64,000 nt of DNA from Chitinophaga pinensis (GTDB lineage: Bacteria > Bacteroidota > Bacteroidia > NS11-12g > UBA9320). Location: assembly GCA_945907065.1 (NCBI GenBank), contig CAMDSC010000002.1, positions 160,803-224,802 of the forward strand, read 5' to 3'. Numbering within the stretch: position 1 is the stretch's first letter; each line of letters starts with the position of its first letter. The notes under the pieces were generated by a model. That model was not told the origin of the DNA and did not search any database. It saw only the letters and a program-made list of their open reading frames with translations. Of this stretch, positions 1-64,000 are shown piece after piece. The position numbers and the translations under genes were made by a program.

Positions 1-1046
1 ACCAATTTTTGAATGGCGGGGATACGGGTACTTCCTCCTACTAATATTACTTCATCTATTTCTGAAATAGTGTAACCTGAATCTTTTAAAGCCTTTTTGC
101 ATGGTTCCAAAGATCTTTGAATTAATTTATCAGCCAATTGCTCAAATTTTGCTCTGGATAATGTGCGAACCAAATGTTTAGGCATTCCGTTTACCGGCAT
201 TATATAAGGCAAATTGATTTCTGTTTGCTGTGCACTTGATAATTCAATCTTGGCTTTTTCAGCTGCTTCTTTTAAGCGTTGCAATGCCATTGGATCCATA
301 CGTAAATCCAAACCTTCATCTTTTTTAAATTCATCTGCTAACCAATCAATGATTACGTGGTCGAAATCATCACCGCCTAAGTGAGTATCACCGTTAGTTG
401 ATTTTACTTCAAAAACTCCATCACCTAATTCAAGGATTGAAATATCAAACGTTCCACCACCTAAATCATAAACAGCAATTTTCATGTCTTTGGTACGCTT
501 ATCCATTCCATAAGCCAAAGCTGCTGCTGTTGGTTCGTTAACAATGCGTTCCACTTTCAATCCTGCAATTTCGCCAGCTTCTTTAGTTGCCTGACGTTGT
601 GCATCATTAAAATATGCAGGAACTGTAATTACAGCTCTCGTTACTTCCATACCTAAATAATCTTCAGCAGTTTTTTTCATTTTTTGCAAAACAATGGCTG
701 AAATTTCTTGAGGCGTATATTTTCTATCACCTATTTGAACACGAGGGGTATCGTTATCACCTTTTACTATTTTGTAGGTAATGCTTTTCATTTCCTCAGT
801 AACTTCACTAAATTTACGACCCATATATCGCTTGATGGAGCTTACTGTGTTTTGAGGATTTGTGATAGCCTGACGTTTGGCAGGATCTCCTACTTTACGT
901 TCTCCATTGCCATTATCCAAAAAAGCTACAATGGATGGTGTAGTTCTGTGGCCTTCACTGTTTGGAATAACCACTGGTTCATTTCCTTCTAAAACTGATA
1001 CACACGAATTGGTTGTACCTAAGTCTATTCCTATTACTTTGCTCAT
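1..1046 (-). CDS. dnaK: Molecular chaperone DnaK (Hsp70), partial; C-terminus lies outside window
   Basis: Minus-strand translation from 1046: [42 protein letters not shown]...; contains [15 protein letters not shown] and [14 protein letters not shown] signatures. Missing from ORF track because it runs off the left edge. Confidence 0.97.
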
Positions 1047-1143
1047 TTTATTTTACTTGTTTAATGTTTTGTAAACAATAAAAATGCCAAAGGAATTTTG
1101 ATATTAAATTCTGCCAATACGACAGAAACGAGAATCAATACAC

Positions 1144-1172
1144 AAAAAAAAGCATCCGCTTTTGACGGATGC
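1144..1172 (-). terminator. Rho-independent terminator downstream of cold-shock gene
   Basis: Minus strand GCATCCG-tcaaaag-CGGATGC followed by T8 tract. Confidence 0.75.
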
Positions 1173-1200
1173 TTTACGATTTTTAAAAAAGAAATATTAA

Positions 1201-1395
1201 TTATCCTACTTTTACGTTAACCGCATTAATACCTTTTTGACCTTGCTCAACTTCAAAGCTAACTTTATCATTCTCACGAATGGTATCGATTAAACCTGAT
1301 GAATGAACGAAGATGTCTGCTCCACCATTGCTTGGTGAAATAAATCCGAAACCTTTAGTTTCGTTAAAAAATTTTACTGTTCCTTGTTGTGACAT
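1201..1395 (-). CDS. Cold-shock domain protein (CspA family)
   Basis: [38 protein letters not shown]1 (KGFGFI) and RNP2 (DIFVH) motifs. Confidence 0.95.
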
Positions 1396-1423
1396 TGTTT
1401 TGTTATTTAATATTTTAAAAGGT

Positions 1424-1431
1424 CAAAGGTA
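1424..1431 (-). promoter_or_regulatory. Bacteroidetes -7 promoter box (TACCTTTG) for cspA-like gene
   Basis: TAnnTTTG on minus strand ~28 nt upstream of ATG at 1395. Confidence 0.5.
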
Positions 1432-1612
1432 GACCTTTATTCTGTTAAACCTTAATTTATTTTATTACTTCCTGATATTTTAAAATAATAATCAAACTCA
1501 TTAAGAAAATTATCACACAAAGCATAACCCTAGACATCAATTTAAAACCTCCTTTTATCGACAGTAATATTGCTACTTTGGTAACAATTATCCTTAATTT
1601 GCGTTATTAGTC

Positions 1613-4099
1613 TTGATGATACGATTCATTACCCTCGTCACATTTTTTTTTAATATTTATACACTAGCTATCGCTCAGCGCTATTTTATATTAAGTGGCA
1701 ATGTTAAAGATTCAACTGGCCAAATAATACCGGGAGCAACCATAAGGCTGCGTAATGACAATTTAGGAACAGCAACTGATGACAATGGTAATTTTAAATT
1801 TAAACTTGAAGAAGGTTATTATGAAATAGCTATTTCTGCTGTTGGTTATCAGGTTTATTCTTTAAATACACCTATTAATCGCAATGTATCTGTTAAAATT
1901 GTATTAATTGAAAAGCAAACTAATTTAAAAGAAATACAAGTTACCAATAAAAAACACGACCCTTCATGGGATATTATTCAACAAGTAATTGCCAATAGAA
2001 ATAAAATAAACTCTGGCCTTATAAATTATAAGTGTTCAGGATATATTAAGGCTTCCGATATATTAATTATAGATTCTGCGGCACTTAAAAAAAAGGAAAA
2101 AGCCAGAAAGAAACAACCATTAAATATTGATTCCATTGAAGCTGATTTAAAAAAATTGACACCCAATATACCTGATATGAATTTTGCAGAGGTTAATTTA
2201 GTGAAATATTGGGGTCGCCCAGCTAATATTAAAGAAGAACGATCGGGTGTAAGAATTATTGGTGATAAATATTCTCTTTATTTTTTGAGTGTTACGGATG
2301 GCGAATTTGATTTTTATAAAAACCAGGTGGAACTTGGAAAACTAAGCGAAGTTAAATATGTTTCCCCGTTTAGTCCAGGAGCAAATGTTTCGTATCGATT
2401 TAAATTTCTTGGCTCTTATTATGAAGAAACAAGAAAAGTATATCGTATAAAAATTATTCCTCGAAAAATTGGAAACGCTCTATTTGAAGGTGAAGTAGAA
2501 ATTTATGACAGTTTGTGGCTCATCAAAAGTATCGACTTTTCTTTAAATCCTAATCATATTCCACTTTTCAAATCCTTCGACATAAAGCAGGAATATGAAC
2601 TAACTTCCAATGGATTTGTGTTTGTAAAAAATCAAACCTTTACCTACACCAAATCCTCTAAAAACATTAAAAGAGAGGGTAAAACAACTGTTTATTACTC
2701 TAATTACGAAACAAATCTTAAATTACCTCCTAAGTTTTTTGGAAATGAAATTAGTGCAGCCTTCGATTCTGCTTATGAACGAAATGCCAATTGGTGGACC
2801 CAACAGCGAAAAGATACTTTAAGCAAAAACGAAATGATATTTACCCGCTATAGGGATAGTATTTATTCGGTTCACACGAGTAAGGCATTCCTTGATTCCA
2901 TTGATAAGGTATATAATAAAATTACTTTGTTAAAAGTTGTATGGTTTGGTCAAGGGTATATTAATAGAGATAAAAAACTCAAGATAGATTTTGCTCCTTT
3001 ATTTAGTATGATTCAGCCTGCAAGTATTGGAGGTTTGAGGGCTAGTTATTTTACAAGTGTTTATAAAAGGCTTAAAAATAGGCAAGCTATATATAATTGG
3101 ACTAATTTAAGTTATGGTTTTAATAATGAAGATATAAAAGGTTCCTTCAATTTTATACATCTTTATAATCCTATTAGAAGATCAAGCTATAATATTTCCG
3201 TTTCACGCGATTTTATGATGATAAATCCTTTCGAAGCCTACATAAATATGTTTCGCCGAAGCAATTTTTTTGATCAAAAACGATTGCAGTTAGGTCATGA
3301 ATTTGAAGTAATTAACGGTTTGTATTTTACTTCTAATATTAGTTTTAGCGACAGACAAGATATAACTGGTTACAAATTTTGGAAATTGGGGGATGAAATT
3401 TTTAAAACCAATAATCAACCGGTTGAATTTAAACCTCATAAATCTACCGAAATAAAATTGGCGCTGAGTTATACACCCAAGCAGCAATATATAAGAGAGC
3501 CTAAAGAAAAAATCATTTTAGGTAGTAAATTTCCTAAGTTTTCACTTGTATATAATCAAGGGGTTAAAGGACTATTAAATAGTGATGTCAACTTTAATTA
3601 CATTCAGTCCTCAATTAGCCAAACAATTAATTATGGACGAATAGGTGTTGCAAATTACAATGTTAGTACCGGCAAATTTTTTAATAAAAAAATGCTACCA
3701 ATTGTTGACTATAAATATCAGCGTCGTGGCGATCCTTTTTTGCTTACCAGTCCGTTAGGCACTTTTCAACTTTTACCAAAAACATTTCCTACTTTTAGTT
3801 GGTATCTTGAAGCTCATTATTGGCAAAGTTTCAATGGATTTTTGACCAGCAGTTTTCCTCCTTTTAAACGCTTTAACATAAATGCATCTGCAGGTTCTTC
3901 AATGTTATGGGCATTTGAAAACAACATGCGACATATCGAAATTTGTTATGGGGTTAATAAAGTAGTTAAATTTATTCGGCAAACTTTAAAGGTTGGAATA
4001 TATTACAGCAACGGATACAATAACAGTGGAGGTTATTATCAGGGCTTTAAATTTTCTTTAGAAAGCTATAATATTAGAGACAATTCTTGGTCGTTTTAA
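1613..4099 (+). CDS. DUF5686-like protein with N-terminal carboxypeptidase-regulatory-like (CarboxypepD_reg) domain, predicted outer membrane
   Basis: Signal peptide, then FILSGNVKDSTGQIIPGATIRLRNDNLGTATDDNGNFKFKL...; long C-terminal barrel-like part typical of the DUF5686 family. Confidence 0.8.
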   Translation: MMIRFITLVTFFFNIYTLAIAQRYFILSGNVKDSTGQIIPGATIRLRNDNLGTATDDNGNFKFKLEEGYYEIAISAVGYQVYSLNTPINRNVSVKIVLIEKQTNLKEIQVTNKKHDPSWDIIQQVIANRNKINSGLINYKCSGYIKASDILIIDSAALKKKEKARKKQPLNIDSIEADLKKLTPNIPDMNFAEVNLVKYWGRPANIKEERSGVRIIGDKYSLYFLSVTDGEFDFYKNQVELGKLSEVKYVSPFSPGANVSYRFKFLGSYYEETRKVYRIKIIPRKIGNALFEGEVEIYDSLWLIKSIDFSLNPNHIPLFKSFDIKQEYELTSNGFVFVKNQTFTYTKSSKNIKREGKTTVYYSNYETNLKLPPKFFGNEISAAFDSAYERNANWWTQQRKDTLSKNEMIFTRYRDSIYSVHTSKAFLDSIDKVYNKITLLKVVWFGQGYINRDKKLKIDFAPLFSMIQPASIGGLRASYFTSVYKRLKNRQAIYNWTNLSYGFNNEDIKGSFNFIHLYNPIRRSSYNISVSRDFMMINPFEAYINMFRRSNFFDQKRLQLGHEFEVINGLYFTSNISFSDRQDITGYKFWKLGDEIFKTNNQPVEFKPHKSTEIKLALSYTPKQQYIREPKEKIILGSKFPKFSLVYNQGVKGLLNSDVNFNYIQSSISQTINYGRIGVANYNVSTGKFFNKKMLPIVDYKYQRRGDPFLLTSPLGTFQLLPKTFPTFSWYLEAHYWQSFNGFLTSSFPPFKRFNINASAGSSMLWAFENNMRHIEICYGVNKVVKFIRQTLKVGIYYSNGYNNSGGYYQGFKFSLESYNIRDNSWSF

Positions 4100-4539
4100 A
4101 CATTAGTAGTTGAAAAATAGGAACATATTGCAACTGCCAAACACAAAGGGCTAATCATAAACGTATCTAATTTAGCAAATTCACTTCCTCTGAAAGTTTT
4201 TGTAAAACCAACATATTTAAAACTACCTAAAGCTCTAGCCATAAAAATTATTCCTGTAATTCTGTTTCCCCAAATAATGGTTTCCTTATTAAAAATTCCA
4301 CTAAGTATATCTGTTTGAGCGATGCAAAATAGTGACATGGTTATAAATAAAAGTATATAAAGTAGAAGTACTACCTTAGCCGGTCCATGTCTTTTCTTTT
4401 TATGCTTTGAGTTATTTGGAAACGCATATTTCAAACCAGTTTTACCACCCAAAAACCAAAATGAATGCATGATTGAAAGGGCAACAAAAGCACTTAAATT
4501 AAAAAGTATTGGAAAAATTGTACTCATATTGTGTTGCAA
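4096..4539 (-). CDS. DUF3995-like small membrane protein
   Basis: Four hydrophobic segments; SIMHSFWFLGGKTGLKYAFP near N-terminus resembles DUF3995 proteins. Confidence 0.55.
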   Translation of the reverse strand: MQHNMSTIFPILFNLSAFVALSIMHSFWFLGGKTGLKYAFPNNSKHKKKRHGPAKVVLLLYILLFITMSLFCIAQTDILSGIFNKETIIWGNRITGIIFMARALGSFKYVGFTKTFRGSEFAKLDTFMISPLCLAVAICSYFSTTNV

Positions 4540-4555
4540 TAATAATTTAAAATCC

Positions 4556-7021
4556 TTACTCGTACCAATACACCCGTTTTACACGCGGTGAAATAGAAGT
4601 AAGGGCTTCATAAGGAATTGTTCCAATTTTTTCAGCCATGTTTTCTATTGAAAGTCCTTTCCCAAAAAGCAATACATCATCCCCTTCCTTGCAATCAATA
4701 TCGGAAACATCTGCCATAAACATGTCCATGCATATTTTACCAACTGTGGGTGCTTTTTTATTATTTATTAAAACTTCCCAGTTTCCATTACTTAGTTTTC
4801 TATTAAAACCATCCGCATAACCAATGGCAATAATGGCAATAGTTCTGTCTTTATCACTTATCGAATGTAAGCCATAACTTATTCCTTCTCCGGCCTTTAC
4901 TTTTTTTAGTTGTGAAATATAGGATTTTAAACTTCCGGCCTCGATTAAGGCAGTTCGGTTAAAATCGGATGGATCAATTCCATGCAATCCAATTCCCAAG
5001 CGAATCATATCAAAAACACCTTCAGGATAATGCAACACACCGGCACTATTGAGAATATGTAGAAGCGGTTGATTTGGCAATGCTTTAACCAAATTATCAG
5101 CGGTATTTTTAAACAATTGGATTTGACTTTTTGTAAAATCACTCAACCGGCTTTCATCACTTCCGGCCAAATGACTAAAAATACTCTTTACTTCAATAAA
5201 TGGATTTTTAACAAGTTCTGCTTTCAAAAGTTCCACCTCGTCAGGCGAAAACCCCAACCTATGCATTCCTGTATCAAATTCAATATGAATTCCGTGACCT
5301 GATTTTCCTGAATTTTCACATGCTTTTATAAACGAATACAATAATCGAAAGCTATAAATTTCGGGTTCCAAATTGTATTCCAGCATGGTGTCAAAAGCCC
5401 GTTCATCAGGATTCATCACCATTATGGGTTTGGTTATTCCCTTTTGCCGCAAGGCCACTCCCTCATCCGTGTAGGCAACTGCCAAATAATCTACTCCGGC
5501 ATCCTGCAATAATTTAGCTACTTCAAAACTTCCTGATCCATAGGAATACGCTTTTACCATTCCCATGGTTTTGGTTTGCTTGGGAACCAAAGATTTAAAA
5601 TATCTGAAATTGGATTCGATGGCTGAAAGGTTAATTTCAAAAACCGTTTGATGGGTTTGTTTCTCAAGCAATTTCACTACTTGTTCCAATCCAAAATTAC
5701 GAGCTCCTTTTAAAAGAATGCTTTCATTTTTGAAAGATTTTAAATCAAATTTTGAAAGGAAATTTTCGGTGGAATGGTAAAATACTTTGTTTGGTATTTC
5801 TATTAAATGAGCATTGGCTTCCAACTCCGGGCCTATTCCAATAAAGCGGTCTATTTCTTTTGCTTTTAAAATTGAATTAACTACGGAATACAGTTCAGCC
5901 GATGATTTTTCAGTTTGCAAAATGTCTGTTAAAATAACTGTTCGGCTTCGTGAGTTATCCTGACGGGTAACAAAATCAACCGAAATTTCAAGAGAGTTTA
6001 TATCCGAATTATAGGTATCGTTGATTAAAATGGTATTGTTAATTCCTTCAATTTTTTGCAACCGCATTTCTACAGGCTGCAATTCACTTAGTTTTTTAAA
6101 AATAAAATCTAATTCAAAACCCAGATATAACCCTGTTAAAAGACATGTAGCCGAATTTTCGACCGAAGCCAAATCATCAAAAGGTATGCTATAAACATAG
6201 GTTAAACCTTTATATTTTGCCCTTACTTGTTTATCAGCTAATGGGGTTATAAATAAATCAGCCGTGGTTTTTGTTGAACTCCAGGTAAGCAATTTTCTTC
6301 CGGGTTTACTTACTTCCCAATTCCTTAAAAATTCATCTACCACAAAATTCCCTTCTTGTGCTAAAAGCACTTGGCAATTTTCAAATAAAGCAAATTTCTG
6401 AAAAGTTTTTTGGGCTGAATCTTCAAAATTTTCGGAATGAGCATCGCCCAAATTGGTAAAAATACCAATGGTAGGTTTTAGTATTTCTTCCAAAATTTCC
6501 ATTTCACCGGGCATTGAAATCCCTGCTTCAAAAATTCCTAAGTCATACAAATTATCCATTTGCCAAACCGACAAAGGAACCCCAACTTGTGAATTATAAC
6601 TCTTTGGATTGCGAACTACCCTAAGTTTTGAATGAATAATTTGATACAACCACTCTTTTACAATAGTTTTTCCATTACTGCCTGTAATCCCAATTACAGG
6701 GTATTGAAAGGTTTGGCGATGATGAGCACATAATTTTTGAAGTGCTTTTACCGTATCATCAACCACAATAAAATTAATTCCTTCACTCGAAATAGTTGAA
6801 GGAATATGATTTACAACAAAGCATTTTATGCCTTCATTTATTAGCTCAGCAATATGATTATGGCCATCGTTTCGTGGCCCTGTGATAGCAAAAAACAACG
6901 TAGCTTCAGTCTCTATAATCCTGCGACTATCAATACTTAAATGCTTAATCCTAAAATCGGGAAATGGTAATTGAGTCTTTCCATTAATAATTTGGGCTAT
7001 ATTGGAAATGCTGTAAGACAT
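4556..7021 (-). CDS. murF: Bifunctional UDP-N-acetylmuramoyl-tripeptide:D-Ala-D-Ala ligase / alanine racemase (MurF-Alr fusion)
   Basis: N-terminal Mur ligase with ATP loop GITGSNGKTIVKEWL; C-terminal PLP-dependent racemase with MVKAYSYGSGSFEVAK. Fusion common in Bacteroidetes. Confidence 0.95.
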   Translation of the reverse strand: MSYSISNIAQIINGKTQLPFPDFRIKHLSIDSRRIIETEATLFFAITGPRNDGHNHIAELINEGIKCFVVNHIPSTISSEGINFIVVDDTVKALQKLCAHHRQTFQYPVIGITGSNGKTIVKEWLYQIIHSKLRVVRNPKSYNSQVGVPLSVWQMDNLYDLGIFEAGISMPGEMEILEEILKPTIGIFTNLGDAHSENFEDSAQKTFQKFALFENCQVLLAQEGNFVVDEFLRNWEVSKPGRKLLTWSSTKTTADLFITPLADKQVRAKYKGLTYVYSIPFDDLASVENSATCLLTGLYLGFELDFIFKKLSELQPVEMRLQKIEGINNTILINDTYNSDINSLEISVDFVTRQDNSRSRTVILTDILQTEKSSAELYSVVNSILKAKEIDRFIGIGPELEANAHLIEIPNKVFYHSTENFLSKFDLKSFKNESILLKGARNFGLEQVVKLLEKQTHQTVFEINLSAIESNFRYFKSLVPKQTKTMGMVKAYSYGSGSFEVAKLLQDAGVDYLAVAYTDEGVALRQKGITKPIMVMNPDERAFDTMLEYNLEPEIYSFRLLYSFIKACENSGKSGHGIHIEFDTGMHRLGFSPDEVELLKAELVKNPFIEVKSIFSHLAGSDESRLSDFTKSQIQLFKNTADNLVKALPNQPLLHILNSAGVLHYPEGVFDMIRLGIGLHGIDPSDFNRTALIEAGSLKSYISQLKKVKAGEGISYGLHSISDKDRTIAIIAIGYADGFNRKLSNGNWEVLINNKKAPTVGKICMDMFMADVSDIDCKEGDDVLLFGKGLSIENMAEKIGTIPYEALTSISPRVKRVYWYE

Positions 7022-7031
7022 GGTTGCAAAT

Positions 7032-8069
7032 TTAGTTATTCATTAATAGCTTTTGCGCTACATTATTAGCTATGGCTTTCCTGCCTGTATAATTGTAATG
7101 TTCGGTAGTCCAGTTTTGGTCGGTATAATCTTTGCCTTGCACCACCTCCAAATTATCAACTACTATAACTCCTTTAGCCGTATATCTTTTCACCAAATAA
7201 TCACGGTTATAGCGAATCAATTGCGCTAATGATTTACCGGCCAAACTATCTGCATAGTCTGTGTTTTCAGCTAAAAGATTGAAAACAACATTAATGTATT
7301 TGTAACCACAAACTCTTACAATTTCATCTAAGTCTTTAACCCTTGGATTATCTTCATCAATTACAAAAGCATAAGCTTTTACATAATGATCGGCCAAGGT
7401 TCGTTTGGGCATATCTTCACTTCCATCCGGCAAGGGAAATTTCACTGCTTCACACCATGTTTTAATGGTTGGGTAAGGAAATTCTATACCGTTTACTTCC
7501 AGCTTGTCATCCGTCCATTGTTTCCACATTTTGTGGTCTCGTTCGTGTTCCGAGACATTATCATAATCGTTCAATGCTGCCCTAAGATGAATCCAAACTG
7601 GGGGTTGATTGGCGTAATATAAAGCTTGCTTTTGCAATGCAGTTTCCAACCCTGAATGAATACATGCCTGATCCAAAGTTCTTAAATTAAGAGTAACAAT
7701 GACAGTTTTAACTTTCCCATTGGGAGGAATCCTTTTTATTAATGGTAAATAAATTCCAGCGTGATAGGCTTGATGCGTAATATCTCCCAACTTTTTATTT
7801 GGTAATTGTTCGGCTATCAGTCCGCTAATACTTGTGGTAATTGAATCCTTAACCGGGTCGTAACTTATATTGCTCGATTCACCAAAATACAGCACATCAC
7901 AGGAGTTGCTAAGCCTTAAAAGTTTTTGTAATTCGGGACCTTCCTTTGCTAACTCTTCGGGCCAAATGAATTTTGTAAAAAGAGCATTAAACCCTATTGC
8001 AATGGCTGCAAGGACTAAAATTCTTATTGCTATTTTTATATCTCCCATATTAAAATTGAAAATACACAA
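7032..8069 (-). CDS. Hypothetical secreted/SGNH-like protein partnered with MBOAT acyltransferase
   Basis: Single N-terminal TM; LYFGESSNISYDPVKDS...; overlaps the upstream MBOAT gene by 20 bp (likely translational coupling). Confidence 0.6.
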   Translation of the reverse strand: MCIFNFNMGDIKIAIRILVLAAIAIGFNALFTKFIWPEELAKEGPELQKLLRLSNSCDVLYFGESSNISYDPVKDSITTSISGLIAEQLPNKKLGDITHQAYHAGIYLPLIKRIPPNGKVKTVIVTLNLRTLDQACIHSGLETALQKQALYYANQPPVWIHLRAALNDYDNVSEHERDHKMWKQWTDDKLEVNGIEFPYPTIKTWCEAVKFPLPDGSEDMPKRTLADHYVKAYAFVIDEDNPRVKDLDEIVRVCGYKYINVVFNLLAENTDYADSLAGKSLAQLIRYNRDYLVKRYTAKGVIVVDNLEVVQGKDYTDQNWTTEHYNYTGRKAIANNVAQKLLMNN

Positions 8070-9471
8070 ACGGATGTTTTACAGTTCCTGCAAACATTAA
8101 AATACAACCTAACAAAATAGCATAAACCAACCACCGTATTCCCCAAGGTTTACTTTCCAAAAATGAGTCGATTCGCTTATTGTAAAGCATCACATCAAAT
8201 ACCACAAAAACTGACATTACTAGCCAAACAAAATTAGTTACCTCCAAAGTTTGCGTTCCTAAAGGTTTTAACACCGATTTAAAAATATGCTTGGCATGTT
8301 CAAAATTATTGGCTCTAAAAAATACCCAGGCAATGGTAACTATTACAAAGGTTTTTATTCCTCCGATTAAGCGCAAAATCTTAAACTTTGATTCTGACAA
8401 ATTAAGGATGGGTTTGGTAAAATGTTCAGCCAAATAAGCTAAGCCATGAATGGCTCCCCAAGCAATAAAGGTATAATTAGCTCCATGCCAAAATCCACTT
8501 ACCAAAAAAACAATCAAAATATTTATAACCCAACGTGGAACTCCAACCTTATTACCGCCCATTGGGATATAAAGATAATCCTTAAACCAAGTAGTGAGTG
8601 AAATATGCCAGCGTTTCCAAAATTGAGTAACAGAACTTGATAAATAAGGTGTTCTAAAATTATCAACCAATTGAATCCCCAACCAAATGGAAGCCCCTTG
8701 AGCAATCAATGAATAGCCTGAAAAATCAGCATAAATCTGAATCCCGAACATTACCATTCCTAATAAAACAGAACTGCTTGCATAATCTTCAGGCTTATTG
8801 AAAACTAAATCGGTATAATTTCCGGCATTATCGGCAATGCACATTTTAAGAAAAAATCCCAATAGCATTAACCTAAATCCATTGGCAAAATTTTTATAAA
8901 GTGGTTTGTGATTGGCAAAAATTTGGGTAGAAAGGTGATGAAACCGTTCTATTGGCCCGGCCACAAGTGGCGGAAAATAAGCCACAAAAGCGGCATACCG
9001 CGGCAAACTGGTTTCTGCCTTTTGCCTTCCGTAATACACATCAAAAGTGTAACTCAACGATTGAAAAGTATAAAACGAAATTCCAACTGGGATAGAAAAA
9101 TAAATAGCATTCATCACCATCCCTTTTATTGGATGTTCAGCTCTGTAAATATTGGCCATCATAGGGTCAATATCCTTTAAAAACAAGGAAAGGTATTTAA
9201 AAACAAAGAGTAGTCCAATATTAAAACACAGACTTAACGCCAAATATGCTTTCTTATAGCTTTTATTTTTAGACTCTGAAATTTTTAGAGCAAAATAGAA
9301 ATCGACACATGTAGAAAGAAGTAACAACACTAAAAATTGAGGTTGCAAAAACCCATAAAAAATATAACCGGCCGCCAATAAAAAAATCCATCTTACCCTA
9401 AAAGGAAGTAAGTAGTAAATTAAAACTACCAGAGGAAGAAAAATAAAAAAAGGAAGTGAATTAAAAAGCAA
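8050..9471 (-). CDS. MBOAT family O-acyltransferase (AlgI-like)
   Basis: MLFNSLPFFIFLPLVVLIYYLLP...; FADFSGYSLIAQGASIWLGIQLVDNFRTPYLSSSVTQFWKRWHISLTTWFKDYLYIPMGGN; SGFWHGANYTFIAWG. Confidence 0.93.
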   Translation of the reverse strand: MLFNSLPFFIFLPLVVLIYYLLPFRVRWIFLLAAGYIFYGFLQPQFLVLLLLSTCVDFYFALKISESKNKSYKKAYLALSLCFNIGLLFVFKYLSLFLKDIDPMMANIYRAEHPIKGMVMNAIYFSIPVGISFYTFQSLSYTFDVYYGRQKAETSLPRYAAFVAYFPPLVAGPIERFHHLSTQIFANHKPLYKNFANGFRLMLLGFFLKMCIADNAGNYTDLVFNKPEDYASSSVLLGMVMFGIQIYADFSGYSLIAQGASIWLGIQLVDNFRTPYLSSSVTQFWKRWHISLTTWFKDYLYIPMGGNKVGVPRWVINILIVFLVSGFWHGANYTFIAWGAIHGLAYLAEHFTKPILNLSESKFKILRLIGGIKTFVIVTIAWVFFRANNFEHAKHIFKSVLKPLGTQTLEVTNFVWLVMSVFVVFDVMLYNKRIDSFLESKPWGIRWLVYAILLGCILMFAGTVKHPFVYFQF

Positions 9472-9554
9472 GGATTTATTTTAGGTGCAAATAAAGAAAA
9501 AAGCCTTTGTAAATAATACAAAGACTTTTGACAAATAAACCTATAAAAACTAAC

Positions 9555-10391
9555 TTACATGAGCCTGAAGGAGATGGGAACATTAAATAGCACTCTAGCG
9601 GGATGACCATTGTTTCTACCTGGCTTCCATTTAGGCATTTCCCTTATCACTCGCATGGCTTCTATTTCAAAACCATAACCTGTTTCACTACAAGATAAAA
9701 TTTTTACATTAGATATAGAACCATCTTTTTCAATAATAAAACCTACTACCACCCGTGCATCTTTTCCATCTTCAATGGCACCCACTGGAAAAACTATTTT
9801 ACTTCCTAAATAAGGTGGAATATTATCATTACCACCTATAAATTCAGGCATTTCAGATACAAATATTACAGCATCTTCTATTTTATCAACTACTATTTTA
9901 TCCCCTGAATCTAAATCTCCGAGATATGGAAAAAGCTCAATACCAGTGCTGTCCTCATCTGGATTATTAATAACGCCGGTTACAAGTTTATTAATGTCAT
10001 CAACAGTAAGAGTATCAATATTTGAAATTCCATCGGTTATCTCTTTCCAAATATTAAGCATTCGGGTATCGCTTTTTTTCTCCACTAATTTTTTCTCTTC
10101 CTGCACTTTGGCAACTTCTTCTTTTTTAGTAGGTTCAGGAGGTGTCATATCCCAAGGCACATCCTTCCATTCATCCTTTATTGTTTCCTTAGCAAAAAGC
10201 ATAGTAATTTTGGGAATCATAAAAAGACTAAGAATACTGAAAACCGAAAACACTAACGCTCTGATAAGCGTCTTGTTGTAATTTTTTCGAATAGCGTAAG
10301 CCCCATAGGCTTTGTTTCTTTTCTCAAATACCAACTCGTTTCGTTCTTCGTCGGTTGGGTCAGTCCACTGGCTAAAATCTATCTTGCTCAT
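9555..10391 (-). CDS. Energy transducer TonB-like protein
   Basis: N-terminal TM; C-terminal TonB fold ARVVVGFIIEKDGSISNVKILSCSETGYGFEIEAMRVIREMPKWKPGRNNGHPARVLFNVPISFRL. Confidence 0.92.
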   Translation of the reverse strand: MSKIDFSQWTDPTDEERNELVFEKRNKAYGAYAIRKNYNKTLIRALVFSVFSILSLFMIPKITMLFAKETIKDEWKDVPWDMTPPEPTKKEEVAKVQEEKKLVEKKSDTRMLNIWKEITDGISNIDTLTVDDINKLVTGVINNPDEDSTGIELFPYLGDLDSGDKIVVDKIEDAVIFVSEMPEFIGGNDNIPPYLGSKIVFPVGAIEDGKDARVVVGFIIEKDGSISNVKILSCSETGYGFEIEAMRVIREMPKWKPGRNNGHPARVLFNVPISFRLM

Positions 10392-10514
10392 AACTTCGTA
10401 ATTTCTCTTAACAAAGTTACAAAGGGTTGAAGCCTTTAAATTCAGCTGCTTAAGCCGCTTGTAAAGCAGAGATTATTACTCGTAAAGCCGAATGGAACAA
10501 ATAATTTTTGAAGC

Positions 10515-11909
10515 CTAAAACTCCTTCACATCCAGTATTTCTTCCTTATCCATGTTGGGTTTGTATTCACCTTCCCATTTGGCTACTACGATAGTGGCGA
10601 GACAATTTCCTATAACATTTACTGCAGTTCTTCCCATATCCATCAACACATCCACAGCCATTATTAAATACACCGGCCACATAGGCATATTAAACTGACT
10701 TACTGTAGCTGCTAAAATAACCATACTGGCTCGTGCCACTCCTGCCACCCCTTTGCTGGTAAGCATTAAGGTAAGGCAAATCCCTACTTGCTCCCAAATG
10801 GTTAGGTCTATTCCTGCTACTTGCGCAACAAAAATACTGGCCAAAGAAAGGTAGAGTGTCGTTCCATCCAAATTAAAACTATACCCTGTGGGCAATACAA
10901 AACCTACAATTTTTGGAGGAACACCAATGCGTTCCATTTCTTCCATAGCCCTCGGCAAGGCCGATTCAGAACTAGCCGTAGCAAATGCAATACTCACAGG
11001 CTCAGAAATGGCCTTGGCAAATTTCACAATCGGAACTTTTACAAGTAATGCTATGGGCAACAACACCCCAAACACAAAAAGCAACAGCCCAAAATACAAT
11101 GAACCTACCAATTTGGCCAAAGGCAGAAACATATCCATGCCCATGGTGCTAACGGTATAAGCAATAGCGCCACCAACAGCAAACGGAGCAAACAGCATCA
11201 CAATATTAGTAAACTTAAACATCACCTCGCTCAGGCTTTCGCAAAATAAAATCATAGGTTTGCGTTTGGATTCCTTAACCATAGCCAGTCCTATTCCAAA
11301 CAAAATACTAAAAATAACTACCTGCAAAATGGCTCCATCCGCTACCGATTTGGCCACATTCTCAGGAAAAATTTCAATAATATGGTCTTGCCAGGTTTTA
11401 GGACTTACCGGTATTACCTCCTCATGAATCATCTCAGGCTTTATAAACCCAACACCGGGTTTGGTAATATTCACCACAGCTAAACCGATAAAAAGAGCCA
11501 CAGTAGTTACCAATTCAAAATAAATCAAGGCTTTTAAACCCATTCTTCCCACTTGTTTCAAATCAGAATGGCCGGCTATACCAACTACCAATGTTCCAAA
11601 TAATAAAGGAGCAATAATGGTTTTTATACTTCGCAAAAATATTTTACCCAACATTTTTCCATTTTCAGCTATTTCTGGATAATATAGTCCAATTTCAGCA
11701 CCTATAAACATGCTGGTAAAAATCCAGATGGTAAGATTGCTTCGTTTAATAGCGTAGGTTACCAAACAAATTTCACCTGCCCAACGGATTATATCCAAAT
11801 AACTTCCCAGGCTTATCCAGCCTTTAATAGTTGACATATACCACAAAATAAAATATACCGAAAGTATGCCAACAGATACCGGAAGTAGGTAGCGAAAAAG
11901 TTTTTTCAT
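10515..11909 (-). CDS. Dicarboxylate/amino acid:cation symporter (DAACS/SLC1 family)
   Basis: ATASSESALPRAMEEMERIGVPPKIVGFVLPTGYSFNLDGTTLYLSLASIFVAQ and MDMGRTAVNVIGN motifs. Confidence 0.95.
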   Translation of the reverse strand: MKKLFRYLLPVSVGILSVYFILWYMSTIKGWISLGSYLDIIRWAGEICLVTYAIKRSNLTIWIFTSMFIGAEIGLYYPEIAENGKMLGKIFLRSIKTIIAPLLFGTLVVGIAGHSDLKQVGRMGLKALIYFELVTTVALFIGLAVVNITKPGVGFIKPEMIHEEVIPVSPKTWQDHIIEIFPENVAKSVADGAILQVVIFSILFGIGLAMVKESKRKPMILFCESLSEVMFKFTNIVMLFAPFAVGGAIAYTVSTMGMDMFLPLAKLVGSLYFGLLLFVFGVLLPIALLVKVPIVKFAKAISEPVSIAFATASSESALPRAMEEMERIGVPPKIVGFVLPTGYSFNLDGTTLYLSLASIFVAQVAGIDLTIWEQVGICLTLMLTSKGVAGVARASMVILAATVSQFNMPMWPVYLIMAVDVLMDMGRTAVNVIGNCLATIVVAKWEGEYKPNMDKEEILDVKEF

Positions 11910-11988
11910 AATAAAATATAAAGGGGCAAATTAAGAGAAAAATTGCGATAGCATTTAGAATTTAAATGCGTGTGGTAGTTCTTTATTT

Positions 11989-12074
11989 GAACCACATAGG
12001 ACATAGTTTCACATAGAACAACACGTAAAAAAAAGCTAGATGGAATCCTATGTCCCTATCCTTCTATATGGTTC
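11989..12074. repeat. MITE/REP-like inverted-repeat element
   Basis: GAACCACATAGGACATAG ... CCTATGTCCCTATCCTTCTATATGGTTC, imperfect inverted ends. Confidence 0.5.
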
Positions 12075-12098
12075 ATTATAGCTAAAAACTTAAAGGAA

Positions 12099-12614
12099 CT
12101 ATTTATCTACTTTATCAACGCGGATTAATTTTAAAGCATTCTTAAACTTTAATTTTTTGCTGCAAAATTTATCAAGCTTTTCTTCATTCATTTCATACAA
12201 GTTGTCAAAACCTGCAATAGGAGTGAAATATTTTTTAATCGATTTTTTGTAATACTCGGCATCCAAGGCATACAAATAAAGTTTCTTACCTGTAATTTTT
12301 ATTGGATACACATCCCAAACATATCTATTTTTTAAACTATCAGCCTGACACAAATAATAATATTTTGGGCCTTTAGCTAATTTTATACTATCCGACAAAC
12401 TGCCTCCCCGTAAAATATGATTGTCGGAAAAAATAATGGTTTGAGGAGTAATTGTAATATAAGTACTATCGCTTTCCTGGCGGTTGGTAAACAAGTATTT
12501 TCCACATATTTCCTTTGGAAATTCGGATAATGTGTTTTTTGGAACCCTTTCGAAACGGATGGTGCAGGAAGTTAGAGATAAGGCAAAAAAAGTAATTAGA
12601 TATAGTTTTTTCAT
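12099..12614 (-). CDS. Hypothetical lipoprotein
   Basis: Signal with lipobox ALSLTSC; no family recognised. Confidence 0.6.
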   Translation of the reverse strand: MKKLYLITFFALSLTSCTIRFERVPKNTLSEFPKEICGKYLFTNRQESDSTYITITPQTIIFSDNHILRGGSLSDSIKLAKGPKYYYLCQADSLKNRYVWDVYPIKITGKKLYLYALDAEYYKKSIKKYFTPIAGFDNLYEMNEEKLDKFCSKKLKFKNALKLIRVDKVDK

Positions 12615-12632
12615 TAGTCCTATGATTAATAT

Positions 12633-14171
12633 TTAAAGAGGGCTTACCACCGTTATTTCAGACACAGCTTTAGCAATCCGTTTATTCACCTCCTCTTTTC
12701 CCAATAACTCAAGCATTTCAAAAATAGGAGGACCGCCGGCTTCACCACTCACAGCTACACGCAAAGGTTGCATTAACTGTCCAGGGTTTTGAGCTAATTC
12801 GGTTGCTAAATTTTTAAAGGTTGTTTCTAATTCAACAGCTTGATAAGTAGGAAGTGAATTTATTTTTTCCAAATAAGCGGTTAAAAATTCAGGCACCCCT
12901 TGCTTCCATTTTTTTGAAGTAACTCCTTCATCATATTTGGTTGGGGCTTCAAATAAGTAGGTTCCTTTTTCCAATATATCTTTGGCAAAATTCACTTTCT
13001 CCTTCATCAATCCCACCACTTTTTCTATATAAGTCAAATTGGTTTTATAGCCGTTGGCTAAAGCCAACGGTAATAGTTCAGCCGCTATCTCAGCATTATT
13101 TTGAAGTTGTAGATATTCATGATTAAACCATAAGGCTTTGTTTAAATCAAACTTTGCTCCGTTTTTACTCACCCTTTCCAAGGTAAATTCATTAAACAAA
13201 TCCTCTACACTAAACATTTCACGGTTGTCACTTGGATGCCAGCCCAAAAACGAAAGCATATTAATAACTGCTGCCGGCAGGTAGCCACTTTCGCGGTAAC
13301 CGCTTGATATTTCGCCGGTGGCAGGGTCTTTCCATTCCAATGGAAATACAGGAAATCCTAATTTATCGCCATCGCGTTTGCTTAGTTTTCCATTGCCTTC
13401 GGGTTTTAACAATAAGGGTAAATGGGCAAATTGTGGCATCACATCTTCCCAGCCCAAATAGCGATAAAGCATAACGTGCAATGGAGCCGATGGCAACCAT
13501 TCTTCACCCCGGATAACATGAGTAATTTTCATTAAGTAATCATCCACCACATTGGCCAAATGGTAAGTTGGCATTCCATCGCTTTTATACAACACCTTGT
13601 CATCCATTTGGGCAGTTTGTACCACTACCCAACCGCGAATGATATCATGAAAACGCACTTCCTCTTTTCGCGGAAGTTTTAAGCGAATTACATACGGTTC
13701 ATTATTGGCGAGGCGTTCTTTTACTTCGTCTTCGCTAAGTGTCAAACTGTTTTTCATGGTCATGCGGCTGGCAGCATCATACTTCGAAGGCATTTTACTG
13801 GCTTCCAGTTTGGTTCGCATTTCATCCAGTTCTTCGGTGGTATCAAAGGCGTAATAGGCAAAGTCATTTGCGATTAACTGATCGGCATATTGCTTATAAA
13901 TGGGTTGCCGTTCGCTTTGGCGGTATGGGGCATGTGGGCCACCTATTCCTACTCCCTCATCGTAGGTTATTCCAAGCCAATTAAAGGTTTCAACGATATA
14001 ATCTTCGGCACCCGGCACAAAACGGTTTTGGTCGGTATCTTCAATTCGCAAAAGAAAATCACCGCCGTTTTTTTTGGCAAATAAATAATTGTAAAGGGCG
14101 GTTCTTACACCGCCAATATGCAAAGGCCCAGTTGGGCTTGGCGCAAATCTCACTCTAACACGACGTTCCAT
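12633..14171 (-). CDS. gltX: Glutamyl-tRNA synthetase
   Basis: MERRVRVRFAPSPTGPLHIGGVRTALYNYLFAKK (HIGH motif) and KLSKRDGD (KMSKS-like). ORF track starts at 14315, but homology begins at Met 14171 and a -7 box lies just upstream. Confidence 0.95.
   Translation of the reverse strand: MERRVRVRFAPSPTGPLHIGGVRTALYNYLFAKKNGGDFLLRIEDTDQNRFVPGAEDYIVETFNWLGITYDEGVGIGGPHAPYRQSERQPIYKQYADQLIANDFAYYAFDTTEELDEMRTKLEASKMPSKYDAASRMTMKNSLTLSEDEVKERLANNEPYVIRLKLPRKEEVRFHDIIRGWVVVQTAQMDDKVLYKSDGMPTYHLANVVDDYLMKITHVIRGEEWLPSAPLHVMLYRYLGWEDVMPQFAHLPLLLKPEGNGKLSKRDGDKLGFPVFPLEWKDPATGEISSGYRESGYLPAAVINMLSFLGWHPSDNREMFSVEDLFNEFTLERVSKNGAKFDLNKALWFNHEYLQLQNNAEIAAELLPLALANGYKTNLTYIEKVVGLMKEKVNFAKDILEKGTYLFEAPTKYDEGVTSKKWKQGVPEFLTAYLEKINSLPTYQAVELETTFKNLATELAQNPGQLMQPLRVAVSGEAGGPPIFEMLELLGKEEVNKRIAKAVSEITVVSPL
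13051..13070. repeat. REP-like palindrome inside gltX coding sequence
   Basis: CCGTTGGCT-AA-AGCCAACGG, 9-bp perfect arms; 19/20 identical to the intergenic copy at 59330-59349. Confidence 0.7.
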
Positions 14172-14181
14172 AAATAGTTCG

Positions 14182-14189
14182 CAAAAATA
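14182..14189 (-). promoter_or_regulatory. -7 box (TATTTTTG) for gltX
   Basis: TAnnTTTG ending 10 nt upstream of ATG 14171. Confidence 0.45.
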
Positions 14190-14281
14190 CGGCTTAAATT
14201 GCTTGGAGTAAATGCAGTTAAAACTAAAAGTTAACAAATTCATTTGATTTACGATTTGAAACTCTTTTGGGTTCAAATTGT

Positions 14282-14289
14282 TAACTTTG
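14282..14289 (+). promoter_or_regulatory. -7 box (TAACTTTG) for the GH16 gene
   Basis: TAnnTTTG 34 nt upstream of ATG 14324; preceded by ATTTGAA-N11-TTCAAAT dyad (14254-14278). Confidence 0.45.
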
Positions 14290-14323
14290 TAATGAAAGTT
14301 TAAAATCCATACCACGCTTCCCT

Positions 14324-15940
14324 ATGCTAAATAAGTCCCTAATATATTCGCTACTATTAATCTCTCCTTTTTGGGCAAATTCTCAAACTATAGAGGATGA
14401 TTTTGAGGGAAATGGAAATATTGGCAATTGGCAAGGTGACAATTGTTTAATTAAAATTGGTTTTCAGAACCCTTTTAAGACAAGCACAAACAGCTCAGAT
14501 AAAGTTTTAGAATACAAGGATAATGGCGGATTATATGCCAATGTCAGATTTGATTTAGCTAAGAATCTTGATTTATCAAAAGAGAGTATATTTTCTTTAA
14601 AAATATATATTCCATCTAGCACTATCTCCGGTAATCAGCTTAATCAAGTTTCCTTAAAATTACAAGATGGCAAAATTGCTGAACCCTGGTCTACACAATC
14701 AGAAATTATTAAACCATTGCTCTTAGATCAATGGCAAACCATTTCATTCGACTTTGCTAAAGATAAATTTATTAATATAAACGGTGGTTCTTTACTACCG
14801 GTGCAGAGAAAGGATTTTAACAGAGTCGTTATTCAGATTAATGGTGAAAACAATAGAGACAGTGTTGTGGCTTATCTGGATGATTTTGAGCACAAAAGGA
14901 CTTTGGTTGCCGGTTCTATTTATACAAAATTAGTGTGGGCTGATGAGTTTGATACTAACGGTCCCATTAATTCTTCCAATTGGTTTCATCAAACCCAATT
15001 ACCAACTTCCGGTAGTTGGTATAATGGAGAAATTCAACATTATACCAATAGGGTTGAAAATTCGGTTGTAGAGAACGGTAATCTAAAGATTATTGCAAAA
15101 AAGGAATCCTACACCGACCAAAGTTATACTAAACAGCACACCTCTGCTAGACTGAATTCTAAGTTTGCATTCAAATATGGCAGGATTGAATTTAGGGCAA
15201 AACTTCCTTCAGGAGTCGGAACCTGGCCTGCAGTCTGGATGCTGGGTAAAAATATTGATGAAAATGGAGCTTATTGGGATAATTTAGGGTTTGGAAAAAC
15301 ATCCTGGCCAGTTTGTGGCGAAATAGATATTATGGAGCATTGGGGTAACAATCAAAATTTTGTTCAAAGTGCAATTCATACACCTTCCAGTTTTGGAAAT
15401 ACTATAAACTTAGGTGGACAAACCATATCAACTGCGTCAACCGCTTTTCATGTTTACACGTTAGAATGGACACCAACCAAATTAGTTTTTAGTGTTGATT
15501 CAAATATTCATTATACTTACGATCCCTTACAAAAGGATCCTAATACCTGGCCTTTTGATGCCGAACAATATCTTCTAATCAATATTGCCATTCAATCCAA
15601 TATTAGCACATCATTTACACAAAGTGCATTAGAAATGGACTATATAAGGGTTTATCAAGAAAGTAATACCAGTAATATTTCCACAACCATCGACAAAAAT
15701 CAATTACTATATCCCAATCCGGTTAGCAACCATTTAACAATAAATATTGAATACACGTCCGAAAGCAGTTTGCCTGTTCAGATTTATGCTATAGATGGTA
15801 AATTGGTATTTTCAAATTCTTACTCTGTAAAGAATAATGCTATTTACATGAATGATTTAGAGACTTTAAACAAAGGAATTTATTTTTTAACCTATTCAAT
15901 AGGAAATAAAAATTATAGATCAAGATTCATAAAAAACTAA
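14324..15940 (+). CDS. Secreted GH16 beta-glucanase (laminarinase-like) with N-terminal CBM-like domain and T9SS type A sorting domain
   Basis: Signal peptide; GH16 catalytic GEIDIMEHWG; C-terminus LLYPNPVSNHLTINIEY...GIYFLTY (Por/T9SS sorting). Confidence 0.92.
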   Translation: MLNKSLIYSLLLISPFWANSQTIEDDFEGNGNIGNWQGDNCLIKIGFQNPFKTSTNSSDKVLEYKDNGGLYANVRFDLAKNLDLSKESIFSLKIYIPSSTISGNQLNQVSLKLQDGKIAEPWSTQSEIIKPLLLDQWQTISFDFAKDKFININGGSLLPVQRKDFNRVVIQINGENNRDSVVAYLDDFEHKRTLVAGSIYTKLVWADEFDTNGPINSSNWFHQTQLPTSGSWYNGEIQHYTNRVENSVVENGNLKIIAKKESYTDQSYTKQHTSARLNSKFAFKYGRIEFRAKLPSGVGTWPAVWMLGKNIDENGAYWDNLGFGKTSWPVCGEIDIMEHWGNNQNFVQSAIHTPSSFGNTINLGGQTISTASTAFHVYTLEWTPTKLVFSVDSNIHYTYDPLQKDPNTWPFDAEQYLLINIAIQSNISTSFTQSALEMDYIRVYQESNTSNISTTIDKNQLLYPNPVSNHLTINIEYTSESSLPVQIYAIDGKLVFSNSYSVKNNAIYMNDLETLNKGIYFLTYSIGNKNYRSRFIKN

Positions 15941-16041
15941 TTGTATGCCTCATAACATAGGCTGCATTTTTGCACTGCAGTGCCATACTCTTTCACAATT
16001 CGACATGAATAGTAAAATAAAATTAATATTAATTTAAGATT

Positions 16042-16116
16042 GATGTAGTAGAGATGTAGTATGTTTTTTGGTTATTACTATATCATTCCTCTAATTTCGT
16101 TTAATGGTTTAAACCA
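16042..16116 (+). promoter_or_regulatory. Island promoter/operator block, copy 1
   Basis: Direct repeat GATGTAGTA-GA-GATGTAGTA (16042-16061), TTTG (16067-16070), 21-nt spacer, TAATTTCG (16092-16099), palindrome TGGTTTAAACCA (16105-16116); matched by block at 21395. Confidence 0.75.
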
Positions 16117-16133
16117 ATTAAATAAAATTTAAA

Positions 16134-18005
16134 ATGAAAAAAAATTACACAACAACCAAATCACACTTAAGTGTGTTAAGAAAAATGGCTCTCTCTATTT
16201 TTATGATGGGGGCAATGAGTGCTTTTGCGCAAAACTCTCCGATTAACTTTGAGTCAGGAGGACAAGGTGCCAATTGGACCTGGACTAGTTTTGAAAATGT
16301 TGGAAATGCCCCAATGCAAATAATCGCCAACCCTTTCAAAAGTGGAATTAACACGTCAAACACTGTAGCCAAATTGACACCTTTAAAAGGTGGTCAGCCT
16401 TGGGCTGGTGTTGAATGCAAGCATGCTACAGACATAGGAAAATTTTCACTTACTGCTGCTAATTCAACCGTAAAAATAATGGTTTACAAATCTGTAAAAA
16501 GTGATGTTGGTATTAAATTTATTGTAGCTAATGGTGGCTCAACCGGTGAAATAAAAGTAGCTAATACCAAAGTGAATGAATGGGAAGAACTTACATTTAA
16601 CTTTGCAGGTAAAATAGGTGAAGCCACTTCAACCGATATCGATCAAGTTGCTATTTTCCCTGATTTCCAAACGAGAACGGATTCTAATATTTGTTATTTC
16701 GACAATATTACCTTTAGTGCAGGAACAGTTTCAGCCCCAACCACTGCGGCTCCTACCCCGACAAGACCATCCGCAGACGTAATTTCTATGTTTAGTAATG
16801 CTTACACTAACAAAACGGTTGATACTTGGAGAACTAGTTGGTCTGCTGGCTCATTAACCGATTTGCAAATTGCAGGTAATGATACCAAAAAATATTCTTC
16901 ACTTGATTTTGTTGGTGTTGAAACTGTAGGTGCAAACGTTATAGACATTGCTTCTATGTTATATTTCCATGTGGATGTTTGGACTGCTGATCTAACAGAA
17001 TTTAAAGTTAAGATCGTTGATTTTGGTGCAGATGGTGCTTATCTTGGAGGAGATGATAAAGAACATCAGATAACCTTAACTCCAAAACAAAATGAGTGGA
17101 ACAGTTTTGATATTCCATTATCAGATTTCACCGGTTTAACTACTAAAAGTCATATAGCTCAGTTAATCTTTAACGGAACACCTCCAGGTTCAGGCACAGT
17201 ATATGTTGATAATGTTTATTACCATAAAACACCTATTGTAGATCCTAATACTCCTCAAACTGCGGCTCCTACTCCAACCTTTGCTTCAACAGATGTAATG
17301 TCATTATTTAGTAATGCTTATACGAACAAAACTGTAGATACTTGGCGTACAAGCTGGTCTGCAGCCACATTAACAGATGTTCAAATTGCAGGAAACGATA
17401 CCAAAAAATACTCAGCTCTTGATTTTGTAGGTGTTGAAACTCTTGGTGCCAACAAAATTGATGCATCAACCATGACTTATTTTTATCTAAATGCATGGAC
17501 TCCAAATCTTACAGCTTTTAAAGTTAAGTTAGTGGATATGGGTGCCGACGGAGTTTTAGGTGGTGGCAATGACAAAGAACATGAATTAACATTAACTGCA
17601 CCAACTTTGAATAGCTGGAATACCTATGATATTAAATTAAGCAGCTTTACTGGCTTAACTACAAAATCTAACATAGGGCAAATAATTTTTGTTGGAAACC
17701 CAACAGGTACAGGTACTGTATTTATAGACAATGTATTGTTTAGAAAATCTACAGTTTCAGTACAAGGTCTAAACAAAACCAAAATCAATCTTTATCCTAA
17801 TCCAGCTTCTGATAATGTAACTATTACTTCTGATAAGCAGATCCAAATGGTAACTGTTTTAAACAATCTTGGTCAGAATGTAATAACCTTGAATTCTGAT
17901 TCTAAGTCAGTGTTATTAGATATATCCAAATTTAACAATGGGGTTTACTTCATTAGAACAACCTTTGAAGAAGGACAAACAACCTCAAAATTAATCGTAG
18001 ATTAA
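16134..18005 (+). CDS. Non-catalytic secreted glycan-binding protein: CBM-like N-terminal domain, two tandem 172-aa repeat domains, T9SS type A sorting domain
   Basis: Repeats start APTPTRPSADVISMFSNAYTNKTVDTWRTSWSAG / APTPTFASTDVMSLFSNAYTNKTVDTWRTSWSAA; C-terminus INLYPNPASDNVTITS...GVYFIRTTFEEGQTTSKLIVD. No catalytic motif seen. Confidence 0.85.
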   Translation: MKKNYTTTKSHLSVLRKMALSIFMMGAMSAFAQNSPINFESGGQGANWTWTSFENVGNAPMQIIANPFKSGINTSNTVAKLTPLKGGQPWAGVECKHATDIGKFSLTAANSTVKIMVYKSVKSDVGIKFIVANGGSTGEIKVANTKVNEWEELTFNFAGKIGEATSTDIDQVAIFPDFQTRTDSNICYFDNITFSAGTVSAPTTAAPTPTRPSADVISMFSNAYTNKTVDTWRTSWSAGSLTDLQIAGNDTKKYSSLDFVGVETVGANVIDIASMLYFHVDVWTADLTEFKVKIVDFGADGAYLGGDDKEHQITLTPKQNEWNSFDIPLSDFTGLTTKSHIAQLIFNGTPPGSGTVYVDNVYYHKTPIVDPNTPQTAAPTPTFASTDVMSLFSNAYTNKTVDTWRTSWSAATLTDVQIAGNDTKKYSALDFVGVETLGANKIDASTMTYFYLNAWTPNLTAFKVKLVDMGADGVLGGGNDKEHELTLTAPTLNSWNTYDIKLSSFTGLTTKSNIGQIIFVGNPTGTGTVFIDNVLFRKSTVSVQGLNKTKINLYPNPASDNVTITSDKQIQMVTVLNNLGQNVITLNSDSKSVLLDISKFNNGVYFIRTTFEEGQTTSKLIVD

Positions 18006-18020
18006 TTTCTCATTTTTTTA

Positions 18021-18058
18021 GCCGGGCAATCTATACTAAGATTGCCCGGCTTTTTTTT
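18021..18058 (+). terminator. Rho-independent terminator
   Basis: gccgggcaatct-atacta-agattgcccggc, 12-bp perfect stem followed by T8. Confidence 0.92.
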
Positions 18059-18386
18059 GTTAATAGATTTGCACATAATCTTCGAAATCTTGTTTGGTTC
18101 GAGGTACTAAAAGGCCAACAAAAAAAATCCCTCTAAAAAAAGAATGACTCATATTAGGTGCTTCAGCGGTCATGCTTTTTGAGTGGAACAAGCAAAAAAA
18201 GAAGAGTGAAAGTGCCTACCAAAAGGGGCACCCCCATATCAATAATAAAAAATGTTCTTGGCCTTATTTTATTGCGATAAAAGCATACTGAAATCTTGAG
18301 TATGTAGGAATTGATCTAACTGATTTGGTGGCCCTAATTTTAGAAAGTACGACAGGAAACAAAGGATTGGCAGAAATATTAACCAT

Positions 18387-21314
18387 TTAAGTCGTATCGT
18401 TTGCGTGTTCTAACTTATCACTGATAGTAGATTTCGTATTAAATAAAAATTCAAACAAATCTTCTTGCGGATGAAGTTTTAATTTTTTACGCAAGCGATA
18501 GCGACTAATTTCAACCCCTCTTACCGAAATACTTAATAGTTGGGCTATTTCTTTACTCGATAAATTCATGCGCAAGTATGCACAAAGTTTCATTTCATGG
18601 GCATTAAGATCAGGGTAAACCTCTTTTAAAGTGATTAAAAAATTACTATGTACATTATTAAAATGTATTGAAAATTGTTTCCATTCTTCATCCAATTTTT
18701 CTTCAGAACTCAAGCGGCGAAGTATTTTTTTAATTTCTGAAGTATCTACATGATCCTTCATTGGCGCGTAAACCTTGTTAAGCTCTTCAGCTATTTTTCC
18801 TAAATATGCTTTTTTTTGCAACAAGTTCATGGCCGTGCTTGCTAGCTCGGCATTTTTGTGTTGCAACTCAGCCTCTAAATTCTCATTCTTTAGTTGAATG
18901 ATTGCTTTTTCTTTTTTTTCCAGCTTTATTCGGTACTTGTAATTTGTTTGACGTTGTTCTTCTTCAAATTTAATTTTCTCAGCAAGCATGCGACTTTGTT
19001 CTTTCTTTTTAAACTTTTTTTTCTGAAGTTTAAGCAGAAGAAAAATAATTAAAGAAAGTATTTCAAAATATAATATGTAAGCCCAAATTGTTCGATACCA
19101 AGGAGCTTCTATTTTAAAAGAATAGGTAACACTTTTAAATTCATAGGATGGACCATATCTGGATTTTACATGAAAAATATAATTCCCTTCTGGAAGGTTG
19201 GTGTATTCTTTTTCATGTTGAAGTGCCCAATGACTCCAATTATTATCATAACCTTCTAAATAATAACTAAATTCTGTTTCGGGTTTATACCTAAAAAATG
19301 AGGAGGCAAAGGAAAAATGAATGGAATTATATTTATAGGGAATAGATACTTTAGTAATCTTGCTGCTAACTTTCCTATTAAAACCACCATAAATTGTAGA
19401 ATCACCATTACCAATAATCTTAACGGATGTTATGTAGGTCAAGTAAGGAAGTTTTTTCTCTCTATATTTCTTGAAGTTGATGTTGTAAAAACCTATTTCA
19501 GAACCAATAAGTACATTTTCAGAATCGTATGGAAATATATTTTCAAAACCACTTAACACACGGTTATTTAATTCAGGTATAAATTTTACTTCCGGTTTGG
19601 ATTCTTGAAAATCAACCACTCCTAACATTTTTTCTTGCACAAACCATATGTTACCCGTGCGATCTTCCCTCAGGTAGCGTAAAGGTCTTTTACCAAATAA
19701 TTTTTGATAGGTTAGTGATGGGATTATTCTTATACCCGCTTTATCTAATTCATATATACCTTGTGTTGTTGCAAATACAATTTTACCTTTCAATTTAAAA
19801 ACATGGTTATCCAAATCCGTTGGTAATCCATTTTGCTTTGTAAATTTCTTAATGTTGTTATCCTTCAAATTAATTCTGAATAAGCCATGGTAAGGGTGAG
19901 ATACCCATATAGATTGACCTTCTACTTCTAGATAACGGCTTGATTCTACAAAATTTTTAATTATTCCATTGTCTTTTAGCTTACCATTTTCGTCCTCAAA
20001 TATTTGAATCCCCAAGTAATTGCCACAAGCAATTTTCGTTGGTGAAGTTCCTAATATTGGCTTAAACGTCCAAAAACCGGATGATTTTGAAACATTGGTA
20101 GCCTGATGTTCTGAAATTGTCCATAAACCATCATCACGTCCGGCTAAAAGTTGGTTGCGCCAAATAGAAAGGTTCCATGTGAGGCCGCTCAAAATTGTTT
20201 TAGGTTCGAACGGCGTTTTACTCAAATCAGAGTTTCTTGCTATAGGTAGCCATTGTATACCCGTTGATAGAGCAAAATATAAATCACCATTTAAAACCGT
20301 TGCTCCATGTCCACTACCATTATTAAAGGACGCTGGATTGATATGCATTATAGGATTATTCCAATCCAAAAGAGAAATACTATTGTCTAACCCAATCCAT
20401 GTACATCCATCAAATCCGTTATGAATACACCGGATTGTGTTGCTAATTAAACCATTATTTGTTGAAATTTTATCAATTACGTTTCCATTTCGGCTAATTT
20501 TATATAAGCCAGTGTTATAAGATCCAACTAAAAAACTTGTTTTATCCAAAACAGCTAAGGATGTAAAATGCTGCTCCGAGTTCATGTTTTTGAGTAAAAA
20601 TGGGTGTATTGAATTATGTGTTAAAAGAAATAATCCATTGCCAGAAGCACTTATTAAACTGGTATCTTTACCAAAGGGTTTAATGTCACTGATCAAAAAA
20701 CCGGAGGGTAACACACTTTGGTTGATTAGTGTTTTCCATCGCCCATTATTAAATTCAAGTATTCCGCTTTTACCATCTTGCGCAATTATTTTATTGTTAT
20801 GTTTTTTGAGTGACAACCATGTTGAATTCGGTTTAAAGTAGGTTATTTTATTCTCAGCATATCTGAAAATTATGTCAGAAGCCATAAAGAACACTTCGTT
20901 TTCATTTACTTCAATATTCCAGATATCAGCAAATGAATTAACAGACTGTGGGAGTTGGTTCTTTAAAGTTGTGTAAACAAGTCTTCCATTTTTATCCGGA
21001 GCGTAATAACCGAACTCGTCCTGAGCACCTGCGAATAACTTTCCATCCGATCCAAATGCAATGGATCTTAAAATAGTTTTATTGGGAACGGGATACAATT
21101 GCCAATTAATTCCATTGTAAACCAAAAGTCCTTCATTATTGGCTATAAATACCCTACCGAAATTATCACGCTCAATATCCCAATTTTGAGTACCTGCGGC
21201 ATACTCTGCTTTAGTGAATACAGATACTTTAACTTTTTCAATGAAAGGTTGACCGAAGGCTGAATTTAGGCAATGTAAGATTATGTAGGAAATACACAAA
21301 GCTTTTCCGACCAA
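18387..21314 (-). CDS. Transmembrane one-component regulator: signal peptide, periplasmic propeller repeats, Y_Y_Y domain, TM, coiled coil, C-terminal LuxR-type HTH
   Basis: NIWFVQEKMLGVVDF, FSYYLEGYDNNWSHWALQHEKEYTNLPEGNYIFHVKSR (Y_Y_Y), TM WAYILYFEILSLIIFLLLKL, HTH LRMNLSSKEIAQLLSISVRGVEISRYRLRKKLKL. No histidine kinase motif seen. Confidence 0.9.
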   Translation of the reverse strand: MVGKALCISYIILHCLNSAFGQPFIEKVKVSVFTKAEYAAGTQNWDIERDNFGRVFIANNEGLLVYNGINWQLYPVPNKTILRSIAFGSDGKLFAGAQDEFGYYAPDKNGRLVYTTLKNQLPQSVNSFADIWNIEVNENEVFFMASDIIFRYAENKITYFKPNSTWLSLKKHNNKIIAQDGKSGILEFNNGRWKTLINQSVLPSGFLISDIKPFGKDTSLISASGNGLFLLTHNSIHPFLLKNMNSEQHFTSLAVLDKTSFLVGSYNTGLYKISRNGNVIDKISTNNGLISNTIRCIHNGFDGCTWIGLDNSISLLDWNNPIMHINPASFNNGSGHGATVLNGDLYFALSTGIQWLPIARNSDLSKTPFEPKTILSGLTWNLSIWRNQLLAGRDDGLWTISEHQATNVSKSSGFWTFKPILGTSPTKIACGNYLGIQIFEDENGKLKDNGIIKNFVESSRYLEVEGQSIWVSHPYHGLFRINLKDNNIKKFTKQNGLPTDLDNHVFKLKGKIVFATTQGIYELDKAGIRIIPSLTYQKLFGKRPLRYLREDRTGNIWFVQEKMLGVVDFQESKPEVKFIPELNNRVLSGFENIFPYDSENVLIGSEIGFYNINFKKYREKKLPYLTYITSVKIIGNGDSTIYGGFNRKVSSKITKVSIPYKYNSIHFSFASSFFRYKPETEFSYYLEGYDNNWSHWALQHEKEYTNLPEGNYIFHVKSRYGPSYEFKSVTYSFKIEAPWYRTIWAYILYFEILSLIIFLLLKLQKKKFKKKEQSRMLAEKIKFEEEQRQTNYKYRIKLEKKEKAIIQLKNENLEAELQHKNAELASTAMNLLQKKAYLGKIAEELNKVYAPMKDHVDTSEIKKILRRLSSEEKLDEEWKQFSIHFNNVHSNFLITLKEVYPDLNAHEMKLCAYLRMNLSSKEIAQLLSISVRGVEISRYRLRKKLKLHPQEDLFEFLFNTKSTISDKLEHANDTT

Positions 21315-21394
21315 ACGTCTTGATATAATATTTTTAAATATATAGTGTACTATTGTTGTGGTATATTTTGTAAAATTAATAATAATTGATGGTT

Positions 21395-21463
21395 GATGTA
21401 GTAGAGATGTAGTATTTTTTTGGTGAGTGTTCTATCATTCCTATACTTTCGTTTAAGGTTTTA
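21395..21463 (+). promoter_or_regulatory. Island promoter/operator block, copy 2
   Basis: GATGTAGTA-GA-GATGTAGTA (21395-21414), TTTG (21419-21422), 21-nt spacer, TACTTTCG (21444-21451), GTTTAAGGTTTTAAACCA. Confidence 0.75.
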
Positions 21464-21556
21464 AACCATTTTATTAAAAAATTGTTTTGCATCGCATCAG
21501 TTGCAACAAGAATTATAAACCAGTAAAACTAATTTAAACGTATTAAAAAATTAAAT

Positions 21557-24500
21557 ATGATAAAAAATCTACTTCTGTTAAGCCTTATGATTTTAGCTTC
21601 CTTCATTACATTTGCTCAAAATGGCAAAGTTGAAGTAGTTAAATCAGGCAATGGATTTAAACTCTCAGTTGATGGTAAAGAAATGTTCATCAATGGAATG
21701 AACTGGGATTACTTTCCCATTGGCACCAACTACAATTACAGTTTATGGACTCAATCGGATGATGTAATAATAGCTGCCTTGGATGGTGAAATGCCCTTGC
21801 TTAAAAATATGGGTGTAAACGTTATCCGCCAGTATACCGGTGTTCCGCCAAAATGGGTAAAATATATTTACGAGAATTATGGCATATACACCATGCTCAA
21901 TCACTCGTTTGGCCGTTATGGTTTAACCATTAAAGGCAAGTGGGAACCTAATACCGACTATTCAAATCCGGATGTGAGAGAAATTTTGCTTAAGGAAACA
22001 AAGGAAATGGTTTCACAATACAAAGAAACCCCGGGAGTTTTAGTCTTTTTATTGGGTAATGAAAATAACTATGGTCTATTTTGGAGAGGTGCTGAAACCG
22101 AGAACATACCAATGGCCGATAGAAAATCTACGCAAGGGGCCAACTTTTTATATAAGTTGTTTAATGAAGCAGTAAAAGAATTAAAGGCTATAGATGCAAA
22201 TCACCCCATGGCTATTTGCAATGGCGACCTTCTTTTTTCTGATATTATTGCCAAAGAGTGTACCGATATAGATATTTTAGGAATTAATAGTTACCGCGGA
22301 CTTACGTTTACCGATTTATATGATCGTGTAAAAAAAGAGTTAAATATGCCGGTAATCCTCACTGAATTTGGTTCAGATGCATTTAACACAATAGCCAATA
22401 AGGAAGATCAAGAGTATCAAGCCAAGGTATTGCTGAGCAACTGGAAGGAAATTTATGAGAATACTAATGGAATGGGTAAAAATGATAACAGTTTAGGTGG
22501 TTTCACATTTCAGTTTAGTGATGGCTGGTGGAAGACCGGTCAAACAATCAATTTGGATGAACATGATGCAACCGCATCCTGGTCCAATGGAGGTTACTCC
22601 AACGATTTTGTGAAAGGTGAAAATAATATGAATGAAGAATGGTTTGGAATTTGTGCTAAAGGCCAAACAAATGAACGTGGCACTTACGAACTTTATCCGC
22701 GTGCAGCATATTATGCGCTGCAAAATGTACACAGATATGATCCTTATACCGGAACCGCTGCCACAATTAATGCATTGTTTAGTGGAATTTCGACAGCAGA
22801 TGCTGCATTAAAAGCAAGAGGAGATAAGGCTGTGCTTGAATCGAAAGATAAAGGTAAATTGTACTTAAGTAATTTGCAAGCCAATTTCAATACTTATCAA
22901 ACCGGAGGAAGCCTCACAACCACTCCAGCAACTGCCAACCCTTCAAATACAACCACATATCCAAGTGGGCAGGGATTTGACCACATGCAATCTTTTAATG
23001 TAGGGGTAACAGCCAGACCAACGCCTAATATGAAAGCAAATGTTCAGTTTAATGTGCTTGGGAATGTTGCCACCAATCCAATAGATGAGGTGTTTTATGA
23101 AAATAGAGGAAGGCCGGTTACTATTCAAACACCAAGCGGACCTCAACAAATTACTGACAATAACAGAATACAGCTTTACAGAGCCGATTATTCATGGGAT
23201 GCTAAAGAATTTAAGTTAACCGGATTTTATAGAACCGGCCACTATCATTGGGGATATGAAGGCGATTTCTTTGGTCTTTACCGGGAGGCCAACTATGGTC
23301 CAAACATTGATTTATACAATGGCAATGCCCCCTTTGGATTTGAATTGGAGGGAAAAAAACGTATGAAAGGATTTAAACTGGCATTTGGTCCTGAATTATG
23401 GTGGGGTGCCAACCCGGCTGTGCTTTTAAAGTACAGCAAAAATGTGGCTGGTTTAGATGTAACAGGAATTTTTCATGAGGATATAACACAGAGAAGTAAT
23501 ATACAAAGTTCTTTTGCCGTTCCGGTGCCAAAAACCAGAAGATTAACCTTAGCCATTGGTAAAAAAATGGAAAAACTTACCTTTGATTTAGGTGGAATGT
23601 GGGGAGGTCAGCCTCTTAATGGAAGAACCTTTCAACTTATTGAAGACAATACTGTGTATGAAGATAAAATCCAAAGTTCTGATAATTTTGGAGGAAAGGC
23701 AAAGTTAACATACTCCACAGGAGCCATACGTTGGTATGGTCTTGCTTCATACATGGGGCTGGTTGCCAATGGAGGTGTAGATCAAACAAGAACCTTTACA
23801 GGATGGGCACTTAAGGACATAGGAAGTGGAAATATGTACAATGTTTTAACAGGATTTACTTACAATGTAGGGAAAATACAAATTGCTCCTAATTTCCTGT
23901 ATCAAAAACCTTTAGCAGGCCCTATAGGACCTGAATTTGTGGCTCCGGCTCGACCAAGAAATATCTTGGATGATCCTTTTTCTGTTAGAGGAAATAGAGA
24001 AACTGTTGGGGGAGAGCTTTTACTTACCTATGATCCTACGCCAGCTACATGGATGTATGAATGGGACAATGACAGAATGGAGGATGCTAAATTTGCAATG
24101 AGTGCAGGTTTTGTTTACCGACACCTTCCAACGGTTCAGGATGCTGCTATCGGTATTCTCGGAAACGGTCGTACCACCTTCGTTTTCCCGGGTTCAGCGC
24201 CGGCACAGGACCTTTGGGAAGTAAATGCAAGAGTTGTTTCTAAATTAAGTCAATCCTTTGGTATTATTGGAAACCTTTATTTTGGAAATGGACAGGCTAA
24301 TGGAAGTAATACCAGAACCATACGTCGTTATGGTGCTGACATTCGCACTATCTATAAAAAAATGAAACTAAACGCCATTGTAAAAATTGATGATTGGGGA
24401 CCCTTTGACTATCACAGAGATTTCAACTTAACATTTCCGCTTCAGTTAATCGGTGATTGGTCGGTAGAAATAGGTAAACCCGATTGGTTTTTGCTACCAG

Positions 24501-24679
24501 GCACCAGACTTGGTGTACGAGGAACTTACCGTACACTTGATAGATACTCGAATAGATATTCACCAATTGAAACATTAAATTACTTAGGACAGTTTGTTCC
24601 TGATCCAAATGCAATCGGTTTTCCTAATGGAAACGAATGGGAATTTAGAACCTACATTCAAATAAATATCAATAATTAA
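21557..24679 (+). CDS. Clan GH-A glycosidase (GH2-TIM-barrel-like) fused to a C-terminal outer-membrane beta-barrel-like domain
   Basis: Signal peptide MIKNLLLLSLMILASFITFAQ; GH core GKEMFINGMNWDYFPIG, acid/base region VFLLGNENNYG, nucleophile region VILTEFGSDAF; from ~aa 431 alternating amphipathic strands (FNVGVTARPTPNMKANVQFNVLG..., KLTYSTGAIRWYGLASYMGL..., WEFRTYIQININN-end). Confidence 0.75.
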   Translation: MIKNLLLLSLMILASFITFAQNGKVEVVKSGNGFKLSVDGKEMFINGMNWDYFPIGTNYNYSLWTQSDDVIIAALDGEMPLLKNMGVNVIRQYTGVPPKWVKYIYENYGIYTMLNHSFGRYGLTIKGKWEPNTDYSNPDVREILLKETKEMVSQYKETPGVLVFLLGNENNYGLFWRGAETENIPMADRKSTQGANFLYKLFNEAVKELKAIDANHPMAICNGDLLFSDIIAKECTDIDILGINSYRGLTFTDLYDRVKKELNMPVILTEFGSDAFNTIANKEDQEYQAKVLLSNWKEIYENTNGMGKNDNSLGGFTFQFSDGWWKTGQTINLDEHDATASWSNGGYSNDFVKGENNMNEEWFGICAKGQTNERGTYELYPRAAYYALQNVHRYDPYTGTAATINALFSGISTADAALKARGDKAVLESKDKGKLYLSNLQANFNTYQTGGSLTTTPATANPSNTTTYPSGQGFDHMQSFNVGVTARPTPNMKANVQFNVLGNVATNPIDEVFYENRGRPVTIQTPSGPQQITDNNRIQLYRADYSWDAKEFKLTGFYRTGHYHWGYEGDFFGLYREANYGPNIDLYNGNAPFGFELEGKKRMKGFKLAFGPELWWGANPAVLLKYSKNVAGLDVTGIFHEDITQRSNIQSSFAVPVPKTRRLTLAIGKKMEKLTFDLGGMWGGQPLNGRTFQLIEDNTVYEDKIQSSDNFGGKAKLTYSTGAIRWYGLASYMGLVANGGVDQTRTFTGWALKDIGSGNMYNVLTGFTYNVGKIQIAPNFLYQKPLAGPIGPEFVAPARPRNILDDPFSVRGNRETVGGELLLTYDPTPATWMYEWDNDRMEDAKFAMSAGFVYRHLPTVQDAAIGILGNGRTTFVFPGSAPAQDLWEVNARVVSKLSQSFGIIGNLYFGNGQANGSNTRTIRRYGADIRTIYKKMKLNAIVKIDDWGPFDYHRDFNLTFPLQLIGDWSVEIGKPDWFLLPGTRLGVRGTYRTLDRYSNRYSPIETLNYLGQFVPDPNAIGFPNGNEWEFRTYIQININN

Positions 24680-24711
24680 TGAAGTTTTAAAACGTATTAA
24701 AAACGAGAAAA

Positions 24712-26118
24712 ATGAAAATTATAATTATACATACTATAAAAATAAGTCTTTTGGCCGCAATTTTAATTGCCCAAACAGGTTGTGAAAGAAAACTATCGGA
24801 TGACGCAGTATTGCCATCCTTTGGGACAACCGGTGAAATTTTTACGGATAACTTTATTGGCTTAGGGTCCAATTTTTATTTCCCATTTGCCGATGCAAAG
24901 CCGGATGTTTTTTCGGTGGATATGAATGAGGGGTACAAAAGCAGTTCATCCATAAGGATAGACGTTCCTAATGCTACGGATCCTACCGGCGGTTATGCAG
25001 GGGCCATCTTTAGAGTGGAAGGCGCAGGTAGAAATCTTACCGGTTATGATGCACTCACGTTTTATGTAAAAGCTTCAACCGGCATAAAACTTGGCGAAGT
25101 GGGATTTGGAATAGATTACCTTGGGGACAAGACTCGAGTTTCGACCCAAAATGTTAATGTAGGAACTAATTGGACAAAAGTAATTGTCCCCATTCCTGAT
25201 CCTTCTAAGCTTGTAAATGAAAGAGGTGTCTTTTGGTTTGCTGCCGGAACACAAGGAACAGCCGGTTCAGGATACGCACTTTGGTTTGATGAAATAAAAT
25301 TTGAAAAGTTGGGGACCGTAGGAAAACCAACTTCAACTATTGTAAATGGCGTAACAACTACTGTTAAAACATTTATAGGTTCTTCTATCAATCTAACAGG
25401 GTTAAACCATGTTTATAACCTTGTAAACGGAACAGATATCGTTGTGAATTCTACTGCTGTTTATTATGAGTTCAAAAGCTCGAACCCTGCTGTGGCTGCT
25501 GTAAATGATTCCGGAGTAGTGAAAGTTTTTGCAAGCGGAACTGCAGAAATAACGGCTACTGTTAAGGGAGTACCTGCCAAGGGTAAATTAATTATTGAAT
25601 CGAAAGGAGATTTTCCGGGAGCACCGGGTCCTACAAGGCCTCAGAGCGATGTGAAATCTATTTTCAGTGATGCATATACCAATGAAACGGAGAGCAATTT
25701 TACACCCGGATTTGGAGGGTCTACAACCTTGACCGACATCCTGGTTACCAGCAAGGGCAAAGTGCTTCAATACACCAATAATAATTATACCGGAATAATG
25801 TTTGCAAACCCGGTAGATGCTTCAAGCCTTGGGTTTTTGCACATAGATGCCTATGTTGAGAATGCTGCAACTAGTATCGGAATTCAAATTAGAGATATCG
25901 GTGGAAATAAACTCATTGAAACAGATGTAAATACCGGTAATCCTATAGGGGACGATAAAGATAATAGATCCAGTTTGTCCGGTTTTCAAGCGGGTGTTTG
26001 GAAATCGTTTGACATTCCTTTGAATGGTGGTATTTTGAACCAAAAAAGCAACCTGGGAGCCATTATTATTACAGGAGGAACTCTCTTTTACATAGACAAC
26101 ATTTATTTCTACAAATAA
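24712..26118 (+). CDS. Surface lipoprotein with CBM-like domain, Ig-like (BIG2-type) domain and one copy of the island repeat domain
   Basis: Lipobox AQTGC; VYYEFKSSNPAVAAVNDSGVVKVFASGTAEITATVKG (BIG2-like); PGPTRPQSDVKSIFSDAYTNETESNF matches repeats of 16134-18005. Confidence 0.8.
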   Translation: MKIIIIHTIKISLLAAILIAQTGCERKLSDDAVLPSFGTTGEIFTDNFIGLGSNFYFPFADAKPDVFSVDMNEGYKSSSSIRIDVPNATDPTGGYAGAIFRVEGAGRNLTGYDALTFYVKASTGIKLGEVGFGIDYLGDKTRVSTQNVNVGTNWTKVIVPIPDPSKLVNERGVFWFAAGTQGTAGSGYALWFDEIKFEKLGTVGKPTSTIVNGVTTTVKTFIGSSINLTGLNHVYNLVNGTDIVVNSTAVYYEFKSSNPAVAAVNDSGVVKVFASGTAEITATVKGVPAKGKLIIESKGDFPGAPGPTRPQSDVKSIFSDAYTNETESNFTPGFGGSTTLTDILVTSKGKVLQYTNNNYTGIMFANPVDASSLGFLHIDAYVENAATSIGIQIRDIGGNKLIETDVNTGNPIGDDKDNRSSLSGFQAGVWKSFDIPLNGGILNQKSNLGAIIITGGTLFYIDNIYFYK

Positions 26119-26155
26119 GATCTTAAAAAGTACAAATTTTTTAAAGGAAAATTCC

Positions 26156-26971
26156 ATGAACAAAACATTTAAAACAATACTTTTTGCAACGCTGGTTGCT
26201 ATAATGGCAGGTTGTGACATAGAACCTAAACAAACCTTGCCGGATAGAAGCTACGAATTAGTTTGGAGTGATGAGTTTGACGGTGATTCGGGTACAGCGC
26301 TTAATGCTGCAAAATGGGCATATGACCTGGGTACCGGTCAAAACGGCTGGGGAAATAACGAGCTTCAAACCTACACCAATAAACCTGAAAATATATCCTT
26401 GGATGGGAAAGGCCATTTAAAAATTACCGCATTAAAGGATGGTTCCGGGCAATATACCTCCGCTCGCATCAATACGGATGGTATATACTCACAACAATAT
26501 GGCAGATTTGAAGCTCGAATTAAAACCCCGACAGGAACCGGAATGTGGCCTGCCTTTTGGATGTTAGGGAGTAATAGAAAAACTGTAGGATGGCCTCAAT
26601 GTGGAGAAATTGATATCATGGAACAAAGAGGAAAGTTTTCGAATATTACACTAAGCACCGTTCACGGACCGGGTTATGCCGGTGGACTAGCACTATCAAA
26701 ATCCTACGGACTTCAGAATGATAGATTTGATAACGATTTTAACCTTTATGCAGCAGAGTGGGGTGAAAACTATGTGGATTTTTTTGTAAATGATTATCTT
26801 TTTGCAAGAATTACACCTCAAGATACACCTAATGAGTGGGTTTTCGATCAGCCCTTTTATTTACTGTTGAATGTGGCCGTTGGAGGAAATTTTGGCGGTC
26901 CGCCTAATAACAATACGCCTTTTCCAGGTACTATGACAATCGATTATGTGAGAGCTTACAAGGATAAGTAG
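26156..26971 (+). CDS. GH16 endo-beta-glucanase (laminarinase-like) lipoprotein
   Basis: Lipobox ATLVAIMAGC; YELVWSDEFDGDSG; catalytic GEIDIMEQRG. Confidence 0.93.
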   Translation: MNKTFKTILFATLVAIMAGCDIEPKQTLPDRSYELVWSDEFDGDSGTALNAAKWAYDLGTGQNGWGNNELQTYTNKPENISLDGKGHLKITALKDGSGQYTSARINTDGIYSQQYGRFEARIKTPTGTGMWPAFWMLGSNRKTVGWPQCGEIDIMEQRGKFSNITLSTVHGPGYAGGLALSKSYGLQNDRFDNDFNLYAAEWGENYVDFFVNDYLFARITPQDTPNEWVFDQPFYLLLNVAVGGNFGGPPNNNTPFPGTMTIDYVRAYKDK

Positions 26972-27153
26972 TTTATCTAAGTTGTTAGAATTATAAACTC
27001 TTTGAAATTAGCCAAGGTTTTAATTTGCCTTTTTTGTATGCAATTAAATTTTAACCCCGGCTACGCTGAATCAAAACCCACAAAGCAGTACTCCGAAATA
27101 ACTAAACTGTCAATTTAAAAAGCGATCGTAAAGTAATGTAATCAATGAGAGTT

Positions 27154-27179
27154 CCGGTGATAAAACTAGTTTTCATCGG
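27154..27179. repeat. Inverted repeat upstream of phosphorylase gene
   Basis: ccggtga-t-aaa(actag)ttt-tcatcgg; ~10-bp stem with one bulge; no T tract. Confidence 0.4.
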
Positions 27180-27223
27180 TATTTATAAGCGCAACCAATA
27201 TAATTATAGAGAAATAGACAAAA

Positions 27224-30200
27224 ATGTCAGGCCAAAAACAAGTAAATGAAGAAACTCCTGTAGAAATTACACGATTAAAAATAGAAGGAGAAAATTTTTA
27301 TTGTATTTCTAATTTTGATGAAATGCGTCCGTTTTTAATGAGCATAGTAAGTGATAATAATCATTGGATGTTTATCTCAAGCAATGGAGCACTTACAGCC
27401 GGCCGAAAGAATGCTGAATATGCATTATTTCCATACTATACAGTCGATAAAATTACAGAGTCCTTTGACACAACAGGTGGAAAGTCTATTTTTCAGATTA
27501 TCCGTAACAGTGAAACCCATATATGGGAACCTTTTTCTGAACGGAATGCTGGTTTGTATAAAACAAGTAGAAATTTGTACAAAAACGCCCTAGGTAATAA
27601 AATTATTTTTGAAGAAATTAATCACGACTTTGAACTTACCTTCCGATATGAGTGGAACACAAGCGGTATCTATGGATTTATTCGTAAATCATCCTTAGAA
27701 AATAAAAGCGACAAAGATTTAACCATCCATATCCTCGATGGCATTCAAAACATAATGCCTGACGGTGTAAGCAGTGATTTGCAGAACGCCTCAAGTAATC
27801 TGGTAGATGCCTATAAACGCAATGAACTAAACATTGAATCAGGTATGGGTATTTTTGCTCTTAGTGCTATCATCGTAGACAAGGCTGAGCCGAGTGAAGC
27901 TCTAAAAGCCAATGTGGCTTATTCCATTGGCTTGGATAATCCAACATATCTTCTTTCTTCCTTACAATTGAATAATTTTAGAAAGGGTCTTCCTGTTGCG
28001 CAGGAAGAAGATATAAAAGCAGAAAGGGCTGCTTATTTTATAAACAAAGAAATAACCTTAGCTCCCCATAGCAAAAAAAACTGGCTTATTGTTGCCGATG
28101 TAAATCAAAGTCAATCTGATGCGGTAGCACTAATTAAAGCGATAGAAACCAATAAAGCGTTAAAAAAACAGATTGAGGAGGATATCGAACTTGGATCCAA
28201 ACAATTGATTGAACTCAATGCATCCTCAGATAGCTTGCAATTATCAGCAGATGTTTTTAGAGATACGCGTCATTTTTCCAATACCCTGTTCAATATTATG
28301 CGTGGTGGCGTTTTTGATTTCAATTACCAAATCGAAAAATGGGATTTGTCCAATTACCTTGCTGCGGCCAATAAAGAGGTTTATAAAAATAACAAAAAGT
28401 TATTAAATAGCTTAGATGATTCCTTCAGTGTTTTTTCCTTAGAAAAATTAACGAAACAATGTGAAGATAAAAATTTCAGGCGACTGTGCACAGAGTACAT
28501 GCCCCTCAAATTTAGCCGAAGACACGGAGATCCAAGTAGACCATGGAATAAATTTTCTATTAACACTCGCAGTGAAATAGACCATTCAAAAATTCTGGAT
28601 TTCGAGGGTAATTGGAGAGATATTTTTCAAAATTGGGAGGCTTTAGCTATTTCATACCCTGCTTTTACAAAAAGTATGATTCACAGGTTTTTGAATGCGA
28701 GCACGTTTGAAGGGTACAATCCTTACAGGATAACCAAAGGTGGTTTTGATTGGGAAACAGTAGAACATAACAACCCCTGGTCTTACATCGGCTATTGGGG
28801 AGATCATCAGATAATTTACTTGCTCAAATTATTAGAGATCAATGAGAAATATTACCCGGGCCAATTAAGTGAATACCTCAATAAAGACCTGTTTGTATAT
28901 GCCAACTTACCCTACAGGATAAAAAACTACAAAGAAATTTTAAAAAACTCCAAGGACACTATTGAATTTGACGAAAAACTTGATGCTAAAATCAGGAAAA
29001 ATCGTGAAACTATGGGATCAGATGCTGCGCTTTTGGTCGCACAAAACGACAAAATTTATTCGGTTAATTTTATAGAAAAAATATTAGCAACCGTTCTTTC
29101 CAAGCTTTCCAATTTTATACCGGAGGGCGGAATTTGGATGAATACTCAACGTCCGGAATGGAACGATGCCAATAATGCACTGGTAGGTAATGGGGTTTCC
29201 ATGGTTACGCTAAACTACCTGCACAGATTTCTCGAATTTTTTGGAAAACTAATAGAACAAACCACTCATGACCGTGTAGAATTATCCAATGAGTTAATCA
29301 TATTCTTTAAAAAAATACAAGCAACCTTTGATAAATATGAGTATCTGCTAAAAGATGATATAGGCGATGTACATCGAAAAGAAATACTGGATAGTCTTGG
29401 GCTAGCTGCAAGCAATTATAGAGAACATATATATAATAAGGGGTTTTGGGGTGAGAAAAGGACTATTTCTTACCGCAGACTCAGAAGTTTTGTTAAAGTT
29501 AGTCTCAGATTTATTGAACATACCATCAAAGCCAATAAGCGGGATGACCATATGTATCACTCCTATAATTTGATGACCGTTAAAAGCGATAAGGAGATTT
29601 CTATTTCTTCCCTCCCTGAAATGCTTGAAGGTCAAGTTGCCGTGTTAAGCTCAGGTTTTTTATCGCCTGAAAATGCTATAAAACTATTGGACAGTATGAA
29701 GAACAGTGCGCTCTTTCGTCCGGATCAATACAGTTATTTACTTTATCCTAACAAGCAGCTCCCTAAATTTTTAGAGAAAAATAGAATTCCCAAGGAGGCG
29801 GTAAGTAGCTCAAAACTTCTTACAGAAATGGTAAAAGTTGGTGATAAATCACTGATAGAACAGGATATAAAAGGGGAGTATCATTTTAACGGTAAGTTTA
29901 AAAATGCTTTTGATTTGAACAAAGCCTTAGAAATATTAGAGGAAACCCATTTTGCTCCCTTGGGCAAACAGGAAATAAAACACATTCTAAATACCTTTGA
30001 ATTGGTGTTCAACCATAAGGCATTTACCGGGCGTTCAGGAACATTCTATGGTTACGAGGGACTCGGTTCGATCTATTGGCATATGGTTTCTAAACTACAA
30101 CTGTCAGTGCAAGAAGTTTGTCTTAGAGCGGTGGAAAACGAAGAAAGCCCTGCAGTAATAGGCAGACTTTTGGAGCATTATTATGAAATAAATGCAGGAG

Positions 30201-30676
30201 TAGGTGTGCACAAATCGCCCATGCTTTACGGAGCATTTCCCACCGATCCGTATTCACATACACCAACCGGCAAAGGAGCGCAGCAACCCGGAATGACCGG
30301 TCAAGTAAAAGAAGACATTTTAAGTAGATTTGGCGAATTGGGCGTTTTTGTAAATAAAGGATGTATAAATTTTAATCCTTGTTTATTGCGAAAAGATGAG
30401 TTTACTCAGCAAGATCGCATGTTTCATTATGTAACCATAAACAAGGAGCATAAAACATTTGCTCCTGAACCCGGTTCACTTTGCTTTACCTTTTGCCAGG
30501 TACCCGTTATTTACCGTTTGTCTCAAGACAACCATCTGGAAATTGAAAAAGAAGGAGGATTATTGATCACCGACAACTCGCTTCACCTGGATGAAGAAAC
30601 AAGTGCCCACATCTTTAATCGAACCGGTGAAATAACAAAAATTACCGTGCATGTTAAAGAATCTATTTTAAAATAA
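27224..30676 (+). CDS. Cytoplasmic beta-1,3-glucan phosphorylase, GH149-like (GH94/GH149/GH161 superfamily)
   Basis: 1150 aa, no signal peptide; GH94-superfamily-like catalytic region NTQRPEWNDANNALVGNGVSMVTLNYLHRFLEF; C-terminal YGAFPTDPYSHTPTGKGAQQPGMTGQVKEDILSRFGELGVFV; located in beta-1,3-glucan locus. Confidence 0.7.
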   Translation: MSGQKQVNEETPVEITRLKIEGENFYCISNFDEMRPFLMSIVSDNNHWMFISSNGALTAGRKNAEYALFPYYTVDKITESFDTTGGKSIFQIIRNSETHIWEPFSERNAGLYKTSRNLYKNALGNKIIFEEINHDFELTFRYEWNTSGIYGFIRKSSLENKSDKDLTIHILDGIQNIMPDGVSSDLQNASSNLVDAYKRNELNIESGMGIFALSAIIVDKAEPSEALKANVAYSIGLDNPTYLLSSLQLNNFRKGLPVAQEEDIKAERAAYFINKEITLAPHSKKNWLIVADVNQSQSDAVALIKAIETNKALKKQIEEDIELGSKQLIELNASSDSLQLSADVFRDTRHFSNTLFNIMRGGVFDFNYQIEKWDLSNYLAAANKEVYKNNKKLLNSLDDSFSVFSLEKLTKQCEDKNFRRLCTEYMPLKFSRRHGDPSRPWNKFSINTRSEIDHSKILDFEGNWRDIFQNWEALAISYPAFTKSMIHRFLNASTFEGYNPYRITKGGFDWETVEHNNPWSYIGYWGDHQIIYLLKLLEINEKYYPGQLSEYLNKDLFVYANLPYRIKNYKEILKNSKDTIEFDEKLDAKIRKNRETMGSDAALLVAQNDKIYSVNFIEKILATVLSKLSNFIPEGGIWMNTQRPEWNDANNALVGNGVSMVTLNYLHRFLEFFGKLIEQTTHDRVELSNELIIFFKKIQATFDKYEYLLKDDIGDVHRKEILDSLGLAASNYREHIYNKGFWGEKRTISYRRLRSFVKVSLRFIEHTIKANKRDDHMYHSYNLMTVKSDKEISISSLPEMLEGQVAVLSSGFLSPENAIKLLDSMKNSALFRPDQYSYLLYPNKQLPKFLEKNRIPKEAVSSSKLLTEMVKVGDKSLIEQDIKGEYHFNGKFKNAFDLNKALEILEETHFAPLGKQEIKHILNTFELVFNHKAFTGRSGTFYGYEGLGSIYWHMVSKLQLSVQEVCLRAVENEESPAVIGRLLEHYYEINAGVGVHKSPMLYGAFPTDPYSHTPTGKGAQQPGMTGQVKEDILSRFGELGVFVNKGCINFNPCLLRKDEFTQQDRMFHYVTINKEHKTFAPEPGSLCFTFCQVPVIYRLSQDNHLEIEKEGGLLITDNSLHLDEETSAHIFNRTGEITKITVHVKESILK

Positions 30677-30680
30677 TGGG

Positions 30681-31964
30681 ATGCTGAAATTGAGTTCAAT
30701 ATATCGTTTTTTAGCACTGCTATTTATAATTATTATTGTCTCATGTGGCACCCCAAACTCTAAAAATAATTACCTAAAAAAAACAAGGACTACCAAAACC
30801 GCAGCTCAAATACTAGGCGATTCAAATTACTTGGCTATTTGTTACGGCGGATACCGTCATGATGCAAGAGACTCGCAGTCTACCATAGCTCAAATCAAAG
30901 AGGATATGAAATTGCTGAATGCAATGGGCATTAAAGTGCTAAGGACTTATAATACCAAGTTAAAAGAAATAGAAAATATACTGGAATCAATAACTGATTT
31001 ACAAAAAGAAGATTCTACGTTTGAATTGTATGTGATGTTAGGGGCTTGGATAGATTGCGAAAATGCCTGGACAGACAAAGTGCCAAATCATGAAAAGGAG
31101 AATGAAGTAGCAAATGCTGCGGAGATTCAAAGAGCTGTTGAATTAGCAAATAAATACCCTCATATTATAAAAATAATTTCTGTTGGTAATGAAGCCAGGG
31201 TTAAATGGGCAACAGCGTATTTTGTTCAACCAAAAATAATATTGAAATGGGTAAACTATTTACAAAATCTTAAGAAGGAAAGTAAATTAGATAAAAATCT
31301 TTGGATAACAAGTTCCGATAACTTCGCATCCTGGGGTGGAGGTGATACAATATATCATTCTAAGAATTTGGAGAAATTGATTCAGGCAGTCGATTTTGTA
31401 TCAATACATACATATCCGGTGCTTGACACGCATTATGATCCCGATTTTTGGGGTAGTAAAAAATCAGAACTACAACTTCCAAAAAGTGAAGCGACGGAAT
31501 TGCTTATGCAAAGAGCGGTAGGGTTTGCTCAGAAGCAATACGCCAGTGTAGTGAAATATATCAGTCGTGTTGATAGTACAAAACAAATACATATTGGTGA
31601 AACAGGCTGGGCAAGTGCTTCAGACGGATACTTTGGCAGTGATGGTTCTAAAGCTTGTGATGAGTTTAAGGCAGGTATTTACTACAAATTAATGCGTAAA
31701 TGGACTAACGAGGCCAAAATCTCATGCTTTTATTTTGAAGCCTTTGACGAGAAATGGAAAGCTGCCGGCAACATTAAAGATGCAGAGAATCATTTTGGGT
31801 TATTTACGATTAATGGCCAGGCCAAATATGGTTTATGGCATTTGGTAGATAAAGGTGTTTTTAAAGAATTGAAGCGAGATGGAAATCCCATTGTAAAAAC
31901 TTACAATGGCAAACAAGAAGACTTAATGAAAATGGTTGAACTACCTGAAAATTTAAAAAAATAG
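30681..31964 (+). CDS. GH17-like lipoprotein
   Basis: Lipobox LFIIIIVSC; IKIISVGNEARVKW (acid/base) and IHIGETGWASASDG (nucleophile); paralogous to 36789-37712. Confidence 0.82.
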   Translation: MLKLSSIYRFLALLFIIIIVSCGTPNSKNNYLKKTRTTKTAAQILGDSNYLAICYGGYRHDARDSQSTIAQIKEDMKLLNAMGIKVLRTYNTKLKEIENILESITDLQKEDSTFELYVMLGAWIDCENAWTDKVPNHEKENEVANAAEIQRAVELANKYPHIIKIISVGNEARVKWATAYFVQPKIILKWVNYLQNLKKESKLDKNLWITSSDNFASWGGGDTIYHSKNLEKLIQAVDFVSIHTYPVLDTHYDPDFWGSKKSELQLPKSEATELLMQRAVGFAQKQYASVVKYISRVDSTKQIHIGETGWASASDGYFGSDGSKACDEFKAGIYYKLMRKWTNEAKISCFYFEAFDEKWKAAGNIKDAENHFGLFTINGQAKYGLWHLVDKGVFKELKRDGNPIVKTYNGKQEDLMKMVELPENLKK

Positions 31965-31970
31965 ACTGCA

Positions 31971-33482
31971 ATGAAAACTCAACATCATTTCTGTTCCTTA
32001 AAAACCATTTTTATTGGGATGATTTGCGCTGTTTTTATTCAATGTAATACCAATGAAAAAATGACTGTGGATGTATACGAAACTTCGGAAAAAGGAAATG
32101 CCTTAACGTTAATTAGAGATTTTAAACCGGCTAAAAAATCATTAACCATAAATCTTAATCCAGAGAAGCAATTTCAGAAAATTACAGGATTTGGTGGGTC
32201 GTTTACAGAAGCTTCTGCATTTCTATTAAATAAAATGAGTCCTGAAAATAGAAAGAAAATATTAGAGGCCTATTTTGGCAATGCAGGCGCAAACTATTCT
32301 TTAACCAGAACACATATTGCTTCTTGTGATTTCTCTTTAACCAATTATACCTATGCTAAAGTCGTAAATGACTTGGAAATGAAGCATTTTAGCATTCAAG
32401 ATGATAAAAATGATTTAATTCCGATGATTTTAGAAGCTCAAAAAATTTCAAAAGATGGATTTAAAATTATAGCTTCCCCTTGGACAGCTCCACCCTGGAT
32501 GAAGGACAATAAAAGTTATGTAGGTGGAAAACTATTGCCTGAGTTTAATGATGCTTTTGCTTTGTACTTTTCAAAATATTTATCGGCTTATAAAAAAGAA
32601 GGGATTGATATTTGGGGTATTACAGTGATGAATGAGCCTCATGGTAATGGAAATAATTGGGAAAGCACCTTGTTTTCACCTAAAGAAATGACTGATTTTG
32701 TTCAAAATCATTTAGGGCCAAAATTAGAAAAAGATGGTTGGGGTAAAGTCAATATTTTCGGCTATGATCAAAACCGGGCCGGATTAAAAGAATGGGTAGA
32801 TGAAATGTACAGAGATAAAAAATCATCCAAATATTTTGCAGGTACAGCCATGCATTGGTATGAAAGTACTTACGATTATTTTCCGGATGCCCTTCAATAT
32901 GCTCACAAAAAAGCACCTGAAAAATATTTAATTGAAACCGAAGGTTGTGTAGATTCTGAAGTTCCAAAATGGCGAGATGATGCCTGGTATTGGAAAAAAG
33001 AAGCCACCGATTGGGGTTGGGATTGGGCAAGTGAAAAAGACCGTCATTTACATCCAAAGTATGCACCCGTCAATAGATACGCAACCGATATAATAGGATG
33101 CTTAAACAATTATGTAGATGGTTGGATAGATTGGAATATGGTTTTAGATAGGCAAGGCGGTCCCAATTGGTTCAAAAATTGGTGTGTAGCCCCAGTAATT
33201 GTCGATCCGGATATGGATGAGGTGTATTTTACGCCTTTATATTATGTCATGGCTCATTTTAGTAAATTTATGCGTCCGGGAGCTGTGAAAATTGGTTGTG
33301 AGATTAATCATAAAGAAGTGATGACCACTGCCGTAAAGAATCCGGATGGAAGTATTGTAATTGCTTTATTTAATCCCACTAAAGTGAAATACACTATTTT
33401 AATCCACATAAATAAAGAGATAAAAAATATCACAATCGATGCCAAGGCATTACAAACAATAGTCATAAAAAATAATAAATAA
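31971..33482 (+). CDS. GH30 family glucosylceramidase/beta-1,6-glucanase-like lipoprotein
   Basis: ITGFGGSFTEASAFLLNKM, IIASPWTAPPWMKDN, GITVMNEPHGN (acid/base), YLIETEGCVD (nucleophile). Confidence 0.92.
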   Translation: MKTQHHFCSLKTIFIGMICAVFIQCNTNEKMTVDVYETSEKGNALTLIRDFKPAKKSLTINLNPEKQFQKITGFGGSFTEASAFLLNKMSPENRKKILEAYFGNAGANYSLTRTHIASCDFSLTNYTYAKVVNDLEMKHFSIQDDKNDLIPMILEAQKISKDGFKIIASPWTAPPWMKDNKSYVGGKLLPEFNDAFALYFSKYLSAYKKEGIDIWGITVMNEPHGNGNNWESTLFSPKEMTDFVQNHLGPKLEKDGWGKVNIFGYDQNRAGLKEWVDEMYRDKKSSKYFAGTAMHWYESTYDYFPDALQYAHKKAPEKYLIETEGCVDSEVPKWRDDAWYWKKEATDWGWDWASEKDRHLHPKYAPVNRYATDIIGCLNNYVDGWIDWNMVLDRQGGPNWFKNWCVAPVIVDPDMDEVYFTPLYYVMAHFSKFMRPGAVKIGCEINHKEVMTTAVKNPDGSIVIALFNPTKVKYTILIHINKEIKNITIDAKALQTIVIKNNK

Positions 33483-33485
33483 CTC

Positions 33486-35825
33486 ATGTCACATCAAATT
33501 TCAACACAAAAAGTTCCCTTAGGGCAAAAAATTGCATTTGGTTTAGGAATGCTGGCCAACCAAATGTTTCCTGCGGCTTTAGGAATTTTTATGGTTGTTT
33601 TGGTAGAGAATTTAGGAATGCCATCATGGATGTGGGGTGTTTTATTCTTCGTGCCAAGAATAGTGGATGCTTTTTTTGATCCAATTATGGGATTCATTTC
33701 TGATAATACAAAATCAGTTTGGGGAAGACGAAGACAATATGTCTTTATAGGTTCTATAATAATGGGAATCGCATTTATGATTATGTGGCAATTGTACAGA
33801 GAAGATAGTGTGATGTACAATTTTACCTTTTTTCTAACTTTCTCACTGATATTCCATATAGGGCTTTCCATTTTTAGTGTTCCATATGTTGCGATGGGTT
33901 ATGAAATGAGTGATGATTTTCATGAACGCACAAGTATTATGGCAATTTCTCAATGGATTGGACAATTTGCCTGGGTTATTGCACCTTGGTTTTGGGTGGT
34001 AATGTATGATCCTTCGTGGTTTCCAAATGCTGATACAGCTACCAGAACATTAGCTATTTGGGTTGGTACAGTTTTTATGTTATTAGCCATGGTTCCTGCC
34101 ATATTTATTAAAAGCAAATCAACCAAGTTTGATGATACCTTAGCACCACTCACCTATAAAACCATTGGAGGAAGTTTAAAAGAAATTTTAATTAGCTTTA
34201 AAGAAGCATTTTCTAATAAACCTTTTAGAAAACTTTGTATTGCTACGTTTTTTATTTTTAATGCCTTTAATACCGTTGCAGGTTTTACTTTTTTCATCGT
34301 TGTTTATTATTTATTTAATGGTGATACTAAAGCAGCAGGTATTTGGCCTACACTTTTTGGGTGTGGAGGTGCTTTAGCAACTACTTTTATTGTTATTCCC
34401 ATTGTAGCTTGGATAGCAAAAAAAATGGAGAAAAAGAGAGCTTTTTTGATTTGCCAAGGCATCTCTATTTTTGGTTACATTTTGTTATGGTTTCTTTTCG
34501 TTCCGGGTAAACCATATATGTTTTTGTTTGCTTTGCCTTTCTTTTCTTTTGGTATTGGAAGTTTGTTTACGTTGATGATGTCCATGACGGCCGATGTTTG
34601 TGATATGGATGAATTAGAGTCGGGTAAAAGAAGAGAAGGTGTTTTTGGTGCTATATATTGGTGGATGGTAAAGTTTGGTTTTGCGATAGCAGGATTATTG
34701 ACAGGAGTTATTATGTCGGTAGTTGCCTTTAAAGCAGGTGCTCCAACACAACCGGAAGGTGCCGTTACCGGATTAAGATTGTTCTTTTCCGGGGTGCCAA
34801 TTTTTGGAACTTTAGTTGCCATGTGGGTCATGTGGAATTATGATCTTACAGAGAAAAAAGCCAGGGAAATAAAAAAAGAATTGGATGCCAGAAAAGAAAA
34901 AATAGGATCCTCAGCTTATCTGTCAGGGAAATTAAAATCATTACTTCAAAATAGTAAATTAAATAAAATCATTGGAACCGATTACAGTCAAAAAACGGAA
35001 ACAGAAATAGAAACGGTATTTTCTGAAACATTTAATACGGGCATAAATGGATTATGCTTTGGCCCTTATGTTGAAGGTCAAAAAATTGGTGATACTTTAT
35101 CACAAGATCAAATTAAAAGAAGAATTGATATCATAGCACCCCATACCAAATGGATAAGAACTTTTTCATGCACGGAAGGGAATGAATTAATTCCCGAAAT
35201 TGCACACCAAAAAGGCATCAAAACCGTGGTTGGAGCATGGATAAGCAATGATAAGCAAAGAAATGAAATGGAAATAAATGCGTTGATAAAACTGGCAAAT
35301 GCCGGTTTAGTTGATATTGCAGCAGTAGGTAATGAGGTATTGCACCGAGGCGAACTATCGGAAGCCGAAGTGATTGATTACATAAAAAGAGTGAAGAAAG
35401 CCATTCCAAGTCCTATTGAGGTGGGTTATGTGGATGCCTATTATCAATTTATAGAAAGACCTAAGTTGATTGATGCTTGTGACTTACTTTTGTGTAATTT
35501 CTATCCTTTCTGGGAAGGTGCTGCCATTGATTATTCGACGTCCTATCTTTCAAATATGCTTGAGGTGACAAAAGAAATCAGTCAAGGTAAAAGGATTATC
35601 ATAACAGAAACAGGATGGCCAAGTTTTGGAGAAATAGTTGAGAGTGCTGTGCCATCCAGAATAAATGCGATGAAATATTTTATAATTTCACAAGAATGGG
35701 CAAAAAACAATAACCTGGAAATATTCCATTTCTCATCCTTTGATGAATCCTGGAAAGTGATTCAAGAAGGAAAATTGGGAACATCATGGGGATTGTGGGA
35801 TAAAAACGAAAAATTCAAGTATTAA
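33486..35825 (+). CDS. GPH-family (MFS) sugar:cation symporter fused to C-terminal GH17 domain
   Basis: N-terminal ~455 aa: MFVPRIVDAFFDPIMGFISDNTKSVWGRRRQYVFIGSI (GPH signature) and ~12 TM; C-terminal from ~35020: GINGLCFGPYVEGQK...VDIAAVGNEVLHRG...IIITETGWPSFG. One uninterrupted ORF. Confidence 0.9.
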   Translation: MSHQISTQKVPLGQKIAFGLGMLANQMFPAALGIFMVVLVENLGMPSWMWGVLFFVPRIVDAFFDPIMGFISDNTKSVWGRRRQYVFIGSIIMGIAFMIMWQLYREDSVMYNFTFFLTFSLIFHIGLSIFSVPYVAMGYEMSDDFHERTSIMAISQWIGQFAWVIAPWFWVVMYDPSWFPNADTATRTLAIWVGTVFMLLAMVPAIFIKSKSTKFDDTLAPLTYKTIGGSLKEILISFKEAFSNKPFRKLCIATFFIFNAFNTVAGFTFFIVVYYLFNGDTKAAGIWPTLFGCGGALATTFIVIPIVAWIAKKMEKKRAFLICQGISIFGYILLWFLFVPGKPYMFLFALPFFSFGIGSLFTLMMSMTADVCDMDELESGKRREGVFGAIYWWMVKFGFAIAGLLTGVIMSVVAFKAGAPTQPEGAVTGLRLFFSGVPIFGTLVAMWVMWNYDLTEKKAREIKKELDARKEKIGSSAYLSGKLKSLLQNSKLNKIIGTDYSQKTETEIETVFSETFNTGINGLCFGPYVEGQKIGDTLSQDQIKRRIDIIAPHTKWIRTFSCTEGNELIPEIAHQKGIKTVVGAWISNDKQRNEMEINALIKLANAGLVDIAAVGNEVLHRGELSEAEVIDYIKRVKKAIPSPIEVGYVDAYYQFIERPKLIDACDLLLCNFYPFWEGAAIDYSTSYLSNMLEVTKEISQGKRIIITETGWPSFGEIVESAVPSRINAMKYFIISQEWAKNNNLEIFHFSSFDESWKVIQEGKLGTSWGLWDKNEKFKY

Positions 35826-35841
35826 CAATAAGACTAAAAAT

Positions 35842-36789
35842 ATGTCATTTAGAGAAGGTCATTTATTTACAAAACAGAATCAGGAACAGTATTCTAATTT
35901 TCAACAAGAAGATAATTCTGATTTTCAACACCATTATATTCATATTGATTATCCTGAACTTTCAGAAGATGATTTAAGAAGTTTGTGGTACAAAACACTT
36001 CAAAATGGGATACATGGCATTTGCTTTAGTATTTATGAAGATGGACAAAAACCGGGATCAATTATTACTGAAGCTCAGGTAGAACGTCGTATTAAAATTT
36101 TAGAACCTTATGCAAAATGGGTTCGTTCGTTTTCTTGTATCGAAGGCAATGAACATGTACCAAAAGTAGCCAAAAAACACGGCATGAAGACGCTTGTAGG
36201 TGCCTGGCTTGGAGATGATTTAGAATTGAATGAAAGAGAAATTGAAGGCTTGATTTCCATGGCAAAGGAGGGTTTGGTTGATGTTGCAGCGGTAGGAAAT
36301 GAAGTGATGTATAGAAAAGATTTGACCGAAGAGCAATTGTTAGCCTATATTCAAAGAGTAAAAGATGCTATTCCTCATATCCCGGTGGGTTATGTAGATG
36401 CCTATTATGAATTTTCTCACAGACCACGGATTACAGAAATTTGTGATGTGATTTTAACCAATTGTTACCCATATTGGGAAGGATGCCCTATAGAATATTC
36501 TTTTGCTCACATGCAAAGTATGTTTGAATCTGCTAGAAATGCGGGTGAAGGCAAGCGCGTAATCATAACAGAAACAGGTTGGCCTAGTCAGGGAGGTTCT
36601 TTTAAAGCGTCTCTGGCCAGTTATGAAAATGCAATGCGATACTTTATAGATTGCCAAAACTGGTGTAATCTAAACGGAATTGAAAGTTTCTATTTTTCTT
36701 CATTTGATGAGTCATGGAAAGTAGGTCCAGAAGGCGAAGTAGGTGCCTATTGGGGACTTTGGGATAAAAATGAACAGCTAAAATTTTAA
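35842..36789 (+). CDS. Cytoplasmic GH17 family protein, paralogue of the GH17 domain fused to the symporter
   Basis: No signal peptide; GIHGICFSIYEDGQKPGS...VDVAAVGNEVMYRK...VIITETGWPSQGG...FYFSSFDESWKVGPEGEVGAYWGLWDKNEQLKF. Confidence 0.88.
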   Translation: MSFREGHLFTKQNQEQYSNFQQEDNSDFQHHYIHIDYPELSEDDLRSLWYKTLQNGIHGICFSIYEDGQKPGSIITEAQVERRIKILEPYAKWVRSFSCIEGNEHVPKVAKKHGMKTLVGAWLGDDLELNEREIEGLISMAKEGLVDVAAVGNEVMYRKDLTEEQLLAYIQRVKDAIPHIPVGYVDAYYEFSHRPRITEICDVILTNCYPYWEGCPIEYSFAHMQSMFESARNAGEGKRVIITETGWPSQGGSFKASLASYENAMRYFIDCQNWCNLNGIESFYFSSFDESWKVGPEGEVGAYWGLWDKNEQLKF

Positions 36790-37712
36790 TGACAAATTTT
36801 TTTAAAACTTTCAATATGCCTTATGCAAAGGCTATTTGTTACTCTGGATTTAGGAATGGACAGCAACCGGGAGGTATTAATCCATCATATGAAGAAATAA
36901 AAGAAGATTTATTGCTTTTAAAATCTCACTGGAAATATCTCCGATTGTATGATTGTGATGAACATGCATTAACAGTAATTAAGGTAATAAAAGATGAAAA
37001 ATTAGACTTTAAATTAATGTTGGGTGCATATATTGTAGCAGAAATGAATAATTATGGTTGCCCATGGAATGGCGGTATTTATGAGGAAAAGCAACTAAAA
37101 GAAAACAAAAAAAATAATGACTTAAAAATTCAGCGTCTGATAGATTGGGCTAACCAATTTCCTGAAATTATTTTTTCCGTATCCTTAGGAAATGAAGCGT
37201 GTGTTGATTGGACAGACCATTTTGTGCCTGTTGATCGCGTTATAGAATTTGCAAAAAAAGTTAAGCTAAGTATTAAGCAACCTGTTACTTTTTGTGAAAA
37301 TTATGTTCCATGGTTAAATTATCTTACACCACTGGCGGAGTATATAGATTTTATTTCGATACACACCTACCCTGTTTGGGAATATAAACATATTCATGAA
37401 GCGGTTGAGTATACCATAGCCAACTATGAATCAGTTGCTAAACTATATCCTAAAATTCCCATAGTAATAACTGAAGCGGGATGGGCCACCAATTCACATG
37501 GGATAGGAATTGATACTGAACATGTTAATGAGGTCAATCAGAAAATTTATTTTGAAGATTTAATGAATTGGACAACTAAAAACAATATCCTAAATTTCTT
37601 TTTTGAAGCCTTTGATGAACAATGGAAAGGTTCATCAGATCCAATGGAACCAGAAAAACATTGGGGAATATTTAAAACAGATCGCACCCCTAAGCTGGTT
37701 TTAAAAAAATAA
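36789..37712 (+). CDS. Cytoplasmic GH17-like protein, second subtype
   Basis: No signal peptide; AICYSGFRNGQQPGG...VSLGNEACVDW...IVITEAGWATNSHG; overlaps previous stop codon (ATGA-type coupling). Confidence 0.82.
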   Translation: MTNFFKTFNMPYAKAICYSGFRNGQQPGGINPSYEEIKEDLLLLKSHWKYLRLYDCDEHALTVIKVIKDEKLDFKLMLGAYIVAEMNNYGCPWNGGIYEEKQLKENKKNNDLKIQRLIDWANQFPEIIFSVSLGNEACVDWTDHFVPVDRVIEFAKKVKLSIKQPVTFCENYVPWLNYLTPLAEYIDFISIHTYPVWEYKHIHEAVEYTIANYESVAKLYPKIPIVITEAGWATNSHGIGIDTEHVNEVNQKIYFEDLMNWTTKNNILNFFFEAFDEQWKGSSDPMEPEKHWGIFKTDRTPKLVLKK

Positions 37713-37778
37713 CGTTTACTTTTATTTACTGAATTTTTGCTACCAAGTGAGCTAAGCTTGGAGATTTAACATTTAAAA

Positions 37779-38153
37779 TCAAAAAGGCAACTCCTCCAAA
37801 AACTTAATCTCTCTGGTTTCAAAATTTACCTGACTAATCAAATGCTCCAACCCATTGCTTACCATTAAAAATTCGGCTTTTAAGTGAAGATTATAAACTG
37901 CCAGTTGTTGCAAAGTGGTTTGGGTAAGCTTGATGGACGGAGCTTTGCATTCAATCGCCATGTGAGGATTTCCTGAAGAATTATAAACCACAATATCAAA
38001 GCGTTTAAGCATTCCGTTTATTTTTAAAGCCCGTTCTACAGCAATTAATCCAACAGGAATATTCTTTTCATTTAATAAATATAAAACCAACTTTTGCCTC
38101 ACTTCCTCCTCGGGGGTCAGCAAAATATTTTTTTTGCGAAGCGGGTCATACAC
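37779..38153 (-). CDS. Type I restriction enzyme HsdR N-terminal-domain-like protein (HSDR_N_2), short orphan
   Basis: LLTPEEEVRQKLVLYLL...KRFDIVVYNSSGNPHMAIECKAPSIKLTQTTLQQLAVYN (PD-(D/E)xK-like core). Confidence 0.8.
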   Translation of the reverse strand: MYDPLRKKNILLTPEEEVRQKLVLYLLNEKNIPVGLIAVERALKINGMLKRFDIVVYNSSGNPHMAIECKAPSIKLTQTTLQQLAVYNLHLKAEFLMVSNGLEHLISQVNFETREIKFLEELPF

Positions 38154-38279
38154 AAAGGTTTTGCCTTCCTTTTCGGTGATTTTTAATGGGGTGTTATGGA
38201 ATTGAAAATTTTTGATAGCTTATAATTTGTTGGCAAAATAACAGTAAAAAATCAGCATAAAGTTGCAATTTCGCAGCGC

Positions 38280-39290
38280 ATGGCAAAACAATCTTCCGGC
38301 ATGTCGTTTAAAGGTTTGATGACCGAACTGGATTTGAAACATTACAGTCCGGTGTACACCCTTTGCGGGGATGAGCCTTACTTTAATGATAAAATTTGTG
38401 ATAGGCTGGAATCGGAAATTTTGAACGATGCCGAAAAAGGATTTAATCAATCGGTTTTTTATGGAAAGGATATTGACACCCTTTCGATAGTTAGTGCCGC
38501 CAAGCGCTACCCCATGATGGCCGAAAGGCAAGTGGTTATTATTAAAGAAGCACAATACCTTAAAAATTTAGAGGTATTAAATCAGTACCTAGAAAATCCT
38601 TTAAAAAGCACTGTTTTGGTATTTTTGTTCAGAGGTAACGGGCAATTAAAAAAGACCAATACATTTAAACTTTTATCCAAATACACGGTTTTTGAAAGTA
38701 TAAAAATTCCGGATTATAATTTAGCAGAATGGATTGATGGGTATTTAAAAGACAAAGGGTTTAAAACCGATACTGCCGGATTGCAGCTGATTGCCGAATC
38801 GTGTGGAAATGATTTAAGTACCGTTGAAAATGAACTCAAAAAAATATTCCTAAACCTTGGCGACCGCAAATCCATTTCACTGGTCGATATTGAAAAATAT
38901 ATAGGAATTAGTAAGGAATACAGTGTATTTGAACTTCAAAATGCCATATCCCGAAATGATGTGCGAAAGGTTTCTAAAATTATCAACTTCTTTGCTTCTG
39001 ATACCAAGAATAATTCCATCATCATGGTTATTTCAGCACTTAATACATTTTTCACAAAAGTATATATGGCTGCACCCAACAGTTCAAAATCAGATGCGGA
39101 ATTGGCTTCTATTATTGGAGTGAGCCCTTTTTTTGTAAAGGATTTTAAAAATACATTAAAGTATTATTCCTCCACCAAAGTGGAGGCTATTCTTCATTCA
39201 TTAAATACTCTTGATTTGCGAAGCAAAGGCATAATGACCAATACAGGAGATGAAAATTTGTATAAGGAATTATTGATTTGTTTGGTTTAG
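38280..39290 (+). CDS. holA: DNA polymerase III subunit delta
   Basis: YTLCGDEPYFNDKICDRLESEIL...FLFRGNGQLKKTNTFKLL...SCGNDLSTVENELKKIFL. Confidence 0.92.
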   Translation: MAKQSSGMSFKGLMTELDLKHYSPVYTLCGDEPYFNDKICDRLESEILNDAEKGFNQSVFYGKDIDTLSIVSAAKRYPMMAERQVVIIKEAQYLKNLEVLNQYLENPLKSTVLVFLFRGNGQLKKTNTFKLLSKYTVFESIKIPDYNLAEWIDGYLKDKGFKTDTAGLQLIAESCGNDLSTVENELKKIFLNLGDRKSISLVDIEKYIGISKEYSVFELQNAISRNDVRKVSKIINFFASDTKNNSIIMVISALNTFFTKVYMAAPNSSKSDAELASIIGVSPFFVKDFKNTLKYYSSTKVEAILHSLNTLDLRSKGIMTNTGDENLYKELLICLV

Positions 39291-39854
39291 AAAAACTAAC
39301 ATCGCTTCCAAGGCTCTTTTTCTGTGGCTAATACTGTTTTTGATTTCTGCAGGCATATCGGCAAAGGTTCTATCATACCCTTCCGGAATAAATAAAGGGT
39401 CATACCCAAAACCTTTGTCACCACTTAGTTCTTCTGCAATTACACCATCCACTCGTCCTTCAAAATAATGAATTTTCCCATCCATCAATAAAGCAATCAC
39501 GGTTTTAAAACACGCTTTGCGATTCGATTTACCTTCCAGTTCTTTTAATAATTTTTGATTATTGGCTTCGTGGTTTCCATGTTCGCCTGAATATCTGGCT
39601 GAAAAAACGCCGGGTTGATTATTTAAAGCTTCTACTTCCAATCCGCTGTCATCGGCAAAACAATCGATTCCTTTTGCCTTGTAAATGGCATTCACTTTTA
39701 TTGCAGCATTTTCATGAAACGTTAAGCCGGTTTCTTCTATATCTTCATAAAACCCAATATCGTTCAGACTTTTTACCTCCACATGCGAAGGAGCCAGAAT
39801 GGCTTTTACTTCGTATAATTTATGGGCATTGTTACTGGCGAAAACTAAGTTCAT
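39270..39854 (-). CDS. rdgB: RdgB/HAM1 family XTP/dITP diphosphatase
   Basis: MNLVFASNNAHKLYEVKAIL...FADDSGLEVEALNNQPGVFSARYSGEHG...GDKGFGYDPLFIPEGYDRTFADM. Confidence 0.97.
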   Translation of the reverse strand: MNLVFASNNAHKLYEVKAILAPSHVEVKSLNDIGFYEDIEETGLTFHENAAIKVNAIYKAKGIDCFADDSGLEVEALNNQPGVFSARYSGEHGNHEANNQKLLKELEGKSNRKACFKTVIALLMDGKIHYFEGRVDGVIAEELSGDKGFGYDPLFIPEGYDRTFADMPAEIKNSISHRKRALEAMLVFLNQTNQ

Positions 39855-39858
39855 ACTT

Positions 39859-41385
39859 TTAAAACAAAGCCTTTCCTGTCATTTCCATTGGTTGCTCAAT
39901 TCCCATCATTTTTAAAAGCGTTGGGGCAATATCCGCCAAAATCCCATCATGCATTTTTGCCTCATTATTACCTACCAAAAAACACGGAACGGGATTCATA
40001 CTGTGCGCTGTATTTGGCGTTCCGTCATTATTAATCGCAAAATCTGCATTGCCGTGGTCGGCTATTATTATAAACTGATACCCTTTTTTCAAACCGGCTT
40101 CTACCAATTCCCTTACACATCCATCCACCGTTTCCACAGCTTTAACAATAGCCGAATATACACCGGTATGCCCCACCATATCGGCATTGGCAAAGTTGAT
40201 GCACATAAATTCGGTTTCCGCCATTTCTATTTCTTTAAGGATTGAATCCTTTAAAGGAACGGCACTCATCTCCGGTTGTAAATCATAGGTTGCTACTTTG
40301 GGTGAAGGAATCATGATACGCTTTTCGTTCACAAATTCACTTTCTCTTCCTCCCGAAAAAAAGAAAGTAACGTGCGGATATTTCTCAGTTTCAGCAGCAC
40401 GTATCTGACGCAAGCTTCTTTGGGCAATTACTTCACCTAATGTATTTATCAAGTCGTCATTCCCAAAAAGGATGTTGACTTTTTCATAGGTTTTATCATA
40501 CTCCGTAAAGGTGGTGTAATCTAAATTCAACCTTTTCATCTCCTGCTCCGGAAAATCTTTTTGGGTAAGGGCTAATGTAATCTCTCTTCCCCTGTCGGTT
40601 CTGAAATTAAAATTAATAACAATATCGTCTTCCTCAATAATAGCAAGAGGTTCTCCTATGCTATTCCTTACTGAAATAGGTTTTAAAAACTCATCGGTCA
40701 CCTCATTTTTATAAGACTTTTCAATTGTTTCCAATAAATCGGTGGTCTCCTCCCCTATTCCTTTCGTCAGTAAATCATAAGCTAATTTTATGCGTTCCCA
40801 GCGTTTGTCTCTGTCCATCGCATAATAACGGCCAATGCAACTGGCAATTTTTGTTTGACCAATTTTAGCATTTGCCATTAAATTTTTAAGGTAATCTATT
40901 CCGCCTTTGGGGTCGGTATCTCTTCCATCAGTAAAGGCATGGATAAAGGTTTGATTATCCAATCCATTCTTCTTAAAAATTTCACAAAGGTTTATCAAAT
41001 GGTCAATGGATGAATGCACCCCGCCATCGGAAACCAAACCGATTAGATGAATCTTTTTATTTTCCCGTTTGGCTTTTTCAATGATGAGTTTTAAAACCTC
41101 TATTTTTTCTACTTCACCTTCGGCAAACGCTTTATCAATCCGTGTCAGCATTTGATAAACAATTCGTCCGGCCCCAATATTTAAATGCCCCACTTCGCTG
41201 TTGCCCATTTGTCCTTCAGGCAAGCCCACATTTAAACCATGAGTGAGCAAGGTAGAATGAGGAACTGACTGAAACAACCCATCAATAAATGGAGTATTGG
41301 CATTATAAATAGCATCCGATTTATCGTGCCTTCCTATTCCCCAACCATCCATAATGATGAGGATGGCTTTTTGAATTTTATACAT
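39859..41385 (-). CDS. gpmI: 2,3-bisphosphoglycerate-independent phosphoglycerate mutase
   Basis: ILIIMDGWGIG...GLPEGQMGNSEVGHLNIGAGRIVYQ...DHGNADF. Confidence 0.97.
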   Translation of the reverse strand: MYKIQKAILIIMDGWGIGRHDKSDAIYNANTPFIDGLFQSVPHSTLLTHGLNVGLPEGQMGNSEVGHLNIGAGRIVYQMLTRIDKAFAEGEVEKIEVLKLIIEKAKRENKKIHLIGLVSDGGVHSSIDHLINLCEIFKKNGLDNQTFIHAFTDGRDTDPKGGIDYLKNLMANAKIGQTKIASCIGRYYAMDRDKRWERIKLAYDLLTKGIGEETTDLLETIEKSYKNEVTDEFLKPISVRNSIGEPLAIIEEDDIVINFNFRTDRGREITLALTQKDFPEQEMKRLNLDYTTFTEYDKTYEKVNILFGNDDLINTLGEVIAQRSLRQIRAAETEKYPHVTFFFSGGRESEFVNEKRIMIPSPKVATYDLQPEMSAVPLKDSILKEIEMAETEFMCINFANADMVGHTGVYSAIVKAVETVDGCVRELVEAGLKKGYQFIIIADHGNADFAINNDGTPNTAHSMNPVPCFLVGNNEAKMHDGILADIAPTLLKMMGIEQPMEMTGKALF

Positions 41386-41406
41386 AGTGCAAAGGTAAAT
41401 AAGATA

Positions 41407-41436
41407 GTTAGATATTAGATTGTTAGATATTAGATT
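41407..41436. repeat. Perfect 2 x 15-bp tandem repeat in divergent intergenic region
   Basis: GTTAGATATTAGATT GTTAGATATTAGATT. Confidence 0.85.
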
Positions 41437-41439
41437 TGC

Positions 41440-42123
41440 ATGCTGAATATTTTGCCATTAATCAACAAACACAAACATCCCCTTGGAATTATTGCTCTTT
41501 GGCACATAACCGAAACGCCGGAGCAATTGCAAGCCATGCTTACCATTGATGAGTTTGTGCCGTTTAAAACCGACCGACGAAACACCCATTGGCTGGCAGC
41601 TCGAATTGCACTGCAGGAAGCTGTAGGAAATTCCTCTTCAAAAATTATTAAAAACAATCAAGGGAAACCGTTTTTGTCCGATGAAGACGGACATATTTCG
41701 ATTACCCACTCCGGCAATATGTCGGCAGCCATTTTTAATACCACCAATTCATGCGGCATTGATTTGGAATTGTTTGATGAACGGATACGCGGTATTGCTC
41801 ATAAATTTATGGCAGAGGATGAGGCTGAAATCTTGCCATCAGAATACTACAATGCCTGTATTTGTTTGCTTTGGAGTGCTAAAGAATCGGTGTTTAAATT
41901 TGGCTCCATACACGAAGTTGAATTTAAAACCCAGATTAAACTTACCGCTATTGATCTTGAAAATCAAACCATGAGTTTTTGTTTTAAACGGTTAACTCCT
42001 GAATTAAATTTAAAGGTTTTCTTCAGGGTTTATGAAGCTGTAAATAATGAAATGATGGAAACGCCCTTGTTGCGTGATGAAGAAATGAAAACGAATGAAC
42101 GCTATATACTAACATGGATTTAA
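41440..42123 (+). CDS. 4'-phosphopantetheinyl transferase superfamily protein
   Basis: HISITHSGNMSAAIFNTTNSCGIDLELFDERI...LLWSAKESVFKFGS. Confidence 0.92.
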   Translation: MLNILPLINKHKHPLGIIALWHITETPEQLQAMLTIDEFVPFKTDRRNTHWLAARIALQEAVGNSSSKIIKNNQGKPFLSDEDGHISITHSGNMSAAIFNTTNSCGIDLELFDERIRGIAHKFMAEDEAEILPSEYYNACICLLWSAKESVFKFGSIHEVEFKTQIKLTAIDLENQTMSFCFKRLTPELNLKVFFRVYEAVNNEMMETPLLRDEEMKTNERYILTWI

Positions 42124-42911
42124 ACACTAAAACAATTTGGATAACAGGTGCCAGCAGTGGAATTGGCGAGGCTGTGGCTATGCACTATGCTGCACTTGGT
42201 CATACTATAATTTTATCAGCCCGCCGCCAAACTGAACTGGAACGAGTAGCTGATGCTTGCCAGGCTCTGGGCGGTAAATGTTATATCCTGCCATTGGATT
42301 TAGCCAACCTTAAACATCCTGAAACTCTTGTTCAGGAAGCCTTAGCCTTTACCGGTAAAATAGATATTTTGGTAAACAACGGAGGAATAACCCAACGCAG
42401 TTTGGCTGCAGAAACCAGCACCGAAGTGGTAAGAAAAATAATGGAAGTTAATTTTTTTGGTCAGGTAGCTTTAAGTAGTGCATTGGTTCCGCATTTTATA
42501 AAAGCCGGCGGAGGACAATTTGCAGTATTAAGTAGCCTTACCGGAATTTTCGGGTATGGATTGCGAAGCACTTATGCAGCATCCAAACATGCACTTCACG
42601 GTTATTTTGAATCTTTGGCTATCGAAAATTTTAAGCATAATATTCATGTCACTATGGTTTGCCCGGGCCGAATATTAACCAACATTTCCATAAATGCAGT
42701 TAACGGGGATGGAACCAACTACGGCAAACTGGATGACGGCCAAAAAAACGGTTTAGATGCTGTTACTTGTGCTAAAAAAATAGTTAGAGCCATTGACCGT
42801 AAAAAACGTGAAGTTCTTATTGGAAAAATGGATTTACTCATGGTTTACTTTAAACGTTATGTCCCGTCATTGTTCTTCAAAATTGTTGTGAGACTAGACC
42901 CTACCAAATAA
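42114..42911 (+). CDS. SDR family oxidoreductase
   Basis: IWITGASSGIGEAVA; DILVNNGGI; YAASKHALHGYFESL. Confidence 0.95.
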   Translation: MDLNTKTIWITGASSGIGEAVAMHYAALGHTIILSARRQTELERVADACQALGGKCYILPLDLANLKHPETLVQEALAFTGKIDILVNNGGITQRSLAAETSTEVVRKIMEVNFFGQVALSSALVPHFIKAGGGQFAVLSSLTGIFGYGLRSTYAASKHALHGYFESLAIENFKHNIHVTMVCPGRILTNISINAVNGDGTNYGKLDDGQKNGLDAVTCAKKIVRAIDRKKREVLIGKMDLLMVYFKRYVPSLFFKIVVRLDPTK

Positions 42912-42988
42912 TTAGAAATTGTTTATTTAAACTTACTGGTAAACAAATAACTCAGTAACATAATAACCCAAAAACCTATTTTTGCCTT

Positions 42989-44047
42989 ATGACAAAACGC
43001 ATCGCAGGAATTCAACAAATTGGTGTTGGGATTCCGAATGTACATGAAGCTTGGGCTTGGTATCGCAAGCATTTTGCCCTTGATATTCCCATATTTGAAG
43101 AAGCGGCTGAAGCCAATTTAATGTTGCCTTACACTGCAGGTGTGCCACATCAACGCCATGCCATATTAGCCATAAGTATGCAAGGCGGTGGTGGTTTCGA
43201 AATTTGGCAATATACCAGCCGAACCCCGCAACCCTCAGAGTTTAAATACCAAATGGGCGACCTGGGTATTCAGTTCCCAAAAATAAAATGTCGGGATGTA
43301 AAAGCGTTGCATCAAAAAATGCTAACAGGCGGAGTTGAACTCATCAGCGAAGTAGTGACCGACCCTGCCGGAAAATTTTGCTTTGGAGTAAAAGACCCTT
43401 TCGGAAATATTTTTCAAATAGTGGAATTTGACAGTTGGTTTAGCAATACAGGAGCCCTAAACGGCGGTGTTTGCGGAGCAGTACTGGGTGTTTCGGATAT
43501 GGAAAAATCGTTGAAATTATACCGCGATATTTTAGGATATGATGAAGTAGTATATGATGAAAGTGGTCATTTTGCCGACCTTACAGGATTGCCAGGTGGC
43601 GATGATAAATTCAGACGGATACTTTTAAAACATAGCGAACCTCGGGTAGGAGCTTTTAGCAAATTATTAGGACCAACCCAAATAGAACTTATCCAAACCC
43701 TGAGCCGAACCCCTCGAAAAATATTTGAAAACCGCCTATGGGGCGATTTAGGTTTTATACACCTTTGCTTTGATATTACCGGAATGGCTGAATTAAAAGC
43801 AGAGTGTGAAGCCAATGGATTTCCATTCACAGTAGACAGCAGCCAAAGTTTTGATATGGGAGAAGCTGCCGGTCATTTTACCTATATTGAAGACCCCGAT
43901 GGAACCCTTATTGAGTTTGTAGAAACCCACAAAATACCAATCCTTAAAAAAATAGGTTGGTACCTGAACCTGAGAAAACGAAACCCCGAAACACCGCTTC
44001 CGAATTGGATTCTGAAGGCTTTGGGGCTGAACAGGAAAAAAGGATAG
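42989..44047 (+). CDS. VOC family protein (glyoxalase/dioxygenase-like)
   Basis: Two vicinal-oxygen-chelate-like halves: IQQIGVGIPNVHEAWAWYRKHF ... DPFGNIFQIVEF ... DMEKSLKLYRDILGY ... DPDGTLIEFVET. Confidence 0.88.
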   Translation: MTKRIAGIQQIGVGIPNVHEAWAWYRKHFALDIPIFEEAAEANLMLPYTAGVPHQRHAILAISMQGGGGFEIWQYTSRTPQPSEFKYQMGDLGIQFPKIKCRDVKALHQKMLTGGVELISEVVTDPAGKFCFGVKDPFGNIFQIVEFDSWFSNTGALNGGVCGAVLGVSDMEKSLKLYRDILGYDEVVYDESGHFADLTGLPGGDDKFRRILLKHSEPRVGAFSKLLGPTQIELIQTLSRTPRKIFENRLWGDLGFIHLCFDITGMAELKAECEANGFPFTVDSSQSFDMGEAAGHFTYIEDPDGTLIEFVETHKIPILKKIGWYLNLRKRNPETPLPNWILKALGLNRKKG

Positions 44048-44078
44048 AGCAACTATTCTGATGCTATATCGTTAAAAA

Positions 44079-45344
44079 ATGACCACAAAAAAAACCATAT
44101 CCACCCGAATCAAACGCTTTTGGAAACTCCTTGGCCCGGGATTGGTAACCGGTGCCAGTGATGATGACCCATCGGGAATTGCGACTTACTCTCAAGCTGG
44201 GGCGGCTTATGGACTTTCTACTTTATGGACCTCCATTGTAGCTTTTCCACTGATGGCTTCTATCCAGCAAATGTGTGCTAGAATTGGTTTAGTGACCTCC
44301 CAAGGATTAACAGGAACCCTAAAAAAGCATTACCCTCGACCTATTTTGTATCTGATGTTGTTGTTTAGTTTTCCTGCAATTGTTATGAATATCGGTGCCG
44401 ATATTGCCGGAATGGGTGCTGTTGGAAATTTACTCTTTCCATCCATTGATGCCACCTACTTTAGTGTTCTTTTTACAGTAATTCTTTTAGGGTTAATAAT
44501 TTATTTACCTTATCAAAAGATGGCTTCTGTGCTAAAATACATGTGCATTGTAATGCTGGTATATTTTATTGTTCCTTTTTTATACAAACAAGACTTTACC
44601 GAAATTTTCAAGTCCACATTTATTCCAACTATCAAATTTGACAAAGATTTCATTGCTATTTTAGTTGGAATTTTAGGAACTACCATTTCACCTTATCTTT
44701 TCTTTTGGCAGGCTTCAGTGGAAGTAGAAGAAATGAAAACCAAAAAAAAACACCTTATAGTTAATAAAAAAATCATAAACGACATGACTCATGATGTGGA
44801 TTTTGGGATGACCTTTTCAGGTTTTGTTATGTACTTTATTATTCTTACCACAGGCACAGTGTTATACAACAGTGGTGTTCATCAGATTGATACCGTAGAG
44901 CAAGCAGCCATGGCCTTGAAACCCTTAGCCGGAAACTTGGCGTATTTGCTTTTTGCAATAGGTGTAATTGGTACCGGACTTATTGCCATCCCAGTTTTGA
45001 GCGGTTTGCTTTCCTATATTTTTACCGAAACCTTTGGCTGGGAACAAGGCCTTGATAAAAAATTTCATGAAGCAAAAGGATTTTATGTCATTATTGCCAT
45101 CTCATTAATTGTTGGCTTATCATTAAACTATATTGGTATTTCGCCAATCAAAGCTTTGATTTACACAGCCATTCTTTATGGAATAACCGCACCTGTTTTA
45201 ATTGCAATTATCCTTCATATATCTAACAATAAAAAAATAATGGGAAATTATACAAATAGTAGAACTACCAATATTCTTGGTTTTACCGCCTTGCTCATAA
45301 TGACCACAGCTGCAGTCACATTAATTTACCTCCAATTAAGTTAA
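44079..45344 (+). CDS. NRAMP-family divalent metal transporter homologue with DPSG-type TM1 motif
   Basis: LGPGLVTGASDDDPSGIATYSQAGAAYG; ~11 TM segments; TM6 region SPYLFFWQASVEVEEM. Confidence 0.88.
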   Translation: MTTKKTISTRIKRFWKLLGPGLVTGASDDDPSGIATYSQAGAAYGLSTLWTSIVAFPLMASIQQMCARIGLVTSQGLTGTLKKHYPRPILYLMLLFSFPAIVMNIGADIAGMGAVGNLLFPSIDATYFSVLFTVILLGLIIYLPYQKMASVLKYMCIVMLVYFIVPFLYKQDFTEIFKSTFIPTIKFDKDFIAILVGILGTTISPYLFFWQASVEVEEMKTKKKHLIVNKKIINDMTHDVDFGMTFSGFVMYFIILTTGTVLYNSGVHQIDTVEQAAMALKPLAGNLAYLLFAIGVIGTGLIAIPVLSGLLSYIFTETFGWEQGLDKKFHEAKGFYVIIAISLIVGLSLNYIGISPIKALIYTAILYGITAPVLIAIILHISNNKKIMGNYTNSRTTNILGFTALLIMTTAAVTLIYLQLS

Positions 45345-45407
45345 GATTAATTGTTCAATTTTTTAAAGCAAATCACTAATTACAGCTACCTTCGCTTTTT
45401 ACTTTAA

Positions 45408-46286
45408 ATGAAACCAAAAACCAACGAAGAAAAAGCTGTCAAGGCTACCTATTTCAGTATTGTTGGCAATACCTGTTTGGCTATTATAAAAGGGATAGCC
45501 GGTTATTTTGGAAATTCGTATGCTCTTATTGCAGATGCCATTGAATCCACCACCGATATTTTTTCATCTTTTTTGGTATTATTCGGTATTAAATATTCCA
45601 ATCGGCCGGCCGATAAAAATCATCCTTATGGCCATGGAAGAGCTGAACCATTAATCACTTTTTTGGTAGTAGGATTTTTAATAGCCTCCGCAGTATTGAT
45701 TGCTCACGATAGTATTATAAATATTCGTACTCCGCATAGTTTACCAAAGTCATGGACACTTTTCGTATTAGGAGCCATCATTATTTGGAAAGAAATTTCA
45801 TTTCGGTTGGTTTTTAAAAGAGGAAAAGAAACCAATAGTTCTTCATTAAAAGCTGATGCTTGGCACCATCGCAGTGATGCCATTACATCGGTGGCTGCAT
45901 TTATAGGCATTTCCATTGCATTGTTTTTGGGCAAGGGCTACGAATCGGCTGATGACTGGGCGGCTCTTTTTGCATCGGGATTTATTATTTACAACAGTTA
46001 TTTAATTCTTCGTCCTGCCTTGGGCGAAATAATGGATGAACACGTTTATGATGATTTGATTGAAACCATTCGGCAAGTTTCGCTAAAAGTAGAAGGAGTA
46101 ATTGATACTGAAAAATGTTTCATTCGCAAATCGGGAATGATATATCATGTAGACTTGCACGCCACAGTAGACGCTAATATTAGCGTGAAAGAAGGCCATG
46201 AAATAGCCCATATCTTAAAAGATACGTTACGGTTGGAAATCCCTGAATTAGGACATGTACTGATTCATATTGAACCTCACGAATAA
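45408..46286 (+). CDS. Cation diffusion facilitator family transporter
   Basis: YALIADAIESTTDIFSSFLVLFGIKYSNRPADKNHPYGHGRAEPL; KADAWHHRSDAITS. Confidence 0.96.
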   Translation: MKPKTNEEKAVKATYFSIVGNTCLAIIKGIAGYFGNSYALIADAIESTTDIFSSFLVLFGIKYSNRPADKNHPYGHGRAEPLITFLVVGFLIASAVLIAHDSIINIRTPHSLPKSWTLFVLGAIIIWKEISFRLVFKRGKETNSSSLKADAWHHRSDAITSVAAFIGISIALFLGKGYESADDWAALFASGFIIYNSYLILRPALGEIMDEHVYDDLIETIRQVSLKVEGVIDTEKCFIRKSGMIYHVDLHATVDANISVKEGHEIAHILKDTLRLEIPELGHVLIHIEPHE

Positions 46287-46339
46287 AAAAAAGACTTTAA
46301 TTTTAACCAGTTATTATTCGGGTTAAGGAGCGGTGGGAT

Positions 46340-46433
46340 GCCAAAAATACGAGCGTGTGATAGATTGTGCGGTAGGAGTATATTTTTGGCTTGATTTTTT
46401 TGGTTACTTTTTTCATCTAAGGAAAAAAGTGAC
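46340..46433. repeat. Intergenic repeat-like element with two inverted repeats
   Basis: GCCAAAAATA (46340-46349)...TATTTTTGGC (46381-46390), then GTTACTTTTTTC-atctaag-GAAAAAAGTGAC (46403-46433). Confidence 0.6.
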
Positions 46434-46620
46434 TTAAGGTCATAGGGCAGAATGCACTAATACAAGTTATGACAAAATTTAAAAGAGAATTTTTCAAGTT
46501 TAACAATTTTGCAGAGCCTATATTTAATATAATATAAAGTTTGTTAGTAAATTTGGGATTATTAAATCTCTCCACCAATCAATAATCTTCAAAAATTAAA
46601 TTAGGTTTGCAACATACCCC

Positions 46621-48306
46621 ATGGAGCAGTTTTTAGTTTCAGCACGCAAGTACAGGCCCTCATCGTTCGATACGGTGGTGGGGCAGGAACATATAACCGA
46701 AACCCTGCTCAATGAAATAAAACAAAACCGATTGGCTCAGGCATTTTTGTTTACAGGGCCTCGTGGAGTGGGGAAAACAACTTGTGCAAGGATTTTAGCC
46801 AAAATTGTAAATACCGAGGCTGACCCAAGTATAGACCCCAATTACGATTTTGCCTTTAATATTTTTGAAATGGATGCGGCCTCTAATAATTCAGTGGACG
46901 ACATGCGGCAATTAACAGAAGCAGTTAGGATTCCGCCCCAAATTGGTAAGTACAAGGTTTATATTATTGATGAGGTTCATATGTTGAGTAGCAATGCCTT
47001 CAACGCATTTCTTAAAACATTGGAAGAACCGCCGGCATATGCTATTTTTATATTAGCCACTACCGAACGGCATAAAATTTTACCAACCATTCTTTCGCGG
47101 TGCCAAATATTCAACTTTAAACGAATAGAGCCTGCAGCCATCGTTGCTCAGCTCAAAACTATTTGTGAAAAAGAAGGCATCGAAGCAGAAGACCACGCTT
47201 TGCATATCATTGCCCAAAAGGCAGATGGTGGCTTGCGCGATGCCCTTTCTATGTTTGACCAAATGGTGAGTTTTAGTAAGGATAAAAAACTGACTTATGG
47301 CAGTGTAATTGAAAATCTGAATGTCCTTGACCATAATTATTATTTTAACGTAACGGAAAATCTAAACTTGGCTGATTATGGCCAGGTTTTAATAAAATTT
47401 GATGAAGTATTGGCCAATGGGTTCGATGGGCAATATTTTTTAAATGGATTGGGTTCACATTTCAGGGATTTATTGGTGGTAAAAAATACCGCTACGGCTT
47501 ATTTGATAAGCGGTTCGGAGCAAATGCTGCCTTTATATAAAAATCAGGCCAATAAAATGAGTCCGGGTTTTTTATTAAATGCCATAAACATAGCCGACCA
47601 GTTTGACCAAACCTACAAAGCCAGCCGCAACCAGCGATTGCACGTGGAACTGGCCTTAATAAAAATGGCCAATATCAATGCTGCCATTAACCTGGCCGAA
47701 GAACTTAAAAAAAAAAGCCTTGAGTTAAGTTTTGACAGTAACAAAACTAATTCTCAACAAGCCAATAAAGATTCAGACCCAAAACCTTCTTCCGATTCAG
47801 GCTCCAAGCCGCCCGGCACTTTGCGTATGGGCAATTTGGGAAATATGGTAAACAATCCTACGGCTTTTACCGCCAAAAAACAGGAAGAACCGGAGGTAAA
47901 ACCCGAACCACAAGCCACCGAAGAACCTTTAAAAATTGCTTCTGAACCGCTGCCACAAAGCAGCCTTAAAGAAATAACTCTAGCGTTTGCCGAACTAAAA
48001 AAAGCCGAAGGAAAATCGTTTGCATTTTCCATGTTAAAAGAACTTGGAATTGAGGAAGTGGAGGATAAACTCATCATAACCCTTACCAACAGCCGCGACC
48101 AAAACGAGTTTGACGAAATTAAAACTGATTTCTTACGGTTTGTAAATGACAAAACCGGCAAAAGCTACCAAATAGAACTTAAGATTGAAAAAGTAGCTCA
48201 GAAAATATTAAAGGTGTATACCAACAAAGACAAATTCAATTACCTCGCCGAACAAAATCCGTTTTTGATTGAGTTTAGTAAGGAGTTAGGTTTAGAGTTG
48301 GAGTAG
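46621..48306 (+). CDS. dnaX: DNA polymerase III subunit gamma/tau
   Basis: SARKYRPSSFDTVVGQEHITETL; FTGPRGVGKTTCARI; IIDEVHMLSSNAFNAFLKTLEEPP; ILSRCQIFNFKRI. Confidence 0.96.
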   Translation: MEQFLVSARKYRPSSFDTVVGQEHITETLLNEIKQNRLAQAFLFTGPRGVGKTTCARILAKIVNTEADPSIDPNYDFAFNIFEMDAASNNSVDDMRQLTEAVRIPPQIGKYKVYIIDEVHMLSSNAFNAFLKTLEEPPAYAIFILATTERHKILPTILSRCQIFNFKRIEPAAIVAQLKTICEKEGIEAEDHALHIIAQKADGGLRDALSMFDQMVSFSKDKKLTYGSVIENLNVLDHNYYFNVTENLNLADYGQVLIKFDEVLANGFDGQYFLNGLGSHFRDLLVVKNTATAYLISGSEQMLPLYKNQANKMSPGFLLNAINIADQFDQTYKASRNQRLHVELALIKMANINAAINLAEELKKKSLELSFDSNKTNSQQANKDSDPKPSSDSGSKPPGTLRMGNLGNMVNNPTAFTAKKQEEPEVKPEPQATEEPLKIASEPLPQSSLKEITLAFAELKKAEGKSFAFSMLKELGIEEVEDKLIITLTNSRDQNEFDEIKTDFLRFVNDKTGKSYQIELKIEKVAQKILKVYTNKDKFNYLAEQNPFLIEFSKELGLELE

Positions 48307-48436
48307 GAGATTTGGCGCACAGCTTGCCCCTAAGTAGTGCAAGCATTAGTGCAACGGTGCAAAAACCAATCAATCCTGCAACTAATTTCTAAAGTTGTGT
48401 AACAGAGTTGCATCGCAAGGTTCTCATCTTTGAGCC

Positions 48437-48559
48437 ATGGTAAACACAGAAGCAGAATATGTAATTTGGGGAATAAAATATATGTGGTGGGCTCTTATGG
48501 CAGTGGCTGTTATTGCTGTTTTTGTGTTTGTAAGGATTCGAAGAAAAGTTAAGGAATAA
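48437..48559 (+). CDS. Candidate 40-aa single-TM small protein
   Basis: MVNTEAEYVIWGIKYMWWALMAVAVIAVFVFVRIRRKVKE; one hydrophobic helix and basic C-terminus; below ORF-track size cutoff. Confidence 0.5.
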   Translation: MVNTEAEYVIWGIKYMWWALMAVAVIAVFVFVRIRRKVKE

Positions 48560-48684
48560 ATAAAACATGCTTATTCAAAACCCCTCTAATATCTATTTTA
48601 GATGTTAAAAATCTTTATTTCTTAAGAATCCAAATAGGAATTAAAGTAAATTTTTGAGGATACCGTCTTATTATCTATTAGTAT

Positions 48685-49998
48685 TTATACCAAAAGACTA
48701 ATTCTAACTTTCACCTTTTTCAAGCGGCTGTTGTTCAATAAAAAAATAAGTTTTTTTGATTTGGAACGGGGTACGGATACATAGGTACATTCTTGTTTTA
48801 ATTCAATCATACCCAGTTCATCCATAGTTAAATTCCCTTGTTTTAAAAACAAACCTGCTATATCACCTTTTGATATTTTATCCTTTCTTCCGCCTGATAT
48901 ATAAAGGGTATCCCACTCGTTGGTTAAATCCTCCTTGGTAGCTTTTAATTTAAGTACATCTGCCCCTTTAATAAATACTGGCAACTCTTCATTTTCCCAC
49001 TTAAGAATATAGGCTGTTCCTTTGCTATTCATTCTGGCGGTTCGGCCGTTGCGGTGAATAAATTCATCGGGCCGTGCCGGCAATTCAAAATGAATAATAA
49101 AATCCATTTCGGGAACGTCAATGCCTCTTGCGGCCAAATCGGTGGCAATCAATAACCGGCTGGTTCCGTTTCTGAATTTTATGAGGGCCCTTTCTCTGTC
49201 TACTTGTTCCAGCCCGCCATAAAAACTTACCGAATCAATCGTATTTTCGGTTAAGTAATCACTCACCTTTTGTATGCTGTCTTTTAAATTGCAAAATACA
49301 ATGCCGCTTTTTTTACCAATGTGTTTCAGCAATTGCACCAGGGTTTCCAATTTATCTTCGTTGGGTGAAACCACAATTTTCAGTTGCAAGGGTATATCAA
49401 TATCCTTTATAAAGTTGAGGTGCTTGGCATTGCTAAGTCCCACAAACGGGGGGATTTTCACTTTTTGAGTGGCAGAGGTAAGTACCTTTTTTTTGATATT
49501 GGGTAAGGCGGTCACTATTTCTTCCATCTCGGCAGCAAAACCCATTTCCAGCGATTTATCATACTCATCAATTACCAGGGTTTTAATATTACTCACATCA
49601 ATGGTTTCTCTTCGGATATGATCAGCCACCCGGCCGGGGGTACCAATTAATATGGCCGGTGGGTGTTTTAATTCTATGCGGTCTTTTGAGCCGGCTTTGC
49701 CACCATATACGGCGTTGGCTTTATACCCGCTGCCCATTTCCCATACCACTTGTTCTATTTGGATAGCAAGCTCACGGGAAGGAACGAGTATCAAAACCTG
49801 AATTCCTTTTTCATCAGGATTCAGTTGCGCAATAATGGGGAGTAAAAAAGCGAGTGTTTTACCGGTGCCGGTTGGCGAAAGCAATACCACCTCTGCATAA
49901 GAAGTAATGGCTTTATGGGAACCTTTCTGCATGGGGTTTAATGCGATAATGCCTAACTTATTTAAAATTGCTGCTTCATCTTTGTTTTTGCCAACCAT
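48685..49998 (-). CDS. DEAD-box RNA helicase (DbpA-like C-terminal RNA-binding region)
   Basis: LSPTGTGKTLAFLLP; LVIDEYDKSLEMGF (DEYD variant of the DEAD motif); TSATQKV; IHRNGRTARM; C-terminal ELKQECTYVSVPRSKSKKLIFLLNNSRLKKVKVRI. Confidence 0.92.
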   Translation of the reverse strand: MVGKNKDEAAILNKLGIIALNPMQKGSHKAITSYAEVVLLSPTGTGKTLAFLLPIIAQLNPDEKGIQVLILVPSRELAIQIEQVVWEMGSGYKANAVYGGKAGSKDRIELKHPPAILIGTPGRVADHIRRETIDVSNIKTLVIDEYDKSLEMGFAAEMEEIVTALPNIKKKVLTSATQKVKIPPFVGLSNAKHLNFIKDIDIPLQLKIVVSPNEDKLETLVQLLKHIGKKSGIVFCNLKDSIQKVSDYLTENTIDSVSFYGGLEQVDRERALIKFRNGTSRLLIATDLAARGIDVPEMDFIIHFELPARPDEFIHRNGRTARMNSKGTAYILKWENEELPVFIKGADVLKLKATKEDLTNEWDTLYISGGRKDKISKGDIAGLFLKQGNLTMDELGMIELKQECTYVSVPRSKSKKLIFLLNNSRLKKVKVRISLLV

Positions 49999-50096
49999 GT
50001 GGCAAAGGTAGATAATAGCAGGGAGGGGATTGAAATTAAATGGGGTGGATATTTGTTTAATAAAAAGTTTAAAGAATTAACTAAACCTTGGTTATA

Positions 50097-50152
50097 CCGA
50101 GTTTCCATCAGAGTCTCAACCGAATGGGTTTGAGAATGGAAGTTGGACTCGG
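50097..50152. repeat. Long imperfect hairpin/REP-like element
   Basis: CCGAGT..TTCCAT..TCTCAACC-gaat-GGGTTTGAGA-ATGGAA-..ACTCGG. Confidence 0.6.
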
Positions 50153-50241
50153 CGGATCCTCATACTATCGCCATGTCCCTGCAACGTTGCTACCTAGGCT
50201 CGCGAGGCTCGGCTGGGAAGAAAACTTATAATTTGTAACTC

Positions 50242-51471
50242 TTAACTTATAACAACTCTCTCCACCCAATTCTCCGCAAAACTATAAGGCAAATAATTTA
50301 AGGATTCAACCGGTTTGGTGATGATTAAATTTGCTTTTTTACCAATTTCAATACTTCCGTAATCGGCTTGCAGTTCAAGGGCTGCCGCACCGTTAAGGGT
50401 GGCAGCATTAAAGGCTTCTTCGGGTAACAAGTTCATATTAATGCACGCCAATGAAACCACAAACGGCATACTCAAACACGGGCTGCTGCCGGGGTTGTAA
50501 TCGGTGGCAAGTGTTACAGGTAATCCCAGGTCTATCATTTTGCGAACCGGGGCATAAGGTATTTTTATAAAAAACGAACAAGCCGGAACCGCTACAGGCA
50601 GTGTTTCTGAATTTTTCAACGCTTTAAAATCGTCATCCGTCATCACTTCCAAATGGTCTACCGAAATGGCCATTTTATCAATGGCAGCCTGAACCGCCCC
50701 AATGCTGTTAAACTGGTTGACATGCACTTTGGGTTTTAAGTTAACCTTCCACCCGGCATCCAACAGGCGTTCCATTTGGGCTACCGAAAAATAATTGGTT
50801 TCACAAAACACGTCCATATAATCCGCCAAGTTTTCAGCAGCAATGGCCGGAAGCATTTCGTTTACAATTAAATCAATGTATTTTTCAGGTTCGCTTTTAA
50901 GGTCAGCAGGCAAGGCATGGGCTCCCAAAAAGGTAATTTTAACCGGAATGGGTGAAACCGATTTCAACCGATTGGCCACCCGCAGCATTTTCAATTCATT
51001 TTCAAGCGATAATCCATAGCCGCTTTTTACCTCTATGGCTCCGGTTCCCAAGGCTATGGCTTGATTGAGGCGATCAAAAGCCGATTCAAACAATTCATTT
51101 TCCGTAGCCAAATTTAGTTTAGCAGCGGAGTTTAAAATCCCGCCACCACGTTGGGCTATTTGTTCATAGGTTAAGCCTTTAATGCGGTCAACAAATTCAT
51201 TTTCGCGGCTGCCGGCATGTATTAAATGAGTGTGGCTATCCACAAAACAGGGAAGCATTAATTTTCCCAAGCAATTGGTTACTGGCCCTGAAAATTCAGG
51301 GACGGTTTGAATTTCCCCAAAATTTTCGATGGTTCCGTTTTCCGACACCAAAAGCCATGCATTCTCAATATTTTTAAAATCAGCCATGTCTTTACCCGCC
51401 TTAAACTTGGGGCGGTTGGTGGTAATTCCGTAAAGGGATTTTATATGGGTATAGAGATGCTTTTGTGGCAT
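50242..51471 (-). CDS. hutI: Imidazolonepropionase
   Basis: LPCFVDSHTHLIHAGSRENEFVDRIKGLTYEQIAQRGGGILNSA; VHVNQF; LATDYNPGSSPCLSMPFVVSLACINMNL. Confidence 0.96.
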   Translation of the reverse strand: MPQKHLYTHIKSLYGITTNRPKFKAGKDMADFKNIENAWLLVSENGTIENFGEIQTVPEFSGPVTNCLGKLMLPCFVDSHTHLIHAGSRENEFVDRIKGLTYEQIAQRGGGILNSAAKLNLATENELFESAFDRLNQAIALGTGAIEVKSGYGLSLENELKMLRVANRLKSVSPIPVKITFLGAHALPADLKSEPEKYIDLIVNEMLPAIAAENLADYMDVFCETNYFSVAQMERLLDAGWKVNLKPKVHVNQFNSIGAVQAAIDKMAISVDHLEVMTDDDFKALKNSETLPVAVPACSFFIKIPYAPVRKMIDLGLPVTLATDYNPGSSPCLSMPFVVSLACINMNLLPEEAFNAATLNGAAALELQADYGSIEIGKKANLIITKPVESLNYLPYSFAENWVERVVIS

Positions 51472-51486
51472 AGGTTAATATTGTTC

Positions 51487-52989
51487 TTAGTGGCTTGGTG
51501 CTTTTGTGGCAAGTATAGGTTTTCTTTTAAAAATAAAATAATGCTCATCGCAAAACCAATTATTGTTAAACGAATCCATCAATTGATAATTGGTTTTTAA
51601 AACTGCCAGAGAAGCTGAATCTACTCTATATTGCTTATTGTAAGAATAGCAGTAAATGGTATCGCGGGTAAAATTTTTGCCCAACACCAAATAGGTTGTT
51701 TTACCCCTGCCACTAAAACTATCGGCTATGTGATGCAAGGTTTTTAAACTCATTACCTCGGCATTGGCTTTGGTAAAATGAGTAAAAGTATTAAACACTT
51801 TTTCACGGGGCAAATAAAACGGCTGATAATGATAATAGACAGCCGACTCCATCATATAATCGGGTTCTGAAATCACCACATCCTCCGGCTTAATATTTGA
51901 GGCAAACCATTTTCCGGCATCTTTACTATCGCTTCTTAATCCGTTTAAATCGTAATTATACGAATCTTTTCCCTTGATAAATGCGGTATATAAAATGAAG
52001 GAAAACACCAATGCTCCGAAATAACTTAAATATTTAAACCAATTTTTTGAAACCCAAAACTCACGAATATCTTTATAATTTATCCAAAGCAAAACGATGT
52101 AGGTATAAATCCACATGCCCTGATGTTGCAAAAAATTCATACGGAAATACAACGAAAAAAAGCTCATCACTTCCAATGAAATTATTAATAAAACGAATAC
52201 TTTAGGTTTTGGAATAAAAGCCAATAGACTTAGCCATAAAATGACGGATATAAAGTTATAATTGCCCGGAAACCACCCATAAATAAGGTCAGAAAAACCA
52301 TAACCAACATCCAATAAATTAAATAAATTTTTAAAGTTTTGATGGTCATTTGTTACAACCAAACTATCACTGCCAGGCAAGGTAACATATACCACAAACA
52401 AAAATGAGATAATCACTATGGCAAAGCCTAGTAATGATTTTTTAAGGTTTTCGCCTTTAGTATAAGTTTCAAAAACCAACCACGAAGCCAGCAGAATAGA
52501 CATCATAGCAGCATATACATTGGCTTGGGCAGCTAAGGCAAGCAATACAAAATGTAAAATAGTTTTATCCGGTTTTCGTGTATAAAAATCAGCAAACAGC
52601 AACAGGAAAAAAGCCGCTATTCCATAGTTGCGGCAGTTAATTCCATATTCGTATAACCCCCAGTTTCCAAAAATAATCAAGGCTGAAAAAATCAATGGAA
52701 AAGGGGAACGAAACAACAATAACCAAGCAATGCCTGCGGCAAAAAGGATACTTAATACAGGCAAAACATAGGTGCTGTGAAAAATAAAATACCCAACCTT
52801 TAATAAAAAGTACCAGATAATTGGGTGGCCTTCATTTATTAAATAGTTTGGTAATTGAAAAAAACTTGGCGTCTGAATAACAATGGACATAGCTCGCATT
52901 TCATCACGCCATATTTCGTGATGCAGCATGGCATGCATAGCCATTAAGCACCAACTACAAAAAATTACAAATGCAAGGATTCTTTTCAT
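51487..52989 (-). CDS. Polytopic membrane protein, GT39-like/unknown
   Basis: HHEIWRDEMRAMSI near N-terminus, ~10 TM segments, soluble C-terminal tail. Confidence 0.6.
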   Translation of the reverse strand: MKRILAFVIFCSWCLMAMHAMLHHEIWRDEMRAMSIVIQTPSFFQLPNYLINEGHPIIWYFLLKVGYFIFHSTYVLPVLSILFAAGIAWLLLFRSPFPLIFSALIIFGNWGLYEYGINCRNYGIAAFFLLLFADFYTRKPDKTILHFVLLALAAQANVYAAMMSILLASWLVFETYTKGENLKKSLLGFAIVIISFLFVVYVTLPGSDSLVVTNDHQNFKNLFNLLDVGYGFSDLIYGWFPGNYNFISVILWLSLLAFIPKPKVFVLLIISLEVMSFFSLYFRMNFLQHQGMWIYTYIVLLWINYKDIREFWVSKNWFKYLSYFGALVFSFILYTAFIKGKDSYNYDLNGLRSDSKDAGKWFASNIKPEDVVISEPDYMMESAVYYHYQPFYLPREKVFNTFTHFTKANAEVMSLKTLHHIADSFSGRGKTTYLVLGKNFTRDTIYCYSYNKQYRVDSASLAVLKTNYQLMDSFNNNWFCDEHYFIFKRKPILATKAPSH

Positions 52990-52995
52990 TAGTTT

Positions 52996-53023
52996 ATTGC
53001 CGTTGCTTTAAAGCAATGGCAAT
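52996..53023. repeat. REP-like palindrome, 14-bp arms
   Basis: ATTGCCGTTGCTTT|AAAGCAATGGCAAT (one G:U mismatch). Confidence 0.75.
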
Positions 53024-53029
53024 GGAAGA

Positions 53030-53674
53030 TTAGTTTTTCTTTTTAAAATCACCCCGTTTCCAAGCCTTTATAAATTCACTCCAGGCTATTGGACTCAAAA
53101 GATTCATCGGTTGCATTTGCCCTGCATAATAAAATTTTTGAACCTGTTTTTGCATGTAATAGTTTTGATTTTCATGTCCATCCATACTTAGCAGTTCATC
53201 TCGTAAGGCTTGTCGTTCCATATTATCACGGGCTCGCTCAAGGTCGGTATCCGGAATATCAGTTTTCACAAAGTATTGATCAAACAATTGTCGATCAGGT
53301 AATGGACTAATAACTATTTCAGGAAGAAACATAGTATCAGGAGCTAATAATTTAACCATTGAATACTTATAACCGGTAATACTATCTGGAATTAAATATT
53401 CAGATTTCATATAACCCAACAGTTCAAAAACCAATTTTTCACCCCGTTTGGCTACGATAGTAAAATACCCATTATAGTCCGTCACCGTTCCACGGCGTGT
53501 GCCGGGAATCACAATCACTGTATAGGAAAGTGGTTGCAAACTATCAGCGCTTAATACCAAACCGGTAAACTGAATATAACCTTCATCTTTTTTAGGCTTT
53601 TGAGCAAAAGCAGATGTAAATGGGAATAACAAAATTCCTAAAATTGATATTCGAAATATTTTTTTTATGTTCAT
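53030..53674 (-). CDS. Secreted carboxypeptidase-regulatory-like domain protein
   Basis: Start taken at MNIKKIFRISILGILLFPFTSAFAQ; IQFTGLVLSADSLQPLSYTVIVIPGTRRGTVTDYNGYFTIVAKRGEKLVFELLGY. Confidence 0.85.
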   Translation of the reverse strand: MNIKKIFRISILGILLFPFTSAFAQKPKKDEGYIQFTGLVLSADSLQPLSYTVIVIPGTRRGTVTDYNGYFTIVAKRGEKLVFELLGYMKSEYLIPDSITGYKYSMVKLLAPDTMFLPEIVISPLPDRQLFDQYFVKTDIPDTDLERARDNMERQALRDELLSMDGHENQNYYMQKQVQKFYYAGQMQPMNLLSPIAWSEFIKAWKRGDFKKKN

Positions 53675-54945
53675 CGTAAAATTATTCCTAAAATTATAGC
53701 CATAACAACCCAATAGGGTGATGGAATTTTGGTTTTATATAATAACACACAAAGGACAGCAATAGTTACCACATTTATCCAATTAATAGGATTTTGCTGT
53801 ACAAGGTTTGTGTAAAAAAAATTATTCTCTTCTTTCCATCTAAATCCAATGGGTAAAAAAATAAGGTAGGCCGATGCCGCCACAAGACCTGCAGCAGTAG
53901 CAATTATACCCGGAAATGAACGTTGAAAAAATTTAAATTTTTTGAGATTTTTCCACACTGGAAACAACCAAAAAGCCAATAAACTTCCCGGTAAAAAAAT
54001 AGCGGCAGTTCCAATTATACATCCCATCAGTTGCCCCGAGACTCCTTCATTTTGCAAAGCAAGCCCAGTGGTAAAGGTAGCTATAGAAAAAACAGGCCCG
54101 GGGGTAGCTTGCACTAATCCTACACCGGTAATAAATTCATTGGCTGTTAGAAAGCTCTTAAACTGCACAAACTGTTCAAACATCATGGGGATTAAAACAT
54201 TGCCACCTCCAAAAACCAAGCTGCCGAATCTGAAATTATTTTCGAAAAGAGTTACAAAAGGATTTTGCGTTAGCCGGGCAATAATGGCTGAAGTGATAAA
54301 CACAACTCCAAAAATTATTAAGTAATTCCAGTTAAATTTCAATCGCTTTTCAGGAAAAAACACAGCATCTTTATTCACAAAAAAAGAAATTAAAGCACCG
54401 GTAATTAATACAAATGGAAACATGAGCGGAGTTCGTATATAACTTTCGAGTGGATGTCGGAGCAATGCACATACAAAAAATGCATAAAATACCAGCCATA
54501 GCGAAAGTTTATTATTAACCAAAGGCCTAATCATGCGGATGGCCGCTACTATTATAAATGATACTGCCATGGGTCTTATAAACCTTAGTGTATGCAAAGC
54601 CTCAGAAGGTAAACCGGTATATAAAAAAGATAAGGCCGTCATGATAATAAATGAGGGTAAAATCCATACTAATAAGGTGAGAAAACCAAGGAATGAGCCA
54701 CCGTATTTATAACCTAAAGTTGTGATTGTTTGTGTGGAAGAAGGCCCTGGAAGCATTTGGCATATTGAGAAGGTTTCAAGCAATTCATTTTGGGTAAAAA
54801 ACTTTTTTTCATGTACCAGTCGTTTACTGAAAAGAGCCAAATGCATTTCGGGCCCACCAAATGCTGTAATTGCAATTTTAAATATTTCACTAAGGAATAG
54901 CCAATGCCTGAATTTCTTTATTTTTGAACCCATCAAATTACCCAA
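53671..54945 (-). CDS. chrA: Chromate efflux transporter (two-domain CHR family)
   Basis: TAFGGPEMHLALFSKRLV; FSICQMLPGPSSTQTITTLGYKYGG; VFGGGNVLIPMM; GVGLVQATPGPVFSIATF. Confidence 0.95.
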   Translation of the reverse strand: MGNLMGSKIKKFRHWLFLSEIFKIAITAFGGPEMHLALFSKRLVHEKKFFTQNELLETFSICQMLPGPSSTQTITTLGYKYGGSFLGFLTLLVWILPSFIIMTALSFLYTGLPSEALHTLRFIRPMAVSFIIVAAIRMIRPLVNNKLSLWLVFYAFFVCALLRHPLESYIRTPLMFPFVLITGALISFFVNKDAVFFPEKRLKFNWNYLIIFGVVFITSAIIARLTQNPFVTLFENNFRFGSLVFGGGNVLIPMMFEQFVQFKSFLTANEFITGVGLVQATPGPVFSIATFTTGLALQNEGVSGQLMGCIIGTAAIFLPGSLLAFWLFPVWKNLKKFKFFQRSFPGIIATAAGLVAASAYLIFLPIGFRWKEENNFFYTNLVQQNPINWINVVTIAVLCVLLYKTKIPSPYWVVMAIILGIILR

Positions 54946-54961
54946 GCAATATTAACATTTT

Positions 54962-55570
54962 ATGCGAATTCTGAAAACACCGGTACTTATATTTATTTTT
55001 TTTACTGCTATGATTTTCATCATGCAAAGTTGCCAGAAAAAACATGCGGTAGAAGCTTCTGCAATTGATTCATTGATTGCAAAGAACAAAAAAACAATGG
55101 ACTATATCCAAATTGATTTAATTACGATTAATGAACGACGAAATGAGATGAAGGGACAAATAGCCGTATTGCAAAAAATAAAACCTGACACTTCAGGACT
55201 TGAGTTTTCTATAAACTTTGAAAAATATAAAGGCATCTATAAAGTTTATAACCTTTTTATTGAAAACTATGATGTGATTTTTAACAAGGTTAGAGATAAT
55301 GAAAAGCAATTATCAAGCCTCAAAAATTCATTAATGGATGACAAGATTAGCGGATTTGATTTTAAACTGGCTATGAATAAGGAAAAAGGAAATGTAGATA
55401 CTAATTTAAAAAATGCAGAAACCTTTGGCGGAAGAATTACTCAACTTGAACCCGACTATCAGCGCCTAAGCAGTTATTTTGACGAACAGGTGGAAGGATT
55501 AATAAAACAATTTCCTGAATTGAAGGCTGTGTTAGAAGCATCTTCATCCACTGAATTAGAAAAGAATTAA
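54962..55570 (+). CDS. Hypothetical coiled-coil lipoprotein
   Basis: Lipobox MIFIMQSC; Lys/Glu-rich helical sequence. Confidence 0.6.
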   Translation: MRILKTPVLIFIFFTAMIFIMQSCQKKHAVEASAIDSLIAKNKKTMDYIQIDLITINERRNEMKGQIAVLQKIKPDTSGLEFSINFEKYKGIYKVYNLFIENYDVIFNKVRDNEKQLSSLKNSLMDDKISGFDFKLAMNKEKGNVDTNLKNAETFGGRITQLEPDYQRLSSYFDEQVEGLIKQFPELKAVLEASSSTELEKN

Positions 55571-55575
55571 CCATT

Positions 55576-56640
55576 CTAAGGTTTATATTTTGATTTGTTC
55601 AAAATATCATCCGAATCTGTTTCTTCTAACAATTGTTGCAAAGTTACATCCGGATTTTTTGCCATATATTTTTTAATTATTTGCCAACCTGTAAATGCCC
55701 CAATTCTTGGCGCGGTGCCAGCTCCAAAACCTTTGGCTGTGGTAAAAGGACCATCGTTAATAAAATGACGAATTTCATCCGGTTCGGTTACATACAGAAC
55801 TTTTGAATCAACCAATGCAGCCCAAATATCACTCTCATTTTGCAATACCCATTTTATTTGCGCAGGAGTATAACCCATTTTTATACTGTCGCTTGTATAA
55901 GGAATCAACGAATTTACCATATACAAAATTTTGCCTTCATAAATCATTTCATCTAACAGTCGGCTACCGTTCCCTAAAGGTTTTAATTTTTCTTGGCACA
56001 TCGCTGTTATCAAGTCACGAAGCAAATAGTCTTTACGCATTTTGCGAATTCTGTAGCCTGGAAACTGGTCAGCCAGATTGAAACTGTGATATGGTTTGTA
56101 GTCACTTCCCAAATAAAGATCTAACCCTATCCCCATAATATGTTTGCCTTCAATAACCGGAAAATTAATTCGCAATGGCGAAATAAAAGTTACAAAATCA
56201 GGAATGGTATCTTTAGGAAAATAATACTTATAGCGTTTCATAGCTTCGGTAAGTTCGACTTTAAACGGTTCAAAATTGGGATAAACCGAATCGACTCTTT
56301 GTTTTAATCCCAATCCAAAATCAGGAATAGTGGTAAAATTTCGCATCAAATTGGCGGCAGCTTCTAGGGCTGATTGATTGGTTTGAGTAATATCACCCAT
56401 TATTTGATACATATACACAGGATAAAAATCAGGATATTTTTTTTCGAGTGCAGCTATTTCAATGGCATTTTTTGCTCTAAAAATATCATCATCAAAGCGT
56501 TGAAAATTGATAGTTACGTTAATCTTATCGGTATTTATTTCTTGCGATTGGGTATCCGTTTCGCTTGTGCATTGCGAAAACAAAAGCGGCATAAGGAATA
56601 AATAAAGAATAGCGACTGCTTTGTTAAAATTTTTTATCAT
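55576..56640 (-). CDS. gldB: Gliding motility lipoprotein GldB
   Basis: Lipobox PLLFSQC; INFQRFDDDIFRAK...; MGIGLDLYLGSDYKPYHSF; PPRIGAFTGWQIIKKYMAKNPDVTLQQLL-type C-terminus. Confidence 0.88.
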   Translation of the reverse strand: MIKNFNKAVAILYLFLMPLLFSQCTSETDTQSQEINTDKINVTINFQRFDDDIFRAKNAIEIAALEKKYPDFYPVYMYQIMGDITQTNQSALEAAANLMRNFTTIPDFGLGLKQRVDSVYPNFEPFKVELTEAMKRYKYYFPKDTIPDFVTFISPLRINFPVIEGKHIMGIGLDLYLGSDYKPYHSFNLADQFPGYRIRKMRKDYLLRDLITAMCQEKLKPLGNGSRLLDEMIYEGKILYMVNSLIPYTSDSIKMGYTPAQIKWVLQNESDIWAALVDSKVLYVTEPDEIRHFINDGPFTTAKGFGAGTAPRIGAFTGWQIIKKYMAKNPDVTLQQLLEETDSDDILNKSKYKP

Positions 56641-56704
56641 TTTTGTAGTATCAAACGCAAAATTAACTTCAATTATATTACCTCAATTATAAACTTTTAA
56701 AACT

Positions 56705-57466
56705 ATGACAAAAAAAAATCTCCTAGCCTTGGTATTAGTAATGGTAACTGCAAGTATTTCTTTTTCGCAAGAAAAAAAAGATTCGGACAAACGTAAGTAC
56801 ATTTTTGGTTTAAAAACCGGAGCTAACTTTTCGTGGTATAAGGCTGATAGCGGCAATTTATCTGAAGGTGGCTTAAAAATGGGATATAGTTATGGGCTAA
56901 TGGCCGACTATGTTTTTCAACAGAATTATTCTATTTCAGCTGAGTTTTTGGTGAGTGGTATTAACGGAAAGATGAAATTTAAAGATTCATTAACATATAC
57001 TAAAAATAGTGTTTCTAAAAAAGTTCCAAATGTGGAATACGAATACACCGTTAAGTATGTTCAAATTCCCTTATCATTTAAATTTAGAACAAAAGAAATT
57101 GGGTCTATTAAATATTTTGCTCAGTTTGGTATTGCTCCTGGTATAAGGATTTCATCAAAAGTTCAAATAAATGGAAATGGTATGCCTTGGGGCGAAGATG
57201 AACGTGCCAATATTAAAACCAATAAAAACTCTGACGAATCATTTGAACCAACTGAATTTGATGACGATATGAGTTTTATAAATTTACCACTTCTTATTGG
57301 TGCAGGTGTTGAATACAATATAAGTGGCAATACTTCGCTTTATACTAATATTCGTTTTGAAAACGGATTTAATAATATTCTTAGATCAAAAACCGGAAAT
57401 GAAACTATTGTGTATAGTAAAAATATAGCTTTATCCGTTGGGGTATTTTTTAAAACAATCGGATGA
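56705..57466 (+). CDS. Outer membrane beta-barrel protein (PorT-like)
   Basis: Signal peptide; YIFGLKTGANFSWYKADSGN...YSYGLMADYVFQQNYSISAEFLVSGINGKM...YVQIPLSFKFRTKEIG. Confidence 0.82.
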   Translation: MTKKNLLALVLVMVTASISFSQEKKDSDKRKYIFGLKTGANFSWYKADSGNLSEGGLKMGYSYGLMADYVFQQNYSISAEFLVSGINGKMKFKDSLTYTKNSVSKKVPNVEYEYTVKYVQIPLSFKFRTKEIGSIKYFAQFGIAPGIRISSKVQINGNGMPWGEDERANIKTNKNSDESFEPTEFDDDMSFINLPLLIGAGVEYNISGNTSLYTNIRFENGFNNILRSKTGNETIVYSKNIALSVGVFFKTIG

Positions 57467-59097
57467 AAATTGCCATTTGCCAGCTAAATTATACAGTTGG
57501 TGATATTGAAGGAAATACCTTAAAAATTTTAGATGCTTATAACAAGTCAGTAGCCGATGGCGCTGATTTAGCCATCTTTTCAGAATTGTCTATTTGCGGC
57601 TATCCACCTCAGGATTTATTAGATTATCCTCACTTTATTGAAAAATGCGGTCAAGCACTTTCACAGTTGGCCGAAATAACTGAAGATACTGCCATGATAG
57701 TTGGCTGCCCAGTTTATAGCCAACTTGAGATGGGAAAAAAACTCTACAATTCAGCAATTGTTTTAAGACACGGTAAAATTCACGAAGTATTTTCAAAAAC
57801 ACTTTTACCTACCTACAATATTTTTGATGAATACCGCTATTTTGAGCCCAACCATGAATTTAAACTTTTAGAATTTAATGGTATAAAGATAGCCATAACA
57901 GTTTGCGAAGACCTTTGGGATTTGGATGAACCTAAACTTTATAAAGTTAGTCCAATGGAGCAGTTAAAACCCTTAGGACCGGATTTACTTATTAATATTT
58001 CAGGCTCACCTTTTAGCTACAAACACATTGAAAACCGTGGTGAACTGATGCGGCAAAATGCTTTAAAATTTGATATTCCATTATTTTATGTAAATCAGGT
58101 GGGGGCCAATACCGATATACTTTTTGATGGCGGTTCAATGTTTATTAACCGCGACGGAGTAATTGCCGAAGAGCTGGAATATTTTAAAGAAGATTATAAA
58201 CTGGTGAACTGGCAGCCCGATATGAGTTATCAAAGCCATAGCCACAATTATAAAAATGATGACATTGCTCTAATTTACAATGCTCTTAAAATGGGTATTG
58301 CTGATTATTTTGGTAAATCAGGTTTTAAAAAAGCCATTCTTGGTTTATCGGGCGGATTAGATTCAGCGGTGGTTACCGCCATTACTGCCGATGCCATTGG
58401 GGTTAAAAATGTGTTACCGGTTTTATTACCTTCCAAATTTTCGTCCGACCATTCCATCAATGATTCGGTAGCTTTGTGCCAAAACCTTGGGATGCATTAT
58501 GAAACCATAGCTATTAAAGACACCGTTCATTCCTTTGAATCGCTGTTGGAACCATTGTTTAAAAATACCCAACGTGGAGTAGCCGAAGAAAATATACAGG
58601 CCCGAACCCGTGGCAATATTCTGATGGCTTTAAGCAATAAATTTGGGCATATACTACTTAATACCACCAACAAGAGTGAAGCCGCAGTAGGTTATGGAAC
58701 CCTTTATGGCGATATGTGTGGTGGAATCTCGGTATTGGGTGATGTTTACAAAACTCAAGTGTATAAACTAGCCCAATACATTAACCGAAATGGTGAAATT
58801 ATCCCACAAAATATTTTAACAAAACCCCCAAGTGCCGAACTTAGTCCAGGGCAAAAAGACAGTGACAGCTTGCCCGATTATGATTTACTAGATAAAATTT
58901 TATACCTCTACATCGAAAACCTGTTAGGGCCTGAAGCTATTATTGCCAAAGGATTTGATGCCGCTATTGTAAATAAAATAATAAAAATGGTAGACCGCAA
59001 TGAATATAAGCGATTTCAGGTTCCTCCAATTCTTCGTGTTTCCGACAAGGCTTTTGGGATAGGCCGACAAATGCCGGTGGTTGGAAGAATAAATTAA
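57463..59097 (+). CDS. nadE: Glutamine-dependent NAD+ synthase
   Basis: Nitrilase domain (ELSICGYPPQDLL, VCEDLWD) plus synthetase ILGLSGGLDSAVVTAITADAIG. Confidence 0.97.
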   Translation: MKIAICQLNYTVGDIEGNTLKILDAYNKSVADGADLAIFSELSICGYPPQDLLDYPHFIEKCGQALSQLAEITEDTAMIVGCPVYSQLEMGKKLYNSAIVLRHGKIHEVFSKTLLPTYNIFDEYRYFEPNHEFKLLEFNGIKIAITVCEDLWDLDEPKLYKVSPMEQLKPLGPDLLINISGSPFSYKHIENRGELMRQNALKFDIPLFYVNQVGANTDILFDGGSMFINRDGVIAEELEYFKEDYKLVNWQPDMSYQSHSHNYKNDDIALIYNALKMGIADYFGKSGFKKAILGLSGGLDSAVVTAITADAIGVKNVLPVLLPSKFSSDHSINDSVALCQNLGMHYETIAIKDTVHSFESLLEPLFKNTQRGVAEENIQARTRGNILMALSNKFGHILLNTTNKSEAAVGYGTLYGDMCGGISVLGDVYKTQVYKLAQYINRNGEIIPQNILTKPPSAELSPGQKDSDSLPDYDLLDKILYLYIENLLGPEAIIAKGFDAAIVNKIIKMVDRNEYKRFQVPPILRVSDKAFGIGRQMPVVGRIN

Positions 59098-59186
59098 TGG
59101 TTAATGATGAATGGTTAGTGGTTAATTAATGTAACCGGATTTTTATTGGATGATGCTTAAGCAAAAAGGATTTTTTTTCTTTCTAT

Positions 59187-59349
59187 CCGTTGGCTAAAAC
59201 CAACGGCAATGGATAATTGCTGCAAAGCATCTATTGCAGTTCACTTTAGTGAACTGTAAACAGATGAAAGGCAATTGGCTTTAGCCAAAATATTATGTCA
59301 CTAAAACAAATTTGAAAAGATTCTTTTTCCCGTTGGCTGAAGCCAACGG
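59187..59349. repeat. Cluster of four REP-like palindromes
   Basis: CCGTTGGctaaaaCCAACGG (59187-59206), CAGTTCACTttAGTGAACTG (59237-59256), TTGGCTttAGCCAA (59275-59288), CCGTTGGCTgaAGCCAACGG (59330-59349). Confidence 0.85.
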
Positions 59350-59426
59350 CAACGGATAATTACTGACAAGTATTTAGTGCAGGTCTATTTACTAAACTGA
59401 TATAAAAAAATACTACTTTTGTCACG

Positions 59427-59906
59427 ATGTCTAATCGTGTAGCAGTTTTTCCGGGAACCTTTGATCCCTTTACCAACGGGCATTTGGATATTGTTATAAA
59501 AGCCTTGAAACTATTTGATGTTGTGATAGTGGCAATTGGACATAATGCTAATAAAAAACATCTTTTCCCTCTGGAAAAACGTTTGGAATGGATTAAAAAA
59601 ATATTTGCAGATGAACCAAAGGTTAAGGTGCATTCTTATTCAGGATTAACCAGTGAATTTTGCAAAAAAAACAATGCTGATTTTATTGTTCGCGGCCTTC
59701 GAACTATTTATGATTTTGAATATGAAAAGCAAATAGCCCGAGTTAATGAACACCTGAATGAAGGCTTGCTCAACGTTTTTTTGATAAGTGACGAAAGTGT
59801 GAGTTCGGTTAGCAGCACCATCGTTCGCGATTTGATTATTTACAATGGCGATTACAAAAGCTTTATTCCAAAAGAGATTGTGATAGATGTAGCACCTTTG
59901 CAATAG
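59427..59906 (+). CDS. coaD: Pantetheine-phosphate adenylyltransferase
   Basis: MSNRVAVFPGTFDPFTNGHLDIVIKAL; DFIVRGLRTIYDFEYEKQIARVN; SVSSTIVRDLI. Confidence 0.97.
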   Translation: MSNRVAVFPGTFDPFTNGHLDIVIKALKLFDVVIVAIGHNANKKHLFPLEKRLEWIKKIFADEPKVKVHSYSGLTSEFCKKNNADFIVRGLRTIYDFEYEKQIARVNEHLNEGLLNVFLISDESVSSVSSTIVRDLIIYNGDYKSFIPKEIVIDVAPLQ

Positions 59907-60465
59907 CCGGATAGGTTTCTAATTTATCAAGGTCCAAAGCTTTAAAATTAACCCAAACAGCTTCCGTAATATTTTCTTCCAACTGAGGAATTAATTTTTC
60001 ATCCCCTTCATAGTTCATGCTATACCAATAGGAGGTTTTCAATGCCCAGGCATTTTCAAAAGGATAAACATGGTACGATGATTTTAACTTTTTTAGGATA
60101 CTTACTCCGTGTATTCCACATTCTTCTTCCACCTCGCGGATAGCACCAATTGGCTTGGTTTCGCCAAGTTCAAGCTTGCCTTTTGGCAAATCCCATTTGC
60201 CCAACCGTTTAATCAAAAGCAATTCTCTCTTTTTATTAAACACCAATCCACCGGCTGCCTTGATATGAATAAACTGTTTTTTTATTTGCTTTAAAATAGT
60301 GGACTCCTCTCCTACTATTAGGCCGTTATAATTTTTTGAGTTTAAAAAAAGATCGATAATAAACTTGAGTTGCATAGGGGTAGGGTTGGTATAAACATTA
60401 AAATAGCCTTGCTCCAATTTTTTTGAAATATTAAGTTGGTTTTGTTCGTAAAAAATGGTTTTCAT
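59863..60465 (-). CDS. NUDIX hydrolase
   Basis: Nudix box GKLELGETKPIGAIREVEEECGI. Confidence 0.95.
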   Translation of the reverse strand: MKTIFYEQNQLNISKKLEQGYFNVYTNPTPMQLKFIIDLFLNSKNYNGLIVGEESTILKQIKKQFIHIKAAGGLVFNKKRELLLIKRLGKWDLPKGKLELGETKPIGAIREVEEECGIHGVSILKKLKSSYHVYPFENAWALKTSYWYSMNYEGDEKLIPQLEENITEAVWVNFKALDLDKLETYPAIAKVLHLSQSLLE

Positions 60466-60497
60466 ATGTTAATCTCTGTAAGTTTGCGGTTCACACT

Positions 60498-61133
60498 ATG
60501 AATTCGGAAGTATCTTCAAAAATAGCCCAATATTTATTGGAAGCCAAAGCAGTAAAATTAAGTCCTGAAACCCCATTCACATGGGCTTCAGGCTGGAAAT
60601 CACCTATTTATTGCGACAATAGAGTTACCCTTTCTTTTCCTCACATTCGCAGTTTTATCAAGCAATCATTAGCTGCCGCAATTAAAGAACATTTTCCGGA
60701 TGCCGAAATTTTGGTAGGTGTGGCCACCGCCGGAATAGCCATTGGAGCATTGGCGGCCGATGAACTTAACTTGCCCTATGCCTATGCCCGACCAAAGCCC
60801 AAAGAGCATGGTTTAAAAAATCAGATTGAAGGCAAAATTGAGCAAGGACAAAAAATTGTAGTGATTGAAGATTTAATCTCAACCGGCGGCAGCAGCCTCA
60901 AGGTGGTAGATTATTTAAGAGAAAACGGTTACCATGTATTAGGAATGGCTGCCATTTTCAGTTATGGGTTTGCCGTGGCTGATGAAAGCTTTAAAAAAGC
61001 CAATTGCCCCTATTTTACGTTAAGTGAATATTCTATTTTGGTTCAAGAAGCTTTAAAATCTGGTTTTGTAACGGAGCTGCAAATAAGCAGTCTTAGTGAA
61101 TGGCGCAACAATCCATCTAGTTGGAAACAATAA
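60498..61133 (+). CDS. pyrE: Orotate phosphoribosyltransferase
   Basis: FTWASGWKSPIYCDNRVTLSFP; PRPP loop IVVIEDLISTGGSSLKVVDYLRENG. Confidence 0.97.
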   Translation: MNSEVSSKIAQYLLEAKAVKLSPETPFTWASGWKSPIYCDNRVTLSFPHIRSFIKQSLAAAIKEHFPDAEILVGVATAGIAIGALAADELNLPYAYARPKPKEHGLKNQIEGKIEQGQKIVVIEDLISTGGSSLKVVDYLRENGYHVLGMAAIFSYGFAVADESFKKANCPYFTLSEYSILVQEALKSGFVTELQISSLSEWRNNPSSWKQ

Positions 61134-61185
61134 ATTGCTAATTTTATTAATAACCATTTATATTTGACCTCTAATCTAAAAAAAA

Positions 61186-61695
61186 ATGAATAAAAACCTA
61201 AACATCAGTTTTATTAAAAATGTAAATTTTTCAGGCCTTATTACAGGAATCGTTATTGGTGCTGTGGCAGTTTTTGCCGTTCAACAAATAACGTTTTCAA
61301 AAAAATTAGCCGCCAGTGCTTTGCCCGGGCAAAATCAAACAGCATGTGGATTGAGTCAGATGCCAGCAAGCATTACTATGTATGGAATAATTGCTACAGA
61401 ACAAGAATACAATACTGCTATTAGTGCTTATCAACAAGCTCATCCCGCTAATATTGCAGGTGCTACATGGGGAGGTAGTATTGGAAAAAATCACTTGATT
61501 GCTATTATTAATTCTCTATCGTCAGATGCTACTGAGGTTAATTTTAAATTTATTACCAATACAGGTAATAATAAAACTAGCTTATTTTTTCAAGGTGGTA
61601 GTCTTAATGCTATAACAGGTGAACTTGGTACTTCAAAATTGTATATCAGAACAGGTTCAGCATCCGAAGCATTTTGCCCTACTCGCTGCAATTAG
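61186..61695 (+). CDS. Hypothetical single-pass membrane protein
   Basis: TM near N-terminus (GLITGIVIGAVAVFAVQQ), extracytoplasmic domain; no family recognised. Confidence 0.55.
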   Translation: MNKNLNISFIKNVNFSGLITGIVIGAVAVFAVQQITFSKKLAASALPGQNQTACGLSQMPASITMYGIIATEQEYNTAISAYQQAHPANIAGATWGGSIGKNHLIAIINSLSSDATEVNFKFITNTGNNKTSLFFQGGSLNAITGELGTSKLYIRTGSASEAFCPTRCN

Positions 61696-61712
61696 AATAT
61701 TTTTAAAAGAAA

Positions 61713-62735
61713 TCACTTACAATATTTGTTTGAAAATTCTTTAGCAATGTCGCCGCTTTGCATAAATTGGCGGCAGGCATCTTCAGTATTACCCAAATTT
61801 ATTTCCGCTATTCCTAAATTGTAATGCACCAGTTCCTGATCGGGATAGTTTCTTGCTAAAGCTATTGAAAAATCGGATTTAGCTTTTGCAAAATCTTTAT
61901 TTTCAAGATAAAAAACCCCCCGATAAAAAAACAATCTGGCATCTTGGTTATTTAATTTTATTGCACTTGTGTAATCCTCGATGGCAGCACTGTAAATTTC
62001 TAAAGCAGCATAAGCTTCGCCTCTTTTCAAAAAAGCAATATAGTTAGTTCGGTCATTTATTAAATAGACATTATAATCTTCAATGGCTTTTTTATAATTC
62101 CCTTTTGAAAAATAATAATGACCACGAGTCAAAAACAATTCAATATTATCAGGGTCAAGACCAATAGCTTTGCTAATATCATTTATTGCACCTAAAGTAT
62201 CTTGCATTCTTAATTTTACATTACTTCGTGTGGCATAATCAGTAGATGTAATAGGTTTAAAATTTAAATATGTTTCTAGGTCTTTATCGGCCAAATCCAA
62301 AAAATTAAGTTTTAAAAGCGTATTGCTTCTTGCTAAATATCCATCAGGATCCTCAGGTTTTGCACTTAAATAACGATTAAAATCCTTTAAGGCATTGTTA
62401 TAATCACGGGTTAAATAGTACAAAAATCCACGGTTGAAATAGGCATCCACCAAAGTTGGTTTTAAACTTAATGCACTATTAATATCATTATATGCTTCAG
62501 GAAATGAAAGCAATTCGCCGTACACAGAACCGCGTCCCAAATAGGCTTCGGCATAATTGGGGTCGATACCAATTGCAGAAGTATAATCTTTTATAGCGCC
62601 CAGCATATTCCCTTCTTCCATTTTATTATTTCCGCTTTGCACCCACTCCGCTGCCGACTGTGCATATCCTGTTTTTACCAGAAAAATAAGCAGGTTTATA
62701 AATATGAGTTTTCTGAACATAGTAATCCTAAACAT
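61713..62735 (-). CDS. Secreted tetratricopeptide repeat protein
   Basis: Signal peptide; multiple TPRs such as GAIKDYTSAIGIDPNYAEAYLGRGSVYGEL. Confidence 0.92.
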   Translation of the reverse strand: MFRITMFRKLIFINLLIFLVKTGYAQSAAEWVQSGNNKMEEGNMLGAIKDYTSAIGIDPNYAEAYLGRGSVYGELLSFPEAYNDINSALSLKPTLVDAYFNRGFLYYLTRDYNNALKDFNRYLSAKPEDPDGYLARSNTLLKLNFLDLADKDLETYLNFKPITSTDYATRSNVKLRMQDTLGAINDISKAIGLDPDNIELFLTRGHYYFSKGNYKKAIEDYNVYLINDRTNYIAFLKRGEAYAALEIYSAAIEDYTSAIKLNNQDARLFFYRGVFYLENKDFAKAKSDFSIALARNYPDQELVHYNLGIAEINLGNTEDACRQFMQSGDIAKEFSNKYCK

Positions 62736-62848
62736 AAAAGAAACAAATCTAAGGCTGAAACGAACCTTTGGTGCCCCAGGAGTGTTGTGTTATTTCCACA
62801 CAATACAATCTAATTACATATTATTGTACATTATTTTTAATAGTTAGA

Positions 62849-63592
62849 ATGAGGTCGAAACGCCAAAAATTATTTTTAGTACTTGGAGGATTTTTTATAA
62901 TAAACGCAATTGTTGCTGAGTTTATTGGTGTTAAAATTTTTTCATTAGAAGCCACATTGGGATTAGAACAATTTAATATTCCACTTTTTGGTTCTCTGTT
63001 TTCTTTCAATCTTACTGCTGGTGTTTTACTTTGGCCGGTAGTATTTATTATGACTGATATTATAAACGAACACTTCGGTGTAAAGGGAGTAAAATTTCTT
63101 TCGTGGTTAACTGCTGTCCTTATTGTTTATGCTTTTTTTATGGTGTTCATTGCCATTAGTTTAGTTCCTGCATCATGGTGGCCGGGTTCTCAGATTGATA
63201 ATGGAGTGCCAGATATGCAATTGGCATTTAAATCTATTTTTGGCCAGGGCTTATGGATTATAGTAGGTTCGCTCATTTCATTTTTAGTTGGCCAAATAAT
63301 GGATGCCGTTATTTTTCAGAAACTAAAAGCAATATACAGCCATAAAATGCTTTGGTTCAGGGCAACCGTATCTACACTAATTTCGCAACTAATTGATAGC
63401 TATCTCGTACTTTTTATAGCATTTTATATTGGCAATAATTGGTCGCTGCAAAAAGTGTTAAGCATTGGAACAGGAAATTATATTTATAAATTTATCATAG
63501 CTTTGGCAATGATACCAGTTTTGTATTTAGTGCATCATTTAATAAATAACTATTTAAAAAATGATGGTGAAGAAAATGTAATTTCAGATTAG
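62849..63592 (+). CDS. Queuosine precursor transporter (YhhQ/VUT family)
   Basis: PVVFIMTDIINEHFGVKGVKFLSW; FLVGQIMDAVIFQKLKA; ATVSTLISQLIDSYLVLFIAFY. Internal Met used instead of ORF-track start 62768. Confidence 0.9.
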   Translation: MRSKRQKLFLVLGGFFIINAIVAEFIGVKIFSLEATLGLEQFNIPLFGSLFSFNLTAGVLLWPVVFIMTDIINEHFGVKGVKFLSWLTAVLIVYAFFMVFIAISLVPASWWPGSQIDNGVPDMQLAFKSIFGQGLWIIVGSLISFLVGQIMDAVIFQKLKAIYSHKMLWFRATVSTLISQLIDSYLVLFIAFYIGNNWSLQKVLSIGTGNYIYKFIIALAMIPVLYLVHHLINNYLKNDGEENVISD

Positions 63593-63595
63593 TTT

Positions 63596-64000
63596 CTATT
63601 TTCCAACCCTGCTCAATCCTGCCTTAGCTCTTTGTTCCAAGCTATTTACATACTCTTTATTTTTACCAAAGCTTAAAGATTTTTCATAGTATTTTTTAGC
63701 ATTAACCAAATCGTTTTGTTTCTCATAAATTGTGGCAATTTCAATGCTCGAAGCCATTGCATAATAGTGAGGTAAATTTTTACCAACTACCATCACTTTT
63801 TGAAAATGAGAAATAGCTAAGGAGTTATTTTCCTTCTTTTGATAAATACGGGCTAGGCGATAAATAAACTCAACTCTGTCTCTTTTTTCTGAATAATTAT
63901 TTGTTGATTTTCCTTCTAATTCTTTATAGGCTCGGTCATAATATCCTCCATCAAATAATAACCTTGCCCGCAATAAAGAAACATTAGGAATATATTTGGA
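63596..64000 (-). CDS. TPR-repeat protein, partial (N-terminus outside window)
   Basis: Open frame continues through the right edge: SKYIPNVSLLRARLLFDGGYYDRAYKELEGK...; TPR-like helical repeats. Confidence 0.8.
   Translation of the reverse strand, partial: SKYIPNVSLLRARLLFDGGYYDRAYKELEGKSTNNYSEKRDRVEFIYRLARIYQKKENNSLAISHFQKVMVVGKNLPHYYAMASSIEIATIYEKQNDLVNAKKYYEKSLSFGKNKEYVNSLEQRAKAGLSRVGK

Follow-up and report, generated by a model that had tools for sequence, protein, structure and literature searches.

Gene content of a beta-1,3/1,6-glucan operon

Within the window, i.e. the whole 64,000-nucleotide stretch of DNA analysed here, a complete beta-1,3/1,6-glucan operon lies between gltX and an HsdR_N gene (HSDR_N_2 by family search; 37779-38153, reverse strand). 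Family searches recovered every island gene that a first-pass annotation, made from the letters alone, had named. On the forward strand, the operon encodes a fusion protein (21557-24679) composed of a signal peptide, a GH158-like TIM-barrel glucanase and a predicted outer-membrane barrel of ~24 strands, as assigned from AlphaFold2 models, Foldseek searches and gene order. It is followed by a lipoprotein with CBM-like/Big_2 domains (24712-26118) and a GH16 lipoprotein (26156-26971) that, by homology and its acidic N-terminus, is a surface-type endo-laminarinase, its nearest solved structures being beta-1,3-glucanases/laminarinases (2.8e-69). The adjacent beta-1,3-glucan phosphorylase (27224-30676) has no apparent signal peptide and belongs to GH149 with certainty (NCBIfam NF058639, 1755.7 bits versus a curated cut-off of 1150). 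Further downstream lies a GH17 lipoprotein of periplasmic type with a non-acidic N-terminus (30681-31964), orthologue-like to the GH17 of PDB 6FCG (phmmer, 4.4e-161), which we take to be the Formosa endo-laminarinase FbGH17A. A solved structure of FbGH17A has been reported (PMC6246565). The remaining forward-strand genes encode a GH30 enzyme, probably a periplasmic beta-1,6-glucosidase (31971-33482; Pfam GH30, 6.3e-78), a fusion of a GPH/MFS symporter with a cytoplasmic GH17 domain (33486-35825; MFS_2 in the N-terminal part, 1.5e-67, and GH17 in the C-terminal part, 1.1e-9) and two cytoplasmic GH17 enzymes whose translations show no signal peptide (35842-36789 and 36789-37712; Pfam GH17, 1.3e-12 and 1.5e-7).

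Divergent from the operon, the reverse strand encodes a one-component regulator of the Reg_prop/Y_Y_Y/coiled-coil/LuxR type (18387-21314; Pfam Y_Y_Y 2.5e-8, GerE 9.6e-5), which adjoins the fusion gene in many related loci. An accessory forward-strand unit comprises a secreted GH16 with a T9SS sorting tail (14324-15940; Pfam GH16 6.7e-21, Por_Secre_tail 1.1e-12) and a T9SS-secreted CBM-like protein recognised by family search (16134-18005), directly 3′ of which a strong terminator-like hairpin is found (18020-18051). A promoter scan gave no more matches than shuffled sequences did.

The island enzymes match characterised laminarin families, and the set resembles the laminarin PULs of Formosa, Polaribacter and Muricauda, which likewise combine GH16, a GH17A lipoprotein, GH30_1, an MFS/GPH transporter with GH17B, GH149 and a LuxR-type regulator (PMC6246565, PMC13188888); the Muricauda cluster, described in 2026, has a similar enzyme set and includes a gene labelled 'GH2' (PMC13188888). 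It is highly improbable that the system instead exports or remodels the cell's own beta-glucan. GH149 is reversible and a cytoplasmic GH17 of Muricauda is a transglycosylase (PMC13188888), but the families of the island include no glycosyltransferase, and their content matches Formosa PULs that are induced by laminarin (PMC6246565). As in a canonical PUL, CAZymes for one glycan, a regulator and an inner-membrane transporter lie together in the locus; a SusC/SusD pair does not. In the Formosa PULs, SusC/D genes stand beside the enzymes, whereas here the barrel-glucanase fusion and the lipoprotein take that place.

The island is not a chance assembly, as the same gene order was seen again in dozens of genomes: regulator, fusion, lipoprotein, GH16, GH149, GH17, GH30 and GPH. 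Where the downstream sequence reached 9 kb or more (65 loci), GH16 was found in 65, GH149 in 55, any GH17 in 54, GPH in 47 and GH30 in 45, counts in which related families can cross-hit.

SusC/SusD in the window, the host genome and other carriers

The first-pass annotation had stated that the whole window encodes neither a TonB receptor nor a SusC/SusD pair, and a search with family models bore this out. The SusC model gave two partial matches only, and both were rejected as hidden TonB receptors: the match at 1613-4099 falls in a DUF5686 protein, whose N-terminus is CarboxypepD-like, and 53030-53713 encodes a small CarboxypepD protein. In Pfam and NCBIfam searches the fusion protein yielded no plug domain and no match to TIGR04056 or a TonB-receptor barrel, and the lipoprotein at 24712-26118 had no PF07980 or PF12771 match in Pfam.

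Uptake might nevertheless be performed by a SusC/D pair or another TonB receptor encoded elsewhere, the fusion then being a membrane-anchored enzyme only. Indeed, the genome-wide search that the first-pass annotation had called for identified, in the 2.70-Mb assembly (99.9% complete), two full SusC proteins, each with a SusD-like_2 partner, on contigs C13 and C6; PF07980 SusD was found nowhere in the genome. Other TonB-receptor-like frames are present as well and could serve uptake, and in Maribacter growth on laminarin occurs with dispersed SusC/D genes (PMC11345257). However, neither pair is near CAZymes. The C6 pair sits in a phosphonate cluster that also encodes a phosphonatase-like hydrolase, a phosphonate HD-domain oxygenase and, besides phosphoesterases, a heme-type TonB receptor. 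Housekeeping genes surround the C13 pair, whose SusC occurs in four of the five congeners searched; the fusion was found in none of the five. Judged by gene neighbourhood and distribution, neither pair is an obvious beta-glucan transporter, and the suggestion that a SusC/D pair elsewhere in the genome provides the route thus appears unlikely.

Other genomes bear on this question in both directions. SusC or SusD lies nearby in four of the 63 fusion loci with at least 8 kb of upstream sequence, as a pair in L144, L156 and L159 and as a SusD fragment at the edge of L079; L062, with a shorter flank, also contains a SusC/D pair. Since four loci (L062, L144, L156 and L159) hold both, we reject strict mutual exclusion, and the fusion need not replace SusC/D. 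Five fusion carriers that are 90-99% complete (G010, G039, G052, G054 and G069), on the other hand, had no detected SusC (E<=1e-60) and, with the PF12771 and PF07980 models, no detected SusD. As far as these models tell, the island therefore exists where uptake by SusC/D is unavailable.

Five relatives from genus g10 are stand-alone enzymes. They end at the position corresponding to aa 426-430 of the fusion, carry lipoprotein N-termini in which the +2 residue after the lipid Cys is not acidic, and group together in a single clade next to the fused proteins (support 100/99). In two of their loci (L041 and L043) the island includes a SusC/D pair and a separate lipoprotein, of the PKD type in L043; within the stretch examined, no SusC/D was seen in the other three (L042, L044 and L045). 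That stand-alone enzymes share an island with SusC/D in L041 and L043 suggests, without proving, that the barrel and SusC/D are alternatives. The stand-alone forms also indicate that a lipid anchor is enough for anchoring, in which case a conserved barrel of ~600 residues would be needless in a protein that was only a membrane-anchored enzyme. All told, we regard uptake by a TonB receptor elsewhere in the genome as unlikely.

The glucanase-barrel fusion and its putative lipoprotein partner

Residues 25-430 of the fusion (21629-22846, forward strand) were assigned to a TIM-barrel domain by phmmer and Foldseek, with GH158 as the best PDB family (2.9e-5 and 2.5e-15, respectively). The sequence match is remote (2.9e-5 with a single sequence, 4.1e-4 with a profile). 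The domain has the TIM barrel with the Asn-Glu and Glu residues of GH158, homology assigning N168/E169 as acid-base and E270 as nucleophile, and all three are identical in 99/99 aligned fused sequences. The equivalent residues were found to be essential in BuGH158 by mutation (PMC7157763). BuGH158, which is among the Foldseek matches and originates from a 1,3-glucan locus of Bacteroides uniformis (PMC7157763, PDB 6PAL), shares with the fusion the clan GH-A TIM barrel, the Asn-Glu acid/base, the Glu nucleophile and the beta-1,3-glucan setting. It differs in that it is only ~14-15% identical, lacks a membrane barrel and works beside a SusC/D pair.

The C-terminal domain (aa 435-1038; 22859-24670, forward strand) was predicted by AlphaFold2 to form an outer-membrane barrel of ~24 long strands in which long loops alternate with short turns. 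Confidence in the barrel models is moderate (pLDDT 72.7 and 77.8), and the underlying alignments consisted of close relatives (53-92% identity). All 50 of the PDB matches listed for the barrel are outer-membrane barrels, including TonB receptors, porins (MOMP and the sugar porins ScrY and LamB), AlgE, LptD and FimD, with no close single match (TM about 0.2-0.4). Under our assignment of strands, in which two short hairpins of the barrel model (125-136 and 295-308) are omitted, loops average 23 residues after odd-numbered strands versus 5.5 after even-numbered ones (Mann-Whitney p = 0.0002). Known outer-membrane barrels have their short turns on the periplasmic side. As the turns after even strands are the short ones, both ends of the barrel, and hence the enzyme, would face the periplasm, and the model accordingly predicts the GH158-like domain to sit on that side.

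The fused architecture also invites a reading in which an autotransporter-like barrel exports the enzyme to the outside and forms no sugar channel. This arrangement has in its favour that an N-terminal passenger followed by a C-terminal barrel is the autotransporter layout, and that a helix precedes the first strand in the fusion model. However, the helix is part of the enzyme, since the stand-alone homologues stop at the same point, and the linker needed to span the lumen is absent: enzyme and barrel are joined without one, and because the stand-alone forms stop at aa 426-430, immediately ahead of the first strand, no segment remains that could thread the enzyme through the pore. The ~24 predicted strands, furthermore, compare with 12 in known autotransporters. 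Finally, invariant positions make up 34% of the predicted extracellular loops versus 27% of strands and 20% of turns, a degree of loop invariance that is unusual for a surface and fits contact with a substrate or partner. Surface display is thus decidedly doubtful, and a classical (type Va) autotransporter was rejected on the predicted structure, with its ~24 strands and no linker helix.

A channel is the function that we favour for the barrel. Among 397 genomes of the same class, the barrel was seen only fused to the enzyme (16/16 matches), and within the conserved operon no other outer-membrane barrel can be recognised. As the only one of its kind there, lying in the SusC position and occurring in five near-complete genomes without detected SusC/D, the fusion ranks first among candidates for passage across the outer membrane, in agreement with what the first-pass annotation had proposed. 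The place of the gene, the modelled fold and the missing standard transporter together suggest a role in transport for the barrel.

The capture component appears to be a different protein from the one first put forward. The T9SS protein at 16134-18005 had been proposed for this role, but it belongs to a separate unit closed by the hairpin at 18020-18051 and is not consistently beside the fusion. In 96/96 loci the gene directly after the fusion encodes a CBM-like protein of the same family, a tally in which at least four loci repeat a genome already counted, so that fusion and lipoprotein occupy the position of SusC-SusD. A search of the PDB with this lipoprotein (24712-26118) gave no useful match. 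A strict lipobox was recognised in 69/96 of its orthologues, a count made with approximate start codons and a rule that misses the QTGC box of the window protein itself, and acidic, LES-like N-termini are usual among them. In Bacteroidetes, acidic N-termini of this kind act as the signal for export to the surface (PMC5080379). Asp or Glu occupies position +4 after the Cys in 65% of the CBM-like and 83% of the GH16 lipoproteins, whereas acidic residues near the Cys are few in GH17 and GH30 (0-20%). This pattern argues for glycan capture and a first cut outside the cell, with trimming in the periplasm, and we infer that the protein encoded at 24712-26118 is the surface glycan-capture partner of the fusion.

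A proposed import route and its precedents

On balance, we consider it fairly likely that the locus is a laminarin-type beta-1,3/1,6-glucan operon whose outer-membrane import is performed by the fusion (21557-24679) and the lipoprotein (24712-26118), and not by SusC/SusD. In this scheme, surface GH16 would make the first cut in the glucan, which the surface lipoprotein would keep at the pore, and the oligosaccharides would cross the ~24-strand barrel to be cut on arrival by the GH158-like domain fixed at its periplasmic mouth. We propose that cutting on arrival would maintain the concentration gradient, so that TonB energy would not be needed; both TonB-independence and the identity of the substrate are inferred. 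Periplasmic GH17 and GH30 would trim and debranch, the symporter-GH17 fusion would import and then cut the products, and cytoplasmic GH17 together with GH149 would finally yield glucose and glucose-1-phosphate. The broader claim, that fusion and lipoprotein form a second, widespread TonB-independent pair for glycan uptake in Bacteroidota and neighbouring phyla, with import driven by a glucanase tethered where a ~24-strand channel opens into the periplasm, is plausible but more tentative.

Parts of this picture are already known. GH149 CAZyme clusters without susCD-like pairs were noted in 2018 (PMC5827456); like the island, these Bacteroidetes clusters combine GH149 with GH16/GH17/GH30_1 and lack SusC/D, and in the text consulted neither a route across the outer membrane nor a barrel fusion is described for them. 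Likewise known since 2018 is the GPH/MFS-GH17 fusion FbGH17b of Formosa, with transporter and hydrolase in one chain, a type also present in the island (PMC6246565). FbGH17b is an inner-membrane protein; the barrel-glucanase fusion would be its outer-membrane counterpart. As with SusC/SusD, a gene for a large outer-membrane barrel is followed by one for a surface-type lipoprotein. The pair is unlike SusC/SusD in having no plug and no TIGR04056 or SusD match, with an enzyme domain where the plug would be. In a literature search that covered few subscription journals, neither the barrel-glucanase fusion nor its pairing with the lipoprotein turned up, and no published SusCD-free route of barrel uptake was found beyond PMC5827456. 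There is thus a real chance that the fusion represents a new uptake mechanism. PUL finders define loci by SusC/D and so list loci of this kind as 'CAZyme clusters' that lack a transporter; should the fusion be a transporter, many genomes would gain a predicted laminarin-uptake route, and TonB-free, hydrolysis-coupled import would become testable with one gene pair.

A GTDB scan returned at least 599 relatives of the fusion, the best 80 of which fall in Flavobacteriia, Chitinophagia, Cytophagales, Bacteroidales, Saprospiria, Ignavibacteria and Kapaibacteria, plus one Chlorobiota record; Flavobacterium aquatile LMG 4008 (L134) is an example of a cultured carrier. In the 397 genomes of the same class, the fusion was present in 16 and the stand-alone enzyme in two. 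The fusions of G039 and G052, which belong to another family, share 84% identity with the window fusion, whereas for gpmI the value is 57-60%; the corresponding values for a congener (G004) are 92% and 93%. The disparity across families suggests that the island was transferred horizontally, with gpmI as the single marker.

Candidate transporter-hydrolase fusions of the glucan operon

Both membrane candidates in the beta-1,3/1,6-glucan operon are transporter-hydrolase fusions, one in the inner membrane (33486-35825, a symporter joined to a GH17 domain) and one in the outer membrane (21557-24679, a GH158-like glucanase with a predicted barrel). In both candidate transporters the enzyme is on the receiving side, for 21557-24679 by predicted topology.

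Spread and surroundings of the island

When the island (21557-37712) was compared with G039 and G052, carriers from another family, the outer-membrane fusion was far more alike between families than the housekeeping gene gpmI, which suggests horizontal transfer of the island. A further fusion locus, L146, comes from a MAG labelled Thermoanaerobaculia (Acidobacteriota); its fusion sequence groups among those of Bacteroidota, the MAG has ~20 SusC matches, and this genome is probably misbinned or mislabelled.

Beside the island, 37779-38153 encodes a small stand-alone HSDR_N_2 protein, likewise placed in the congener G004 (L054) between the island and the counterpart of 38280-39290.

SusC-type matches outside the island

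The SusC model match at 1613-4099 was triggered by the CarboxypepD-like N-terminus of a DUF5686 protein. Elsewhere in the genome (G000), a cluster on contig C6 (L051:1336-17144) contains a SusC/SusD-like_2 pair together with PhnX-like, Phn-HD and HpnW genes, a gene for a DUF5690 protein, two genes for phosphoesterases of the beta-propeller type and one for a TonB receptor of the heme type; this is possibly an outer-membrane system for phosphonates.
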